Counted from the first letter of the stretch, positions 1-64,000 are shown. The stretch: 64,000 nucleotides of DNA from Rhodocyclaceae bacterium (GCA_013426785.1 JACDZI010000007.1:1-64000); one strand, 5' to 3'. The notes: generated from the sequence alone by a model not told the origin. Made by a program: numbers and translations.

Positions 1-100
1 ATCATGCCGTCTCATTTCGCCGCTGCCAATGAAAATCTCGGCGCCTTGTTCAGCTTTTCCCTAATTACAATTCCCCACCATCAGCAGCATGATCGGCCCC

Positions 101-1588
101 TTACTCGAAACGCGTGTCGAGGCCGAATTCGGCCATCTCGGCGGCGCGCAACTGCGCCCGCGCCTTGTTGAGCGTTTCCTGCCATTCGCTTTCGGGGTCG
201 GAATCGGCGACGATGCCGGCGCCCGCCTGCACGTAGATGCGGCCATCTTTCAGCACGGCGGTGCGGATAACGATGGCGAGGTCCATGTCGCCGTTGAAAC
301 CGAGATAGCCCACGCTGCCGGCGTAGATGCCCCGCTTGGTCGGTTCCAGTTCGTCGATGATTTCCATCGCGCGCACTTTCGGCGCACCCGAGACGGTGCC
401 GGCCGGGAAGGTGGCCTTCAGCACCGAGACCGGCCCCTCGTCGTCCTTCAGTTCACCCTCGACGTTGGAGACGATATGCATGACGTGCGAGTAGCGCTCG
501 ATGAGGTAGCTGTCGGTCACTTTCACCGTGCCGATCTTGGCGACGCGACCGACGTCGTTGCGGCCGAGGTCGAGTAGTTGCAGGTGCTCGGCGCGCTCCT
601 TCTGGTCGGCCAGCAGGTCGGCGGCGAGGGCGGCATCTTCGGCTGCGTTGGCGCCGCGCTTGCGCGTGCCGGCGATCGGCCGGGCGGTGACTTTGCGTGT
701 CTCGCCCTCGCCTTCGAGGCGCACCAGGATTTCGGGAGAGGCGCCGACCACCTGGAAATCGCCGAAGTCGAAGAAGAACATGTAGGGCGAGGGATTGAGC
801 GTGCGCAAGGCCCGATACAGCGCAAGCGGGCTGGCGGCGTAGGGCTTGCTCATGCGCTGCGACAGCACTACCTGCATGACGTCGCCGTCGAGGATGTACT
901 GCTTGGCCTTGCGCACCGCCGCCTTGAAGTCCTCTTCCGCGAATTCAAAAGTCGGCGCTGACGGGACGGCACGGGTATCGGTCGGCAGTGGCACCGGCGC
1001 ACGCAGCTTGGCGAGCAGTTCCTTCAGCCTTACCTGCGCATGCCGCCACGCGCCGGGGAATCCGGGCTCGGCGAAGACGACCAGGGTCAGCTTGCCGGAC
1101 AGGTTGTCGACGATGGCGATTTCCTCGGAGAGCAGCAGCAGGATGTCGGGGACGTTGAGCGGGTCGGGTTTTTTGGTGTCGGCCAACTTCGGCTCAATGT
1201 AGCGCACCGTGTCGTAGCCGAAATAGCCGACCAGGCCGCCGCAGAAGCGCGGCAGGCCGGGAATGTCCGGCACCTTGAAGCGCGCCATGAATTCCGAGAC
1301 GAAGGACATCGGGTTGGTGTGCTCGCGGCGTTCGGCGACGCGGTTGCCGGTGAGCAGCAAGATGGTCGAGCCGGTCACGGCGATGCGCGTCGGCGTGGTC
1401 AGGCCGATGAAGGAATAGCGGCCGAAGCGCTCGCCGCCCTGGACGGATTCGAGCAGGTAGGAATGCGGGCCTTCGGCGAGCTTGAGATAGATCGACAGGG
1501 GGGTGTCGAGGTCGGCGAAGGTTTCGAGGGTGACGGGGATGCGGTTGTACCCGGCGATGGCCAGGCGGTCAAATTCGGCTTCTTTCAT
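101..1588 (-). CDS. trpE: Anthranilate synthase component I
   Basis: 495-aa ORF with chorismate-binding signatures (GRNDVGRV, TFPAGTVSGAPKVRAMEIIDELEP, IRTAVLKDGRIYVQAGAGIVADSDPE). Confidence 0.97.
   Translation of the reverse strand: MKEAEFDRLAIAGYNRIPVTLETFADLDTPLSIYLKLAEGPHSYLLESVQGGERFGRYSFIGLTTPTRIAVTGSTILLLTGNRVAERREHTNPMSFVSEFMARFKVPDIPGLPRFCGGLVGYFGYDTVRYIEPKLADTKKPDPLNVPDILLLLSEEIAIVDNLSGKLTLVVFAEPGFPGAWRHAQVRLKELLAKLRAPVPLPTDTRAVPSAPTFEFAEEDFKAAVRKAKQYILDGDVMQVVLSQRMSKPYAASPLALYRALRTLNPSPYMFFFDFGDFQVVGASPEILVRLEGEGETRKVTARPIAGTRKRGANAAEDAALAADLLADQKERAEHLQLLDLGRNDVGRVAKIGTVKVTDSYLIERYSHVMHIVSNVEGELKDDEGPVSVLKATFPAGTVSGAPKVRAMEIIDELEPTKRGIYAGSVGYLGFNGDMDLAIVIRTAVLKDGRIYVQAGAGIVADSDPESEWQETLNKARAQLRAAEMAEFGLDTRFE
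947..970 (+). repeat. 24-bp dispersed element copy (in trpE, antisense to gene)
   Basis: AAAAGTCGGCGCTGACGGGACGGC, 1 mismatch to consensus AAAAGTCGGCGCTGGCRGGACGGC. Confidence 0.9.
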
Positions 1589-2252
1589 GCTGGATCAGGG
1601 TCGTGGCGGCAAGGAGGGTTTCGACTATAGCATCGGCCGCCAGCGCCCGGACGTCCTGCCCCTCGTTGTAGCCGTAGGGCACGAGGAACACCTTGCAGCC
1701 GGCATTTTTGCCGGCGTGGAAGTCGTGCACCGAATCGCCGATCAGCAGCGTGTTGGTGGGCGAGACGCCGAGGCGGCCGCAGGCCCACACCACCGGCATC
1801 GGGTCGGGTTTCGGCTTCGGCAACTGGTCGCCGCTGACCGTCACGCTCATATAGGGCGCCAGCCCGGTGCGTTCGAGCAGCGGCTCGGTGAAGACCTGCG
1901 CCTTGTTAGTAATGACGCCGAGCGGCAAGCCCATGGCCTTGAACATGTTGAGTCCGGCCATCACCCCCGGGAAGGGCTTGGCCGCACGGCCGTTGCACTC
2001 GGCATAGTGCCGCCGGAAACCCGCCAGCGCGTCCGCTGGAGGCGGCGCCGGATCGTCGGCTGCTTCCAGCGTGCCCGCCAGCACGCGTTTGACCAGGTTG
2101 GGAATGCCGCGCCCGACGTAGGCGCGGATGTCCTCGACTGCCACCGGCGAACGGCCGAGGTCGGCGAGCATGCCGTTGGCGGCGGCATGCAGGTCGAGCA
2201 CCGTGTCGAGCAGGGTGCCGTCTAGGTCGAGCAGAACGGCTTTGATGCTCAT
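1569..2252 (-). CDS. gph: Phosphoglycolate phosphatase (HAD family)
   Basis: MSIKAVLLDLDGTLLDT HAD motif, GVITNK, KPKPDPMPV, LLIGDSVHD; overlaps the trpE start; the longer listed ORF is an upstream extension. Confidence 0.92.
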   Translation of the reverse strand: MSIKAVLLDLDGTLLDTVLDLHAAANGMLADLGRSPVAVEDIRAYVGRGIPNLVKRVLAGTLEAADDPAPPPADALAGFRRHYAECNGRAAKPFPGVMAGLNMFKAMGLPLGVITNKAQVFTEPLLERTGLAPYMSVTVSGDQLPKPKPDPMPVVWACGRLGVSPTNTLLIGDSVHDFHAGKNAGCKVFLVPYGYNEGQDVRALAADAIVETLLAATTLIQHERSRI

Positions 2253-2266
2253 TATGGTAACGGGCA

Positions 2267-2959
2267 TCAGACCTTGGCGAGTTCGGCGCGCATTTCGCCG
2301 ATGATCGTGTCGTAGCGGTTGGGGTCGGCCTCGTTGCGCTTGCCGAAGACGGCCGAGCCGGCGACGAAGGTGTCCACGCCGGCACGCGCCACGTCGGCGA
2401 TGTTGGTCGGGCCGACGCCGCCGTCGATTTCGAGGCTGACCTTGAGGCCGCGCTCCTCGATCATCCGGCGCACCTTGCGCGCCTTGTCGAGCACGTAGGG
2501 GATGAACTTCTGGCCGCCAAAGCCGGGGTTCACCGACATCAGCAGCACCATGTCGAGCTTGTCGAGCGTGTATTCGAGGACGTCGAGCGGGGTGGCGGGG
2601 TTGAATACCAGGCCGGGCTTGCAGCCGCACTCGCGGATCAGGCCGATGGTGCGGTCAACGTGTTCGGAGGCTTCCGGGTGGAAGGTGATGTAGGTGGCAC
2701 CGGCCTTGGCGAAGTCGGGGATGATGCGGTCCACCGGCTTGACCATCAGGTGCACATCGATCGGCGCGGTGACGCCATGCTTTTTCAGCGCCTCGCAGAC
2801 CAGCGGGCCGATGGTGAGGTTCGGCACGTAGTGGTTGTCCATTACGTCGAAGTGCACGATGTCGGCCCCGGACGCGAGTACGTTGTCGACTTCCTCGCCG
2901 AGCCGGGCGAAATTGGCGGAGAGGATGGACGGTGCGATACGATAGGTCACGGAGCTCAC
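2267..2959 (-). CDS. rpe: Ribulose-phosphate 3-epimerase
   Basis: [48 protein letters not shown]. Confidence 0.97.
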
Positions 2960-3049
2960 TCCTAGTGGATTAGAATGAGCTAATTCTAGCTGCGCCGCCT
3001 ATCAGCCCCGCTAAGACTTTCTGATAACAGCCATAAGTACCGACCCGCC

Positions 3050-3433
3050 ATGGCCGAAGCGAAAAAACACGAAATTGCAATCGAGGTGGAGACGCAATAT
3101 CTGCCCGAGCAGTCCGAACCCGATGAGGATCGCTATTTCTTCGCCTATAGCATCACGGTGACGAATACTGGTTCGCTGCCCGCCCAGCTGATTTCGCGGC
3201 ACTGGATCATTACCGATGCGGAAGGCAAGGTCGAGGAAGTGCGTGGCTTGGGTGTGGTGGGACAGCAACCGCTCCTGAAACCCGGTGAGTCATTCGAGTA
3301 CAGCAGCGGCTGCCCATTGGCCACGCCGGTAGGCACGATGAAGGGCAGCTACCAGATGGTGGCCGAGGACGGTACCCGCTTCGAAGCGCTGGTCCCCGAG
3401 TTCGTGCTAGCCATGCCCAGGACCCTGCACTGA
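3050..3433 (+). CDS. apaG: ApaG domain protein
   Basis: YFFAYSITVTNTGSLPAQLISRHWIITDAEGKVEEVRGLGVVGQQPLLKPGESFEYSSG is typical ApaG. Confidence 0.95.
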   Translation: MAEAKKHEIAIEVETQYLPEQSEPDEDRYFFAYSITVTNTGSLPAQLISRHWIITDAEGKVEEVRGLGVVGQQPLLKPGESFEYSSGCPLATPVGTMKGSYQMVAEDGTRFEALVPEFVLAMPRTLH

Positions 3434-4117
3434 GCCAATCAGCAGCGCTTGCGCCTCCGCAGCGTTGAGACGTTTCCACGGCAGCGGTATCAGCCCCGGA
3501 ACCCTTGCGCAGTAGTCCGCATAAACCGCGCCGAAGTGTGCGACCAGCTTGCGCTCTTCCAGCCAGGCGCCGATCACGAAATACAGGGTGATGGCCACGG
3601 CGGTCACCAGATACGGCGCATTCATGTCGCGCGTCCACACCAGCACCAGACCCAGTGCATACCAGGGATGGCGTACGTAACGGTGCAGCGGCGAGATGCG
3701 GAGGCCGTCGTGTTCGACCGCATCGGTGCGCCGCTCCAGCAATGGGCGTGTTCCCAGAAACTCGTCCATGTCGTAGGTGCCGGACGCCAGCACGAAACCG
3801 CCCATGGCGGCGAGGGCCAGTCCGTTGGCCAGCCACGCGCCCAAGCCGGTCCATTGCCACAACCAGTCGCCGGGGATGGCGTAAGTGGCCCACAGCAGCG
3901 GCAGCAGCAGCAGCGTGGCGAGGCCGTTGTAGGCGAAGCGGTACCACGGCGCCAAACCGAGCCAGCAGCGGGTGACCCATGCCTTCATCGCCAGCGCGGC
4001 CAGCAGCGAATGCAGCACCGCGTAAGCGATCCAGCCGAGGGCGAGCCAAACAAGATCGCTCAACTGCGGTAATCCGCGTTGATCTTCACATAGTCGTAGC
4101 TGAAGTCGCAGGTCCAC
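3407..4117 (-). CDS. NnrU/isoprenylcysteine methyltransferase-like membrane protein
   Basis: Multi-TM ORF with [17 protein letters not shown] and [25 protein letters not shown] motifs; the 5' end may be over-extended. Confidence 0.7.
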
Positions 4118-5298
4118 ACCGTGGCGCTGGCGCGGCCGCGGCCGAGGTCGACGCGTACTTTGATTTCGGCCGGCTTCATCGCTGCAGCGCCGTCCTCTTC
4201 TCGGTAGCTGAGGGCGCGCCCGCCGTTTTCGGCGACCAATGTGTCACCGAGCCAGACCATGACCTTGGTGTCGTCGAGGTCGGCCAGCGCCGGGTCGATG
4301 TGCCAAGCGTAGCCGATGGCGGCGAGGATGCGGCCGAGGTTCGGGTCGCAGGCGAAGAAGGCGGTCTTGACCAGCGGCGAATGGGCGATGGCGTAGCCGG
4401 CGGCCTTGCATTCTGACACCGAGCGTCCGCCCGCAACGGCGATCTCGATGTATTTCGTTGCGCCCTCGCCGTCGCGCACGATCGCTTGCGCCAGTTCGCA
4501 CGCGACCTCGATCACGGCCTGTCTGTATTCGGCCCAGCCCGGCGCGTCGATGCTGTCGAATTTTGCCGGCCCCTGGCCGGTGGCGATCAGCACGAAGGAA
4601 TCGTTGGTCGAGGTGTCGCCGTCGATGGTGATGCAGTTGAAGGATTCGTCGGCGGCTTCCTTGACCAGGCGATCCAACATCGGCTGGGCGATCGCTGCGT
4701 CGGTGGCCATGAAGCTGAGCATGGTGGCCATGTTGGGACGGATCATGCCGGCGCCCTTGGCGATGCCGGTGATGGTGGCCGCCGTGCCGCCAGCGCCGAC
4801 TTTTCGGCTGGCGGCCTTGGCAACGGTATCCGTGGTCATGATGGCATGCGCGGCCTCATGCCAGCCGTCCGCTTTCAGCGCCGATAGTGCGGCGGGCAGG
4901 CCGGCCTTGAGGCGCTCGACCGGCAGCGGTTCGAGGATCACGCCGGTGGAGAAGGGCAGCACCTGTTCGGCCCGCAGGTCCATCAGTTTCGCCAGCGCGG
5001 CGCAGCTCTGGCGTGCCGTTTCCATGCCGGGTGCGCCGGTGCCGGCGTTGGCGATGCCGGTGTTGATCACCAGTGCGCGGATGTCTTCCTGCTTGAGGTG
5101 GGCGCGGCAGACATGCACCGGCGCGGCGCAGAAGCGGTTTTGGGTGAACACGCCGGCGACGCGGCTGCCGGGTGCCAGTTCGAGTACGGTCAGGTCACGG
5201 CGATTGGCCTTGCGGATGCCTGCTTCGGCGGTGCCGAGGCGGACGCCGGCGACGGGGAAGAGATGGGTGGGGGCGGGGGTGCTGTAGTTGACGGGCAT
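4060..5298 (-). CDS. argJ: Bifunctional glutamate N-acetyltransferase / amino-acid acetyltransferase
   Basis: [25 protein letters not shown] and [20 protein letters not shown] signatures. Confidence 0.96.
4781..4804 (-). repeat. 24-bp dispersed element copy (in argJ)
   Basis: Reverse complement AAAAGTCGGCGCTGGCGGCACGGC, 1 mismatch; identical to the copy at 62533. Confidence 0.9.
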
Positions 5299-5302
5299 GG
5301 GA

Positions 5303-7954
5303 TCAATCCTTGAACACGTGTTTCCAGAGGGCGCGTATAGCAGCGATGCGTTCGGCGTGGGGCGCCGCTTCGACCCGGCTGTCGAGGTGGTTGAGCCGTC
5401 GCAGGTGCTGCAGGCGGCGGTATTCGCGATAGGCGTCGCGCACGGTTTCGGCGAGGGCTCCGGGAATCAGTCCGCACTCGGCGGCGATGCGCAGCAGCGC
5501 GATGTTGCCGAGGTTGCCGGTCAGCTGCGGAAAATCGCAGGCGTGCGCCAGCACCAGGTATTGCACGGTGAACTCGACATCGATGAGTCCGCCAAAATCC
5601 TGCTTGAGATCGAAGATCTCGTCATTGCCGCGCGTTGAGAGGTTGTCGAACATCTTCTGGCGCATGGCAAGCACTTCTGTGCGCAGCTTGGCGCGGTCGC
5701 GTCGCTGGCAGAGGATCTCGCCGCGGATCTGCTCGAAGGCCTGGCCGATGGCCGGATCGCCGGCGATGAAGCGGGCGCGGGTCAGCGCCTGATGTTCCCA
5801 GAGCCAGGCACTTTCCATCTGGTATTGGCGGAAGGCCGCGAGTGAGGAGACGACCAGACCGGCATCGCCATTGGGCCGCAGGCGCAGATCGGTCTCGAAC
5901 AGGATGCCGGCGGAGGTGCGCGAGGACAGCCAGGTATTCAGCCGTGTGCCGAGCCTGGCATAGACTTGGGCGGCTTCCTCATACGGGTCGTCGAACAGGT
6001 AGACAAGATCGAGGTCGGAGGCGTAGCCGAGTTCCTTGCCGCCGAGCTTGCCGTAACCGATCACGGCGAAGGCGGGCGTGTCGCGGTACTTCTTCAGCAG
6101 TTTGCGCCAGGTCAGCGTGATGGCGCGGCCGACCAGGATGTCGGCGAGTTCGGACAGATGGTCGGAGAGCTTTTCCACTGTCAGCAGGCCGGCAACATCC
6201 TGCGTGACGAGACGGAATACTTGCGCGTGGTGTGCTTCGCGCAGCGCATCCATCTGTCGTTCGGTATCGGGTTCGAGCTCGTCAGTCTGTTGGGCCAGTT
6301 GCATACGAAAGGCCGGCCAGTCGGGCACCATCTGCAGCAGGCGCGGGTCGAGCAATTCGTCGAGCAGCACCGGATGCAGTAGCAGGTAATCGGCCACCCA
6401 GGACGAGGCGCTGGCGATGTTCGCCACCTGTTCCAGCGCCTGCGGGTATTGCTGTAGCAGTGCGAGGTAGGCGGAACGGCGGCCGATGGCTTCGAGCAGG
6501 TCGAGCAGGCGCGACAGCGTGGCGTCGGGATTCGGCGCGGCGGCAGCCGCCTGGATGGCGCGCGGCACTATCGCATCGAAGCGGCCCTTCGCTTGTTCGC
6601 TCATCTGGCGATAGCGCCCGCCACTACGGATGGCGGCGAGTCGGGTGCACAGTGCCGCCGTGTCGCCAAAGCCGAGTTTAGCCAGTTCGTCGGTGTTGTT
6701 GTCGGCGTCGCACCACACCGGGTCAAGATCGTGGTTCTTCTGGTTGGGGTCGGCGAACACCGCTTCGAAATGCCGCGCCACGGTTTCGCGGTGATCGTCG
6801 AGTTCGGCAAGGAGGGCCGGGTAGTTGGCAAGGCCCATGGCCAGGGCGACACGCTGCTGGTCCTCCGGGTTTTCCGGCAGGGCATGCGTCTGCGCATCGT
6901 CGAGATATTGCAACCGGTGTTCGAGGCGGCGCAGGAAACGGTAAGCCGCCGCCAGTTCGACCACGGTTTCCGGCGCGAGTTGGCTCCGTTCTGCGAGCAG
7001 TTTCAGGACTTCCTGCGTCGGCTTGATCTGCAGCGCGCGATCGCGGCCGCCGCGGATCAGCTGGAAAACCTGGGCGATGAACTCGATCTCGCGGATACCG
7101 CCGGGGCCGAGCTTGACGTTGTTGGCCATGTCCTTCTTGGCTACTTCGCGGCGGATTTGCGTGTGCAGCTCGCGCATTGCATTGATGGTGCCGAAATCGA
7201 GGTACTTGCGGAAGACGAAGGGGCGGCGGATCGCTTCAAGCTCTTCCCAGCGGGTTCCTGTCAGCGGTCGCGCCTTGATCCAGGCGTAGCGTTCCCATTC
7301 GCGGCCCTGGGTGTAGAAATAGTTCTCCAGCATGTCGAAGGAGCAGACCAGCGGGCCGGAATCGCCATTCGGCCGCAACCGCATGTCGACGCGGAATACC
7401 TGGCCTTCGCCAGTGATGTCGGCGATAGCGTTGATCAACCCCTTGCCCAGGCGACCGAAATATTCGAAGTTGGAAATCGGGCGATTGCCATCGGTATCGC
7501 CGTCCTCGGGATAAACGAAGATCAGGTCGATGTCGGACGAGACGTTCAATTCGCGCCCGCCCAGCTTGCCCATGCCGATGACGATCAGTTGTTGGCGCTC
7601 GCCGGCAGCATTCTTCGGGATGCCATAGCGGGAGGCAAGCGCGGCTTCGGTGACATCCAGGGCAGCGGCTACGGCGGCGTCGGCGACCAGCGTCATGTTC
7701 TCGACCACTTCAGCCAGATCGGCCAGCCCGGCCAGGTCGCGGGCGGCGATGCGCGCCATGGCGCGTTGCTTCAGATGGCGCAGCGCGGGCTTGAGGCTGT
7801 CCTCGGTCAGCGGTGTGGCGGCGAGCCAGGCGATGATGGTCGTGGCGTCGAGCGGCGGCTTGCCTGGATCGAGTTCGGCCTGTAACTCGGGGTGTGCCTG
7901 CACCAGACGGGCAAGATAACGTGAGTAATTGGTGGAAGAGAGGGCGGGGGTCAT
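5303..7954 (-). CDS. glnE: Bifunctional glutamine synthetase adenylyltransferase/deadenylyltransferase
   Basis: 883 aa with duplicated nucleotidyltransferase domains ([28 protein letters not shown] and [24 protein letters not shown]). Confidence 0.97.
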
Positions 7955-8004
7955 GGATTAGAATTTCGCCACTGCCGTCGAATAGGGCATTGTAGCCTTC
8001 CCAC

Positions 8005-11000
8005 TTGCTCGTCACCCCCTTCCTTCGTCTCTTTGTCGCACATCGTGCTCTGCTCACCTGGGCGGGACGGATTCTGCTCGTACTGTATTTCGCCATCGGG
8101 ATCCTGATCCTGGTCGGGCGGCACTGGGTGCTGCCCGAAATCGAGCAGCATCGGCCCAGGCTGGAACAGGCCCTCACCACCGCGATCGGCCTGCCGGTGA
8201 AGATCACCGCCATTTCCGCGGCCTGGCCAGGCCTGCATCCACAGTTGTTGATTGAGGGCTTGCAGGTATTCGACCGGCAGGGACGCGCCGCCTTGTCGTT
8301 CGACCGGGTCGAAGCTGAGGTAGGCTGGTCTTCGCTCTGGCATCTTGGCCTGCGCCTGCATCGCTTGCAGATCGTCGCTCCGGTATTGGACATACGCCGT
8401 GATGCATCCGGTATTTACTACGTGGCCGGTCTCGCAATACAGGGCCTGGACAGCGGTTTTGCCGACTGGGTAATGCAGCAGGGCCGCATCGTCGTCAGCG
8501 ATGCCCGTATCCAGTGGCATGACGAACTGCGCGGTGCGCCTCCTCTAGAATTGCAAAAGCTGCATTTCAAACTCAGGAACTTGGGCAGCCGCCACAGTTT
8601 CGGCCTGAGTGCCGAACCGCCGGTCGCGGTGGCAAAAGTGCTCGACCTGCGCGGCAACCTGATTGGCAGCGATCTATCCGACCTTGCTTCCTGGCGCGGC
8701 GAGTTGTATGCCGATCTGGAACAGGCCGACCTGTCGGCGTGGTCGCCCTGGCTCGACCTGCCCCTCGAATGGAAGCAGGGCTTGGGTGACTTGCGACTCT
8801 GGCTCGGCTTCGAGAACCTGCAGCCGAACGGGGTTACGGCCGATGTGCGCTTGGCTGATGTGAAGCTGCGCCTGCGGTCCGATCTCCCGGGCCTGACACT
8901 TAATCATCTCGAAGGGCGGCTGATCGGTCGCCGCATCGACGATGGCTACTTCGGCGAAATCAAGCGCCTGTCGCTGGCGACCGCCGATGGCATTGAGGTG
9001 CCGCCCACCGATGCCCGCCTGATCCTGAAGACGGAGTTGCGGCAGGAGGCCGGTGAATTTCGCATCAACGGACTCGACTTCGGAGCGTTGGCGGCGTTGG
9101 CGGGCCACTTGCCCTTGCCTACCGAGGTGCAAGCGCGCCTGGGGGCGTTTCGGCCGAGTGGGCGACTAAGTGATCTCGAATTGATCTGGTATGGCACGCC
9201 GGATGCGTTGCGCGGCTGGCAGGTGAAGGGCAACTTCACCGATCTGGCATTAGCCGCCCATCACGAGCTGCCTGGTTTTGGTGGGATCTCCGGGCGGCTG
9301 ACGGGCAACGAATCCAGTGGGGAAATTGTGCTGGACAGCAAAAATGCCGAGGTTATCCTGCCGGCGGTGTTTCCCGAGCCGCGGCTGGCCCTGGCCAGCC
9401 TCATCGCCGAGATCGGCTGGCAGGCCAAGGGTGATCAGGTAGAACTGTTGCTCAAGCGGATGAACTTCGCCAACGCTGACGCTACTGGCGAAGCGACCGG
9501 GCGCTACCGCTACACGGGCCAGGGGCCGGGGGAAATCGACTTGTCGGCGAAGCTGGTGGATACGGTCGGCAATGCCGTGTGGCGCTACATGCCACTGGTA
9601 GTCAACAAGGATGCACGCGACTGGCTACAGGCGGGTATCGTCGGGGGGCGTGCCGGCAGCGCCTCGCTGCGTCTCAAGGGGTCGCTGGCCGACTTTCCAT
9701 TCCGGGACGGCAAGGCCGGCATTTTTCAGGTCAAGGGTGTGTTCCAGGGGGCACAGCTTAACTATGCCGGCGGCTGGCCGGTGATCACGGATATCGATGG
9801 CGAACTGCTGTTCGACGGGGTACGCATGCTGATTAGCGGCCATCGGGCGAAGATCATGGGCGTCACGCTGTCGAATGTGAGCGCCGAAATTGCCGATCTC
9901 GAGCAGATGGAAGAACTGTTGACCGTGGCTGGCAAGGCGAACGGTCCGACCCAGCGCTTTCTGGATTTCATCGAGGCCAGCCCGGTGGGGGCGCGCATCG
10001 AACACTTCACCGCGCCGATGAAGGTGAGTGGCGATGGCGAACTTGATCTGCAACTGGAGTTGCCACTGCGCCAGCTTGTAAATACCCAGGTGCAAGGCCA
10101 CTATCGCTTTTCCGATAACCAGGTGCGTGTATTGCCGGAGTTGCCGTTGCTCACCGAGGCGCAGGGTGAGTTGAGTTTCAGTGCGGACAAACTAGAGACG
10201 CGCGACTTGCAGATGCGTCTGTTCGGTTCGCCGGTGACGGCGGACGTGAGTTCCGCGTCAGGGGGGGGGGTACGGGTGTCGGCAAAAGGTATCCTCTCCA
10301 GCCAGGCATTGCGCAAGGATCCTGAAATCGGTAGTTGGGGACTGTTCGAGCATCTTTCCGGCGAATCGCCCTGGCGCGGAAGTGTGACGATCAAGAAACC
10401 GGTGGCGGATTTTCAGATCGAGTCGACGCTTTCGGGCCTGTCCTCCAGTCTGCCGGAACCTTTCAATAAGTCGAAGCTGGACAAGCTGCCGCTCAAGCTG
10501 GCCGGGCGCATCGAAGCGCAGCGCGGTAACCTGAAGCTGAACCTGGGCAACGGCGTGGTCGCGCAGGCGATGCAGACGGGGGATGACTGGCGCGGCCGCG
10601 TGGCGATCGGCGCGGTAGCTGTGAAGGCGGCATCACCACTGCCGGCGCGCGGCCTCGCACTGGCTGTGAATCTGCCACGGCTGGATCTCGACCTGTGGCG
10701 CAGCCTGCTGCCGGCGGCAGGTGACAGTGGCAGTACAGCGCTGCCCTGGTCTGTCATCGACCTCAAGGTGCCTGTACTACGTATTCTCGAACGCGACTTT
10801 CATGACGTGCAGGCCCAGGGCAGCCTTGCCGATGGTCGCTGGAAGATCGCTCTCGACAGCCGCGAGGCGCAAGGCCAGTTGACCTGGGATGACAACGGGC
10901 CGGGTCGCATTGGTGGGCACCTTACCCGCCTGCAGATTCCCGCGGGCGATGTGCCTGCCCACGCAGGCGGTAGCAACGAAGCCCCGGATACGCTGCCGGC

Positions 11001-11820
11001 GGTCGATCTGCTGATCGACAGCTTCCGCGTGCGCGACAAGATGCTGGGAGAACTACGCATCAAGGCAGAAAATCGTGAAGGCGCCTGGCAAACCCACGCC
11101 GAACTCAGGAACGACGCCGCCCGGCTCAGTGGTGAAGGCAGTTGGCGCCCGAGCCGGACAAACCCCGAAACGACCCTGGCTTTCAAGCTCGATGTCAGCG
11201 ATGCCGAAAAGTTGATCGGTCGCCTTGGGCTGCCCGATGCGGTGCGCCGCGGCGAGGCGAAGCTGGAAGGTGATCTGCGCTGGCAGGCGGCTCCCGTGAC
11301 GCTCGACCTGCTCAGCCTGACTGGCCGGCTCAAGCTGGATGCCGGGAAGGGACAGTTCAAGAAACTCGAACCGGGCGTTGGCCGCCTGCTGGGGGTGCTC
11401 TCGCTGCAATCCCTGCCACGCCGCATCACGCTCGATTTTCGTGACATCTTCAGCGACGGTTTTGCCTTCGACAGCATAAGCGGTGAGGCCCAGATCGACC
11501 GCGGGCTGATTTCCTCCGACGAGTTGAAAATCCGCGGCCCGGCCGCCAAGGTCTTGCTCTCCGGCCAGGCCAATCTGCTGGCCGAAACGCAAGACCTCAG
11601 GGTGCGCGTGCAGCCGGCGATCGGCGAGTCGATTGCCGTGGGGGCAATGCTTGCCCACCCGGTGGCAGGCGCGGTCGCATGGGCTGCCCAGAAACTGCTG
11701 AACGACCCGCTCGACCAGGCTTTCTCCTACGAATACAAGGTGACCGGTCCCTGGTCCGACCCGAAAGTCGAGAAAGTGACCGCCACTCCAACGCCACCGC
11801 AGAAAGCGGGTACGCCATGA
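8005..11820 (+). CDS. YhdP family protein (AsmA/TamB-like envelope protein)
   Basis: 1271-aa ORF, N-terminal TM, repetitive beta-rich sequence, ends ...LLNDPLDQAFSYEYKVTGPWSDPKVEKV as in YhdP homologs; adjacent to nitrilase-like gene and tldD. Confidence 0.88.
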   Translation: MLVTPFLRLFVAHRALLTWAGRILLVLYFAIGILILVGRHWVLPEIEQHRPRLEQALTTAIGLPVKITAISAAWPGLHPQLLIEGLQVFDRQGRAALSFDRVEAEVGWSSLWHLGLRLHRLQIVAPVLDIRRDASGIYYVAGLAIQGLDSGFADWVMQQGRIVVSDARIQWHDELRGAPPLELQKLHFKLRNLGSRHSFGLSAEPPVAVAKVLDLRGNLIGSDLSDLASWRGELYADLEQADLSAWSPWLDLPLEWKQGLGDLRLWLGFENLQPNGVTADVRLADVKLRLRSDLPGLTLNHLEGRLIGRRIDDGYFGEIKRLSLATADGIEVPPTDARLILKTELRQEAGEFRINGLDFGALAALAGHLPLPTEVQARLGAFRPSGRLSDLELIWYGTPDALRGWQVKGNFTDLALAAHHELPGFGGISGRLTGNESSGEIVLDSKNAEVILPAVFPEPRLALASLIAEIGWQAKGDQVELLLKRMNFANADATGEATGRYRYTGQGPGEIDLSAKLVDTVGNAVWRYMPLVVNKDARDWLQAGIVGGRAGSASLRLKGSLADFPFRDGKAGIFQVKGVFQGAQLNYAGGWPVITDIDGELLFDGVRMLISGHRAKIMGVTLSNVSAEIADLEQMEELLTVAGKANGPTQRFLDFIEASPVGARIEHFTAPMKVSGDGELDLQLELPLRQLVNTQVQGHYRFSDNQVRVLPELPLLTEAQGELSFSADKLETRDLQMRLFGSPVTADVSSASGGGVRVSAKGILSSQALRKDPEIGSWGLFEHLSGESPWRGSVTIKKPVADFQIESTLSGLSSSLPEPFNKSKLDKLPLKLAGRIEAQRGNLKLNLGNGVVAQAMQTGDDWRGRVAIGAVAVKAASPLPARGLALAVNLPRLDLDLWRSLLPAAGDSGSTALPWSVIDLKVPVLRILERDFHDVQAQGSLADGRWKIALDSREAQGQLTWDDNGPGRIGGHLTRLQIPAGDVPAHAGGSNEAPDTLPAVDLLIDSFRVRDKMLGELRIKAENREGAWQTHAELRNDAARLSGEGSWRPSRTNPETTLAFKLDVSDAEKLIGRLGLPDAVRRGEAKLEGDLRWQAAPVTLDLLSLTGRLKLDAGKGQFKKLEPGVGRLLGVLSLQSLPRRITLDFRDIFSDGFAFDSISGEAQIDRGLISSDELKIRGPAAKVLLSGQANLLAETQDLRVRVQPAIGESIAVGAMLAHPVAGAVAWAAQKLLNDPLDQAFSYEYKVTGPWSDPKVEKVTATPTPPQKAGTP

Positions 11821-12626
11821 TCGCCCCCGGCCGCATTGCCGCGCTCCAGATGATATCGACGCCCGATGTCACCCCTAACCTTGATACGGGTGTCCGGTTG
11901 ATCGCCGAAGCCGCGGCGCAAGGTGCTCAACTCGCCGTGCTGCCCGAATACTTCCCGATCATCGGCGGCAGCGATGCCGAGCGGCTGGCGGTACGCGAAA
12001 CGGCGGGTTGCGGCCCGATCCAGGATTTCCTCGCTGCAGCAGCCCAGCGCCACGGCCTGTGGCTGATCGGCGGGTCGATTCCCCTGATGGCGGATGATCC
12101 GGCCAAGCTGCGCAACAGTTGCCTGGTCTATGACCCCGCGGGCCGGCAGGTGGCGCGCTACGACAAGATCCACCTGTTCGGTTTCACGAAGGGCGCGGAG
12201 CACTATGACGAGGCAGCGACCATCGAGGCCGGTCCGCCGCAGCCGGTCGCCTTCGACACGCCTTTCGGCCGCATCGGCCTGGGGATCTGCTACGACCTGC
12301 GCTTCCCGGAGCTGTTCCGGGCGCTCGGCCCGCTCGACCTGATCGTGCTGCCCGCTGCCTTTACCGACACCACCGGCCAGGCGCACTGGGAAATCCTGTT
12401 GCGTGCGCGCGCCATCGAGAACCAGTGCTACCTGCTGGCTTCGGCGCAGGGAGGGCTTCACCCGACCGGGCGCATGACCCACGGCAACAGCCTGATCGTC
12501 GATCCGTGGGGCATGCTGCTCGCGCGCCTCGACAAGGGCGAGGGCGTCATCGTCGCCGACCTCGATCCGGATTGCATCGCCACAGTGCGCGCAAGCCTGC
12601 CGGCCCTGCAGCACCGGCGGCTGTAA
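11817..12626 (+). CDS. Carbon-nitrogen hydrolase (nitrilase/omega-amidase-like)
   Basis: LPEYFPI, KIHLFGF, GLGICYDLRFPELFRAL (Glu-Lys-Cys triad); ATGA overlap with the yhdP-like gene. Confidence 0.93.
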   Translation: MIAPGRIAALQMISTPDVTPNLDTGVRLIAEAAAQGAQLAVLPEYFPIIGGSDAERLAVRETAGCGPIQDFLAAAAQRHGLWLIGGSIPLMADDPAKLRNSCLVYDPAGRQVARYDKIHLFGFTKGAEHYDEAATIEAGPPQPVAFDTPFGRIGLGICYDLRFPELFRALGPLDLIVLPAAFTDTTGQAHWEILLRARAIENQCYLLASAQGGLHPTGRMTHGNSLIVDPWGMLLARLDKGEGVIVADLDPDCIATVRASLPALQHRRL

Positions 12627-12632
12627 ACCCTG

Positions 12633-12656
12633 AAAAGTCGGCGCTAGCAGGACGGC
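12633..12656 (+). repeat. 24-bp dispersed element copy (intergenic, upstream of tldD)
   Basis: AAAAGTCGGCGCTAGCAGGACGGC, 1 mismatch. Confidence 0.92.
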
Positions 12657-12685
12657 AGCGTGGCGTCCTCTGCTATCTTTCGCCC

Positions 12686-14128
12686 ATGAACGCAAACCAC
12701 CACTTCGAAATCGCCGAGCAGTACCTGCTCGTTCCCTACAACCTGACTACCGGTACGCTGTCGAGCGTCTTCGGCGAACTGTTCGGCCATCGGATCGATC
12801 ATGCCGACCTCTATTTCCAGTTCGCCCGTTCCGAGGCCTGGAGCCTGGAGGAGGGCATCGTCAAGTCGGGCAGCTTCAACATCGAGCAGGGCGTCGGCGT
12901 GCGCGCGGTCAGCGGCGAAAAAACCGCCTTCGCCTATTCCGACGAAATTAGCCTGCCGGCCTTGCTGGGCGCGGCGCGTGCCACGCGCGCCATTGCCGCA
13001 GCGGGAGGGGATGGCAAGCTGCCGCAATTGGCCGGGCATGGCCCCCGCTCGCTCTACGGGCAGGGCGATCCGATTGTATCGCTCGACGCGACCGCGAAGG
13101 TGGCGCTGCTGGAGCGGCTCGAACAACTGGCGCGTGCCGCCGACCCGCGTGTGACTCAGGTGATGGCGCATGTCGCCGGTAGTTGGGAGACGGTGCTGAT
13201 CGCCCGTTCCGACGGCCATCTCGCGGCCGATGTGCGGCCGCTGGTACGCGTCTCGGTGACGGTGATCCTCGAGCAGGAGGGGCGCCGCGAGCAGGGTTCC
13301 GCCGGTGGTGGCGGGCGCTTCGACTACGGCTATTTCAGCGACGCGGTGCTGGTCGACTATGCCGAAAAGGCGGTTCATCAGGCGCGCGTGAATCTTGGTG
13401 CCGATCCGGCGCCGGCCGGCGAAATGACCGTGGTCCTTGGCAGCGGCTGGCCTGGCATCCTGCTGCACGAAGCGATCGGCCACGGGCTGGAGGGCGATTT
13501 CAACCGCAAGGGCAGTTCGGCTTTTGTTGGCCGCGTCGGCCAGCGCGTAGCGGCCAAGGGGGTGACCGTGGTCGATGACGGCACCATTCCCGACCGGCGC
13601 GGCTCGCTCTCGGTCGACGACGAAGGCAACCCGACGCAGCGCACGGTGCTGATCGAAGACGGCATCCTGACCGGCTACCTGCAGGACTCGCTCAATGCCC
13701 GCCTGATGGGCGTGCAACCGACCGGCAACGGCCGGCGCGAATCCTTCGCGCACGTACCGCTGCCGCGCATGACCAACACCACGATGATGGCAGGTGACAA
13801 GGACCCACAGGAGATCATCGCCTCGGTAAAAAAGGGCCTGTATGCCGCCAATTTCGGTGGTGGCCAGGTCGATATCACCAGCGGCAAGTTCGTCTTTTCG
13901 GCGGCCGAAGCCTACCTGATCGAGAACGGCAGGATCACCCGCCCGGTGAAGGGCGCGACGCTGATCGGCAATGGCCCCGACGTGTTGACGCGGGTGTCGC
14001 TGATCGGCAACGACCTCATGCTCGATCCTGGCGTCGGCACCTGCGGCAAGGAAGGGCAGAGCGTCCCGGTCGGAGTGGGTCAGCCGACGGTGCGTATCGA
14101 CGGTTTGACGGTGGGTGGAACCGGCTAG
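12686..14128 (+). CDS. tldD: Metalloprotease TldD
   Basis: GSGWPGILLHEAIGHGLEGDFNRKGSSAF (HExxxH) and TNTTMMAGDKDP; start placed at MNANHHFEIAEQYLL. Confidence 0.95.
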   Translation: MNANHHFEIAEQYLLVPYNLTTGTLSSVFGELFGHRIDHADLYFQFARSEAWSLEEGIVKSGSFNIEQGVGVRAVSGEKTAFAYSDEISLPALLGAARATRAIAAAGGDGKLPQLAGHGPRSLYGQGDPIVSLDATAKVALLERLEQLARAADPRVTQVMAHVAGSWETVLIARSDGHLAADVRPLVRVSVTVILEQEGRREQGSAGGGGRFDYGYFSDAVLVDYAEKAVHQARVNLGADPAPAGEMTVVLGSGWPGILLHEAIGHGLEGDFNRKGSSAFVGRVGQRVAAKGVTVVDDGTIPDRRGSLSVDDEGNPTQRTVLIEDGILTGYLQDSLNARLMGVQPTGNGRRESFAHVPLPRMTNTTMMAGDKDPQEIIASVKKGLYAANFGGGQVDITSGKFVFSAAEAYLIENGRITRPVKGATLIGNGPDVLTRVSLIGNDLMLDPGVGTCGKEGQSVPVGVGQPTVRIDGLTVGGTG

Positions 14129-14180
14129 GCGACTGTTGCACTGCGGTAGAATCGCGGCCTTTCCGCAACAGGCCATCATC

Positions 14181-15248
14181 ATGAAGCACATCGTCGACGA
14201 CGTCCGTATCCGCGAAATCAAGGAATTGTCGCCACCTGGTCACATTCTGCGCGAATTTCCGGCGACCGAACCTGCTGCGGCGACGACCTACGAGGCGCGA
14301 GCAGCCATCCACCGCATCCTCCACGGCGCCGATGATCGCCTGCTGGCCGTGGTCGGTCCCTGCTCGATCCACGATTTCGATTCGGCGATGGAATACGCAC
14401 GCCGCCTCAAGGCCGAACGTGACCGGTTGGCTGACGACCTGCTGATCCTGATGCGTGTTTACTTCGAAAAACCGCGTACTACCGTGGGCTGGAAGGGGCT
14501 GATCAACGACCCGCGCATGGACGGCAGCTTCAAGATTAATGAGGGCCTCCGCCTCGCGCGACGCCTGCTATGGGAACTGACCGAGATGGGCCTGCCCTGC
14601 GCCACCGAGTTCCTCGACACGATCACGCCGCAGTACACCGCCGACCTGATCTCGTGGGGCGCCATCGGCGCGCGCACCACCGAATCGCAGGTGCACCGCG
14701 AACTGGCTTCGGGGCTGTCTTGCCCGGTCGGCTTCAAGAACGGCACCGATGGCAATATCCGGATCGCCGTCGACGCGATCCGCGCCGCTCAGTCTCCGCA
14801 CCATTTCCTCTCAGTGACCAAGGCCGGACATTCCGCCATCGTGTCGACCAATGGCAACGAAGACTGTCACGTCATCTTGCGCGGCGGCAAGCAACCCAAC
14901 TACGACCATGCCAGCGTCGACGCCGCCTGCACCGAACTGGGCAAATCCGGCCTGGCCGCCCGCGTGATGGTCGATTTTTCCCACGGCAACAGTCGCAAGG
15001 ACTACACGCTGCAGAAGGAAGTGGCCACCGATGTCGCCAGTCAGTTGGCCGTTGGCGAAGACCGCATCTTTGGCGTGATGGTCGAGTCCCATCTCAACTC
15101 AGGTCGCCAGGACCTGCAGCCGGGCAAGCCGCTGGCACAAGGCGTCTCGATTACCGATGCCTGCCTCGGCTGGGACGACACGCTGGCTGTGCTCGACCAG
15201 TTGGCCGAGGCCGTCAGGATGCGTCGCGCGGTACTCGCCGAACGCTGA
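14181..15248 (+). CDS. aroG: 3-deoxy-7-phosphoheptulonate synthase (class I DAHP synthase)
   Basis: VVGPCSIHDFDSAMEYA, MRVYFEKPRTTVGWKGLINDP, VMVDFSHGNSRKDY. Confidence 0.95.
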   Translation: MKHIVDDVRIREIKELSPPGHILREFPATEPAAATTYEARAAIHRILHGADDRLLAVVGPCSIHDFDSAMEYARRLKAERDRLADDLLILMRVYFEKPRTTVGWKGLINDPRMDGSFKINEGLRLARRLLWELTEMGLPCATEFLDTITPQYTADLISWGAIGARTTESQVHRELASGLSCPVGFKNGTDGNIRIAVDAIRAAQSPHHFLSVTKAGHSAIVSTNGNEDCHVILRGGKQPNYDHASVDAACTELGKSGLAARVMVDFSHGNSRKDYTLQKEVATDVASQLAVGEDRIFGVMVESHLNSGRQDLQPGKPLAQGVSITDACLGWDDTLAVLDQLAEAVRMRRAVLAER

Positions 15249-15294
15249 TCGCGCGCATGGCTATAATTTCGGGACTGGACTCCTTTCTGCAAAC

Positions 15295-15834
15295 ATGAGC
15301 GATCCTGCTGCTCTTGATCCGTTTGCCGCATTCGAAACGCTCGGCGATGCGACGCGCTATGTTGACCGCATCCTGGAGATCATCGAGCACATCCACCTGT
15401 TTGAGGATTTCGAGCGCACCGAGATCGATACTCTGGCGCGCTACCTGTCCTGCTATCGTTCCCCGCCTGGGGTCGAGATCATCGCCGAAGGGGGGCCAGG
15501 CGATTTCATGCTGATCCTGATTGACGGCAGTGTCGAGATCGTCAAGGTCGACCCGCGCGGCCTGCCGCAACGGTTGGCCGTGGCTGGACCGGGAAAGACG
15601 CTCGGCGAGATGTCGCTGATCGACGGCGAACAACGTTTCGCCAGTTGCGTGACGCTCGAAACGACCATCTTCGCTGTCCTCAATCGTGACGCGCTGATCC
15701 GCATCGTTTCCGAGGATCCCAAGATCGGCGTCAAGATCCTCATGGAACTGCTGATGCTGCTCAACCAGCGCCTGCGCATGGTGAGCGGCGAACTGATGAA
15801 GTGCATGGAGAACAAGCGACTCAGGTTGCGCTGA
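15295..15834 (+). CDS. Cyclic nucleotide-binding domain protein
   Basis: cNMP-binding fold (GDFMLILIDGSVEIVKVDPRG...LGEMSLIDGEQRFASCVTLETTIFAVL); no C-terminal HTH visible. Confidence 0.8.
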   Translation: MSDPAALDPFAAFETLGDATRYVDRILEIIEHIHLFEDFERTEIDTLARYLSCYRSPPGVEIIAEGGPGDFMLILIDGSVEIVKVDPRGLPQRLAVAGPGKTLGEMSLIDGEQRFASCVTLETTIFAVLNRDALIRIVSEDPKIGVKILMELLMLLNQRLRMVSGELMKCMENKRLRLR

Positions 15835-15844
15835 CTGTTGCAGG

Positions 15845-16396
15845 TCAGGCGTTGCTGCCTTTTTCCCAGAGTACGTCGCCGTGGCCGGCAGCGCGGTTGA
15901 GCCAGCGTGCCAACACGAACAGCAGGTCGGACAAGCGATTGAGATACTGGCGGGCAGCATCCGAGACGGCTTCGTTGTGGGCCAAAGCGACCACTGCACG
16001 TTCGGCGCGGCGGCAGACGGTGCGGGCATGATGCGTCAACGCGGCGGCGCGCGTGCCGCCGGGCAGGATGAATTCCTTGAGAGGTTCCAGTTCGCCGTTA
16101 TAACGGTCAATGGCGGTTTCGATCCTGCCTGGTTGGGTGTCCTTGAGGAAGTTACCGCCGGGCACCGAGAGTTCTCCGCCGAGGTCGAACAAGTCGTGCT
16201 GGATGCCGATGAGGAGGGCGCGCACTTCGTCCGGCAGCGACTCGCAGAGCAATACGCCGACGATGGCGTTCAGTTCATCGACATCGCCCAGCGCGGCGAT
16301 CCGTGGCGCATCCTTGCCGACGCGGGAGCCGTCGCCGAGGCCGGTGGAGCCGGCATCACCGGTGCGGGTGTAGATTTTCGAGAGACGGTAGCCCAT
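15845..16396 (-). CDS. Cob(I)yrinic acid a,c-diamide adenosyltransferase (PduO/BtuR2 type)
   Basis: IYTRTGDAGSTGLGDGSRVGKDAPRIAALGDVDELNA...RTVCRRAERAVVAL. Confidence 0.95.
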   Translation of the reverse strand: MGYRLSKIYTRTGDAGSTGLGDGSRVGKDAPRIAALGDVDELNAIVGVLLCESLPDEVRALLIGIQHDLFDLGGELSVPGGNFLKDTQPGRIETAIDRYNGELEPLKEFILPGGTRAAALTHHARTVCRRAERAVVALAHNEAVSDAARQYLNRLSDLLFVLARWLNRAAGHGDVLWEKGSNA

Positions 16397-16401
16397 GATG
16401 G

Positions 16402-16425
16402 AAAAGTCGGCGGTGGCGGGACGGT
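16402..16425 (+). repeat. 24-bp dispersed element copy (between SulP stop and adenosyltransferase start)
   Basis: AAAAGTCGGCGGTGGCGGGACGGT, 2 mismatches. Confidence 0.85.
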
Positions 16426-16446
16426 AGTTTAGCGAAATCGGCAGGT

Positions 16447-19035
16447 TCAGGCCTGATTGCGGACCGCCGCGACCAGGGATTCGGGTTCCGGCGCACGCTT
16501 GACGACCAGTACGGCGCAGTCAAGGCCACCGACCACGCGATCGGTGGTTTGCCCGGCCAGCTTGCGCGACAGGCCCTTGCGCTGGTCATTGCCGATGACC
16601 ACCAGGTCGGCCCCGACTGCCCGCGCGGTTTCGATGATGGCGTGGTCGGGTGTGCCGCCAAGGATGCTCCCCGTGCATTCGATACCCTCGATACGCAGTT
16701 GCCCAAGCTTCTCGGCAACGTCCTCCTCCGCGCGGGCACGTTCGGCTTCGGTATTGGCGACCGCCAGCACGGTCACCGGCAGGTGCGATATCTTGGCGAT
16801 CTGCGTCGTCATGTCGGCGATGGTGGTACTGATCGGAGCGCCGTCGGTGGCCATCAGGATGCGTTGCTGCCATGGTTTGGCCTTCCCATTGGCGAACAGC
16901 ACATGGCAGGGCGAACCGATGAGGATGCGCAGGGCGGTTTCGCCGACCAGTTTTTCCTTGAAGTCGCCACGTGGCGGTTGGCGACCGATGATGAGGATGT
17001 TGCTGTCCTGGGTCGCGGCGGTGGCGACGATCTCGGCGACCGGTTGCCTGCCGTGGCGCAGCATGACTTCGCAATCGACCCCAGCGGCGCGCGCCTGGTG
17101 TTCCACCTGCGCCAGCCGCTTCTGCGCCAGATCGTCCTGCTCGTCCGACGCGACGCAGGTCATTACGTCCAGGGTGACGCCGAACTGGCGTGCCAGCAGG
17201 ATGGCGATGTCCTCCGGCGCATGGCTGAATTCGCTGCAGTCGGTGGCGAGCAGCAGGCGTTGGCGGCGGAAGCCGTCGGGCAGCATGCCGCTGTTGCATT
17301 GCTTGAAGATGCGGGTCTTGCACCTACGGCAGATACCCGGGTCGAGCGTCCAGTAGAGCGCACCGGTCACGTCGGTCATCACCGGGAAAAAACCGCCCGC
17401 GCCGATCTCGTCCGTATAGCCGCCTTCGCGCAGGGACCGGTAGATGGTCTGGTTGAGACGATAGAAATACAAACCGCCGCCGATGCGCCGCCGCCGTCGC
17501 GCTTCCTGGGCCAGTACTTCCGCACCGGCAATATCGATGTAGCTTAGGCTCGATGCGGCGATCAGTACGGATTTCTGCTGCGGGTTGTCCTCGTCTATCT
17601 GCTGCAGGGCTTGTTGCACATAACTGGCCGCACCGAAATAGATGGAACCGGTGATGCGCGTGATGCGCAGCTGCGGGCATTCGGGACGGCCCTGCGCGCG
17701 GATGAAGTGGTATGAACCCTCTTCCGGGGCGGGCACCACTGGCACGATTTCCGGCTTCGAGGTGCGGTAGAGGAACATCACCAGCGACAGGAAGACGCCG
17801 AGGAAGATGCCGAGTTCGAGGTTGGCCAGCGTACCGACAAAGGTGGCGGCGAGGATGGCCGACTCTGCTTTGCTGCTGTGCCAGATGTGGGCAATGTGCT
17901 GGAAGTCGATCAGGCCCCAGGCCACCAGGAACAGGATGCCGGCCATCGCGGCGTTGGGCAGATAGGCAGCGAGCGGCGCGACGGCTAGCAGCACGAGTAC
18001 CAGCGCGACCGAGGCGATGATCGAGGCCAGCGGCGTCTTGGCGCCGGCTTCGAAATTCACGCCGCTGCGGTTGAACGAGCCGGAAGAGGCGTAACTGGAA
18101 AAGAAGCTGCCGACGATGTTCGACAGGCCCTGGCCGATGAACTCCTGGTTGCCGTCAATGCGCTGTTCGGATCGCACGGCGATGGCGCGCGAGATCGATA
18201 CCGCCTCGGTCAACGCCAGCATGGTGATCACCAGCGCCGGGCCGAGCGCTGTTTTCAGGGTGGCGAACGAGAAGTCGGGCGCCGAGAGCGGTGGCAGGCC
18301 GGCTGGCAGCGCGCCGACGGTCTGGATGCCGGTGATCGCCTGGCCTTTCGAGAGGTTGAAGGCTTCCGCGATCAGGCTGCCGACGATCATCGCGGCGATC
18401 ATGTAGGGCAGCTTGCGGGCGTAGCGTTTCGTCAGGATGCCGGTGACCAGTGTCGTCGCACTGACGGTCAGCACCCAGGGATTGATGGCCGCGAACTGGA
18501 TCGCGAGCTGGTGCAGGATCTCGTAGAACGGCGTGCCCCGCGGGATCGGGATGCCGAAGAAATTCTTCACCTGGCTGGCGGCGATCAGGACGGCGGCGCC
18601 CGTGGTGAAGCCGATGACCACCGTGTGCGAGATGAAGTTCACCAGCATGCCCATGCGCGCGAGGCCGAGCGCCAGCTGGAACACGCCGACCAGGAAGGTC
18701 ATGGTCAGCACGAGGTCGATGTATTGCTGCGTACCGGGTTCGGCCAGGTGGGAAAGGGCGGCGAAGACGGCGATGGAAATCGCCGTGGTCGGCCCGGAAA
18801 CCAGATGCCAGCTCGATCCCCAAAGTGCGCCGATGACCGCCGGTACCATCGCGGCGTATAGGCCGTATTGCGGTGGCAGGCCGGCGATGGTGGCGAACGC
18901 AACGCCCTGCGGCAGGACGATCAGCGCCCCGGTGATGCCGGCGAGCAAGTCATCCTTCAGCGTGCCGCGCGTGACGAGCGGCCACCATAGCAGGAAGGGG
19001 AAAAACTTGCTCAATGTGCCCGCAGGCAGTCTCAT
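16447..19035 (-). CDS. SulP family transporter with STAS and two UspA-like domains
   Basis: SulP core (LLAGITGALIVLPQGVAFATIAGLPPQYGLYAAMVPAVIGALWGSSW), STAS-like segment (ECPQLRITRITGSIYFGAASYV), then two Usp-like modules (RLLLATDCSEFS..., RILMATDGAPIS...). Confidence 0.9.
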   Translation of the reverse strand: MRLPAGTLSKFFPFLLWWPLVTRGTLKDDLLAGITGALIVLPQGVAFATIAGLPPQYGLYAAMVPAVIGALWGSSWHLVSGPTTAISIAVFAALSHLAEPGTQQYIDLVLTMTFLVGVFQLALGLARMGMLVNFISHTVVIGFTTGAAVLIAASQVKNFFGIPIPRGTPFYEILHQLAIQFAAINPWVLTVSATTLVTGILTKRYARKLPYMIAAMIVGSLIAEAFNLSKGQAITGIQTVGALPAGLPPLSAPDFSFATLKTALGPALVITMLALTEAVSISRAIAVRSEQRIDGNQEFIGQGLSNIVGSFFSSYASSGSFNRSGVNFEAGAKTPLASIIASVALVLVLLAVAPLAAYLPNAAMAGILFLVAWGLIDFQHIAHIWHSSKAESAILAATFVGTLANLELGIFLGVFLSLVMFLYRTSKPEIVPVVPAPEEGSYHFIRAQGRPECPQLRITRITGSIYFGAASYVQQALQQIDEDNPQQKSVLIAASSLSYIDIAGAEVLAQEARRRRRIGGGLYFYRLNQTIYRSLREGGYTDEIGAGGFFPVMTDVTGALYWTLDPGICRRCKTRIFKQCNSGMLPDGFRRQRLLLATDCSEFSHAPEDIAILLARQFGVTLDVMTCVASDEQDDLAQKRLAQVEHQARAAGVDCEVMLRHGRQPVAEIVATAATQDSNILIIGRQPPRGDFKEKLVGETALRILIGSPCHVLFANGKAKPWQQRILMATDGAPISTTIADMTTQIAKISHLPVTVLAVANTEAERARAEEDVAEKLGQLRIEGIECTGSILGGTPDHAIIETARAVGADLVVIGNDQRKGLSRKLAGQTTDRVVGGLDCAVLVVKRAPEPESLVAAVRNQA

Positions 19036-19224
19036 GGCCGAGAACAAAACTAAGGTATTCCGGAATATTAGCAGACAACCATATATCTTCACCCTGGCGG
19101 CCGATATGAGTCACTGATTTGTCGATAAAAAGCCTGTTACTCGGCGCTTCAGTGGCGCTGCTAGCATCGTAAGCTTAAGACAGCGTCCTTCGCTGGGAAG
19201 GGTGGTTTGCCTGTCCATTGCCGC

Positions 19225-21375
19225 ATGACTTTTCCTCCACACCTGCAACGCTTTTTCCCCTTCCTGCGCTGGCTGCCGTACGGCGGGGCGACCCTGCGTG
19301 CCGATTTTCTGGCTGGGCTAACGGTGGCCTTGGTGCTGGTACCGCAGTCCATGGCCTATGCCCAGCTCGCCGGCTTGCCCGCCTATTACGGGCTTTACGC
19401 GGCTTTTCTGCCCGTCGCGGTCGCCTCGCTGTGGGGATCGTCCAACCAGCTGGGTACCGGCCCGGTGGCGGTAGCCTCCTTGCTGACGGCATCGTCGTTG
19501 ACTCCGCTGGCGGCGCCGGGTTCCGAGTCTTTCGTTGCCCTGGCGATTCTGCTGGCCCTGATGGTGGGCATCGTGCAACTGGTACTGGGGGTATTCAAGC
19601 TGGGCGTGGTGGTGAACTTCCTCTCGCACCCGGTGATCGTCGGCTTCACCAATGCCGCCGCGATGATCATCGGGCTGTCTCAGCTCAACAAACTGATCGG
19701 CGTGCCGATGGGGCGCTCGGAGTCCTTTGTCAGCGATATCTGGGGAGTATTGCAACTGTTGGGCGACACCCATCTGCCGACACTGGGCATGGGCATTACG
19801 GCCATCGCCATCATGTGGGGTGTCCGCAAGAAGGCGCCCAAGCTGCCCGGCGTGCTGATCGCCGTGGCACTGACCACGCTGGTGTCGTGGCAGATCGGCT
19901 TCGAACGCAACGTCACGGCGACGCTGGAGCAGATCGCCGAACCGGAGGCCCAGGCCTTGCTGGGCGAGTTTGTCCGTACCGAGACCCGCATCAAGGAAAT
20001 CAGCGCACAGATTGTCGCTAAGAACGGCGAACTCAAACAGTTGCAGAAAGCCGGTGGCGACATCGGCCACGACATCGCGACGCTCCATTACGAAATCGAA
20101 TTGCTGACGCTGCAACTCAAGGATCGCGAGGACGAGAACCGCCGCCGCAATCGGGCGGTGCGCAGCTTCGTCTTCGAACAGGTAGCTGGTTCGGGCGATC
20201 AGCCGCTACAGTATTACGCCCAGGGCAAGCTGCCGGCAGACGCACCATCCGAGGGCCATCGCTGGCGCATTGCCAAGGCGGCTAGCGGTACGCTCAAACT
20301 GACCGGCGGCGGAGAAGTGGTCGGTAATGTACCGCAGGGATTGCCTTCGTTCAGTCTGCCGAAGTTTTCCTGGGAGATGGTCGGCAGCCTGCTCTCCGCC
20401 GCCATCGTCATCTCGCTGGTCGGCTTCATGGAAGCGATCTCGATCGCCAAGGCAATTGCCGCGAAAACACGGCAGAAGATCAACCCGAATCAGGAGCTGA
20501 TCGGTCAGGGCCTGGCGAATATCGTCGGAGCCACCACCCAGTCGTTTCCGGTATCCGGTTCGTTTTCGCGCTCGGCTGTGAACATGAACTCTGGGGCGAA
20601 AACCGGCATGGCCTCGGTCATTACGACCCTGATCGTGCTGGTGACCCTGCTGTTCCTCACCCCGCTGCTCTATCACCTGCCACAGGCCGTCCTGGCTGCG
20701 GTGATCATCATGGCGGTGATCGGCCTGATCAATTTTGGCGCCATCAAACATGCCTGGCTTGCCAACAAGCACGACGGCATTGCTTCGGTAGCCACCTTTG
20801 TCGCTACGCTGGCCTTTGCCCCCCACCTCGACAAGGGCATCATGGTCGGCGCCGGCCTGGCGATCGTCCTCTATCTTTATCGCACCATGGAGCCGCGGGT
20901 GGCGATCCTGGGTCGCCACCCGGACGGCACCCTGCGCGACGTCAAGGTCAATAACCTGCCGGTGTCGGATGTAGTGACGGCCGTACGCTTTGACGGCCGC
21001 CTCTATTTCGCCAACGTTGCCTTTTTCGAAGACGCCATCCTGGAAGCTGTGTCAAACAATCCTGAGGCACCTTACTTGCTCATTGTCGGCAACGGCATCA
21101 ACGAAATCGATGCCTCGGGCGAAGAGGTGATCCATCACCTGGTCGAGCGCATGCGCGCCAACGGCACCGTCGTGCTTTTTTCGGGTATCAAGAAGCAAGT
21201 GCTTGACGTCATGCGCGCGACCGGCTTGCATGTCCTGATCGGGGAGAAGGCATTTTTTGCCACGGCGGAGCAGGCCTTGGAGAAGATCTTCTCCCGCGCG
21301 GAAAACCTGGGTGTCGAAGATAACCTGCGCCCCGTAAAGCTGGCGACCCTGATGCCTGAACAGCGCTTCAACTGA
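19225..21375 (+). CDS. SulP family inorganic anion transporter with a coiled-coil insertion and STAS domain
   Basis: SulP core (DFLAGLTVALVLVPQSMAYAQLAGLPAYYGLYAAFLPVAVASLWGSSNQLGTGPVA), LIGQGLANIVGATTQSFPVSGSFSRSAVN, STAS C-terminus. Confidence 0.92.
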   Translation: MTFPPHLQRFFPFLRWLPYGGATLRADFLAGLTVALVLVPQSMAYAQLAGLPAYYGLYAAFLPVAVASLWGSSNQLGTGPVAVASLLTASSLTPLAAPGSESFVALAILLALMVGIVQLVLGVFKLGVVVNFLSHPVIVGFTNAAAMIIGLSQLNKLIGVPMGRSESFVSDIWGVLQLLGDTHLPTLGMGITAIAIMWGVRKKAPKLPGVLIAVALTTLVSWQIGFERNVTATLEQIAEPEAQALLGEFVRTETRIKEISAQIVAKNGELKQLQKAGGDIGHDIATLHYEIELLTLQLKDREDENRRRNRAVRSFVFEQVAGSGDQPLQYYAQGKLPADAPSEGHRWRIAKAASGTLKLTGGGEVVGNVPQGLPSFSLPKFSWEMVGSLLSAAIVISLVGFMEAISIAKAIAAKTRQKINPNQELIGQGLANIVGATTQSFPVSGSFSRSAVNMNSGAKTGMASVITTLIVLVTLLFLTPLLYHLPQAVLAAVIIMAVIGLINFGAIKHAWLANKHDGIASVATFVATLAFAPHLDKGIMVGAGLAIVLYLYRTMEPRVAILGRHPDGTLRDVKVNNLPVSDVVTAVRFDGRLYFANVAFFEDAILEAVSNNPEAPYLLIVGNGINEIDASGEEVIHHLVERMRANGTVVLFSGIKKQVLDVMRATGLHVLIGEKAFFATAEQALEKIFSRAENLGVEDNLRPVKLATLMPEQRFN

Positions 21376-21404
21376 ACCGGAAAATGACCAATGAATGATC
21401 ACTT

Positions 21405-21428
21405 GCCGTCCTGCCAGCGCCGACTTTT
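21405..21428 (-). repeat. 24-bp dispersed element copy (intergenic, upstream of HyfB-like gene)
   Basis: GCCGTCCTGCCAGCGCCGACTTTT, exact reverse complement of consensus. Confidence 0.95.
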
Positions 21429-21482
21429 GCGAGCTATCGCAGGAGGGGCGGTTAAAATCCGCGCTTGACCGCTGCCTACTTC

Positions 21483-23492
21483 ATGACCCGCCTGCTTGCC
21501 ATTGACTACCTGATGATCGCCGCCGCCGCCTGGGGCGTGATCGGGCTGGTCGGGCTGGCGCTACAGCGCAACTTCAGCTTTGTCGCCAAAGGATTGTTTC
21601 CTTTTGGCGCGCTGGTCGGCCTGCTGGTCGGCGGCGTGGCGCTCCTGGCCCTGGGCGGCACGTCGCAGACGGCCGAACTGGTGATCGGGCTGCCGAACCT
21701 GCCTTTCCATCTGCACCTGGACAATCTCGCCGCCGTCTTCATCCTGCTGCTGGGGTTCGTTTCGGCAGGGATTTCCATCTACGCTGCCGGCTATTTCCGG
21801 CAGGGGGAGGGCACCGCACCCGGCGTGCTGTGCTGCGAATACCACCTCTTTCTCGCCAGCATGCTGATGGTGCTGCTGGCCGACGATGCCTATGCCTTCA
21901 TGGTGGCCTGGGAGACGATGGCGCTCACCTCCTTTTTGCTCGTCACCACCGACCATCGCCATGCCGCCATCCGTGAGGCCGGCTACCTGTATCTGCTGAT
22001 CGCCCATATCGGTGCCATCGCCATCCTGCTTTCCTTCGGCGTGATGACCTCGGGGAGTGGCGATTACAGTTTTAGTGGCATGCGCGAGCAGGAGCTGTCG
22101 CCCTTCTGGGCCTCGGTGGCATTCCTGCTGGCACTGGCCGGTTTTGGTGCCAAGGCCGGGTTGCTGCCCCTGCATGTCTGGCTGCCCGAGGCGCATCCGG
22201 CGGCACCCTCGCCGGTCTCCGCCCTGATGAGCGGCGTGATGCTGAAGACGGCGATCTACGGCATCCTGCGCGTCAGCTTCGATCTGGTTGGCACGCCGAT
22301 TTGGTGGTGGGGCGTGGTGGCGCTCGCGGTCGGCATCATCACGGCGCTGTTCGGCGTGCTTTATTCGACGGTGCAGTCCGACATGAAGCGTCTATTGGCC
22401 TATTCGTCGATCGAAAACATCGGCCTGCTGGCGGTCGGCATTGGCTTGGCGCTGATCTTCCACAGCTACCAGATGGAAGCGCTTGCGGCCCTCGCATTGA
22501 CAGCGGTGTTCTATCACTGCCTGGCCCACGCCGGCTTCAAGAGCCTGCTGTTCCTGTGCACTGGCTCGGTACTGCATGCCACGAAGGAACGCAGCCTGGG
22601 CAAGCTTGGTGGCCTGATCCATCCGATGCCCTGGGTCGCTTGGCTGGCGCTGGTCGGGGTGATCGCCAGTGCCGGCTTGCCGCCGCTGTCGGGCTTCGTC
22701 TCCGAGTGGCTGCTGCTGCAAGGCTTCCTGTTTTCGCCCGGCCTGCCACACCCTTGGCTCAACATGGTAGTGCCGGTCGTCGCCGCAGCCGTGGCGCTGG
22801 TGGCGGCGATGGCGGGTTTCGCCATGGTCAAGTTCTACGGCATCATCTTCCTCGGCCAGATGCGCGAACCCGCGCTCAAGGATGCCCACGACGCCGGCAT
22901 CTGGGAAAAACTCGGCCTGCTGTGGCTGGCCTGTCTGACACTGCTGCTCGGCGTGCTGCCGGCGACGGTGATCCTGCGTCTCGACGCTGCCACGCGACAA
23001 CTGCTGGGCAAAGGACTGGCCGACCGGGTGGCTGAAAACGGCTGGTGGATGCTGGCGCCGATCTCGCCGGAACGGGCCAGTTATGAACCGCTGATCTTCC
23101 TGGCCATCATCGCCGCCACGCTGTTGATCGGGCGCGAACTGGTGCATCGCCTCTATCACGGCCGGGTACGGCGCAGCCCGGCCTGGGATTGCGGCTATCA
23201 CTTCCAGGGACCACGCGCGCAGGATACGGCCGAGGGCTTTTCGCAGCCGATCCGGCGCATCTTCGAGCCCATGTTCCGCATGGAACGCCAGTTCCCGACG
23301 CCGCGCGATCGCCAGCCGATCTATACGGTGAAGGTGTCAGACCATTTCTGGTACTGGCTCTACCTGCCGATTGTCCGGGCGGCTGGCTGGGTATCTCAGT
23401 TGATCACCAACCTGCAGGGTGGCCGCATCGCCATCTACCTGATGTACAGTTTCCTCACGCTCCTCATACTGATCATGGTGGCTCGCCCATGA
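21483..23492 (+). CDS. Hydrogenase-4 component B-like proton antiporter subunit (NuoL/HyfB family)
   Basis: Proton_antipo_M family: VAWETMALTSFLLVTTDH, LPLHVWLPEAHPAAPSPVSALMSGVMLKTAIYGILR. Confidence 0.9.
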   Translation: MTRLLAIDYLMIAAAAWGVIGLVGLALQRNFSFVAKGLFPFGALVGLLVGGVALLALGGTSQTAELVIGLPNLPFHLHLDNLAAVFILLLGFVSAGISIYAAGYFRQGEGTAPGVLCCEYHLFLASMLMVLLADDAYAFMVAWETMALTSFLLVTTDHRHAAIREAGYLYLLIAHIGAIAILLSFGVMTSGSGDYSFSGMREQELSPFWASVAFLLALAGFGAKAGLLPLHVWLPEAHPAAPSPVSALMSGVMLKTAIYGILRVSFDLVGTPIWWWGVVALAVGIITALFGVLYSTVQSDMKRLLAYSSIENIGLLAVGIGLALIFHSYQMEALAALALTAVFYHCLAHAGFKSLLFLCTGSVLHATKERSLGKLGGLIHPMPWVAWLALVGVIASAGLPPLSGFVSEWLLLQGFLFSPGLPHPWLNMVVPVVAAAVALVAAMAGFAMVKFYGIIFLGQMREPALKDAHDAGIWEKLGLLWLACLTLLLGVLPATVILRLDAATRQLLGKGLADRVAENGWWMLAPISPERASYEPLIFLAIIAATLLIGRELVHRLYHGRVRRSPAWDCGYHFQGPRAQDTAEGFSQPIRRIFEPMFRMERQFPTPRDRQPIYTVKVSDHFWYWLYLPIVRAAGWVSQLITNLQGGRIAIYLMYSFLTLLILIMVARP

Positions 23493-24445
23493 TCAGTATC
23501 GCCGCCCTCATCGGTCAAGTTTTTGCCATCGTGCTGGCGCTCGCGCTGGCACCGCTGCTGACCGGCTGGGTCAATCAATGGCGGGCGTGGCTACAGAACC
23601 GCAGTGCGCCGCCGCTCCTGCAGCCGTACTACACGCTGCACAAGTTGTTCCACAAGGATGTGGTGCTGGCGCACGGCGCCTCGCCGCTGTTCCGCTTTGC
23701 CCCCTTCATCATGTTCGGCTGCATGCTGCTCGCCTGCGGCATCATCCCCAGTCTGTCCACCGACCTCCCCTTCGCGCCGGCGGCCGATGCGCTGGCGCTG
23801 GTCGGCGTGTTCGGCCTGGCGCGCCTGTTCATTTCGCTGGCGGCGATGGACATCGGCACCTCTTTCGGCACCCTCGGCGCCCGGCGCGAGATGCTGGTTG
23901 GTTTTCTCGCCGAACCGGCCCTGCTGATCATCATCTTTACCGTCGCCATGATCGCCAACTCGACTTCGTTGGCGACCATCGTCGAAACCTTGGCCTACCG
24001 CGAGTTCGCCATCTATCCAAGCCTGGCCTTCGCCGGCATCGCCTTTACCTTCGTTTCCTTCGCCGAGAACGCGCGCGTACCGGTCGATAACCCGGCCACC
24101 CACCTCGAACTGACGATGATCCACGAGGCGATGATCCTTGAATATTCCGGGCGCCATCTGGCGCTGATCGAGTGGGCGGCGAGCCTCAAGTTGTATGCCT
24201 ATTCCTGCCTCGGCATCGCGCTGTTCTTCCCCTGGGGCATCGGCGAGCGCGACAATTTCCTGGCGCTGGTGGCAGCGATTCCCCTGTTGCTGTTGAAACT
24301 TGGCATCGGTGGCATGCTCCTGGCGATCATTGAGACGATCAATGCCAAGGTGCGCATCTTCCGCGTGCCGGAATTTCTTGGTACCGCCTTCCTGCTGGCC
24401 GTACTGGGCTTGCTGGTGAGACTGCTCTTGGAGGTGCGTGCATGA
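23489..24445 (+). CDS. HyfC/NuoH-like membrane subunit
   Basis: Respiratory-chain NADH dehydrogenase 1 family (QPYYTLHKLFHKDVV, SFAENARVPVDNPATHLELTMIHEAMILEYSG); start overlaps the upstream stop. Confidence 0.9.
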   Translation: MISIAALIGQVFAIVLALALAPLLTGWVNQWRAWLQNRSAPPLLQPYYTLHKLFHKDVVLAHGASPLFRFAPFIMFGCMLLACGIIPSLSTDLPFAPAADALALVGVFGLARLFISLAAMDIGTSFGTLGARREMLVGFLAEPALLIIIFTVAMIANSTSLATIVETLAYREFAIYPSLAFAGIAFTFVSFAENARVPVDNPATHLELTMIHEAMILEYSGRHLALIEWAASLKLYAYSCLGIALFFPWGIGERDNFLALVAAIPLLLLKLGIGGMLLAIIETINAKVRIFRVPEFLGTAFLLAVLGLLVRLLLEVRA

Positions 24446-25107
24446 ATGCCACGCCGCTGTTCGCGCAATTGATCAACCTGTTCGCCGCCGTGATCCTGCT
24501 GCTTTCCTTTTCCATGCTGGCGCAGCGGCGCGTGATCCAGTTGATCAACCTGTTCGCCCTGCAAGGCTTCACGCTGTTCCTGTCCACCCTGGTCGTCGCG
24601 GTTAACACCGGCCAGTCGCACCTCTACTGGTCGGCCGGCTTGACGCTGGCGCTCAAGGCGATGCTGCTGCCATGGATCCTGCATCGCCTGGTACGCCAGC
24701 TGCAGGTCAAGAGCGAAGTCGAGCCGCTGGTCAACATCCCGACGACGATGCTGATCGGCATCGTGCTGGTGATGATTTCCTTCAACGTCGCGCTGCCGAT
24801 CTCGCAACTGTCGAGCGCCATCGCCCGCGGCACGCTGGGCATCGCGCTCGCCGTGGTGATGCTCGCCTTCCTGATGATGATCACGCGCCGCAAGGCGATC
24901 ACCCAGGTGGTCGGCTTCCTGTCGATGGAAAACGGCCTGTTCCTGGCCGCTACCAGCGCCACCTACGGCATGCCGATGGTCGTCGAACTGGGCATCGCCC
25001 TTGACGTGCTGGTCGGCGTGATCATCCTCGGCGTGTTCTTCTTCCAGATTCGCGACCAGTTCGATAGCCTCGACATCCATCACATGGAACGCTTGAAGGA
25101 TAACTGA
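24442..25107 (+). CDS. HyfE-like membrane subunit (NuoK-like)
   Basis: Hydrophobic 221 aa; QVVGFLSMENGLFLAATSATYGMPMVVELGIALDVLVGVIILG as in HyfE. Confidence 0.87.
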   Translation: MNATPLFAQLINLFAAVILLLSFSMLAQRRVIQLINLFALQGFTLFLSTLVVAVNTGQSHLYWSAGLTLALKAMLLPWILHRLVRQLQVKSEVEPLVNIPTTMLIGIVLVMISFNVALPISQLSSAIARGTLGIALAVVMLAFLMMITRRKAITQVVGFLSMENGLFLAATSATYGMPMVVELGIALDVLVGVIILGVFFFQIRDQFDSLDIHHMERLKDN

Positions 25108-26558
25108 TGGACCCGTTCATCCTCATGCTCGCCATTCCCCTTGTCAGCGGCGCGCTGCTGACGGTGGCGGGCGAACGTGCCTGGGCGCCCAACCTGAACA
25201 TCCTCGCCAGCCTCGGTACCTTCCTGGCTGCCGCCGGGCTGACGGCGGAGATCGTCGCCAGCGGGCCGCGCTTCGCCTTCGGCGAACAGTTCTTCATCGA
25301 TTCGCTCAATGTCTTCTTCGTCGCGCTGACCGCCTTCGTCGGGCTGACCACCAGTATTTTCTCCGGCCCCTACATGGCTAACGAGGCGGCCCACGGCCGG
25401 CTCACCAAGCCACGCCTGCGCCTCTACAAGAGCATGTACCAGCTGTTCATGTTCACCATGCTGGTGGCGTTGACGACCAACAACCTCGGCATCCTCTGGG
25501 TGGCGATGGAAGCGGCCACGCTCACCACCGTGCTGCTGGTATCGCTCTACCGCACGCCCGCCAGCCTTGAGGCGGCGTGGAAATACTTCATCCTGTGCGG
25601 CGTCGGCATCGCCCAAGCGTTGTTCGGCACCATCCTGCTCTATTTCGCCGCCGAGCGCATCCTCGGCGAAAGCGGCAACGCGCTGCTGTGGACGCATCTG
25701 GTCAGCGCCAAGGCCTTCCTCGATCCGAACATCATGGCGCTGTCCTTCATCTTCCTGCTGGTCGGCTACGGCACCAAGGTCGGCCTGGCGCCGCTGCACA
25801 ACTGGCTGCCCGACGCGCACGCCGAAGGACCGACCCCCGTCTCGGCGGTACTCTCCGGCCTGCTGCTCAACGTCGCGCTGTACGCCATCCTGCGCTGCAA
25901 GGTGCTGGCCGATGGCGCCATCCACAGCGATTTCGCCGGCAACCTGATGATGGGCTTCGGCCTGTTCACCCTGCTTCTGGCCGCGTTCTTCCTGTCGAAG
26001 CAGAAGGATGTGAAGCGCATGTTCGCCTATTCGTCCATTGAGCACATGGGGCTGATCACCTTCGCCTTCGGCATGGGCGGTGCGGTCGCCAACTTCGCCG
26101 GCCTGTTGCACATGACCATGCATTCGCTGACCAAGTCGGCGATCTTCTTCGCCGTCGGCCATGCCACGCAGAAGGTCGGTACGCAGATGATGGCGGACAT
26201 CCGTGGCTTGATCCGCGTGAATCCGCTGATCGGCTGGGGCCTGCTGCTCGGCACGCTGGCGATCCTCGGGATGCCGCCCTTCGGCGTGTTCGCCAGCGAG
26301 TTCATGATCCTCACCCACGCCATGAAGCATCACGCCTGGGCGACCCCGATCATGCTGCTGGCGCTCGGTGTGGCTTTTGCCGCAATCTTCGGCAAGGTGC
26401 AACCGATGGTATTCGGCGAGACCAAGGCCAAGCGCCTGCCGCACGCGCCGGCGATCACGCCGGTGTTCGTGCATCTGGCCCTGGTGCTGATGCTTGGCCT
26501 TTATATTCCGCCTTACCTGACGCGCTGGTTCGAGGAAGCCGCGCGCATGCTGGGGTAG
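25107..26558 (+). CDS. HyfF/NuoN-M-like proton antiporter subunit
   Basis: GYGTKVGLAPLHNWLPDAHAEGPTPVSAVLSGLLLNVALYAILR; KRMFAYSSIEHMGL. Confidence 0.9.
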   Translation: MDPFILMLAIPLVSGALLTVAGERAWAPNLNILASLGTFLAAAGLTAEIVASGPRFAFGEQFFIDSLNVFFVALTAFVGLTTSIFSGPYMANEAAHGRLTKPRLRLYKSMYQLFMFTMLVALTTNNLGILWVAMEAATLTTVLLVSLYRTPASLEAAWKYFILCGVGIAQALFGTILLYFAAERILGESGNALLWTHLVSAKAFLDPNIMALSFIFLLVGYGTKVGLAPLHNWLPDAHAEGPTPVSAVLSGLLLNVALYAILRCKVLADGAIHSDFAGNLMMGFGLFTLLLAAFFLSKQKDVKRMFAYSSIEHMGLITFAFGMGGAVANFAGLLHMTMHSLTKSAIFFAVGHATQKVGTQMMADIRGLIRVNPLIGWGLLLGTLAILGMPPFGVFASEFMILTHAMKHHAWATPIMLLALGVAFAAIFGKVQPMVFGETKAKRLPHAPAITPVFVHLALVLMLGLYIPPYLTRWFEEAARMLG

Positions 26559-26560
26559 CC

Positions 26561-28120
26561 ATGCAACTTTTCGACGAACCGATCGAATTCACCCGCCAGC
26601 CCGGCATTGGCGCACCGGTATGGCAGGGGCGTGCCGTCGATGGCGACGAACTCAAGGATTTCGCCGCCGCAGCGCATCTGGCCGGCGGACGGCTCGCCGC
26701 GCTGTGGGGCAGCGATGAGCGCCTGAGCGGCGGCGGCTTTCGACTGCATTGCGTGTTCGGCCTCAACGAGGGGCATGCTTGCCTGACGCTCGAGTTACCT
26801 GCGAACGATCCGGGCTATCCCGACCTGTCCGGCCTGTTCCCTGCCGCCAACCGCATGCAACGCGCTACCTATGACATGGTCGGCATCGGCCACGATGGCA
26901 CCGACCAGCGCCCCTGGCTGCGTCACGGCGGCTGGCCTGCCGACTGGTTTCCGCTGCGCCACGACGCGGGCGAGGGCGGTGACTTCTCCAACCTGCCGAG
27001 CGATTACGACTTCGTCCAGGTGGGCGGCGAGGGTGCCCACGAGATCCCGGTCGGCCCCATCCACGCCGGCATCATCGAACCGGGCCATTTCCGCTTCTCG
27101 GTGGTGGGCGAGCGCGTGTTGCGCTTTGAATCGCGGCTGGGCTATCAACACCGCGGCGTCGAACGCCGTCTCGCTGGCGCCGACTTTTCCACGGGCGCGA
27201 AAATCCTCGGACGCATCTCCGGCGATGCCACCTGCGCCTATGCCTGGGCCTACGCCGCCGCCATCGAGGCCGCTTGCGGCGTCGAGCCGTCGCCACGTGC
27301 TCTGGCCTTGCGCGCGATCCTGCTCGAACGCGAACGCGTCGCCAACCATCTGGGCGATCTCGGCATGCTCGGCAACGATGCCGCCCTGGCATTCGGGCTG
27401 TCGCAGTTCTTCCGCCTCAAGGAGGAATGGGTGCGCGTCTCGGCGCTACTGTTCGGCCACCGCTTCATGATGGACCGCATCGTGCCGGGTGGTGTCGAGG
27501 CCGACCTCAATGCCGCAGCAGTGAAAGTGCTGAGCGACCAGTGCGATGCCATCGGCCCGGCCGTGAAGGAATTGCATGCCATCTACGATGAACATGCCGG
27601 CCTGCAGGACCGCTACCTGACCACCGGACCGATCGACGCCGCGCTGGCCCGCGAACTGTCGCTCAGCGGCATGGCGGCGCGGGCGACCGGCCTGCTGCTC
27701 GACGGCCGCTGCTACCGGCTCGACTATGCACCGCCGCCTCCCTGGGCAGCGCTGGGCGTGCGCCCGGTCACCGACGAGCGGGGCGATGTGGCCGCACGCG
27801 TGGCGGTACGCTTCGGCGAGATTACCGAATCCCTGCGCTTGATCCGGCAACTGGCGACACAACTGCCGGCTGGCGCAGTGTGCGCCGAGGTCAAGCCGGT
27901 ACCGGGCGCGAGCGGAGTGGGCATCATCGAGGGCTGGCGCGGCGAGGTGCTGGTCGGCGTCAGCATCGGCGCGGATAGCCGGCTGGCGCGCGTGCATCCG
28001 CACGACCCGTCATGGCAACTGTGGCCGGCGCTGGAGCATGCCGTGCCGCGCGACATCGTGCCGGACTTCCCGCTCATCAACAAGTCGTTCAACCTCTCCT
28101 ACGTGGGGCAGGATTTATGA
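26561..28120 (+). CDS. HyfG-like large subunit lacking NiFe ligands (Ehr-type)
   Basis: NuoC/NuoD-like fusion; IPVGPIHAGIIEPGHFRFSVVGERVLRFESRLGYQHRGVE, but RISGD replaces RxCGxC and the C-terminus is FPLINKSFNLSYVGQDL without DPCxxC. Confidence 0.9.
   Translation: MQLFDEPIEFTRQPGIGAPVWQGRAVDGDELKDFAAAAHLAGGRLAALWGSDERLSGGGFRLHCVFGLNEGHACLTLELPANDPGYPDLSGLFPAANRMQRATYDMVGIGHDGTDQRPWLRHGGWPADWFPLRHDAGEGGDFSNLPSDYDFVQVGGEGAHEIPVGPIHAGIIEPGHFRFSVVGERVLRFESRLGYQHRGVERRLAGADFSTGAKILGRISGDATCAYAWAYAAAIEAACGVEPSPRALALRAILLERERVANHLGDLGMLGNDAALAFGLSQFFRLKEEWVRVSALLFGHRFMMDRIVPGGVEADLNAAAVKVLSDQCDAIGPAVKELHAIYDEHAGLQDRYLTTGPIDAALARELSLSGMAARATGLLLDGRCYRLDYAPPPPWAALGVRPVTDERGDVAARVAVRFGEITESLRLIRQLATQLPAGAVCAEVKPVPGASGVGIIEGWRGEVLVGVSIGADSRLARVHPHDPSWQLWPALEHAVPRDIVPDFPLINKSFNLSYVGQDL
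27165..27188 (-). repeat. Possible degenerate 24-bp element copy (in HyfG-like gene)
   Basis: Reverse complement AAAAGTCGGCGCCAGCGAGACGGC, 3 mismatches. Confidence 0.5.
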
Positions 28121-28665
28121 TTCCGCTGCTCAAGCGCATCCTCAAGACCGGCATCGTCACCGAGCCTGTGGCCGAAGGCGACGCGCGGCGCGAAGTCGAT
28201 CGGTTACAGGATGAGGTACTCAAGATCCTCGGCCGTGCGCTGACCATCCGCGAGGTTGATGCCGGCTCGTGCAATGCCTGCGAGCTGGAAATCCACGCCC
28301 TCAACAACCCCTACTACAATCTCGAAGGCTGCGGCATCAAGTTCGTTGCCAGTCCGCGCCACGCCGACATGCTGCTCGTCACCGGCCCGGTGACCAAGAA
28401 CATGGAGAACGCGCTGAAGATCGCCTATGACTGCACGCCAGATCCCAAACTGGTTGTCGCGGTCGGCGATTGCGGCTGTGGTTGCGGCGAAGTAGGCGCA
28501 CTCTTCGGCCCCAACTACGCGACCTGCGGCGCGGTCGCGAACGTGATTCCCGTCGATGTGCGCATCCCCGGCTGCCCCCCCACGCCTGTCGCGCTGATGC
28601 AGGGCATCCTCGCGGCGGTCAGGTATGATCGTGCCCATCCTGCCGTATCGCCCGAAAGGTCCTGA
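28117..28665 (+). CDS. HyfI/NuoB-like small Fe-S subunit
   Basis: VDAGSCNACELEIHALNNPYYNLEGCGIKF...GDCGCGCGEVG...DVRIPGCPPTPVALMQGIL. Confidence 0.9.
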   Translation: MIPLLKRILKTGIVTEPVAEGDARREVDRLQDEVLKILGRALTIREVDAGSCNACELEIHALNNPYYNLEGCGIKFVASPRHADMLLVTGPVTKNMENALKIAYDCTPDPKLVVAVGDCGCGCGEVGALFGPNYATCGAVANVIPVDVRIPGCPPTPVALMQGILAAVRYDRAHPAVSPERS

Positions 28666-28666
28666 A

Positions 28667-29521
28667 ATGTCTGCTGTCCGCGAATCCACTTCCGCCAAGA
28701 TTTACCCCGCCACGCTGGTCCGCTCGGAGCGCATCACCCCGGAAAAATCGGCCGAGGACGTGCGCCACCTGGTGTTCCGCCGCGACGACTTGTCCTTCTC
28801 CTGCGCCATGGGTCAGTGCGTGCGGGTGATGGCGCCGGGCCAGTACGGCAACCAGTACCACCCGCGCCTTTACCTGGTGGCCGACAATGTCGCCGAGCGT
28901 GACGGCGGCATCGAGTTCGCCATCTGCGTCAAACGCCACAACTACATCGACGACTTCAACGGCGAACGCTATCCGGGCATTGCCTCCAACTACCTGTGCG
29001 ACTTGCCGGTCGGCACGAGTGTCCAGTTTACCGGTCCCTTCGGCTACCCCTTCGCCATGCCGGCCAGCCGCAAGGCGAACATCCTGATGATCGGCATGGG
29101 CACCGGCATCGCGCCCTTCCGTGCGCTGATCCGCACCCTCTATGAAACCTACGGCAGTTGGGACGGCAAGGTGCGCCTGTTCTACGGCGCGAAGAGCGGC
29201 CTTGAAATGCTCTACATGAACGACGAGAACAAGGACCTCGCCCAGTACGTCTATCAGCCGACCTTCAAGGCCTTCCAGGCGATCAGCCCGCGGCCGGCCT
29301 TCGACGCACCGGTGGCGATTGACCAGGCCATCGCCCAGAATGCCGCCGAGGTGTGGGAGATGTTGCAGGCGCCCGATACCTATATCTATCTGGCTGGTGT
29401 CGATCAGATGCAGGCCAGCGTCAATCAGGCGCTGATCGCCATCTGCGGTTCCGCCGACACCTGGTACGAACTCAAGGATGCGCTCAAGGCCAGCGGTCGC
29501 TGGCACGAAGTGCTGTACTGA
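28667..29521 (+). CDS. FAD/NAD(P)-binding ferredoxin-NADP reductase-like oxidoreductase
   Basis: FNR fold: FTGPFGYPFAMP, ILMIGMGTGIAPFRALI, VRLFYGAKSGLEMLY, TYIYLAGVDQM. Confidence 0.85.
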   Translation: MSAVRESTSAKIYPATLVRSERITPEKSAEDVRHLVFRRDDLSFSCAMGQCVRVMAPGQYGNQYHPRLYLVADNVAERDGGIEFAICVKRHNYIDDFNGERYPGIASNYLCDLPVGTSVQFTGPFGYPFAMPASRKANILMIGMGTGIAPFRALIRTLYETYGSWDGKVRLFYGAKSGLEMLYMNDENKDLAQYVYQPTFKAFQAISPRPAFDAPVAIDQAIAQNAAEVWEMLQAPDTYIYLAGVDQMQASVNQALIAICGSADTWYELKDALKASGRWHEVLY

Positions 29522-29522
29522 T

Positions 29523-29546
29523 AAAAGTCGGCGCTGGCAGGACGGC
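29523..29546 (+). repeat. 24-bp dispersed element copy (fills convergent gene junction)
   Basis: AAAAGTCGGCGCTGGCAGGACGGC, exact consensus. Confidence 0.95.
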
Positions 29547-31331
29547 TCAGTAGACCTTGACCTGCACCAATTCCTCGCCCTGCGGGTCGGTGACATGCAC
29601 CGCGCAGGCGATGCAGGGGTCGAAGCTGTGGATGGTGCGCAGAATCTCCAGCGGCTGCTTGGCATCGTGCAGGTGATGGCCCTTGAGTGATGCCTCGTAA
29701 GGGCCTTGTCCGCCGCCGGCATCGCGCGGGCCGGCATTCCAGGTGCTCGGCACGATGGCCTGGTAGTTGGCGATCTTCTGGTTTTCGATGACGATCCAGT
29801 GCGACAGGCCGCCGCGTGGCGCTTCCATCAGGCCGACGCCTTGCGCCCTGGCCGGCCACGTCGAAGGCTCCCATTGGCTGTCGTTGAAGGTCTTGAGGTC
29901 GCCGGCCTTGATGTTGGCCAGCAACTGGTCGTACCAGCCCTGCATGGCATCGGCGATCAGCTTGGTTTCCAGCGTGCGCGCCGCCGTGCGGCCGAGCGTC
30001 GAGTAGAGCGCTTCCACCGGCGCATTCAGTTGCTTCAGTGCCATGCTGACCAGTTCTTTCGTCTGTACGTGGCCGGACGCGTAGAGCATGAGCACGCGCG
30101 CCAGCGGGCCGACCTCGACCGGCTTGCCCTTCCAGCGCGGCGACTTCATCCACGAGTAATCCTGGTCGACATCGAGGTGCTGGTAAGGTGGCTGCGGCCC
30201 GGTGTAATCGAGCTCGGTCTCGCCCCGATAAGGGTGCAGGCCCTTGGCCTTGCCCACCGAATACTTGTACCAGGCGTGGCTGACGAACTCCTGAATCTCG
30301 CCCTCGGCATTGACGTCGATCGGATGGATTTTCGACAGGTCGCGGTCGAGGATGACCCCGCGCGGAATCAGGAAGGAGGCAGGGTCGTTCATGCTCTTGG
30401 CCGGAAAATCGCCGAAGGTCATGAAGTTGCCGACGCCCTCGCCCTGCTTGAACCAGTCCGGGTAGAAGCCGGCGATGGCCAGCGTGTCGGGCACATAGAC
30501 CTGATCGACGAAGCCCTTCATCTGGTGGATCACGTTCTGCACGACCTGCAGACCCGTCATGTTGAGTGCCGTGCCGGAATCGCCGCCGCGGTGGTGCGGC
30601 CCCTGACCATGGCCGACATGGCTCGGGTCGATGCTGATTGCGCAAGGCACGCCGCCGACGACGAACATCGGATGCGGGTTCTTGCCGCCGAAGATGGCAT
30701 GCAGTTTCACCACGTCACGCTGCCAGGCCAGCGCATCGAGGTAATGCGCCACCGCCATCAGGTTGGCTTCCGGCGGCAGTTTGTAACCGGGATGGCCCCA
30801 GTAACCGTTGGCGAAAATGCCGAGCTGGCCGGCCTCGACGAAGCCCTTTAGCTTCTTTTGCGCGTCGGAAAAATACCCCGGCGAGGATTTCGCATAGCCC
30901 GACAGGCTCTGTGCCAGCGTCGAGGTGGCCTTCGGGTCTGCCTTGAGCGCCGACACCACATCCACCCAGTCCAGCGCATGCAGGTGGTAGAAGTGCATCA
31001 CATGGTCGTGGATGTACTGCGCGCCGATCATCAGGTTGCGGATCAGCTCGGCATTGGCGGGAATCTCGATCTTCAGCGCATCTTCCACGGAGCGCACCGA
31101 GGCCATGCCATGCACCAGCGTGCACACGCCGCAGATGCGCTGTGCGAAGGCCCAAGCGTCGCGCGGGTCGCGCTGACGCAGGATGATCTCCAGTCCGCGC
31201 ACCATGGTGCCGGCCGACGAGGCGCGGGTGATGCGCCCGTCGGCATCGGTTTCGGCTTCGATGCGCAGGTGCCCTTCGATGCGGGTGATCGGGTCGACGA
31301 CGATGCGTTGGTTCATCTCAGTTTTCCTCAA
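29547..31331 (-). CDS. [NiFe] hydrogenase large subunit (group 1, Isp-associated)
   Basis: RICGVCTLVHGMASVRSVEDAL (L1) and HSFDPCIACAVHV (L2/DPCxxC) Ni-ligand motifs. Confidence 0.96.
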   Translation of the reverse strand: MRKTEMNQRIVVDPITRIEGHLRIEAETDADGRITRASSAGTMVRGLEIILRQRDPRDAWAFAQRICGVCTLVHGMASVRSVEDALKIEIPANAELIRNLMIGAQYIHDHVMHFYHLHALDWVDVVSALKADPKATSTLAQSLSGYAKSSPGYFSDAQKKLKGFVEAGQLGIFANGYWGHPGYKLPPEANLMAVAHYLDALAWQRDVVKLHAIFGGKNPHPMFVVGGVPCAISIDPSHVGHGQGPHHRGGDSGTALNMTGLQVVQNVIHQMKGFVDQVYVPDTLAIAGFYPDWFKQGEGVGNFMTFGDFPAKSMNDPASFLIPRGVILDRDLSKIHPIDVNAEGEIQEFVSHAWYKYSVGKAKGLHPYRGETELDYTGPQPPYQHLDVDQDYSWMKSPRWKGKPVEVGPLARVLMLYASGHVQTKELVSMALKQLNAPVEALYSTLGRTAARTLETKLIADAMQGWYDQLLANIKAGDLKTFNDSQWEPSTWPARAQGVGLMEAPRGGLSHWIVIENQKIANYQAIVPSTWNAGPRDAGGGQGPYEASLKGHHLHDAKQPLEILRTIHSFDPCIACAVHVTDPQGEELVQVKVY

Positions 31332-32583
31332 GCTGGTCGGCGACCACTTCGGTCAACCCCAGCATTTCGACATCCATGCCGTAATGTTCGAGCGCCTCTT
31401 CCATCACCACGCGGCAGTTGGCGCAGGCGGTGACGAGGGTCTTCACGCCGAGTGCCTCGATCTGCGACTTTTTCTTCTTGAAGACGTTCATGCGCAACGG
31501 TTCGGCGCGCTCGTTGGCCGATACGCCGCCCCCGCCGCCGCAGCACCAGTTCATCACCCCCGTGTCGGCCATTTCGCGGAAGTCGCTGGCGCAGGCATTC
31601 AAGAGGGTGCGTGGTTGCTCATAGACGCCGCCCCGCCGCGAGATCTGGCAGGGATCGTGGTAGGTCAGCGGCTGGGTCAGTGACTTTTGGTTTTTCAGCT
31701 TCAGTTTGCCGGCGCGGCGCAGGTTGTCCAGTACTTCGAGGATGTGCTTCACCTCGAAACCGAAGGGCCGGCCCATCAGGTTGGGGCCGTCCCAGCGGAT
31801 CGCCGTGTAGGCATGGCCGCACTCGGGGCTGATCACGCACCGGGCCTTGAGCCGCTCGGCGGCGCTGACGATGCGCGACACCAGTTCCCGTGCCAGGTCG
31901 GACGAGCCGATCTGGATGCCGGAGTTGGTGGCCTCGTAGGCATCGCTGGCCAGCGTCCAGGTCTTGCCGGCCTGGTTGAGGATGCGCCCCACCGCGCCGA
32001 GATATTCCGGGAAATTCAGAATCTCCCAAGATGACATCAGCACCAGGTAATCCACGTCCACCTGATCGACCGGCACCGTGTAGCCATGCTGCTTCTCCAG
32101 GCGCCGGATCTGCGCCTGCACCGTCACCCACTTCACCCCCGCCGGGCTGCCGCTGCTGATGGCGCGCTGCGTGGCCGTGACCAGCCCTTCGGGCGCGTGG
32201 CCGGCCGCGACCATGCCCTCGCGCATCTTGCGGATCATGTAGGTAAGGTCGTTACCCACCGGGCAGACCATCGCGCAACGGCCGCACATCGTGCAACTGT
32301 CGTAGACCAGCGATTCCCATTCCGCCAGTTCGGCATCGGTGACTTCCTTGCCGAAGCCCACCATGCTGCCGAGTTTGCCGAGCAGCGTGTATTCCTGCTG
32401 CCAGATGCGGCGCAGGGGCTCGATCTTGTGGATCGGCGTGAAGCGCGCATCGCCGCTCTCGGTATAGAACAGGCAGGCTTCGGCACACAGCCCGCAATGC
32501 ACGCAACTTGAAAAGAAGCTGGCGATGGGCGCATCCATCACCTCCTTGAAGGCGTTGATGCCTTTGGCGAGTGTCGCGGTCAC
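31318..32583 (-). CDS. Isp2-like HdrD-type Fe-S protein
   Basis: Two 4Fe-4S motifs (CVHCGLCAEAC, CTMCGRCAMVCPVG) plus CCG motifs (NWCCGGGGGVSANERAE, VTACANCRVVMEEAL). Confidence 0.9.
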   Translation of the reverse strand: MTATLAKGINAFKEVMDAPIASFFSSCVHCGLCAEACLFYTESGDARFTPIHKIEPLRRIWQQEYTLLGKLGSMVGFGKEVTDAELAEWESLVYDSCTMCGRCAMVCPVGNDLTYMIRKMREGMVAAGHAPEGLVTATQRAISSGSPAGVKWVTVQAQIRRLEKQHGYTVPVDQVDVDYLVLMSSWEILNFPEYLGAVGRILNQAGKTWTLASDAYEATNSGIQIGSSDLARELVSRIVSAAERLKARCVISPECGHAYTAIRWDGPNLMGRPFGFEVKHILEVLDNLRRAGKLKLKNQKSLTQPLTYHDPCQISRRGGVYEQPRTLLNACASDFREMADTGVMNWCCGGGGGVSANERAEPLRMNVFKKKKSQIEALGVKTLVTACANCRVVMEEALEHYGMDVEMLGLTEVVADQLEEN

Positions 32584-33239
32584 GATGCCACCCCCTTCCT
32601 GCCTGAAATATCGCCGTTGTACCAGCGCGAGATGAAGACGCTGACGACATGGAACAGCTTGGTGAAGGGCAGCAGCATCAGCAGCAGTTCCACCGAAAGG
32701 ATGTGCAGCGCCAGCATGAAGGTGTATTCGAACAGCAGGTGGTGGTAGGCGAGATAGCCCGTCAGGAGCGGCAGCAGGGTCAGCACCCAGGCCAGATAGT
32801 CACCCCCCGTGGTGAGCAGCCGCTTGACCGGATTGCTGAAGCGGTGCGCGAGCAGCACGAGCAGCGCGATGATGGACGCGACCGCTAGCGCATCCACCAG
32901 CGCCGAGGGTAGCGACGGCCAGCCGAGGCTGGTGACTTCCCGGATCAGCTCAATGTGCGGCGCGAACAGGAGAATCGTGATGAACAGGCCGATGTGAAAG
33001 ACATAGCCAGCGATGTAGGTGACCGGGTCGCGCCTGACCATGCCTGGCGGCGGAATCGAGCGAGCGTACATGGTGCGCCAGCCGCTGCCCGGGGTGGTCG
33101 GGCGTGCTGGCGATAGATCGGCCTTGCGGCCGAGGCCAAAGATCTCGAACAGGCGCAGCAGAATGCCGAAGGCACAGACGGCCAGCGCGGCATTGAGCGC
33201 GGTACCGCGCGCGAACGTGAGCAAATCGAGGCTGTTCAT
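32580..33239 (-). CDS. Isp1-like NarI-type membrane cytochrome b
   Basis: Multi-TM NarI-like ORF between small subunit and isp2 with conserved His residues (YVFHIGLFITILLFAPHIEL, HILSVELLLMLLPFTKLFHVV). Confidence 0.85.
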   Translation of the reverse strand: MNSLDLLTFARGTALNAALAVCAFGILLRLFEIFGLGRKADLSPARPTTPGSGWRTMYARSIPPPGMVRRDPVTYIAGYVFHIGLFITILLFAPHIELIREVTSLGWPSLPSALVDALAVASIIALLVLLAHRFSNPVKRLLTTGGDYLAWVLTLLPLLTGYLAYHHLLFEYTFMLALHILSVELLLMLLPFTKLFHVVSVFISRWYNGDISGRKGVAS

Positions 33240-34351
33240 TGCTCCTCCCGCTTCAGGTCGTCGACCGTCATCTTCTGGTGTGCCGCCCTAGCCGCGGACT
33301 TCTTGCTGCGGTTGTGCCAGGTGACGGCGACGCCGGCGGCCGCGCCTGCTGCCGCTGCGGCGGCGAGCGTCCCCTGCACCGGTGTGATCGGCATCGACAA
33401 TGCCTGGTAGAAACCGCCGGCATCCCAGAAGTTCGGTTCCGAACAACCGATGCAGCCGTGGCCCGACTGGATCGGGAAACTGGTGCCGTCGTTCCACTTG
33501 GTGGTCGCGCAGGCGTTGTAGGTGACCGGCCCCTTGCAGCCGAGCTTGAACAGACACCAGCCACGCCGCGCCGCCTCGTCGTCGAAGCTTTGCGCGAACT
33601 TGCCCTGGTCGTAGAAGGGCCGCCGGTAACAGCGGTCGTGGATGGTTTCGCCGTAGAACACCTTGGGGCGACCCAGGCCATCGAGTTCGGGGATCTTGCC
33701 GAAGGTCAGGAAATGCGCCAGCACGCCGGTCATTACCACCGGGATGGGCGGGCAGCCGGGGATGTTGATGATGGGTTTGTCCTTGACGATATCGCTTACC
33801 GAGACTGCGCCGGTGGGGTTCGGGTCGGCCTTGGGGATGCCGCCGTAGGTGGCGCAGGTGCCCACCGCCACGATGACCGCCGCGCCCCTGGCCGAGTCCA
33901 ACAGCATGGCGTGGTTGCTGATGCCGGCGATGGTGGAGTAGCCGGGGTTGCCCAGCGGGATCGAGCCATCGACGATCAGGAGATATTTGCCGACGTTGTC
34001 GTGCATCGCCTGTTCGCGCGCCTGTTCCGCCGCTTCTGCCGAAGCCGCCTGCAGGGTGTGGTGGTAGTCGAGCGAAATCAGGTCGAAGATCAGGTTTTCG
34101 AGCGTCGGCGAGTGCGAGCGCGTGATTGATTCGGTGCAGCCGGTGCATTCCTGGAACGACAGCCAGATCACGGACTGGCGGCGTGCCGTGGCGATCGCGG
34201 CTGCCAGCACCGGTGCCATGCCAGCCGGCAGTGCCAGCAGCGAGGCAAGCGTCGAACAGTATTTCAGGAAGTTGCGGCGGCTCACGCCACGTTGCGCGAG
34301 ACCCTCGCCGACCGTGCCTGGTTCACTCGTGAACGGATGCGCCGTCTTCAT
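33236..34351 (-). CDS. [NiFe] hydrogenase small subunit with Tat signal
   Basis: SRRNFLKYCSTLASLLAL Tat signal; WLSFQECTGCTESITRSHSPT; NIPGCPPIPVV; GHGCIGCSEPNFWD. Confidence 0.96.
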   Translation of the reverse strand: MKTAHPFTSEPGTVGEGLAQRGVSRRNFLKYCSTLASLLALPAGMAPVLAAAIATARRQSVIWLSFQECTGCTESITRSHSPTLENLIFDLISLDYHHTLQAASAEAAEQAREQAMHDNVGKYLLIVDGSIPLGNPGYSTIAGISNHAMLLDSARGAAVIVAVGTCATYGGIPKADPNPTGAVSVSDIVKDKPIINIPGCPPIPVVMTGVLAHFLTFGKIPELDGLGRPKVFYGETIHDRCYRRPFYDQGKFAQSFDDEAARRGWCLFKLGCKGPVTYNACATTKWNDGTSFPIQSGHGCIGCSEPNFWDAGGFYQALSMPITPVQGTLAAAAAAGAAAGVAVTWHNRSKKSAARAAHQKMTVDDLKREEQ

Positions 34352-34835
34352 GCTTTTCCCCCTCCGGAATTGAAGTACGCCAGCTTTTGATAATGGTACA
34401 CGCTTCGCGGTAAATGTCCTTGATCGCTGCGCCTACGGCTGGCGTGAGCGACTCGCCCCAATCGATCTTTTGTGGCTGGACGCCGATCAAGGCACGCTGG
34501 GCCGGCCAGTGGTTCGTCAGCCGGGCGATGGCCATCAGGTCGAGCAGGCCGACCTCATGCACGCTGGACTTGCGGTTTCCGCCGAGGAAGCGATCCATCG
34601 CCTCACCCTCGTAGATGGCCACCATTCCCGGTGGGCCACCGAGGTCAGCAGCATCTAGAACCAGCAGGGCATCGCACTCGGCAATCGCTGGCGCAAGAGT
34701 AAACGACAGCGTACCGCCATCGAGGAAAGTGATGTCGTCGGCCGCATCCAACCCGGCCTTGAGTGCGTTCATGGCAACGATGCCGACCCCTTCGTCGGTG
34801 AGCAGCGTGTTGCCAATGCCGAGGATCAGGATCAT
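34323..34835 (-). CDS. Hydrogenase maturation protease (HyaD/HynD family)
   Basis: MILILGIGNTLLTDEGVG start; 29-nt overlap with small subunit gene. Confidence 0.93.
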   Translation of the reverse strand: MILILGIGNTLLTDEGVGIVAMNALKAGLDAADDITFLDGGTLSFTLAPAIAECDALLVLDAADLGGPPGMVAIYEGEAMDRFLGGNRKSSVHEVGLLDLMAIARLTNHWPAQRALIGVQPQKIDWGESLTPAVGAAIKDIYREACTIIKSWRTSIPEGEKHEDGASVHE

Positions 34836-34857
34836 GCTGTCCTGCAGGCCGACTTTT
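34836..34857 (-). repeat. Degenerate 24-bp element copy (upstream of hydrogenase protease gene)
   Basis: Reverse complement AAAAGTCGGC-CTG-CAGGACAGC: two 1-nt deletions, one substitution. Confidence 0.7.
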
Positions 34858-34873
34858 CCGGTCGGACGCCGGG

Positions 34874-35251
34874 CTACCTCACGGGCGCAATGCGCGCTTC
34901 TTCCAGCAGCAGCGGATAGACATAGCCGTAGCCGAAGTCGCGATTGACATCTACCCGGCCGCTGACGACCACCTGATCGCCAACCTTTGCGGTCTGCTGG
35001 CTGGTCACGGTGAGGTCATTGTCCTGTTTTTCCGGGGTGCCGCTGCCGTCCTGCACATGCAGGAAATTCTTGTTCATCACACCGTTATTGACCTTGACCA
35101 CCTTGCCCTTGATGCTAACTTCCTTGCCGGCGAGGCTGGTCTTGTCCTGATACAGGGCGGCGATGGTCTTGACGGGCGGCTCGGCGGCGATAGCGGCGAG
35201 GCTGCCCAGGCCGAGCAGGCAGGCGGTGAGGAGGGCGGCAAGTGTCTTCAT
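34874..35251 (-). CDS. Periplasmic OB-fold (tOB) nucleotide-binding-like protein
   Basis: Signal peptide plus KTIAALYQDKTSLAGKEVSIKGKVVKVNNGVMNKNFLHVQDGSGT. Confidence 0.75.
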   Translation of the reverse strand: MKTLAALLTACLLGLGSLAAIAAEPPVKTIAALYQDKTSLAGKEVSIKGKVVKVNNGVMNKNFLHVQDGSGTPEKQDNDLTVTSQQTAKVGDQVVVSGRVDVNRDFGYGYVYPLLLEEARIAPVR

Positions 35252-35321
35252 GGTGATTTCCGATCAGTTTGGGAATGGGGCTGGGCTGGGACGCAGTATG
35301 CCACGTCGGCAAGTGCCCCTC

Positions 35322-35345
35322 GCCGTCCTGCCAGCGCCGACTTTT
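35322..35345 (-). repeat. 24-bp dispersed element copy (between cytochrome and OB-fold genes)
   Basis: GCCGTCCTGCCAGCGCCGACTTTT, exact reverse complement of consensus. Confidence 0.95.
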
Positions 35346-35351
35346 CTCCGC

Positions 35352-36071
35352 TTACCGGGGCTGCGGGTCGCGCTGCGGCTCGGACTGCTGCCGTGACATG
35401 TAGTCGGCCAGCAGGGTGATGTCCTTGTCCTTGTACTTCTTGATCACCTCGACCATCTTCGGGTAGGAGTTCATGCGCTTGCCGTCGCGGATGGCGAGCA
35501 TGTTGTTCTCCAGATAGGCGAAGTGCTGGCTGGCGACGCGCGGGTAGAACTTCTCGCGGATGCCTTCGCCGTTCTTGCCATGGCACTCGGCGCAATCGGC
35601 GTCGTAAATCTTCGCCGCCCGCTCCAGATAGGCGCCTTCACCCTTGCCGTTATTGGCGGGGATCGGCAGGTGGCTCAGGTACTTGGCGAGGTCGGCGATT
35701 TCCTGCGCGTTGATCACGTGATCGTCGGCGAAGGGCAGCATCTTCGGGTTGCCGCGCCGCCCGGCGCGGATGTCGGTCAACTGTTTGATCAGCACCGTGT
35801 CGTGCTGACCGGCCAGACGCGGATACTTGCCGTCGACGCGGCCGTTCGCGTCCGGCCGATGGCAGCCACGGCAGACTTCGTAAGTGATTTCCCCGCGCAG
35901 GTAGTCGCCCTTGGCGCTCAGCGCGATCAGTTTCTCGCCTTCGATGGGGTTCCAGGCCGCTTCAGCCTGTTCCAGGGTAGCCTGCTTGCTGCCCTTTGTT
36001 ACCGGTTCGGCCGCCAGGGCGAGGCTGGAGATTCCCAGCGCGATCGATAAGGCCAGTACATAGTTTTTCAC
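35352..36071 (-). CDS. Diheme c-type cytochrome (cytochrome c4-like)
   Basis: Signal peptide, CRGCH and CAECH heme motifs, YPRLAGQH. Confidence 0.9.
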   Translation of the reverse strand: MKNYVLALSIALGISSLALAAEPVTKGSKQATLEQAEAAWNPIEGEKLIALSAKGDYLRGEITYEVCRGCHRPDANGRVDGKYPRLAGQHDTVLIKQLTDIRAGRRGNPKMLPFADDHVINAQEIADLAKYLSHLPIPANNGKGEGAYLERAAKIYDADCAECHGKNGEGIREKFYPRVASQHFAYLENNMLAIRDGKRMNSYPKMVEVIKKYKDKDITLLADYMSRQQSEPQRDPQPR

Positions 36072-36084
36072 CGCTTCACCTCGC

Positions 36085-36687
36085 TCATTGCAATCCGGCG
36101 ATGTACTCCGCCACCGCCTTCATTTCGTCTTCCGTCATGCGTTCGGCCACCGAGCGCATTACTTTGGCCTTGTCGTTGGAGCGCTTGCCGCTCTTGAAGT
36201 CGGCAATCTGCTGGATGGTATAGGCTTGGTGCTGGCCGGCCAAGCGCGGATAACGGTCGTTGCCCTCGCCTTTTTCCAGGTGGCAGCCCATGCAACCCGG
36301 CACGCCGCTGTCCGGATTGCCCTCGTCGAACAGTTTTTTGCCAGCGGCCGCCAGCTTGGCATCCTCGACGGTGCCGGGCGCCGGTTTCTGTGCGGCATAG
36401 AGGGCAGCAAGGCCCGGCACATCGCCCTTGTTGAATTTGTCGAGGAAGGTTGCCATCACGTCGTTCTTGCGCTTGCCGGAGAGAAACTCGTTGAGTTGCT
36501 TCTCGATATACCCCGGCTGCTGGCCGGCGATCTTGGGAAAGGTCGGCGCCAGACTGTTGCCATCGGGGCCGTGGCAGGCGATGCACACGGTCGCGGCGAG
36601 TTCCTTGGGGTCGGCGGCCTGTGCTGACGGCATGGACATCACCAATCCCGCCACCAGCATCAGCCAGAGCCAATGTTTCTGCTTCAC
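36085..36687 (-). CDS. Diheme c-type cytochrome (cytochrome c4-like)
   Basis: Signal peptide, CIACH and CMGCH motifs, FPKIAGQQPGYIEKQLNEF, YPRLAGQH. Confidence 0.92.
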   Translation of the reverse strand: MKQKHWLWLMLVAGLVMSMPSAQAADPKELAATVCIACHGPDGNSLAPTFPKIAGQQPGYIEKQLNEFLSGKRKNDVMATFLDKFNKGDVPGLAALYAAQKPAPGTVEDAKLAAAGKKLFDEGNPDSGVPGCMGCHLEKGEGNDRYPRLAGQHQAYTIQQIADFKSGKRSNDKAKVMRSVAERMTEDEMKAVAEYIAGLQ

Positions 36688-36745
36688 GTTATCTCCTCGG
36701 TCTGCCCAGATTGTTCTTGATCTTTCCGGCGGATCATCCTATCAA

Positions 36746-36769
36746 AAAAGTCGGCTCTGGCAAGACGGC
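36746..36769 (+). repeat. 24-bp dispersed element copy (between diheme cytochrome and PioB-like genes)
   Basis: AAAAGTCGGCTCTGGCAAGACGGC, 2 mismatches. Confidence 0.85.
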
Positions 36770-36776
36770 ATTTACA

Positions 36777-39542
36777 CTACATCTTGTAGTTGAACAGTAT
36801 GCCCAGCACGCTGGCCCGGTAGTCTTGCGGTCCGGCATCGAGGACGGTGGCAGTTGGCAGGTTCGTTGCGGCGGCATTGTTGATGGCAACAGATGTGTTC
36901 TGCAGGCCGGTGTAATGCCAGTCATCGATCTTGCCGATTTCATAACGCATGAAGATGCGGCTGGTCAGGCTGTTGTTGATCGGCACCAGCAGGTTTGCCT
37001 CAATGATATGCGTGGTCGTCTTCAGGTCGGGCATGCCGTCGCCGGCGAGGGCTGCCGCCGCCGTTGTCGTGCCGCCGGCCGGATCGTAGCCGATCTTGGT
37101 CTTGCCGCCCGCGTAGGTATAGTTGAAGTCGAAGGTCTTGGTACCGAAGACTTCCTTCCAGCCGAAGCCGAGGACATTGGTGGTGTCCTTGTGATTGACC
37201 GCCCAGCCATTGGCCAGCAGCCAGACCGAACCGGAATAGGAGCTCTGGCAGATCTCCTCGGCATTGTCGGCGGTGATGGTGCCCATCGGGGTGACGGTGC
37301 CGATGGTGCAACCCAGCACGGCGGTGGCCGGGCTGAGGGCGCCGGCACCGATCGCGCCGCTGGCATTGCCTTTCTGTTTCAGGCTTGCGACCTGATAGGA
37401 GTAGAAGCCGTAGATGCTGCGCTCGACGTCGGGTTGGTAACTCAGGTCGAAATTTATGGAGTGTTGTGACTGTTTGTCGGTGCGGCCGAACATCGAATCG
37501 GGGTACTTGATGTCCTTCAACTGGCCCATGATGCCGAAGTCGAGATCGGGGCGCAGCATGAAATTGACCCGGCCGTTCAGGATGTTCTGGTCGCGGTCGG
37601 ACAGGTCGAACTTGCGCATCCCCGAGTTCATGTGCACTACCCAGGTTTGCACGTTGCTACCCGTTGCGGTCGGCATAGCCACGATATCGCCGCTGTAGTA
37701 GGCGGCGTAAGGGTGGTGGGTGTGGTACTCGGACCCGCGGCGGCGGTCATTCTCGAACGAGAGGCGCAGTGTGGCATCTTCGATGCCGCGATTGACATAG
37801 CCAAGCTTGACCTTGTCTTCCCAAGTCTTCTCGCGCTCGCGATGGTCGCGGTCGAACTTTTCACGTTCGTAGGCAAAGTTGACGCTATTAGTACGATTGA
37901 GCCGGTAGTCGCCACTGAAACCGTAAGTCAATTGCTTGTAATCGAAGGGAACGCTGGCGATGTTGAGGTTGCCTGCATACGCGGAATTTGCACCCATCAG
38001 GACGGCCGAGCCGCTGCCTTCGTTGATCAGTCGCCCCCAGACACCATTGCAGCCGAGTGCATTCACCCCTCCGGCCTGGTTGCCAACGGTATTGGGATCG
38101 TTATCCACATAGCTGGCATTCGGATTGCAGGCAACGTAATCGTTGAAGTTCTTGGTTTCGTAGTAACGAAGCTTGCCCGACAGGTTCAAGTTATTGGTCG
38201 GGTTGAGCGCGAGTCCGAGGTTGATGAGCTTCGTGTCGATGCGCGTTTCCGCGGAGTCCTGGCTCAGCGAGTTGACCGAATTCCAGTTGTTGCCGGTCAC
38301 GTTGGCGAGGTTCACCGTCGAGAGTGTCGTGTAGGGAATCAGGTCGTCGTCCTGCCGTGAAGAGGCGTAGGCGACTGTGGCGGTGAATTTTCCCTTGTAG
38401 AAATCCGGCAGGCGCCGCGAATACTCGCCCTTGACATTGAAGTAGTCATTGTCCGGGTAAAGGTCGAAGCGACCGGTTTTGAAATTACCTGCAGTGACAC
38501 CATTAGTCGTACCCGCAGCAATTCGGTAGGGGGTCTCGAAGGTCAGGGTGTCGATCTCGTTGCGGAACCAGGACGCCTGCAACCGCAAGTTGAAGGCACT
38601 CAGGTCGTCGGCGTATTCCAGACCGGCCAACAGGTCGTGAGTTCGATAGTCGATCGGCTCCAGCGTCTCCGTGGGCGCGGTGCCACCGCCGCCACCCCAT
38701 ACAGAACCGAAGGGCCGCGCGCCTTCGCGTTTTTCGTTGGTATAGCTGGCGTACAACTTCCATCGGTCGTCCAGGTACATGTCGAGACGGGCGCCGCCCT
38801 TCTTGCGGATCAGGCCGATCTCGGTGTCCGCATTGGCATTGGCGACAGCCGCCACGTTCGCTGCGTCGGCGGCATTGGTGCCCCCCGCCCCGCCTGGCGT
38901 CAGTCCGGATTTCAGCGTTAGGTTGCCGGTACCGACCCCGTTGTAGATGTTGCGGAAGGTAGACGTGAAGACATGCGGCGTCTCGTTGTAAAAGGCGCTG
39001 ACCTTCCAGTCGTTATAACGACCGAACTGGGCGCTATAGAACTGGTCGTCCTGCCCGACGCTGCCGCCGCTGATCTCGAAGAAGCTGGCCGTATCCTTCT
39101 TCTCCATATTCACGCCGAAGTTGTTGAGGTACAAACCATCGTCGACGTCCTTGTAGCGGCGGAAGCCGTGCGATTTGTCGTCGCCGAAGGTGCCGATGAC
39201 ACCCGCCTCGACGTGACCGGTGTATTCCCACCCTCCGGCGGTCTTGCCGCCGGGCTGATTTGGCACCAGCGGCCGGTCGTAGAACTGGCCCGACGGCGTG
39301 TGGTCGAGGTTGTCGTAGCCTGCGCCGATGTTGTCGTGGTCGGGGAGACCGCCGTAGGTCGTCGGGTTGATCGGCTGTCGGTTGAGCGCGTTGCCGATCG
39401 TCGTGTCCTGCCCGACGCCGGAGTCGGCGTAGGCCACGGTCGCCATCTGCACCAGCGCCAGGGCGACGGAGGTGGCCAGCAGGTTGGTTTTCATCTGGGT
39501 ACGGGTTGCCATCGCAAGTCTCCCGGAACGAATGTTTTTCAT
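36777..39542 (-). CDS. MtrB/PioB family decaheme-associated outer-membrane beta-barrel protein
   Basis: 921 aa, beta-barrel-like alternation, C-terminal ASVLGILFNYKM, adjacent to a decaheme cytochrome gene. Confidence 0.88.
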   Translation of the reverse strand: MKNIRSGRLAMATRTQMKTNLLATSVALALVQMATVAYADSGVGQDTTIGNALNRQPINPTTYGGLPDHDNIGAGYDNLDHTPSGQFYDRPLVPNQPGGKTAGGWEYTGHVEAGVIGTFGDDKSHGFRRYKDVDDGLYLNNFGVNMEKKDTASFFEISGGSVGQDDQFYSAQFGRYNDWKVSAFYNETPHVFTSTFRNIYNGVGTGNLTLKSGLTPGGAGGTNAADAANVAAVANANADTEIGLIRKKGGARLDMYLDDRWKLYASYTNEKREGARPFGSVWGGGGGTAPTETLEPIDYRTHDLLAGLEYADDLSAFNLRLQASWFRNEIDTLTFETPYRIAAGTTNGVTAGNFKTGRFDLYPDNDYFNVKGEYSRRLPDFYKGKFTATVAYASSRQDDDLIPYTTLSTVNLANVTGNNWNSVNSLSQDSAETRIDTKLINLGLALNPTNNLNLSGKLRYYETKNFNDYVACNPNASYVDNDPNTVGNQAGGVNALGCNGVWGRLINEGSGSAVLMGANSAYAGNLNIASVPFDYKQLTYGFSGDYRLNRTNSVNFAYEREKFDRDHREREKTWEDKVKLGYVNRGIEDATLRLSFENDRRRGSEYHTHHPYAAYYSGDIVAMPTATGSNVQTWVVHMNSGMRKFDLSDRDQNILNGRVNFMLRPDLDFGIMGQLKDIKYPDSMFGRTDKQSQHSINFDLSYQPDVERSIYGFYSYQVASLKQKGNASGAIGAGALSPATAVLGCTIGTVTPMGTITADNAEEICQSSYSGSVWLLANGWAVNHKDTTNVLGFGWKEVFGTKTFDFNYTYAGGKTKIGYDPAGGTTTAAAALAGDGMPDLKTTTHIIEANLLVPINNSLTSRIFMRYEIGKIDDWHYTGLQNTSVAINNAAATNLPTATVLDAGPQDYRASVLGILFNYKM

Positions 39543-39563
39543 GGTGTCGTCTCCTCGTCCTGA

Positions 39564-40523
39564 TCAGCGCTGGAAGCGGGCGCCGGCCGGATGGTTGCTG
39601 CCGTGGATCTGCGCATGGCAGTTCTGGCAGGCGCGACCCATGACCCGAGAGTTCAGCACACCGCCACCCGCTAGCGGGTTCCCCGCTGCGTTGGGGAATT
39701 GCGAGGCGTTGTAGAAGGCCGAGGGATGGTTGGTGTTGGCATGGCACTGCTGGCACAGGTAGGGGCGGGCCGCCTGCAGCAGCTTGTCGTGGTTGGAACC
39801 GTGCGGATGGTGGCAATTCACGCAGTTTTCGCGCACCGGAGCGTGTTCCCACAGGAAGGGGCCGCGCTTCTCGGCATGGCAGGAATAGCAGATGTCGTTA
39901 ACGCTGTCGGCCTTGAGCAGCGGGCGGGTGGTGGTGCCATGCGGGTTGTGGCAGTCCTCGCAGCTCATCTTGCCCTCGGGCAGCGGCATGTGCGAGCGCT
40001 TCATGAATTCGGCGCGTTGCTGCTGGTGGCAGGTCTGGCAGGTTTCCGTGATGCTGGCCTTCTTCAGCAGACCCTTGGCCGAGAACTTCGCCATCGGGTT
40101 GTGGCAGTCGCTGCAGGAAATCTTGTTGTTCGCATGGGCCGAACCGTCCCAGTGCATGCGGTTGCCGCCCTTGTGGCAGGTCAGGCACTGTTCCTGCTGT
40201 TTTTCGACTGGCGTGCCCCATTCCTTGGTGTAACCGATGATCAGGTTCTTGTCCTTGGTGCTCTTGGCGTGCAGTGAGCCGGGGCCGTGGCAGGTTTCGC
40301 AGACTCGACTTTCATTCTCATTACGCGGATTGAGTCGGAAGACCTTGGCATGGGCCGTATGACTGAAATGGCTGTTCTCCTGCTTGTGGCATTCGATGCA
40401 TTTCTTCTCGCCGATGTAGTTGGCCTGATCTTGCTGGGCCAGGGCGCTGCGGCCGGCCAAACAGAACAGTAGCGCCAGGGCGAACAGCCCGAGACGAACC
40501 ATTGAATGCTGAATTATTTTCAT
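39564..40523 (-). CDS. DmsE/MtrA-family decaheme c-type cytochrome
   Basis: Ten CxxCH motifs counted (CIECH, CETCH, CLTCH, CSDCH, CQTCH, CEDCH, CYSCH, CVNCH, CQQCH, CQNCH); start taken at MKIIQHSMVRLGLFAL signal peptide. Confidence 0.94.
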   Translation of the reverse strand: MKIIQHSMVRLGLFALALLFCLAGRSALAQQDQANYIGEKKCIECHKQENSHFSHTAHAKVFRLNPRNENESRVCETCHGPGSLHAKSTKDKNLIIGYTKEWGTPVEKQQEQCLTCHKGGNRMHWDGSAHANNKISCSDCHNPMAKFSAKGLLKKASITETCQTCHQQQRAEFMKRSHMPLPEGKMSCEDCHNPHGTTTRPLLKADSVNDICYSCHAEKRGPFLWEHAPVRENCVNCHHPHGSNHDKLLQAARPYLCQQCHANTNHPSAFYNASQFPNAAGNPLAGGGVLNSRVMGRACQNCHAQIHGSNHPAGARFQR

Positions 40524-40709
40524 GCTGCGGTTTCCTCCTCCGGTTTGCCTCTGCACGCGGGTGCATGGCAACAATTTGTTACATCACTGTGTCGGCAGGA
40601 GGTTATCGATGCTGCACTGCGATGGTCTTGCCCCTGAGTGCGCGATTGCTTGTCTAAAAGTGCATATCCCGATTGGGTTGGTCGGGAACTGCGGCGCGCA
40701 AGACAGGTT

Positions 40710-41663
40710 TCAGCCCGCCTTGCGCTTCGCGTTGGCGCGGAACTCGCTGGGCGACATGCCGAAGCGTTTCTGGAAGACCCGGCTGAAGTGAGCGGCGTCG
40801 TTGAAGCCCCAGGCGTAGCCGATCTGGGCGATGCTGCTGCCGGCGTGACGCTGGGCGGAGAGGTCGGCCTGGCAGCGGCACAGGCGCTGTTCCTGCACCC
40901 ACTGCATCAGCCGCAAGGGTTCGTCGGAAAACAGGCTATGCACATAGCGCAGCGACAGGCCGGCCCCGGCGGCGATCATCCGGGCATCAAGCTGGGGATT
41001 GACCAAGTGGGTGATTGCATAGTTGCGAATCCGTTGCAGATGGTAGCCGCGCATGCGCTTCGACTGCTCGCCGGTACCGGCTTCCTGGGCGACCAGCGAC
41101 GAACCAAGCAGGCTCAGCAGCATATTGCCGGCAGATTCCCGGCAGGCCTTGCCCAGCGATTCGCCGTGCTGTTGCAGCGAGGCGACCAGGTCGAGCAGCA
41201 ATTTCGCTGGCCCTACTGACGCGTCGAAAACCTTGCCGGCGTGTTTGCGCCAGGCGAGATTGTGTTCGGCAAGTGTTTCTGCCGGAAGGGTTAGGATGGC
41301 GTGATGGGTTTTGTCGAGGAAGTTGATCGTAGTAGCCTCGGCCAGGGGAAACAGGCTGATGCTGCGCGGGTGCAAATACACCTCCGGGTAGCCGTTGTGG
41401 CACAGCACGGTGCGGCCTTCGAAATTGATGTCGGCGAACACCAGTTCGCTGTTGTTGGCCTCCCAGGTGGCTTTGAAGGGCGTGCCGTAACGCTCGCCCA
41501 GCGCCGCAATGCCATAGCGGCGCAGCCTCATGGACTGCTGAAACTCCTCAGTTGCCGGCTCAAGCTTGCACGCCAGACCGAATTTTTCCTGCATCGCCGC
41601 CTGCCAGAATTCGGGGCGCTCCCCGGGGGCGATATTCGCCGTGCTGATGCTCGACACTGCCAT
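40710..41663 (-). CDS. AraC-family transcriptional regulator
   Basis: C-terminal AraC HTH (SSIAQIGYAWGFNDAAHFSRVFQKRFGMSPSEFRA). Confidence 0.93.
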   Translation of the reverse strand: MAVSSISTANIAPGERPEFWQAAMQEKFGLACKLEPATEEFQQSMRLRRYGIAALGERYGTPFKATWEANNSELVFADINFEGRTVLCHNGYPEVYLHPRSISLFPLAEATTINFLDKTHHAILTLPAETLAEHNLAWRKHAGKVFDASVGPAKLLLDLVASLQQHGESLGKACRESAGNMLLSLLGSSLVAQEAGTGEQSKRMRGYHLQRIRNYAITHLVNPQLDARMIAAGAGLSLRYVHSLFSDEPLRLMQWVQEQRLCRCQADLSAQRHAGSSIAQIGYAWGFNDAAHFSRVFQKRFGMSPSEFRANAKRKAG

Positions 41664-41787
41664 CTTCCCTCCTCAAAGAATTGGCCAGGCTGCTGCGGCT
41701 TGCCGGACTTGTCCCTGTCTGTGGGCGGGATCTTGTCGTCCGGTGCGCGAGCGTACCGTGCCCAAGCCGGCTTGGCAATAATGGACT

Positions 41788-43134
41788 TCAACGCATGAGT
41801 GACCAGACCAGCCCGAACAGCGTGCAGGCGCCGAATACCGTCATGATGTCGATCCTGTATTTCCACAGCGCGATGAACGACGCGGCCGCGATGGCGACGG
41901 CCAGCAGGTCGGGTGAGCCGGCAAAGGGTGCAGCATGCGTACCCTGCGGCCAGAAGGCATGCCAGGCGAAGAAGACAGCGAGATTGACGATGACGCCGAC
42001 CACGGCGGCGGTAATGGCGGTGAGCGGCGCGGTGAATTTGAGTTCGCCGCGCGTTGCCTCGACCAGCGGGCCGCCGGCGAGGATGAAGAAGAAGGATGGC
42101 AGGAAAGTGAAGAAGGTGGCGACCGTGGCCCCTGCCAGCCCTGCGACGACGGGATCGGCGAATACCGCCTGGCTCACGCCGCCGAGGTAGCCCACCCAGG
42201 TGACCACCATGATCAGCGGTCCCGGCGTGGTTTCGCCCAGCGCCAGGCCATCCATCATCTGCGGGCCGGTGAGCCAGCCGTAGTGTTCCACCGCGCCCTG
42301 GTACACATAGGGCAGCACGGCATAGGCGCCGCCGATGGTGAGGAAGGTGGCCTGGGTGAAGAACTCGCCCATGGCGGTGAGCGTGGGCGAAGCGCCGCTG
42401 GCAAGCATCGCCACTGCCCAGATGGCCAGGAACACCAGTGTGGTGATGATCAGCCTGGACAACGAAAACTTCGCATGTGCGGGTGGCGGGGTATCGTCGT
42501 CGATGATGGCCGGGCCATGGGTCCTGGCCGCAGTGCCATGGCCGGCGCCGCCCGCCTGAAATTTGGCAGCGAGCTTGCCGCCCGCGGCGTTTCCCACGAT
42601 GCCGATCAGCGCTGCCGCCAGCACGATCCAGGGAAAATCGATGCGGAAAAAGAAGATGCCGACGAAGGCCAGCGCGGCGATGCCTGCCAGCACGCCGTTT
42701 TTCACCACGCGGCTGCCAATGCGCCAGGCCGCGAACAGCACCACGGCGACCACGGCGGGTTTGATGCCGTAGAAGATGCCGGCCACCAGCGCAGAGGTGC
42801 CCCAGGCCAGATAGAGGCCGGCCAGCAGCGAGAGCAGCGCGAAGGCCGGCAGGAAGAACAGCACACCTGCCGCCACCGCGCCCCGGATGCCGTGCAGCAG
42901 CCAGCTGATGTAGATGGCGAGCTGGATCGCTTCCGGCCCCGGCAGCAGCATGCAGTAGTTGAGGGCATGCAGATAGCGGTATTCGGAAATCCAGCGTCGC
43001 CGCTCGACCAGTTCCTGTTGCATCAACGCGATCTGCCCGGCCGGTCCGCCGAAGCTGATGAAGCCGAGTTTGAACCAGAAGCGCAGGGCCTCGGCAAAAG
43101 TCGGCGCTGGCGGGACGGCGGGGGCAGCCTGCAT
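41788..43134 (-). CDS. chrA: Chromate transporter (ChrA family, two-domain)
   Basis: FISFGGPAGQIALMQQELVERRRWI and FLTIGGAYAVLPYVYQGAVEHYGWL duplicated ChrA motifs. Confidence 0.93.
   Translation of the reverse strand: MQAAPAVPPAPTFAEALRFWFKLGFISFGGPAGQIALMQQELVERRRWISEYRYLHALNYCMLLPGPEAIQLAIYISWLLHGIRGAVAAGVLFFLPAFALLSLLAGLYLAWGTSALVAGIFYGIKPAVVAVVLFAAWRIGSRVVKNGVLAGIAALAFVGIFFFRIDFPWIVLAAALIGIVGNAAGGKLAAKFQAGGAGHGTAARTHGPAIIDDDTPPPAHAKFSLSRLIITTLVFLAIWAVAMLASGASPTLTAMGEFFTQATFLTIGGAYAVLPYVYQGAVEHYGWLTGPQMMDGLALGETTPGPLIMVVTWVGYLGGVSQAVFADPVVAGLAGATVATFFTFLPSFFFILAGGPLVEATRGELKFTAPLTAITAAVVGVIVNLAVFFAWHAFWPQGTHAAPFAGSPDLLAVAIAAASFIALWKYRIDIMTVFGACTLFGLVWSLMR
43096..43119 (+). repeat. 24-bp dispersed element copy (5' end of chrA, antisense to gene)
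   Basis: AAAAGTCGGCGCTGGCGGGACGGC, exact consensus. Confidence 0.95.
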
Positions 43135-43192
43135 GCGGGCTTAGTTCGGTATATTGACGAGAACTGAACAATAACAGCAGGAGGAGTGCTAC

Positions 43193-44665
43193 TTGACGCA
43201 ATGGCTGACGATTTCGCGCGCCGCGCACCTGATCGGCGTGGCCCGTGCCGAACTGCAACGCCATGTCGCCGGTGGCCTGCTGCCATCCCACGATGGCATG
43301 GTGACGACGGCAGACTTGTTGAAGCTGTATCCGGGCCTGAGCCTGGAAGATACGGGTGCCTTCGAGCACATCACGCAGATTCGCGAGGAAGCTTTCGGCA
43401 GGCGCATCCGCGAGCGCGTGCTGCCGAACCAGGAAGTGCTGGCGCAGCGGCTCGCCGCACAAAGCGAGGAACTGGAGGATGTGCGGCGGCACCTTGCGCA
43501 TTACCACGACCTGATCGAGATGCTGCGCGAGCGCATCGAACAGGTGGCGAGTGCCTCGGCATCGGCGCAGGTCGCCGAACTTGGCCGCTTTCTCGATGCC
43601 GGGCTGGCCAGCGTGCTGGGCAGCGAGGAACCCGCCGATCCGCTGGCTGTGATGGACGACGTGCTGCGCGTCATGACGGCGCGCGTAATGGTCAGGCCGT
43701 CCGGTCATGAATTCCTCGTCGAAGGCAGTGAAACCATACTCGATGCCGCGCTACGCGCCGGGCTGGCGCCTTCCTACGGCTGCGGCAACGGTAATTGCGG
43801 TCTGTGCAAGGCGCGCATCGTGTCCGGCCAGACGCAGCCGTCACGCCAGACCGATTACCCGTTATCGGCGGCTGAACGGGCGCAGGGCTACACGTTGCTC
43901 TGTTCGCATACGGCGGTGAGCGACCTGGTGATCGAGATGCTGGAGGCTACGGCGCCGGATGATATTCCGGTGCAGGAAATCATCGCCAGGGTGAAGAGCC
44001 TTACCCCGCTGATTGCCGATATCGCCCTGTTGCACTTGCAAACGCCGCGCAGCAACCGCTTGCGCTTCCTTGCCGGACAACGCGCGACGCTATCAGTGAG
44101 TGGCAGCACGCAGAACTTCCGGGGCGAGTACCCGATCGCCTCCTGCCCCTGCGATGACCGGAACCTGCTGTTCCACATCCGGCGCAACGAAGCCGACGAG
44201 TTTGCCCGGCGGCTGTTCGCCGGTGCGCTGCGGCCCAACGATGCGGTCAGCCTGTTCGGGCCGGTCGGCGAATTCGTGCTGCACAAGGACTCCACGCGCG
44301 ACCTGCTGTTCCTTGTCTGCGATACCGGTTTCGCACCGGTGAAGAGTCTGTTCGAGCATGCCATTGCGGCCGACCTGCCGGGGACCGTGCGTCTGGTTTG
44401 GGTGGCGACCCGCGCGGATGGCCATTATCTGGAGAACCAGTGCCGGGCCTGGGCAGACGCCCTTGAGACCTTCAGCTATGCGTTGCTCACGGCGCCTTCG
44501 CCCGAGGTGGCCGCTGCCGCAGCGGTCGAGCGCGTATTGCACGACGAAGACCTGATGCAGCGCGACGTCTATGTCGCCGGTCCGGCCGGCTTCGTCGAAT
44601 GTGCCACCCTGGCGCTGGGCGCTGCCGGCCTGCCACCTGCGCAACTGCGCCATGAGCTTATCTGA
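43193..44665 (+). CDS. 2Fe-2S ferredoxin / FAD / NAD oxidoreductase with N-terminal HTH-like and coiled-coil region
   Basis: CGNGNCGLCKARIVSG...LLCSH (2Fe-2S), FLAGQRATLSV and YPIASCP (FAD), FLVCDTGFAPVKSLFEHAI (NAD); N-terminus LTISRAAHLIGVARAELQRHVAGGLLP. Confidence 0.88.
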   Translation: MTQWLTISRAAHLIGVARAELQRHVAGGLLPSHDGMVTTADLLKLYPGLSLEDTGAFEHITQIREEAFGRRIRERVLPNQEVLAQRLAAQSEELEDVRRHLAHYHDLIEMLRERIEQVASASASAQVAELGRFLDAGLASVLGSEEPADPLAVMDDVLRVMTARVMVRPSGHEFLVEGSETILDAALRAGLAPSYGCGNGNCGLCKARIVSGQTQPSRQTDYPLSAAERAQGYTLLCSHTAVSDLVIEMLEATAPDDIPVQEIIARVKSLTPLIADIALLHLQTPRSNRLRFLAGQRATLSVSGSTQNFRGEYPIASCPCDDRNLLFHIRRNEADEFARRLFAGALRPNDAVSLFGPVGEFVLHKDSTRDLLFLVCDTGFAPVKSLFEHAIAADLPGTVRLVWVATRADGHYLENQCRAWADALETFSYALLTAPSPEVAAAAAVERVLHDEDLMQRDVYVAGPAGFVECATLALGAAGLPPAQLRHELI

Positions 44666-44674
44666 GCTGCCACC

Positions 44675-45055
44675 GTGAACGAAAAACCCCCTTTCCCCAT
44701 TCCCGTCGTACCCGCAGGCGCCGAATCCGATCCGGCGTTGTCAGCCTGCAGCGGCGCTGAATCCTTCGCCCTGATGGTGCTCGGCGACAGCATGGAACCG
44801 GAATTCGTCGAGGGCGACATCATCATCATCGAACCCGAAGGGCTGGCGACAGACGGTTCCTATGTCATGGTTTGGCTGGCCGACGAGTGGATCTTCCGTC
44901 AACTGGCGAAAAGACCCGACGGGGGCTGGAAATTGCAGCCGCTCAACCCCAAGTACCCCGGCGCAGACATCCCCGACCTGTCGGTCATCAAGGGGGTGAT
45001 CATCCAGAAATCCAAGCCCGGCCGGCGCAAGGTGGCCAAACGCTACGTTGAATAA
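44675..45055 (+). CDS. S24/LexA-like peptidase-fold protein without an HTH
   Basis: MVLGDSMEPEFVEGDIIIIEPEG S24 motif; GTG start. Confidence 0.8.
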   Translation: MNEKPPFPIPVVPAGAESDPALSACSGAESFALMVLGDSMEPEFVEGDIIIIEPEGLATDGSYVMVWLADEWIFRQLAKRPDGGWKLQPLNPKYPGADIPDLSVIKGVIIQKSKPGRRKVAKRYVE

Positions 45056-45075
45056 CTGAGTCGACCAGGACAGCC

Positions 45076-45306
45076 ATGCCTTACTACCTCTATCGCATTA
45101 CCCAGTTTGGGCCCGTCAAGCAACTCGAAAAGCTGACCCAGTTCGATGCCTTCAAGGACGCCGCCGCTGCCGCCAAGGCCAAACGCAAGGAAGTCGACCT
45201 GACCCAGTGCAAGATCCAGGTCGTGTTCGGCGAAAACGAGCTGCAGGCCGAGGAGGCGCTGAATACCGTGCGGCCCGCCGAGCCGCTCACCGGCGACGAC
45301 TGGTAA
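45076..45306 (+). CDS. Small conserved-looking hypothetical protein
   Basis: 76-aa ORF in tight same-strand array with neighbours. Confidence 0.65.
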   Translation: MPYYLYRITQFGPVKQLEKLTQFDAFKDAAAAAKAKRKEVDLTQCKIQVVFGENELQAEEALNTVRPAEPLTGDDW

Positions 45307-45321
45307 AGCGGTATCCTGGCG

Positions 45322-45762
45322 ATGGATGAACAGGCTTACCAAGCCACGCGCCAGCAACTCAATCCGCTGCCCTGCGTGTTCGAAAAGGCGCTGTTGTGCC
45401 AGGCGGCGGCATGCGAGGCGGCCCGGCGCCTTTCGCTCGCCGAGCGTGAGATGGTGGCTTGCCGCGAGCCGCTGGCACGCGCGGCCTGCGGCCAGTTGCT
45501 GAGCCTGTTGCGCACCAACTCGGCCTTCGCCCTCAAGATCAAGGATGCCCAGCGCATCCTGCCTCATGCGATGACCATGAAGATCCAGTGTGGCGGGCTG
45601 GTCGGCCTGCGCGACCTGCTCGACCCGGAGGCGCACGCGCCGGATGTCTTGAAACTGGTGCGGCTGGCCCATGCCGAGTACGGCGCTTTCGAAGACCTGC
45701 CGTTTTCGCGCATCGTGCAGGGCGTTGCCCACTGGCAGATCCGCCGGTGGCGGCCTAAATAG
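45322..45762 (+). CDS. Cysteine-containing hypothetical protein
   Basis: 146-aa ORF in array with the preceding genes; C-rich N-terminal half. Confidence 0.65.
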   Translation: MDEQAYQATRQQLNPLPCVFEKALLCQAAACEAARRLSLAEREMVACREPLARAACGQLLSLLRTNSAFALKIKDAQRILPHAMTMKIQCGGLVGLRDLLDPEAHAPDVLKLVRLAHAEYGAFEDLPFSRIVQGVAHWQIRRWRPK

Positions 45763-45781
45763 TCGGCTTCGGCGGCACGGC
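45758..45781 (+). repeat. Degenerate 24-bp element copy (overlaps stop of hypothetical gene, upstream of hyi)
   Basis: AATAGTCGGCTTCGGCGGCACGGC, 5 mismatches, same intergenic context. Confidence 0.5.
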
Positions 45782-45799
45782 GGCAGCGGGATTGGCATA

Positions 45800-46588
45800 A
45801 TGGCGACCATGCTCCTCCAGTTTTCCGCCAACCTTTCCTTCCTGTTCGCAGAACATGAGTTCCTCGATCGCTTCGGCGCGGCCGCGCAGGCCGGCTTTGC
45901 AGGCGTCGAATGTCACTTTCCCTACGGCCACGACAAGGCGGTGCTGGCCGAGGTGCTGCTGACCTCCGGCGTTGAAGTGGTGCTGTTCAACCTGCCTGCC
46001 GGCAACTGGGCTGCGGGCGAACGCGGCATCGCCTGCCTGCCGGAGCGCAAGGCCGAGTTCCAGGAAGGTGTCGTGCAGGCCATCGAATACGCCGAGGCAC
46101 TCGGTTGCAAGCGCCTGAATTGTCTGGCCGGCATTCCGACGACGAACCTTTCGCAGGAAAAAGCCTTCGAGACGTTGGTCGACAACCTCTGTTTTGCGGC
46201 AGCCGCAACGCAGCGCGCCGCTATCCGCCTCATGCTGGAGCCGCTCAACAGCCGCGACAACCCCGGTTATTTCCTCCCGACCACGGTGGACGCCATCAAG
46301 GCGCTGGATGCCGTCGGTAGCAGGAACCTCTTCTTGCAGTACGACGTCTATCACGCGCAGAACATGGAGGGCGACCTGGCCCGCACGCTGGCGGCGCATC
46401 TGCCGCGCATCGGTCACATCCAGATCGCCGACAACCCCGGCCGCCACGAACCCGGCAGCGGCGAAATCCGCTTCCCCTTCCTGTTCGAACGCCTGCAACA
46501 ACTCGGCTATGCCGGCTGGATCGGCTGCGAATACGCACCAAGCGGTGATACCCTCGACAGCTTCGGCTGGCTGGAGACCTATCGATGA
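45800..46588 (+). CDS. hyi: Hydroxypyruvate isomerase-like TIM barrel protein
   Basis: FSANLSFLFAEHEFLDRFGAAAQAGFAGVECHFPY, LFLQYDVYHAQ, HIQIADNPGRHEPGSGEI. Confidence 0.9.
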   Translation: MATMLLQFSANLSFLFAEHEFLDRFGAAAQAGFAGVECHFPYGHDKAVLAEVLLTSGVEVVLFNLPAGNWAAGERGIACLPERKAEFQEGVVQAIEYAEALGCKRLNCLAGIPTTNLSQEKAFETLVDNLCFAAAATQRAAIRLMLEPLNSRDNPGYFLPTTVDAIKALDAVGSRNLFLQYDVYHAQNMEGDLARTLAAHLPRIGHIQIADNPGRHEPGSGEIRFPFLFERLQQLGYAGWIGCEYAPSGDTLDSFGWLETYR

Positions 46589-48084
46589 CACGCATCCACT
46601 CCCACGAACGCGACCAGGATTTTTCCGACGTCGATCGTGCCGCCCTGATCGCCGCGCTGAGCGCTGTTCTGCCGACGAACTCTTTGCTGGCCGACCAGGA
46701 AGATTTGAAACCCTACGAATGCGATGGCCTGTCGGCCTACCGCCGCCTGCCGCTGGCCGTGGTGCTGCCCGAAAACGAGGCGCAGGTGGTCGCCGTGCTG
46801 CAGACCTGCCACCGTTTGGGCGTGCCGGTGGTGCCGCGTGGCGCGGGCACCGGACTGTCCGGCGGCGTGCTGCCAATGGAACACGGCGTGGTGCTGTCGC
46901 TGGCGAAGATGATGCACATCCTCAAGTTTGATCCGCTGGCACGCACGGCCGTCGTGCAGCCGGGTGTGCGCAACCTCGCCATCACCGAGACGGCTGCACC
47001 GCACGGGCTCTACTACGCGCCGGACCCCAGTTCGCAGATCGCCTGCACCATCGGCGGCAACGTGGCGGAAAATGCCGGCGGCGTGCATTGCCTGAAATAC
47101 GGCCTGACGCTGCACAACGTGCTGCGCGTGCGCGGCGTGACCATGGCTGGCGCGATCGTCGAATGCGGCAACCACGCCCTCGACGCGCCGGGCTACGATT
47201 TCCTGGCGCTGATGATCGGTTCCGAGGGCCTGCTTGCCGTCGTCACCGAGGTGACGGTCAAGCTGGTGCCCAAGCCGGAAGTGGCGCGCGTGATCATGGC
47301 CTCGTTCGACGACGTGACCAAGGCCGGCGCGGCGGTGGCGGAAATCATCGCCGCCGGCATCATCCCCGCCGGGCTGGAGATGATGGACAAGTCGGCGACG
47401 GCCGCGGTCGAACCTTTTGTCAAGGCGGGCTACGACCTGAATGCCGCAGCCATCCTGCTGGCCGAATCCGATGGCACGCCGGAGGAGGTGGCAGAGGAAA
47501 TCGCCGCGATGCGCGCCGTGCTGGAGAAAAGCGGCGCCACCGACATTCGCGTGTCGACCAGCGATGCTGAGCGGCTGCGTTTCTGGGCCGGGCGCAAGGC
47601 GGCCTTCCCTGCAGTGGGCCGTATCTCGCCCGACTATTACTGCATGGACGGCACGATTCCGCGGAGACGCCTCGCCGAGATGCTCACCGCCATCGCGCAG
47701 ATGGAAAAGAAGTATGACCTGCGCTGCGCCAATGTCTTTCATGCCGGCGACGGCAACCTGCATCCGCTCATCATGTACGACGCCAACGTGGCGGGCGAAC
47801 TGGAGCGCACCGAAGCCTTCGGCACCGAGATCCTCAAGCTGTCGGTGGAACTCGGCGGCACCATCACCGGCGAGCACGGCGTTGGTTTCGAAAAGCTCGG
47901 TGCCATGTGTGTGCAATTCAATTCCGACGAATTGGCGGTCTTCCATCGCCTCAAGGCCGCCTTCGACCCGCAGGGACTGCTGAATCCCGATAAGGCGGTG
48001 CCGACCCTGCACCGTTGTGCCGAATTCGGCCGCATGCACGTGCATCAGGGCGATCTCAAGTTTCCCGAACTGGAGCGCTTCTGA
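46585..48084 (+). CDS. glcD: Glycolate oxidase subunit GlcD (FAD-linked)
   Basis: VVPRGAGTGLSGGVLP, NVAENAGGVHCLKYG, HAGDGNLHPLI, GTITGEHGVGFEKL. Confidence 0.96.
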   Translation: MTRIHSHERDQDFSDVDRAALIAALSAVLPTNSLLADQEDLKPYECDGLSAYRRLPLAVVLPENEAQVVAVLQTCHRLGVPVVPRGAGTGLSGGVLPMEHGVVLSLAKMMHILKFDPLARTAVVQPGVRNLAITETAAPHGLYYAPDPSSQIACTIGGNVAENAGGVHCLKYGLTLHNVLRVRGVTMAGAIVECGNHALDAPGYDFLALMIGSEGLLAVVTEVTVKLVPKPEVARVIMASFDDVTKAGAAVAEIIAAGIIPAGLEMMDKSATAAVEPFVKAGYDLNAAAILLAESDGTPEEVAEEIAAMRAVLEKSGATDIRVSTSDAERLRFWAGRKAAFPAVGRISPDYYCMDGTIPRRRLAEMLTAIAQMEKKYDLRCANVFHAGDGNLHPLIMYDANVAGELERTEAFGTEILKLSVELGGTITGEHGVGFEKLGAMCVQFNSDELAVFHRLKAAFDPQGLLNPDKAVPTLHRCAEFGRMHVHQGDLKFPELERF

Positions 48085-49124
48085 TGATCGATACTTTCAA
48101 GGCGCGCATTCTTGACGGTAAGCCCTTGTGCATCTGTGGCGGCGGCAGCAAGGATTTTTACGGCAACCCCCCGCAGGGCGAAATCTTGGAGACGAAGGCC
48201 TACGCGGGCATCGTCGCCTACGAACCGACCGAACTGTTCATCACCGCGAAGTGTGGCACCACGCTCGCGGAAATCGAGAGAACGCTCGCCGAACGCGGAC
48301 AGTGCCTCGCCTTCGAGCCGCCGCGCTTTTCTGCCGACTCGACCCTCGGTGGCGTTGTGGCGGCTGGCCTTTCCGGGCCGCGCCGCGCCAGTGCAGGGTC
48401 GTTACGTGACTATGTACTAGGTGTGAAGATCATCGATGGCGAGGCGCGCGAACTGACCTTTGGTGGCCAGGTGATGAAGAACGTCGCCGGCTACGATGTC
48501 GCGCGCCTGATCGCCGGCAGCCTCGGCACGCTGGGCCTGATCACCGAGCTGTCGCTCAAAGTGTTGCCCCGGCCGGTGGCGGAGGCGACGCTGTGCTTCG
48601 AGATGCCGCCAGGTAAAGCGCTTGAGCAACTTAACCGCTGGGCTGGCCAACCACTGCCGATCGTTGCCAGTGCCTGGCAGGATGGCGTGCTGAGCTTGAA
48701 GCTTGCCGGTGCGCGGGCGGCGGTCGAGGCCGCACAGCAAAAACTCGGCGCTGGCGGGACGGCAGCCGAGGGATTTTGGGATGAGTTGCGCGACCAGCGC
48801 CTGCCCTTCTTGGCGACTGAAACGTTGTGGCGCCTGTCGCTGCCATCGGTGGCGCCCATGCTCGACCTGCCCGGCGAAACGCTCATCGAATGGGGTGGAG
48901 CACAGCGCTGGCTACGCTCGGCTGCACCGGCGGACTCCATCCGCGCTGCTGCCGAAAAAGTCGGCGGTAGCGCGACGGCCTATCGTTGTGATACCGGACT
49001 GAAAGCACAGGTCGGTGCTTTTGCGCCCTTGCCGGCACCGCTGCTGAACTTGCACCGCCGCGTCAAGGCCGCCTTCGATCCGCGCGGCATCTTCAACCCC
49101 GGCCGCCTGTATCCCGATTTGTAA
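48084..49124 (+). CDS. glcE: Glycolate oxidase subunit GlcE
   Basis: FSADSTLGGVVAAGLSGPRRASAGSLRDYVLGVKIIDG...FGGQVMKNVAGYDVARL; FNPGRLYPDL end. Confidence 0.95.
   Translation: MIDTFKARILDGKPLCICGGGSKDFYGNPPQGEILETKAYAGIVAYEPTELFITAKCGTTLAEIERTLAERGQCLAFEPPRFSADSTLGGVVAAGLSGPRRASAGSLRDYVLGVKIIDGEARELTFGGQVMKNVAGYDVARLIAGSLGTLGLITELSLKVLPRPVAEATLCFEMPPGKALEQLNRWAGQPLPIVASAWQDGVLSLKLAGARAAVEAAQQKLGAGGTAAEGFWDELRDQRLPFLATETLWRLSLPSVAPMLDLPGETLIEWGGAQRWLRSAAPADSIRAAAEKVGGSATAYRCDTGLKAQVGAFAPLPAPLLNLHRRVKAAFDPRGIFNPGRLYPDL
48740..48763 (+). repeat. 24-bp dispersed element copy (in glcE)
   Basis: AAAACTCGGCGCTGGCGGGACGGC, 1 mismatch. Confidence 0.9.
48956..48979 (+). repeat. Degenerate 24-bp element copy (in glcE)
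   Basis: AAAAGTCGGCGGTAGCGCGACGGC, 3 mismatches. Confidence 0.6.
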
Positions 49125-50380
49125 TGGAAACCCATCTCGCCGACTTTGTCCGTAACACCAGGGATGGCCGCGAAGCCGAGGAAATCTTGCGCAAGTGCGT
49201 GCATTGCGGCTTCTGCACGGCGACCTGCCCGACCTATCAGTTGCTCGGTGACGAACTCGACGGGCCGCGCGGGCGCATCTACCTGATCAAGCAGGTGCTG
49301 GAGGGCGTCAAGCCGACGGCCAGGACGCAACTGCACCTTGATCGCTGCCTGGGATGCCGCGCCTGCGAAACGACCTGTCCCTCCGGCGTACACTTTTCCC
49401 GCCTGCTCGACATCGGCCGGGTGCTGGTGGATGAGCGAGTGCCGCGTCATGGCGTCGATGGCCTGATGCGTTCGACCCTGCGCGAAGTACTGCCGCGCCC
49501 GGCACTGTTCGGTGCGGCGATGAAGCTGGGCCAACTGATGCGGCCGCTTCTGCCGACCATCCTCAAGGAAAAAGTCCCCGTGCCGACCATGGTCGGCGCG
49601 GGTGTTCCTGTCGCGCCAACCGGGGCGGAGCGCAGGATGCTGCTGCTGACCGGCTGCGCTCAGCCGTCAATGCGTCCGGATATCAACCTAGCGGCGAAGC
49701 GTGTCCTGGCCCGGCTGGGCATCCATCTTTTCGAAACTTCGCAAGCCGGTTGCTGCGGTGCTGTCAGGCTGCACCTCAACGATGCGGCGGGCGCGCGCGA
49801 GAATGTTCGCCGCAATATCGACGCGTGGTGGCCGCACATCGATGCGGGCGCCGAGGCAATCGTGGCGACCGCCTCCGCCTGCGGTGTTCAGCTCAAGGAC
49901 TACGATCACCTCATGCAGGATGATCGTGCCTATGCCGCCAAGGCGGCCCACATCGCCTCGCTGGCGCGCTACGTCGTCGAGGTGGTGCTGCAGGAAAAGG
50001 AGGCCTTGCTGGCATTGCTCGAAAAGTCGACGCCCGATTTGCCAACTGAGGCACGGCAAAAAATCGCCTTCCAGTCGCCCTGCACCCTCCAGCACGGTCT
50101 CAAGTTGCGCGGCGGGGTGGAGGACATCCTCACAGCGGCGGGTTACGATCTGACTTCGGTGGCCGATGGTCACCTGTGCTGCGGTTCCGCCGGTACCTAC
50201 GCGGTGCTGCAGCCGGAACTCTCCATGAAATTGCGCCAAAACAAGCTTGATGCTCTCCTGGCGGGCCGGCCGGCCGGCATCGCCAGCGCCAACATTGGCT
50301 GTATCGTCCATCTTCAGGGCGGCACGAGCCTGCCGGTGAAACACTGGATAGAATGGCTCGACGAAAGATTGGCAGTCTAG
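49124..50380 (+). CDS. glcF: Glycolate oxidase iron-sulfur subunit GlcF
   Basis: CVHCGFCTATCPTYQLLGDELDGPRGRIYL, CLGCRACETTCPSGV, CCG-domain motifs. Confidence 0.96.
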   Translation: METHLADFVRNTRDGREAEEILRKCVHCGFCTATCPTYQLLGDELDGPRGRIYLIKQVLEGVKPTARTQLHLDRCLGCRACETTCPSGVHFSRLLDIGRVLVDERVPRHGVDGLMRSTLREVLPRPALFGAAMKLGQLMRPLLPTILKEKVPVPTMVGAGVPVAPTGAERRMLLLTGCAQPSMRPDINLAAKRVLARLGIHLFETSQAGCCGAVRLHLNDAAGARENVRRNIDAWWPHIDAGAEAIVATASACGVQLKDYDHLMQDDRAYAAKAAHIASLARYVVEVVLQEKEALLALLEKSTPDLPTEARQKIAFQSPCTLQHGLKLRGGVEDILTAAGYDLTSVADGHLCCGSAGTYAVLQPELSMKLRQNKLDALLAGRPAGIASANIGCIVHLQGGTSLPVKHWIEWLDERLAV

Positions 50381-50389
50381 GGGCCGGAA

Positions 50390-51244
50390 ATGCTCATCGA
50401 TGAACAGCAGGCGCTCGAGAATCTCATCAAGCACGGGGTGAAAATTCCGCCCCAGCCGCGCGTCCTGCTCGAAATGCAGAATCTCCTGCGGTCGGATGAT
50501 TACGAGATGCGCGCGGTGGCCAAGATCATCAGCCAGGATCCCGGCATCGTCGCCCTGCTGTTCCGCCTGGCCCGTTCGCCGGCTTTTTCCCGAGGTCGCA
50601 AGCTCGGTTCGATCGAGCAGATTCTGATGGTCGTCGGCATCAAGCAGGTGTTCAACCTGGTGCAGGCGGCCTCGCTGGCTATGACCATCAACGACAGCAC
50701 GCGGCGCGCCTTAGATATTTTCTGGGGCCGCGCGCACGAGATCGCCAAGATGGCGGCGATCATCGCGGAGGATCGCGTCTCGGTCTGCAATGTGTTTCCC
50801 GATCAGGCCTATCTGGCCGGCATCTTCCATGAATGCGGCGTACCGGTGCTGATGCTGCGCTTCCCGAAATACTGCGAGACGCTGCGCCTCGAGGATGCCA
50901 CCTGCTGGCCCAATCTGGCCGAGGAGGATGTGAAGTTCGATGTGGACCACTGCTCGGTCGGCTATCTGGTGGCCCGTCACTGGGGGCTGCCCGATTTCGT
51001 CTGCGACGCGATCCGCTTCCACCACGAGCTGCCCGAGGAAAGAACTGTTGGCGCGGCCGTTACCCTGGTGGCGATCATCCAGATGGCCAGCCATTTCTAC
51101 CATCGCTTGCACCACGTCGAGGACACGCTCTGGTACAAGATCGGGCCGCGCGTTCTCTCGGAAGTCGGCTTTGGCGCCGACGACGAGTCGGACTACTACG
51201 AGCAGATCACCAATCGTTTTCTTGACCGCGAAGACGCCGACTAG
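50390..51244 (+). CDS. HDOD domain protein
   Basis: IPPQPRVLLEMQNLL...ISQDPGIVALLFRLARSPAFS...IEQILMVVGIKQVFNLV. Confidence 0.9.
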   Translation: MLIDEQQALENLIKHGVKIPPQPRVLLEMQNLLRSDDYEMRAVAKIISQDPGIVALLFRLARSPAFSRGRKLGSIEQILMVVGIKQVFNLVQAASLAMTINDSTRRALDIFWGRAHEIAKMAAIIAEDRVSVCNVFPDQAYLAGIFHECGVPVLMLRFPKYCETLRLEDATCWPNLAEEDVKFDVDHCSVGYLVARHWGLPDFVCDAIRFHHELPEERTVGAAVTLVAIIQMASHFYHRLHHVEDTLWYKIGPRVLSEVGFGADDESDYYEQITNRFLDREDAD

Positions 51245-51274
51245 GGACGGCGGGCCCTGACCGTATAATCCGGC

Positions 51275-51997
51275 ATGGCCTTTACCATCGAAACCTGTAC
51301 CGCGCAGTACATCGGTGATCGCTCCGAGCAGCAGGATCGTGTCGGACTGTTCGCGCATCCGACCCACAAGGGCACGCTACTGGCTGTGCTGGCCGACGGC
51401 ATGGGCGGACATACTGGCGGCGCAATGGCGGCAGAGCAGGTGATCCAGTCGGCGAAAAATAACTTTGAATCCCGTGCCTTGAATGCGGAAGGCATTCAGG
51501 CGACGCTGGCAGCCAGCATCAATGATACCCACGATGGCATCAAACTGACAGCCATGTCCGGCGAGGCCGACCCGCACAGTACGGTCTGCCTGCTGATTCT
51601 GCAGCCGGGCCGCGCCAATTGGGCGCATTGCGGCGATTCACGTATCTACCACTATCGCGACGGTGCTCGCGTATCACGTACCTATGACCACTCGCACGTG
51701 TTGAACCTGATGAAAATGGGTTATCTCACCGAGGCGCAAGCCGAAACCCATCCGCAGAAAAACTTGCTCATTTCCTGCCTCGGAGACAACGATCCGCCCA
51801 AGATCTATTTCAGCGATGAGGAACTGGGGCGGGTGCTCGATGAGTTTCCCGTTCGCCAGGCCACCGAAATCCTCATCAATTCGGCGTGCGATCGCGCCAA
51901 GGGGTACGGCGAGAATTGTTCGCTGGCGATCGTGCGTCTCAAAGAAATTGAGGAAGACAAGAATGTACCGTTGTCGAAGAAGCCCGCAACCAAATAA
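51275..51997 (+). CDS. PP2C-family serine/threonine phosphatase
   Basis: GDRSEQQDRVGLF, LADGMGGHTGGAMAAE, AHCGDSRIYHYRDG. Confidence 0.92.
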   Translation: MAFTIETCTAQYIGDRSEQQDRVGLFAHPTHKGTLLAVLADGMGGHTGGAMAAEQVIQSAKNNFESRALNAEGIQATLAASINDTHDGIKLTAMSGEADPHSTVCLLILQPGRANWAHCGDSRIYHYRDGARVSRTYDHSHVLNLMKMGYLTEAQAETHPQKNLLISCLGDNDPPKIYFSDEELGRVLDEFPVRQATEILINSACDRAKGYGENCSLAIVRLKEIEEDKNVPLSKKPATK

Positions 51998-52012
51998 GGA
52001 AGGATAAGTCAC

Positions 52013-53605
52013 ATGCCACAGACGATCGGAGTATTGCGGGAGGGTTATGAGGGGGAGAAGCGGGTTGCGACAGTGCCGGAGGTAGTGGAGAAGCTGGTGA
52101 AGCTGGGTTTTGCGGTGATTGTTGAAAGCGGTGCCGGTGATGCCGCCAATTTCAGTGATGACACTTATTTTGCTGCCGGGGCGCGGATCGCGGCGGACGC
52201 GGCAACGCTCTGGTCGGCTGCGGACATTGTCTTCAAGGTCCGGGCTCCCAGCCTGGCCGAAGTCGGGCTGATGCATGCCGGCCAGACCCTGATCGGTTTT
52301 ATCTGGCCGGCGCAGAACCCCGAACTGATGCAGGCGCTGGCGGCGAGGAAAGTCACGGTACTGGCCATCGACTCCCTGCCGCGCATGCTGAGTCGGGCGC
52401 AGAAGATGGATGCCCTGACCTCCCAGGCGGGGGTCTCCGGCTACCGGGCCGTGATCGAGGCGGCCAACGCCTTTGGCCGCTTCTTCAACGGCCAGATCAC
52501 TGCGGCCGGCAAAGTCCCGCCCGCCAAAGTCTTCATCGCCGGCGCCGGCGTGGCCGGCCTCGCCGCCATCGGCACTGCGGCCGGCCTGGGCGCAATCGTC
52601 CGTGCCAACGATACCCGGGCCGAAGTCGCCGACCAGGTCAAATCCTTGGGCGGCGAATTTGTCAAGGTCGACTACGAAGAAGAAGGCTCCGGTGGTGGCG
52701 GCTACGCCAAAGTGATGTCCGAAGGCTTCCAGCAGGCGCAGCGGGCCATGTACGCCCAGCAGGCGCGCGAAGTCGACATCATCATCACCACCGCCCTGAT
52801 TCCCGGCAAGCCTGCTCCCAAGCTGATTACCGCCGAGATGGTGCAGACCATGCGGCCGGGCAGCGTCATCGTCGACATGGCCGCCGAGCAGGGCGGCAAC
52901 TGCGAACTCACCGTCCCCAACGAAGCCGTCGTCCGGTACGGTGTGACCCTCGTCGGCTACACCGATCTGCCCAGTCGTCTCGCCAAACAGGCCAGTACCC
53001 TCTACGCCACCAACCTGTTCCGCCTTACCGAGGAACTGTGCAAGACCAAGGATGGCGTGATCGACGTCAATATGGACGACGACGCCATCCGTGGCCTCAC
53101 CGTCATCAAGGACGGCACCATCACCTGGCCGGCTCCGCCCCCTAAACTCCCCGCCGCGTCGCCCCCCAAACCTGCGGCGGCCGCGCCCACCGAGAAGAAG
53201 GGTAGCCACGGCCACGGAACTGGTGGCGCGCCGATGGCCGGCAGCACGCTGGCCAAGGTCTTCGGATCTGCTGCCCTGCTGTTCTGGCTGGTCGGTGCCT
53301 TCGCTCCGCCCGCCTTCCTCAGTCACTTCACCGTCTTCGTGCTGGCGTGCTTTGTCGGCTACATGGTGGTGTGGAACGTCACCCCGGCGCTGCATACGCC
53401 GCTGATGAGCGTCACCAATGCCATCTCCAGCATCATCGCCATCGGCGCGCTGGTGCAGATCGCCCCACCGCTGGCCGGCACCGGCATCGCCCGCCCGGAT
53501 GGTTGGATCCTCGGCCTGGCCGTGTTCGCCCTGGTGCTGACCGCGGTCAACATGTTCGGCGGCTTCGCCGTCACCCGCCGCATGCTGGCGATGTTCCGCA
53601 AATAA
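52013..53605 (+). CDS. pntA: NAD(P) transhydrogenase subunit alpha (fused type)
   Basis: 530 aa: N-terminal AlaDH/PNT domain plus C-terminal TM region ([14 protein letters not shown]). Confidence 0.95.
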
Positions 53606-53617
53606 GGGGAAACGGTC

Positions 53618-55030
53618 ATGTCCGAAAGTCTCGCCACCGTCTCCTACATCGGTGCCACCATCCTGTTCATCCTCAGCCTGGGGGGGCTGTCCAACCCGGA
53701 AACCTCCCGGCGCGGCAACCTCTTCGGCATGGTCGGCATGACCATCGCCGTGCTCGCCACCATCTTCGGGCCGCGCGTCACGCTGGCCGGTGTACCCTGG
53801 ATCGTCGGTGCCATGCTGGTCGGCGGCAGTGTCGGCCTGATCGCTGCCAAAAAAGTGCAGATGACGCAGATGCCGGAATTGGTCGCCCTGATGCACAGCC
53901 TGGTCGGCCTGGCCGCCTGCCTGGTCGGCTTTGCCAGCTACATCGACACCTCCATCGTGTTCGCCGGTGCCGAGAAGGCCATCCACGAGCTGGAGATCTA
54001 CGTCGGCATCTACATCGGCGCCGTCACCTTCTCCGGCTCGCTGATCGCCTTCGGCAAACTCTCCGGCAAGATCGGCGGCAAACCCATGCTGCTGCCCGGT
54101 CGTCATGTTATCAACGGTATCGCTGCGCTGGCGGTGATCTTCTTCGGCTATTACCTGCTCCAGGCCCATAGCCCCCAGGAAGGGGCGACGGCGCTGATCG
54201 TGATGACGGTGATTGGCCTCTTGTTCGGCATCCACATGGTGATGGCGATCGGCGGCGCCGACATGCCGGTGGTGGTGTCGATGCTCAACAGCTACTCGGG
54301 CTGGGCAGCGGCGGCCACCGGCTTCATGCTGTCCAACGATCTTTTGATCGTGGTCGGTGCGCTGGTCGGTTCCTCCGGCGCAATCCTGTCCTACATTATG
54401 TGCCGGGCGATGAACCGCAACTTCATCAGCGTCATCGCTGGCGGGTTTGGCACCGGTGACAGCGCCAAACCGGCTGCCGGCGGCGCGGCAGCCCCGGCGG
54501 GGGAAGTCAATCCGATCACTGCCCAGGAAACCGCCGAACTCCTGAAGGAATCGAAGAAAGTGATCATCGTGCCCGGCTACGGCATGGCGGTGGCCCAGGC
54601 GCAGCATACGGTGTATGAGATCACCCAACTGCTCAGGGGGAAGGGCGTGAATGTGCGCTTCGGCATCCACCCGGTGGCGGGGCGCATGCCCGGCCACATG
54701 AACGTGCTGCTGGCCGAGGCCAAGGTGCCTTACGACATCGTGATGGAGATGGACGAGTTGAACGACGACTTTCCGGATACCGACGTGTCGATCGTCATCG
54801 GTGCCAACGACATCGTCAATCCGGCGGCGGAGGACGACCCGACCAGCCCGATCGCTGGCATGCCGGTGTTGCAGGTATGGAAGGCAAAATCCTCGATCGT
54901 CATGAAGCGCTCGATGGCTTCAGGCTACGCCGGGGTCGACAACCCGCTCTTCTACAAGGACAACAACCGCATGCTCTTCGGCGATGCCAAAAAAATGCTC
55001 GACGAAGTGCTTACGGCACTGAAAACCTGA
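53618..55030 (+). CDS. pntB: NAD(P) transhydrogenase subunit beta
   Basis: [56 protein letters not shown]. Confidence 0.97.
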
Positions 55031-55034
55031 GTGC

Positions 55035-55304
55035 TCAGTGCTTGCGCCGGGGAGCAGCGTTATTGCTGCTGGTGGGGCCGCGACCTTCGATGTGACGGAA
55101 AGTGATGCGCCCTTTGCTCAGGTCGTAGGGTGAAAGTTCCAGCGACACCTTGTCGCCGGCGAGGATGCGAATGTGATGCTTGCGCATTTTGCCGGCGCTG
55201 TACGCTACCAAGGCGTGGCCGTTTTCGAGGGTGACGCGATAGCGGGAATCGGGCAGGACTTCGTCCACGACGCCATTCATTTCAAGCAGTTCTTCTTTTG
55301 CCAA
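55035..55304 (-). CDS. infA: Translation initiation factor IF-1
   Basis: [53 protein letters not shown]. Confidence 0.96.
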
Positions 55305-55333
55305 TGTTTTGCCTCCATAAAGTGGGGGGAATG

Positions 55334-55356
55334 AAAAAGCCCGGCATTGGCCGGGC
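55334..55356 (-). terminator. Rho-independent terminator downstream of the csp gene
   Basis: Perfect stem GCCCGGC-attg-GCCGGGC followed by T5 on the minus strand. Confidence 0.75.
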
Positions 55357-55414
55357 CTTTCGGGCAGGACTCACGGCAAAATCCAATGTTTCGGGCCTTG
55401 CCAGCCTTGAGTTC

Positions 55415-55621
55415 TTAGTCAGCCGAGCGGATGTTGGACGCTTGCTGACCCTTGGGGCCGGTCGTGATGTCGAATTCGACGCGCTGACCTTCCTTCAGAG
55501 TCTTGAACCCTTGCGATTGAATTGCCGAGAAATGGGCGAAAAGATCGTCACCGCCATTTTCCGGGGTAATGAAGCCGAAGCCTTTGGAATCGTTGAACCA
55601 CTTAACAGTACCTGTTGCCAT
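55415..55621 (-). CDS. Cold shock domain protein (CspA family)
   Basis: [50 protein letters not shown]; start internal to the longer listed ORF. Confidence 0.97.
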
Positions 55622-55644
55622 GTCTTGAATATCCTTAATAAACC

Positions 55645-55664
55645 AAAAAAAGGGGACAGCCCCT
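55645..55664 (-). promoter_or_regulatory. Putative hairpin plus U-tract in the csp 5' leader (attenuator-like)
   Basis: Minus strand AGGGG-ctgt-CCCCT followed by a T-run, 24-43 nt upstream of the csp start codon. Confidence 0.4.
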
Positions 55665-55800
55665 AGGGTGGGGCGAACATCAAGACGGCGGAGAGGTGCA
55701 GGGAACAGACCGCTTAAGCGGGTACAGAGCCGAACAACAGCAGCACTACTTGAATATCGCTGGCGCGCACTATGCACTGCTTGGCCCGTCAATGCAAGCT

Positions 55801-57009
55801 TTATATGTAAAGATTCAATGCAGCGCTGGATGCGAGCCATTGGCGCTCGTCCACCTGAGCCAGCGCATCAAGGTCGGCGGGCTTGGCAGCCGAGTCATCC
55901 ACCCACTCCCTTAACTGTGGGCCGCCGTTGATCAGGTCGATAGCCCGCCGGTCATGCTCGTATTCGTAGGGGAAGTTGCGCCACAGGGGGTAGTCCGGCA
56001 GCAGGCGGCGCAGCGCCTTGAAGGCGAGCGCCATCAGTCGCCAGGGCTTGAAGGCGGCGTGGTCGTAGTGGGCCGGATCATCAACATGGATTTGCAGGCC
56101 CTGGCACAGCTTGCCGGCATGCTTGTGGAAAGTCGGCTCGAACCAGCAGGGACGCAATTTGCATCCCTGTAGCCACTGCGGCGCCAGCATTTGCATTTCT
56201 GCAAGGAGTGCCGGGGCGTCGATGTCCGGTGCGCCGAACAGCTCCAACGGCCGGGTGGTACCGCGCCCTTCCGAGAGGGTGGTGCCTTCGAGCATCACCG
56301 TGCCGGCGTAGCAACGCGCCATCGACAGGTTGGGCGCATTCGGGCTCGGATTGATCCAGCTCCGTTCGAGCAGCGGCCAGCCGCAGCCGGGCGCGGCATC
56401 GGGTTTCCAGCCTTCCATGTTGATCACTTGGCAGTCGACATCGAGCTTCAGCGTGGCCACGAACCAGCCGGCCAGTTCGCCCAGCGTCAGGCCGTGGCGC
56501 ATCGGCAGCGGGCCGGCGCCAACGAAGCTTTCCCAACCCTCACGCAACGTCAGACCTTCGACGGGCCGCCCAGCCGGGTTGGGCCGGTCAAGAATCCAGA
56601 CCGCCTTGCCGTGCTGCGCAGCGGCTTCAAGCACATAGCGCAGCGTGGTGATAAAGGTGTAGATGCGGCAGCCAAGATCCTGCAGATCCACCAGCAGCAC
56701 GTCGAAGCTGTCCATCATTGCGGCGGTGGGTCGTCTGACAGCGCCATAGAGGCTGAAGATCGGGGTGCCCAGGACCGGATCCACGAAATCGGGCGACTCC
56801 ATCATGTTGTCCTGCTTGTCGCCACGCAGGCCGTGCTGCGGGCCGAAAGCAGCAGTCAGAAGAATCTCCGGCATGGCAGCCAGCGTATCAAGGCTGTGGG
56901 TCAGGTCACGCGTGGTCGAGGCGGGATGGGCGAGCAGGGCGATACGTTTGCCGATGAGTGGCCGACGCAATGCAGACTCGGACAACAAACGGTCGATGCC
57001 GAATTTCAT
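55801..57009 (-). CDS. DUF1343 protein (NamZ exo-beta-N-acetylmuramidase-like)
   Basis: [65 protein letters not shown]. Confidence 0.9.
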
Positions 57010-57578
57010 GGCCAGTGGGAGGGGCGGAAGCCGGGAAGACCGAGGCTCAGGACGAAACCGGCGTGATGATGGAAATCGGGCTGGCCGGGCGGGTGGGCCA
57101 GTGCCCAGTAGCCGTGATCGCCGCCATGCGCTTCAAGGATAACCGCTAAAGCAATCCGTAGCGTGTCCCCCTTCGGTAACTCAGCCTTGGGCAACGTGAC
57201 GGTCTGGGTCAGTTGGTCTTCGCCACGTTCGCAACAGAGAGTGGGTGCAGGAAAAGCGTGTGAAGAGGTTGACGGCAGACGGGTGTCGCAGAAATCGTAG
57301 ACCGCCCACTGGCCCGAGGGCGAAAAATTGAACTCCCGATAGCCGGCCGTGCCGACCGGGCCGAGGAAGACCTCGCAACATGTGGTGCGCCAGAGTGCAT
57401 CGGCCGGGGCCGGCGCGTGGGGCGTCGGTACGAGCAGGTCGAGGTTCAGCCCGTGGATGGCATAGACGATGGTGAGTCCGTCGTGCCCCTTGTCCGTCAG
57501 CGTGACATCAACCTGCTGGTGGAAGCGGACAGGGTTGCCCGCATGGCCGGCCAGCTTGACATGGACCGAATGCGCCAT
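57006..57578 (-). CDS. DOMON-like domain protein
   Basis: LWRTTCCEVFLGPVGTAGYREFNFSPSGQWAVYDF; HHHAGFVLSL end. Confidence 0.75.
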   Translation of the reverse strand: MAHSVHVKLAGHAGNPVRFHQQVDVTLTDKGHDGLTIVYAIHGLNLDLLVPTPHAPAPADALWRTTCCEVFLGPVGTAGYREFNFSPSGQWAVYDFCDTRLPSTSSHAFPAPTLCCERGEDQLTQTVTLPKAELPKGDTLRIALAVILEAHGGDHGYWALAHPPGQPDFHHHAGFVLSLGLPGFRPSHWP

Positions 57579-57585
57579 CGGCGAA

Positions 57586-58428
57586 TCAGGCGGCAAGCAC
57601 CGTCTGGGATTGCTCGCCGAGTCCTTCGACGCCGAGGTGCACGACATCGCCGGCCTTGAGGAACTGCGGCGGCTTCATGCCGAGGCCGACGCCGGGCGGC
57701 GTGCCGGTGCAGATCACATCGCCGGGGTTGAGCGTCATGAACTGGGAGATGTAGCTGATCAGGTGGGCGCAGGGGAAGATCATCTGGTCGGTATTGCTAT
57801 CCTGGCACCGCTCGCCATTGACTTCGAGCCAGACGCGCAGTTTCTGGGGGTCCTCGATTTCATCGGGCGTCACCAGCCAGGGGCCGATCGGCGCGAAGGT
57901 ATCGCAGCCCTTGCCCTTGTCCCAACTGCCGCCGCGGTTCTTCTGGAAATCGCGTTCGGAGACGTCGTGGAAGGTGACATAACCGGCCAGATGGGACAGG
58001 GCCTTGTCCTCGCTGACGTAGCGGGCCTCCTTGCCAATCACCAGGCCCAGTTCGGCTTCCCAGTCGGTTTTGACCGAGGTGTGCGGCAGGCGGATCGGGT
58101 CACAGGGGCCGTTGATCGCGGTGGTCGCCTTCATGAACAGTACCGGCTCGGTGGGAATCGCGGAGCCGGTTTCCAGCGCATGGTCGCGGTAGTTGAGGCC
58201 GACGCCGATGATCTTGCTGATGCCGGTGAAAGGTACGCCGAGGCGTGGCCTGCCCATGACGAGCGGGAGTCTAGCCGGATCGATTTTCTTCAGGCGTTTC
58301 TGCCCGGCCGGGGAAAGCTGTGGCCAGCCGATATCGCTGCAATGGGCCGACAGGTCGCGCAGCTTTCCTTGCGTATCGATCAGGCCGGGTTTTTCGCGCC
58401 CCTTGGCGCCGTAGCGGACGAGTTTCAT
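57586..58428 (-). CDS. Fumarylacetoacetate hydrolase family protein
   Basis: KIIGVGLNYRDHALETG, DWEAELGLVIGKEARYVS, GDVICTGTPPGVGLGMKPPQFLKAGD. Confidence 0.95.
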   Translation of the reverse strand: MKLVRYGAKGREKPGLIDTQGKLRDLSAHCSDIGWPQLSPAGQKRLKKIDPARLPLVMGRPRLGVPFTGISKIIGVGLNYRDHALETGSAIPTEPVLFMKATTAINGPCDPIRLPHTSVKTDWEAELGLVIGKEARYVSEDKALSHLAGYVTFHDVSERDFQKNRGGSWDKGKGCDTFAPIGPWLVTPDEIEDPQKLRVWLEVNGERCQDSNTDQMIFPCAHLISYISQFMTLNPGDVICTGTPPGVGLGMKPPQFLKAGDVVHLGVEGLGEQSQTVLAA

Positions 58429-58441
58429 CTTGCGGGTTTCC

Positions 58442-59908
58442 TTATTTCTTGCCGAGGCCGCCAAGCAGGGCAGCAACCGGACGCAGCGGACGCCGTGGTG
58501 CTGGCGCCGACTTTTCTGAGGATTGATCGCCTACCACCTCTGCCTTGGATTCGTAGGGTTTTGAGAAGTCAAAACCGTCGGCGGCGATCTTCGATTGCTT
58601 CGGCAGCCGGGGCAGGTGCGCGATAGGTGCCGGCAGACGGTCCAGCGGGGCTTTCGGGCCGTGGCCGACGCGGGGTTCGTGCTTGTGGCCGTGGCCTCTG
58701 CTACCCCTGTCGCTGCGCTCACTGCGGCCTTCCTGATCCGGGCGCTCGTTGAGGCCGGCGCTCGAACCGGGCTCGAAACCCGGCACGATCACCTGTTCGA
58801 TCTTGAACTTGGTCAGCCGTTCGATTTCGGCCAGCCGTGGTCTCTCCTCGGGCGCCACCAGCGAGGTGGCCTCGCCGTGCTTGCCGGCACGGCCGGTGCG
58901 GCCGATGCGATGCACATAGTCCTCGGCGACGCGCGGCAGTTCGTAGTTGATGACGTGCGGCAGATCGTCGATGTCCAGACCTCGGGCCGCGACATCAGTG
59001 GCGACCAGCACCCGCGCCGTGCCGGCCTTGAAGGCTTCCAGCGCCTTGGTGCGCTCCTGCTGGGTCTTGTCGCCGTGGATCGCGGTGGCATTGACGCCCT
59101 GTTTTTCGAGCCAGACCGCCAGGCGGCTGGTGCCGAATTTGGTGGCGACGAAGATCAGCACCTGGGTCATGCTCGGGTCGCGCAGCAGTTCGAGCAGCAG
59201 GTAGCGCTTGCGGTCGGCGGCGACCGGATGGACGCGGTGAGTGATGGTTTCGGACACCATGTTGCGGCGGGCGACTTCGATCAGTTGCGGTGCCTTCAGC
59301 ATCGCGTCGGCCAGCCGCTTGATCTCGTCCGAGAAGGTGGCGGAAAACAGCAGGCTCTGACGCGTCGTCGGCAACAGCTTGAGGATGCGCTTGATGTCCG
59401 GGATGAAGCCCATGTCCAGCATGCGGTCGGCTTCGTCGAGCACGAGGAATTCCACCGCGCCGAAGTTGACGGTTTTCTGCTCGACGTGGTCGAGCAGACG
59501 GCCCGGCGTGGCGACGACGATCTCGCGACCTTCCTTCAGTTCGGCGATCTGCGAGCGCATGTCCACGCCGCCATAGATACAGACCGAACGCAGGTCGACG
59601 TATTTGCTGTAGATCTTGACCGATTCGTGCACCTGCATCGCCAGTTCGCGCGTCGGCGTGAGGATCAGCGCCCGCACCGGATGGCGCGCGGGTGAGGGCG
59701 AACTGCTGGCATGGCGGGCGAGCCGGTGCAGTAGCGGCAGGGTGAAGCCCGCCGTCTTGCCGGTGCCGGTCTGCGCACCGCCCATGACGTCGTTGCCGGC
59801 CAGGATGATCGGGATCGCCTGTGCCTGGATCGGCGTGGGTTCGGTATAGCCGACTTCCAGCACGGCCTTGAGGATTTCGGGCGCCAGCCCGAGGTCAGTG
59901 AATTTCAC
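58442..59908 (-). CDS. rhlE: DEAD-box RNA helicase (RhlE family)
   Basis: GGAQTGTGKTAGFTLPLLHRL, LVLDEADRMLDMGF, ATDVAARGLDIDDLPHVINYELP, HRIGRTGRAG; GTG start assumed. Confidence 0.94.
   Translation of the reverse strand: MKFTDLGLAPEILKAVLEVGYTEPTPIQAQAIPIILAGNDVMGGAQTGTGKTAGFTLPLLHRLARHASSSPSPARHPVRALILTPTRELAMQVHESVKIYSKYVDLRSVCIYGGVDMRSQIAELKEGREIVVATPGRLLDHVEQKTVNFGAVEFLVLDEADRMLDMGFIPDIKRILKLLPTTRQSLLFSATFSDEIKRLADAMLKAPQLIEVARRNMVSETITHRVHPVAADRKRYLLLELLRDPSMTQVLIFVATKFGTSRLAVWLEKQGVNATAIHGDKTQQERTKALEAFKAGTARVLVATDVAARGLDIDDLPHVINYELPRVAEDYVHRIGRTGRAGKHGEATSLVAPEERPRLAEIERLTKFKIEQVIVPGFEPGSSAGLNERPDQEGRSERSDRGSRGHGHKHEPRVGHGPKAPLDRLPAPIAHLPRLPKQSKIAADGFDFSKPYESKAEVVGDQSSEKSAPAPRRPLRPVAALLGGLGKK
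58492..58515 (-). repeat. Degenerate 24-bp element copy (3' end of rhlE)
   Basis: Reverse complement AAAAGTCGGCGCCAGCACCACGGC, 4 mismatches. Confidence 0.6.
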
Positions 59909-60081
59909 GCAGCGACTCCGGTTGCGTTGCGCACCCATTGCCCGCAAGGGCGGTGCCGGCTCAGGCGGGGCAACTTATGCTTGGGGATGGCCCGATGTAG
60001 CCGGACCGCATCCAACCGGCAGGATGCGCAGCGATTCTACGGTAAATCAGTGGGAAATGATCCTGCCGTCAGTCGGCGCGC

Positions 60082-60486
60082 TCAGATGACCTTGCCGTCA
60101 GCCTTGGCAGCAGGCAGTGGCTTGCTATCGTCCGAGTGGGAGGTACCGTCCTTCTTGGCTGGCGCGGCTTCTTCGATCGCTACGGGGTTGGCGGCGGCGG
60201 GCTTGTTCTTGTCCGCCTTCTGGAACTGCGGGGTAACGACTTCGATATTGTTTTCCCGCATGTAGGCATCCATGTCTCGCCAGCCGGTGAACACCGCCGC
60301 CTTGAGCGCCTTGGGATTCAACGTGTAGCAATCTTCCAGCGCCCGTCCGCTGTGACGGCAGGCGCTGCCGACAGCACGGCCTTCCGCCTCCCTAGCGGCA
60401 GCGATTTTGGTCGGATCCTCGATACCTATCTGTTCGCAGCCGACGAGAATTACGAGAAAGATTGGCAGTAACAACTTGTTGCGCAA
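60082..60486 (-). CDS. Putative lipoprotein
   Basis: LLLPIFLVILVGCEQ lipobox-like N-terminus; start codon (TTG) uncertain. Confidence 0.5.
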   Translation of the reverse strand: MRNKLLLPIFLVILVGCEQIGIEDPTKIAAAREAEGRAVGSACRHSGRALEDCYTLNPKALKAAVFTGWRDMDAYMRENNIEVVTPQFQKADKNKPAAANPVAIEEAAPAKKDGTSHSDDSKPLPAAKADGKVI

Positions 60487-60789
60487 GGTATTTTGCCTGA
60501 TTGGGTGGCGAACGATGCAAATGCTGTATGGAGTTAACGGCAGCAGCCACTGTTTCTTTAAGTTGCCTACTGCGCTCTTCCTCGGCCAAGCGTTGCACAT
60601 CCGCTGCCGACATCGCTGTATTGGCACGATTTTTCAGCATCAGCCAGAGGATCTCGCCATTGACGAGGATCAGGGCAACCTCGATATAGAGGATGGCCGA
60701 TACCAGTTGCCGCTGGGAATTGTCCGTAAAGAGGCGGAATAACGTGCATCAGGGTAGACTCAAGCCTTCAGAACATACCGGACAGACGC

Positions 60790-62133
60790 ATGAAACATTC
60801 CTTGACCCTCCTGATGACTGCCCTGTGCCTCGTATTTTCCACCACGCCCGGCATGGCAGCACCGGATAAACCCGGCAAGCCAGCGAAACCGGCCAGAGCA
60901 GTGCCGGCGCCACTGCCACCACCGGAAATCGTACTCCGCCACAGCCTGACCGGTGGTGCGCTCGACAGCCTGGCGACGCTGGTAATGGGCTTCAATGATG
61001 AAGAAGCGAAACCGAAAACGGCAGGCGGACGCATCAGCCTGGAGGACGTCACGGGCCTGGCCGACAAGAGTCGCCTGCCACACATTGCGCTGTTCGACCA
61101 GGACGACGTCCAGTTGATGTTTGACACGCGCCCGCGTTTCCTGACCCTCAACCAGGTCATGGAGGCCGGCAAACAGCGGTTTGATGCTAAGGCCTTTTAT
61201 CCGCAGATGATCGATGCGGTCGACGACCTCACCGGCAAGATGCAGGCGCTGCCGCTGGCGCTCTCCCTGCCGGTACTGTTCTACAACAAGGCCACCTTCG
61301 TCAAGGCGAAGCTCGATCCCGAGGTGCCGCCGAAGACATGGTGGGAACTACAGGAGGCGGCAGGGGCGATCCGCGAGACGGGTTCGCGCTGTCCGCTGAC
61401 CAGCTCCCGTTTCGCCTGGGTGCACCTCGAAAACGTGTCGGCCCAGCACGGCGAGCCGCTGGTTACGAAAAACGGCAAGCAGGACCAACTGGCGCTCAAC
61501 AGCTTGGTCAATGTGAAGCACGTTGCCCTGTTGACGAGTTGGCACAAGAGCAAGTACTTCATCTATTCCGGCCCGGGGCGCGAGGGTGACGATCGATTTT
61601 ACAGCGGCGATTGCGCCATGCTGACCGGCGAATCGTCCTTCTATGCCCGGCTTGCCCGCGACAAGCCGGGTTTCCCGGTGGGCGTGGCCCTGCTGCCTTA
61701 TTACGATGACGTGCATGGGGCGCGGCCAACCCATTTACTGCCCGACGGCCCGGCCCTGTGGGTGCTGGCCGGCGACAAAAAACCCGAGCAGCAGGTGATC
61801 GCCCGTTTCATTGCCTTTCTGATGCAGCCGGCGGTACAGCGCGAATGGGTGCGCAGCACCGGCTTCCTGCCGATGACGCCAGCGGCCGTGCAGGCCCTGC
61901 GCGATTCGGGTGGCAACCCGGCGATTCTTGATCAGGCTGAGCGTCGCCTGTCGATGGTGACGCGTGACTCGGCGCGCACCAAATCCGGTCCCGACCGCAG
62001 TCGCGTGCGGGCGATCCTCAACGAGGAACTCGAATTGGTCTGGGGCAACCAGAAGCCGGCCAAGGAAGCCCTCGATACCGCCGTGCTGCGCTCCGGCGCG
62101 ATGAACGTACCTGCTGCCAGCAAGAAAAATTGA
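60790..62133 (+). CDS. Extracellular solute-binding protein family 1 (UgpB-like)
   Basis: Signal peptide; LPLALSLPVLFYNKATF, MLTGESSFYARL, LLPDGPALWVLAGDKKPEQQVIARFIAFLMQPAVQREW. Confidence 0.87.
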   Translation: MKHSLTLLMTALCLVFSTTPGMAAPDKPGKPAKPARAVPAPLPPPEIVLRHSLTGGALDSLATLVMGFNDEEAKPKTAGGRISLEDVTGLADKSRLPHIALFDQDDVQLMFDTRPRFLTLNQVMEAGKQRFDAKAFYPQMIDAVDDLTGKMQALPLALSLPVLFYNKATFVKAKLDPEVPPKTWWELQEAAGAIRETGSRCPLTSSRFAWVHLENVSAQHGEPLVTKNGKQDQLALNSLVNVKHVALLTSWHKSKYFIYSGPGREGDDRFYSGDCAMLTGESSFYARLARDKPGFPVGVALLPYYDDVHGARPTHLLPDGPALWVLAGDKKPEQQVIARFIAFLMQPAVQREWVRSTGFLPMTPAAVQALRDSGGNPAILDQAERRLSMVTRDSARTKSGPDRSRVRAILNEELELVWGNQKPAKEALDTAVLRSGAMNVPAASKKN

Positions 62134-62816
62134 TCTCCTACCCCCGCATCATCGCGCATCGGTGTGGCGGGGCACTGGCAATGGAGAACTCGCTGGCCGG
62201 CCTGGAGGTGGCTGCCCGGCTGGGTTGCATGGCGGTCGAGTTCGATGTCATGTTGACCGCCGATGGCGTGCCGATCCTGATGCATGACGAGACGCTCGAC
62301 CGGACCACGTGCTGCACGGGGCGGGTGGCCGAGCGGAACTTTGCCGACATTCGCGCCGGCGATCCCGCCGTGCCGACGCTCGCCGATGCGATCGCCACCT
62401 GCCGACGCCTCGGGCTGTGGGCGAATATCGAACTCAAACCGGCGGCCGGGCACGAGGAAGAAACCGGCGCTGGCGTAGCTGCCTGGCTAGCGGCGCACTG
62501 GGACGGCCGGGGCGTCATTTCATCTTTCAGCGAAAAGTCGGCGCTGGCGGCACGGCGTCATTTGCCGGATGCCCCCTTCGCCTTGCTCTGCGATGCCTTG
62601 CCAGCGGATTGGCAGGATGCCCGCGCACGCCTCTGCCCAGTGGCGGTACATCTTGATGCTGATCTGGTCGATCCTGCCGTGGCGGCAGCACTGGCCGGTC
62701 GGCCCTGGGTCTGTTACACGGTGAATGAACGTTCCACAGCCGACCATCTGTTTGCGCTGGGGTGTGCCGGAGTGTTTACCGATCGTCCCGACTTGCTGCT
62801 GCCGGCCTTCGCGTAG
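62130..62816 (+). CDS. ugpQ: Glycerophosphodiester phosphodiesterase (UgpQ-like)
   Basis: [55 protein letters not shown]; overlaps the upstream stop. Confidence 0.93.
62533..62556 (+). repeat. 24-bp dispersed element copy (in ugpQ)
   Basis: AAAAGTCGGCGCTGGCGGCACGGC, 1 mismatch; identical to the argJ copy. Confidence 0.9.
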
Positions 62817-62850
62817 AATTCCCGCACCCCGAGCATTGTCGAGCCACGTC

Positions 62851-64000
<1,150 letters not shown>

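Follow-up and report, generated by a model that had tools for sequence, protein, structure and literature searches.

A 24-bp sequence recurs on both strands of a 64,000-nt stretch of DNA from Rhodocyclaceae bacterium, the window analyzed here, both within genes and between them. The question raised by this locus is what kind of element the 24-mer (consensus AAAAGTCGGCGCTGGCRGGACGGC) represents and what role is compatible with its sequence, its placement and its distribution among related genomes.

Copies of the element in the window

The window contains 13 copies of the 24-mer at ≤3 mismatches, whereas 100 dinucleotide shuffles averaged 0.00. Four copies match the consensus exactly. These are an intergenic copy at 21405..21428 (−), a copy at 29523..29546 (+) located directly 3′ of a stop codon between two convergent genes, an intergenic copy at 35322..35345 (−) 6 bp from a gene end, and a copy at 43096..43119 (+) at the start of the CDS 41788-43134(−) that is common to 5 of 10 orthologues. 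The copies with one mismatch are 947..970 (+) within the CDS 101-1588(−), 4781..4804 (−) in the argJ-like CDS 4060-5298(−) where it is read in frame as KVGAGGTA, 12633..12656 (+) in intergenic DNA 6 bp beyond a gene end, 48740..48763 (+) in the glcE-like CDS 48084-49124(+), and 62533..62556 (+) within the CDS 62181-62816(+). Two mismatches are found in the intergenic copies 16402..16425 (+) and 36746..36769 (+), the latter 7 bp from a gene end, and three in 27165..27188 (−) within the CDS 26561-28120(+) and 48956..48979 (+), a second site in the glcE-like gene. The gene names, including argJ and glcE, were assigned by reading the sequences without a family search and are presumptive.

All of these copies had been picked out in the sequence-only reading, and their positions were reproduced by the search. 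The more degenerate members of that set fared less uniformly. The two copies with three mismatches stand, as do 58492..58515 (−) within the CDS 58442-59908(−), with four, and 45758..45781 (+), with five. The candidate at 34836..34857 (−), which reads AAAAGTCGGC then CTGCAGGACAGC, is 2 bp short and has no match at ≤7 mismatches, and is doubtful.

Copy number and boundaries

The whole assembly (G000, 3.24 Mb) holds 734 copies at ≤3 mismatches, 378 forward and 356 reverse, and a reversed control pattern of the 24-mer gave 0 matches genome-wide in the same search. This is the strong over-representation on both strands by which uptake sequences are judged, and it bears out both the earlier extrapolation to hundreds of copies and the earlier observation of two orientations. 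The strand balance in other element-rich genomes is similar. The element or a dialect of it is present in the single-contig genomes G017, G028, G110, and G114, so an assembly artefact can be ruled out.

Over 454 kb sampled from the genome, the numbers of copies at successive mismatch levels were 41, 39, 16, 9, 8, 4, and 4 before the background was reached, a bimodal distribution. Information content in this sample ends at position 25 with one extra purine and nothing further in the flanks. The element is thus a sharply bounded unit of about 25 bp and not a piece of a longer repeat, which rules out a longer repeat unit and agrees with the earlier statement that flanks are not shared. The element is non-palindromic, and the folding energies of its two strands are −6.5 and −2.6 kcal/mol, consistent with the lack of strong self-complementarity noted before; folding yielded no stable hairpin from a single copy. 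The reverse strand ends in TTTT.

Placement in the genome

Gene context was analyzed in the same 454 kb of sampled stretches using a simple gene caller of our own (coding 88.6%). The sampled contigs were picked among those with exact matches, which makes the density slightly high (0.25 versus 0.23 per kb). Among 113 sampled copies, 67 are in genes (59%), 39 are intergenic, and 7 lie across a gene edge, so that the intergenic share is 35–41% of copies compared to 11% of bases. Genic copies occur on either strand, and 26 of the 34 same-strand genic copies are in frame reading KVGAG[GR]TA. Intergenic copies are concentrated near gene 3′ ends, with 33 of 46 located within 60 bp compared to 18% expected, and both orientations toward the neighboring gene are represented (19 versus 14). 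Inverted pairs are common as terminators for the DNA uptake sequence (DUS) and the uptake signal sequence (USS), a frequent though not defining feature of such signals. Only 2 inverted pairs within 150 bp were found among the 113 copies, and inverted-pair terminators were rejected on this count. No Rfam families were found in the window.

Copies are spaced more evenly than under random placement (CV 0.72 versus 0.98, p = 0.0002). The largest gap is 28.6 kb and coincides with the ribosomal protein / EF-Tu / rpoBC cluster, which has no copies inside. Forward-strand copies are uniform along the chromosome of G028, a single contig, with 75 of 153 in the first half, and this closed genome shows no replichore orientation skew.

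Conservation within genes

Protein alignments of genus orthologues were used to follow individual sites because DNA-level BLAST gave many indels in variable regions. The same codons hold copies in most congeners: the first glcE-like site is occupied in 15 of 17 genus genomes at ≤6 mismatches, a site in a VWA-domain-like gene in 10 of 12, and a site in another gene in 13 of 15. Between genomes, identity is 0.90 in the element and 0.73 in the flanks over 94 pairs, a comparison whose p-value is only indicative as pairs within families are non-independent. Third codon positions are 0.894 identical inside the element versus 0.583 outside (194 pairs). The element is conserved at the nucleotide level beyond protein constraint, and it is conserved while placed in permissive, less constrained sites.

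Comparison of orthologous loci with and without the element, suggested in the sequence-only reading, shows how copies are accommodated. The element-free G005 orthologues of the argJ-like gene and of the CDS 62181-62816 align without gaps, as do element-free orthologues of L199 8207-8902 and L200 1199-2578. The second glcE site is occupied only in G000 and G012, and the other 15 orthologues are gapless at the protein level. A genic element often substitutes for existing sequence without a change in length. The exceptions are one G010 gene in which an exact copy lies inside a larger insertion and a tandem double copy in G015, and some element sites sit in length-variable segments.

Distribution and dialects

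A search of related genomes, also proposed earlier, found the element at about 100–800 copies per genome in almost every congener and in five further family genera. Within the genus, copy numbers at ≤3 mismatches are about 200 to 740 in 18 of 19 genomes, and G005 has none. Across 399 family genomes, genera g1, g2, g9, g62, g70, and g88 are rich in the original form, and the element is missing from most genera. The family is judged to be Rhodocyclaceae from the named records, since those with exact copies are nearly all of this family (Sulfuritalea, Sulfurisoma, Propionivibrio, and Azonexus). A half-site search of about 240 genomes of the order outside the family returned 0–8 copies per genome, which is background apart from a few strays, several of them element-like and suggestive of occasional transfer.

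Two further versions of the element were found among genera with few matches to the original form. The g11 dialect has the form AAAAGTCAGT-N9-ACGGC with a variable stretch between the halves, and the g69 dialect has the form AAAAGTCGACGCTGG-N4-ACGGC with four variable bases between them. All three versions have the bipartite core AAAAGTC-N12-ACGGC, in which the spacing is fixed and the middle varies. This core is present 504 times in G000, 300 times in the closed g11 genome G028, and 93 times in the g69 genome G086. Counts in the remaining family genera are 0–9 with the exception of g47 (19 in G064). A search for additional dialects by over-represented 12-mers in G005, G023, G036, G033, and G168 gave nothing comparable at the sampled depth.

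An RpoB tree was built from 26 genomes, with G026 and G079 left out as they had no RpoB match. Every sampled GGC/GAC genus falls into one clade (100/100) together with the low-copy genera g46 and g47 and element-free G005, and the AGT genus forms a separate clade (100/100). The dialects follow phylogeny and retain a conserved core. G005 forms a moderately supported group (83/68) with G002 and G017, and because of this position the absence of copies in G005 is best read as a probable loss.

Competence genes

The host encodes natural-transformation machinery (type IV pilus, ComEC, and DprA), as do element-free relatives. ComEC was found in 40 of 41 genomes checked and DprA in 16 of 17. A minor-pilin operon located beside ispH encodes a ComP_DUS-family pilin together with FimT-, PilV-, and PilW-like genes. 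ComP is the DUS receptor in Neisseriaceae, and ComP-like pilins of PF16732 were found in 53 of 61 relatives, with or without the element. ComEC, DprA, and the PF16732 pilin were rejected as discriminating markers because they are equally present in element-free relatives. The competence genes therefore allow an uptake function and do not prove one.

Discussion

The occurrence of copies on both strands and in both genic and intergenic DNA, conservation at the DNA level, permissive sites, even spacing, and dialects that track phylogeny agree with published descriptions of uptake sequences. Uptake-sequence dialects have a conserved core and are congruent with phylogeny (PMC3630211), uptake sequences occupy permissive core-genome locations and are highly conserved (PMC2397512), and they are depleted in constrained genes and attributed to molecular drive (PMC7811141). 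Judged from sequence, the element is probably a genome-wide, DNA-uptake-sequence-like signal of Rhodocyclaceae. Its sequence, length, and layout differ from those of DUS and USS, and for this reason it is described as a putative signal working like an uptake sequence and not as a proven member of either class.

The sequence-only reading had offered a protein- or DNA-binding signal, a mobile short repeat, and an mRNA processing site as options; a DNA uptake sequence was not among them. A protein-recognized DNA signal fits best because copies occur in both orientations within and between genes, the dialects retain two cores separated by a constant distance, and conservation extends to synonymous positions; the other two options fit poorly. 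A site for chromosome maintenance, acting inside the cell and kept by selection at many places like Chi, KOPS, matS, or nucleoid-protein sites, would share the bipartite, protein-recognized look, the even spacing, and the conserved synonymous positions. Chi and KOPS are likewise short oriented motifs with hundreds of copies genome-wide; however, they are 8 bp long and skewed along replichores, whereas the element is 24 bp and unpolarized in G028. Absence from G005 and from most genera of the family would also be odd for such a role, and we regard a maintenance site as unlikely.

A non-autonomous mobile repeat of the REP or MITE type, copied by a recombinase, has less to recommend it and is quite improbable. 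The bimodal mismatch counts are as seen in copied repeats, and the G010 insertion and the G015 tandem double also count in its favor. REP/BIME sequences are also dispersed short repeats with many copies, partly intergenic, but they are palindromic and mostly intergenic insertions, whereas the element has neither inverted ends nor a palindrome and lies mostly in coding sequence, often as a gapless replacement at codon sites common to most congeners. Copying would not be expected to yield dialects in which the half-sites stay a fixed distance apart and the middle is free, and the even spacing of copies also argues against this origin. A signal at the RNA level, as a transcription terminator or an mRNA processing or 3′-end site, would suit the concentration of intergenic copies near gene 3′ ends and the terminal TTTT of the reverse strand. 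Against this stand the mixed orientation relative to adjacent genes, the 59% of copies in genes on either strand, the lack of a stable hairpin in a single copy, the rarity of inverted pairs, and the absence of Rfam families from the window, which leave an RNA signal as a highly improbable explanation.

An uptake signal would operate as follows. The type IV pilus competence machinery would include a DNA-binding component that recognizes AAAAGTC(GGC/AGT/GAC) and ACGGC at fixed spacing, giving element-bearing DNA an advantage in uptake. Through transformation and homologous recombination, element-free alleles would then give way to element-bearing ones, and copies would build up where protein and regulatory constraint permits, whether by molecular drive, by selection for self-DNA, or by both, and would be conserved thereafter. 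A change in receptor preference would move the genome-wide motif to a new dialect, and loss of specificity would let copies decay, as is probably the case in G005. The dialects and this probable loss lineage should make the receptor findable by co-variation.

A connection has been drawn between self-specific DNA uptake and a mucosal lifestyle. If the uptake function is correct, a third case, this time among environmental bacteria, would put the idea of competition with host DNA to the test and would provide an independent comparison for molecular drive versus selection. It would also help to explain gene flow among wastewater and sediment Rhodocyclaceae and give a means of transforming members of the family that are difficult to modify.

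A self-specific uptake preference is known only in two families, Pasteurellaceae and Neisseriaceae (PMC7811141). The element is likely to represent a third, independently evolved uptake-specificity family in free-living environmental Rhodocyclaceae, with an unusually long, clearly bipartite candidate signal and at least three dialects. Neither GTCGGCGCTGGC nor a report linking uptake sequences to Rhodocyclaceae was found in the literature searched, the coverage of which was incomplete. The USS of Pasteurellaceae (AAGTGCGGT type), which also has dialect types (PMC12616744), resembles the element in being a discontinuous motif with separate conserved parts, in its high copy number, and in its depletion in constrained genes. 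The USS differs in sequence and consists of a 9-bp core with AT-rich tracts, whereas the Rhodocyclaceae element has two sequence-specific cores of which the right one is GC-rich (ACGGC), and the hosts are gammaproteobacterial and betaproteobacterial, respectively. The DUS of Neisseriaceae is a continuous motif of up to about 13 nt with the core CTG (PMC12616744), whereas the element is about 24 bp, bipartite, and fully specified in most genera, and has few inverted terminator pairs. The likeness to DUS extends to hundreds of copies on both strands, genic and intergenic placement, fixed conserved sites in permissive locations, and dialects that follow phylogeny around a core.

Element-free regions, consensus erosion and possible rearrangement

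G005 is the sole member of the genus without the element (0 copies), and ComEC and DprA are still present in this genome. The element consensus is eroded and exact copies are few in G002 and G017, the probable sister genomes of G005, as if specificity had been relaxed in the lineage of these three genomes. Within the source genome, the longest element-free stretch among those sampled is G000:C76:1-28600 (L193, L194), a ribosomal protein, EF-Tu, EF-G and rpoBC cluster with a GC content of 0.536 versus ~0.62 for most other contigs. In the G015 and G007 orthologues of the glcE-like coding sequence (window 48084-49124, + strand) and of L148 16417-17448, the element is tandem or extended and the length around it is altered, which suggests recombination between or near element copies.

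Copies in other genomes and viral contigs

Genome G097, which is without the system, has exact or near copies grouped in small clusters on contigs C66 and C104. Such clusters are also found in G479, a genome of a different family that is also without the system, where the GGC and AGT dialects are both present. The clusters in both genomes are probably DNA transferred recently.

An exact copy is present in 29 IMG/VR viral contigs (L234-L262). Several lie within genes that, as read from sequence, resemble phage genes (portal-like, terminase-small-subunit-like or antirepressor-like); the reading frames are those used in host genes. In viral contig L258, 147 bp separates two copies within a single gene. 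The signal seems to be present, at low density, in phages of these hosts.

Comparison with known uptake sequences

The start of the extended Haemophilus uptake signal sequence (AAAGTGCGGT) is similar to the AAAAGTC of the element, and the element's reverse strand opens with GCCGTC, similarly to the Neisseria DNA uptake sequence. Both likenesses are probably coincidental.
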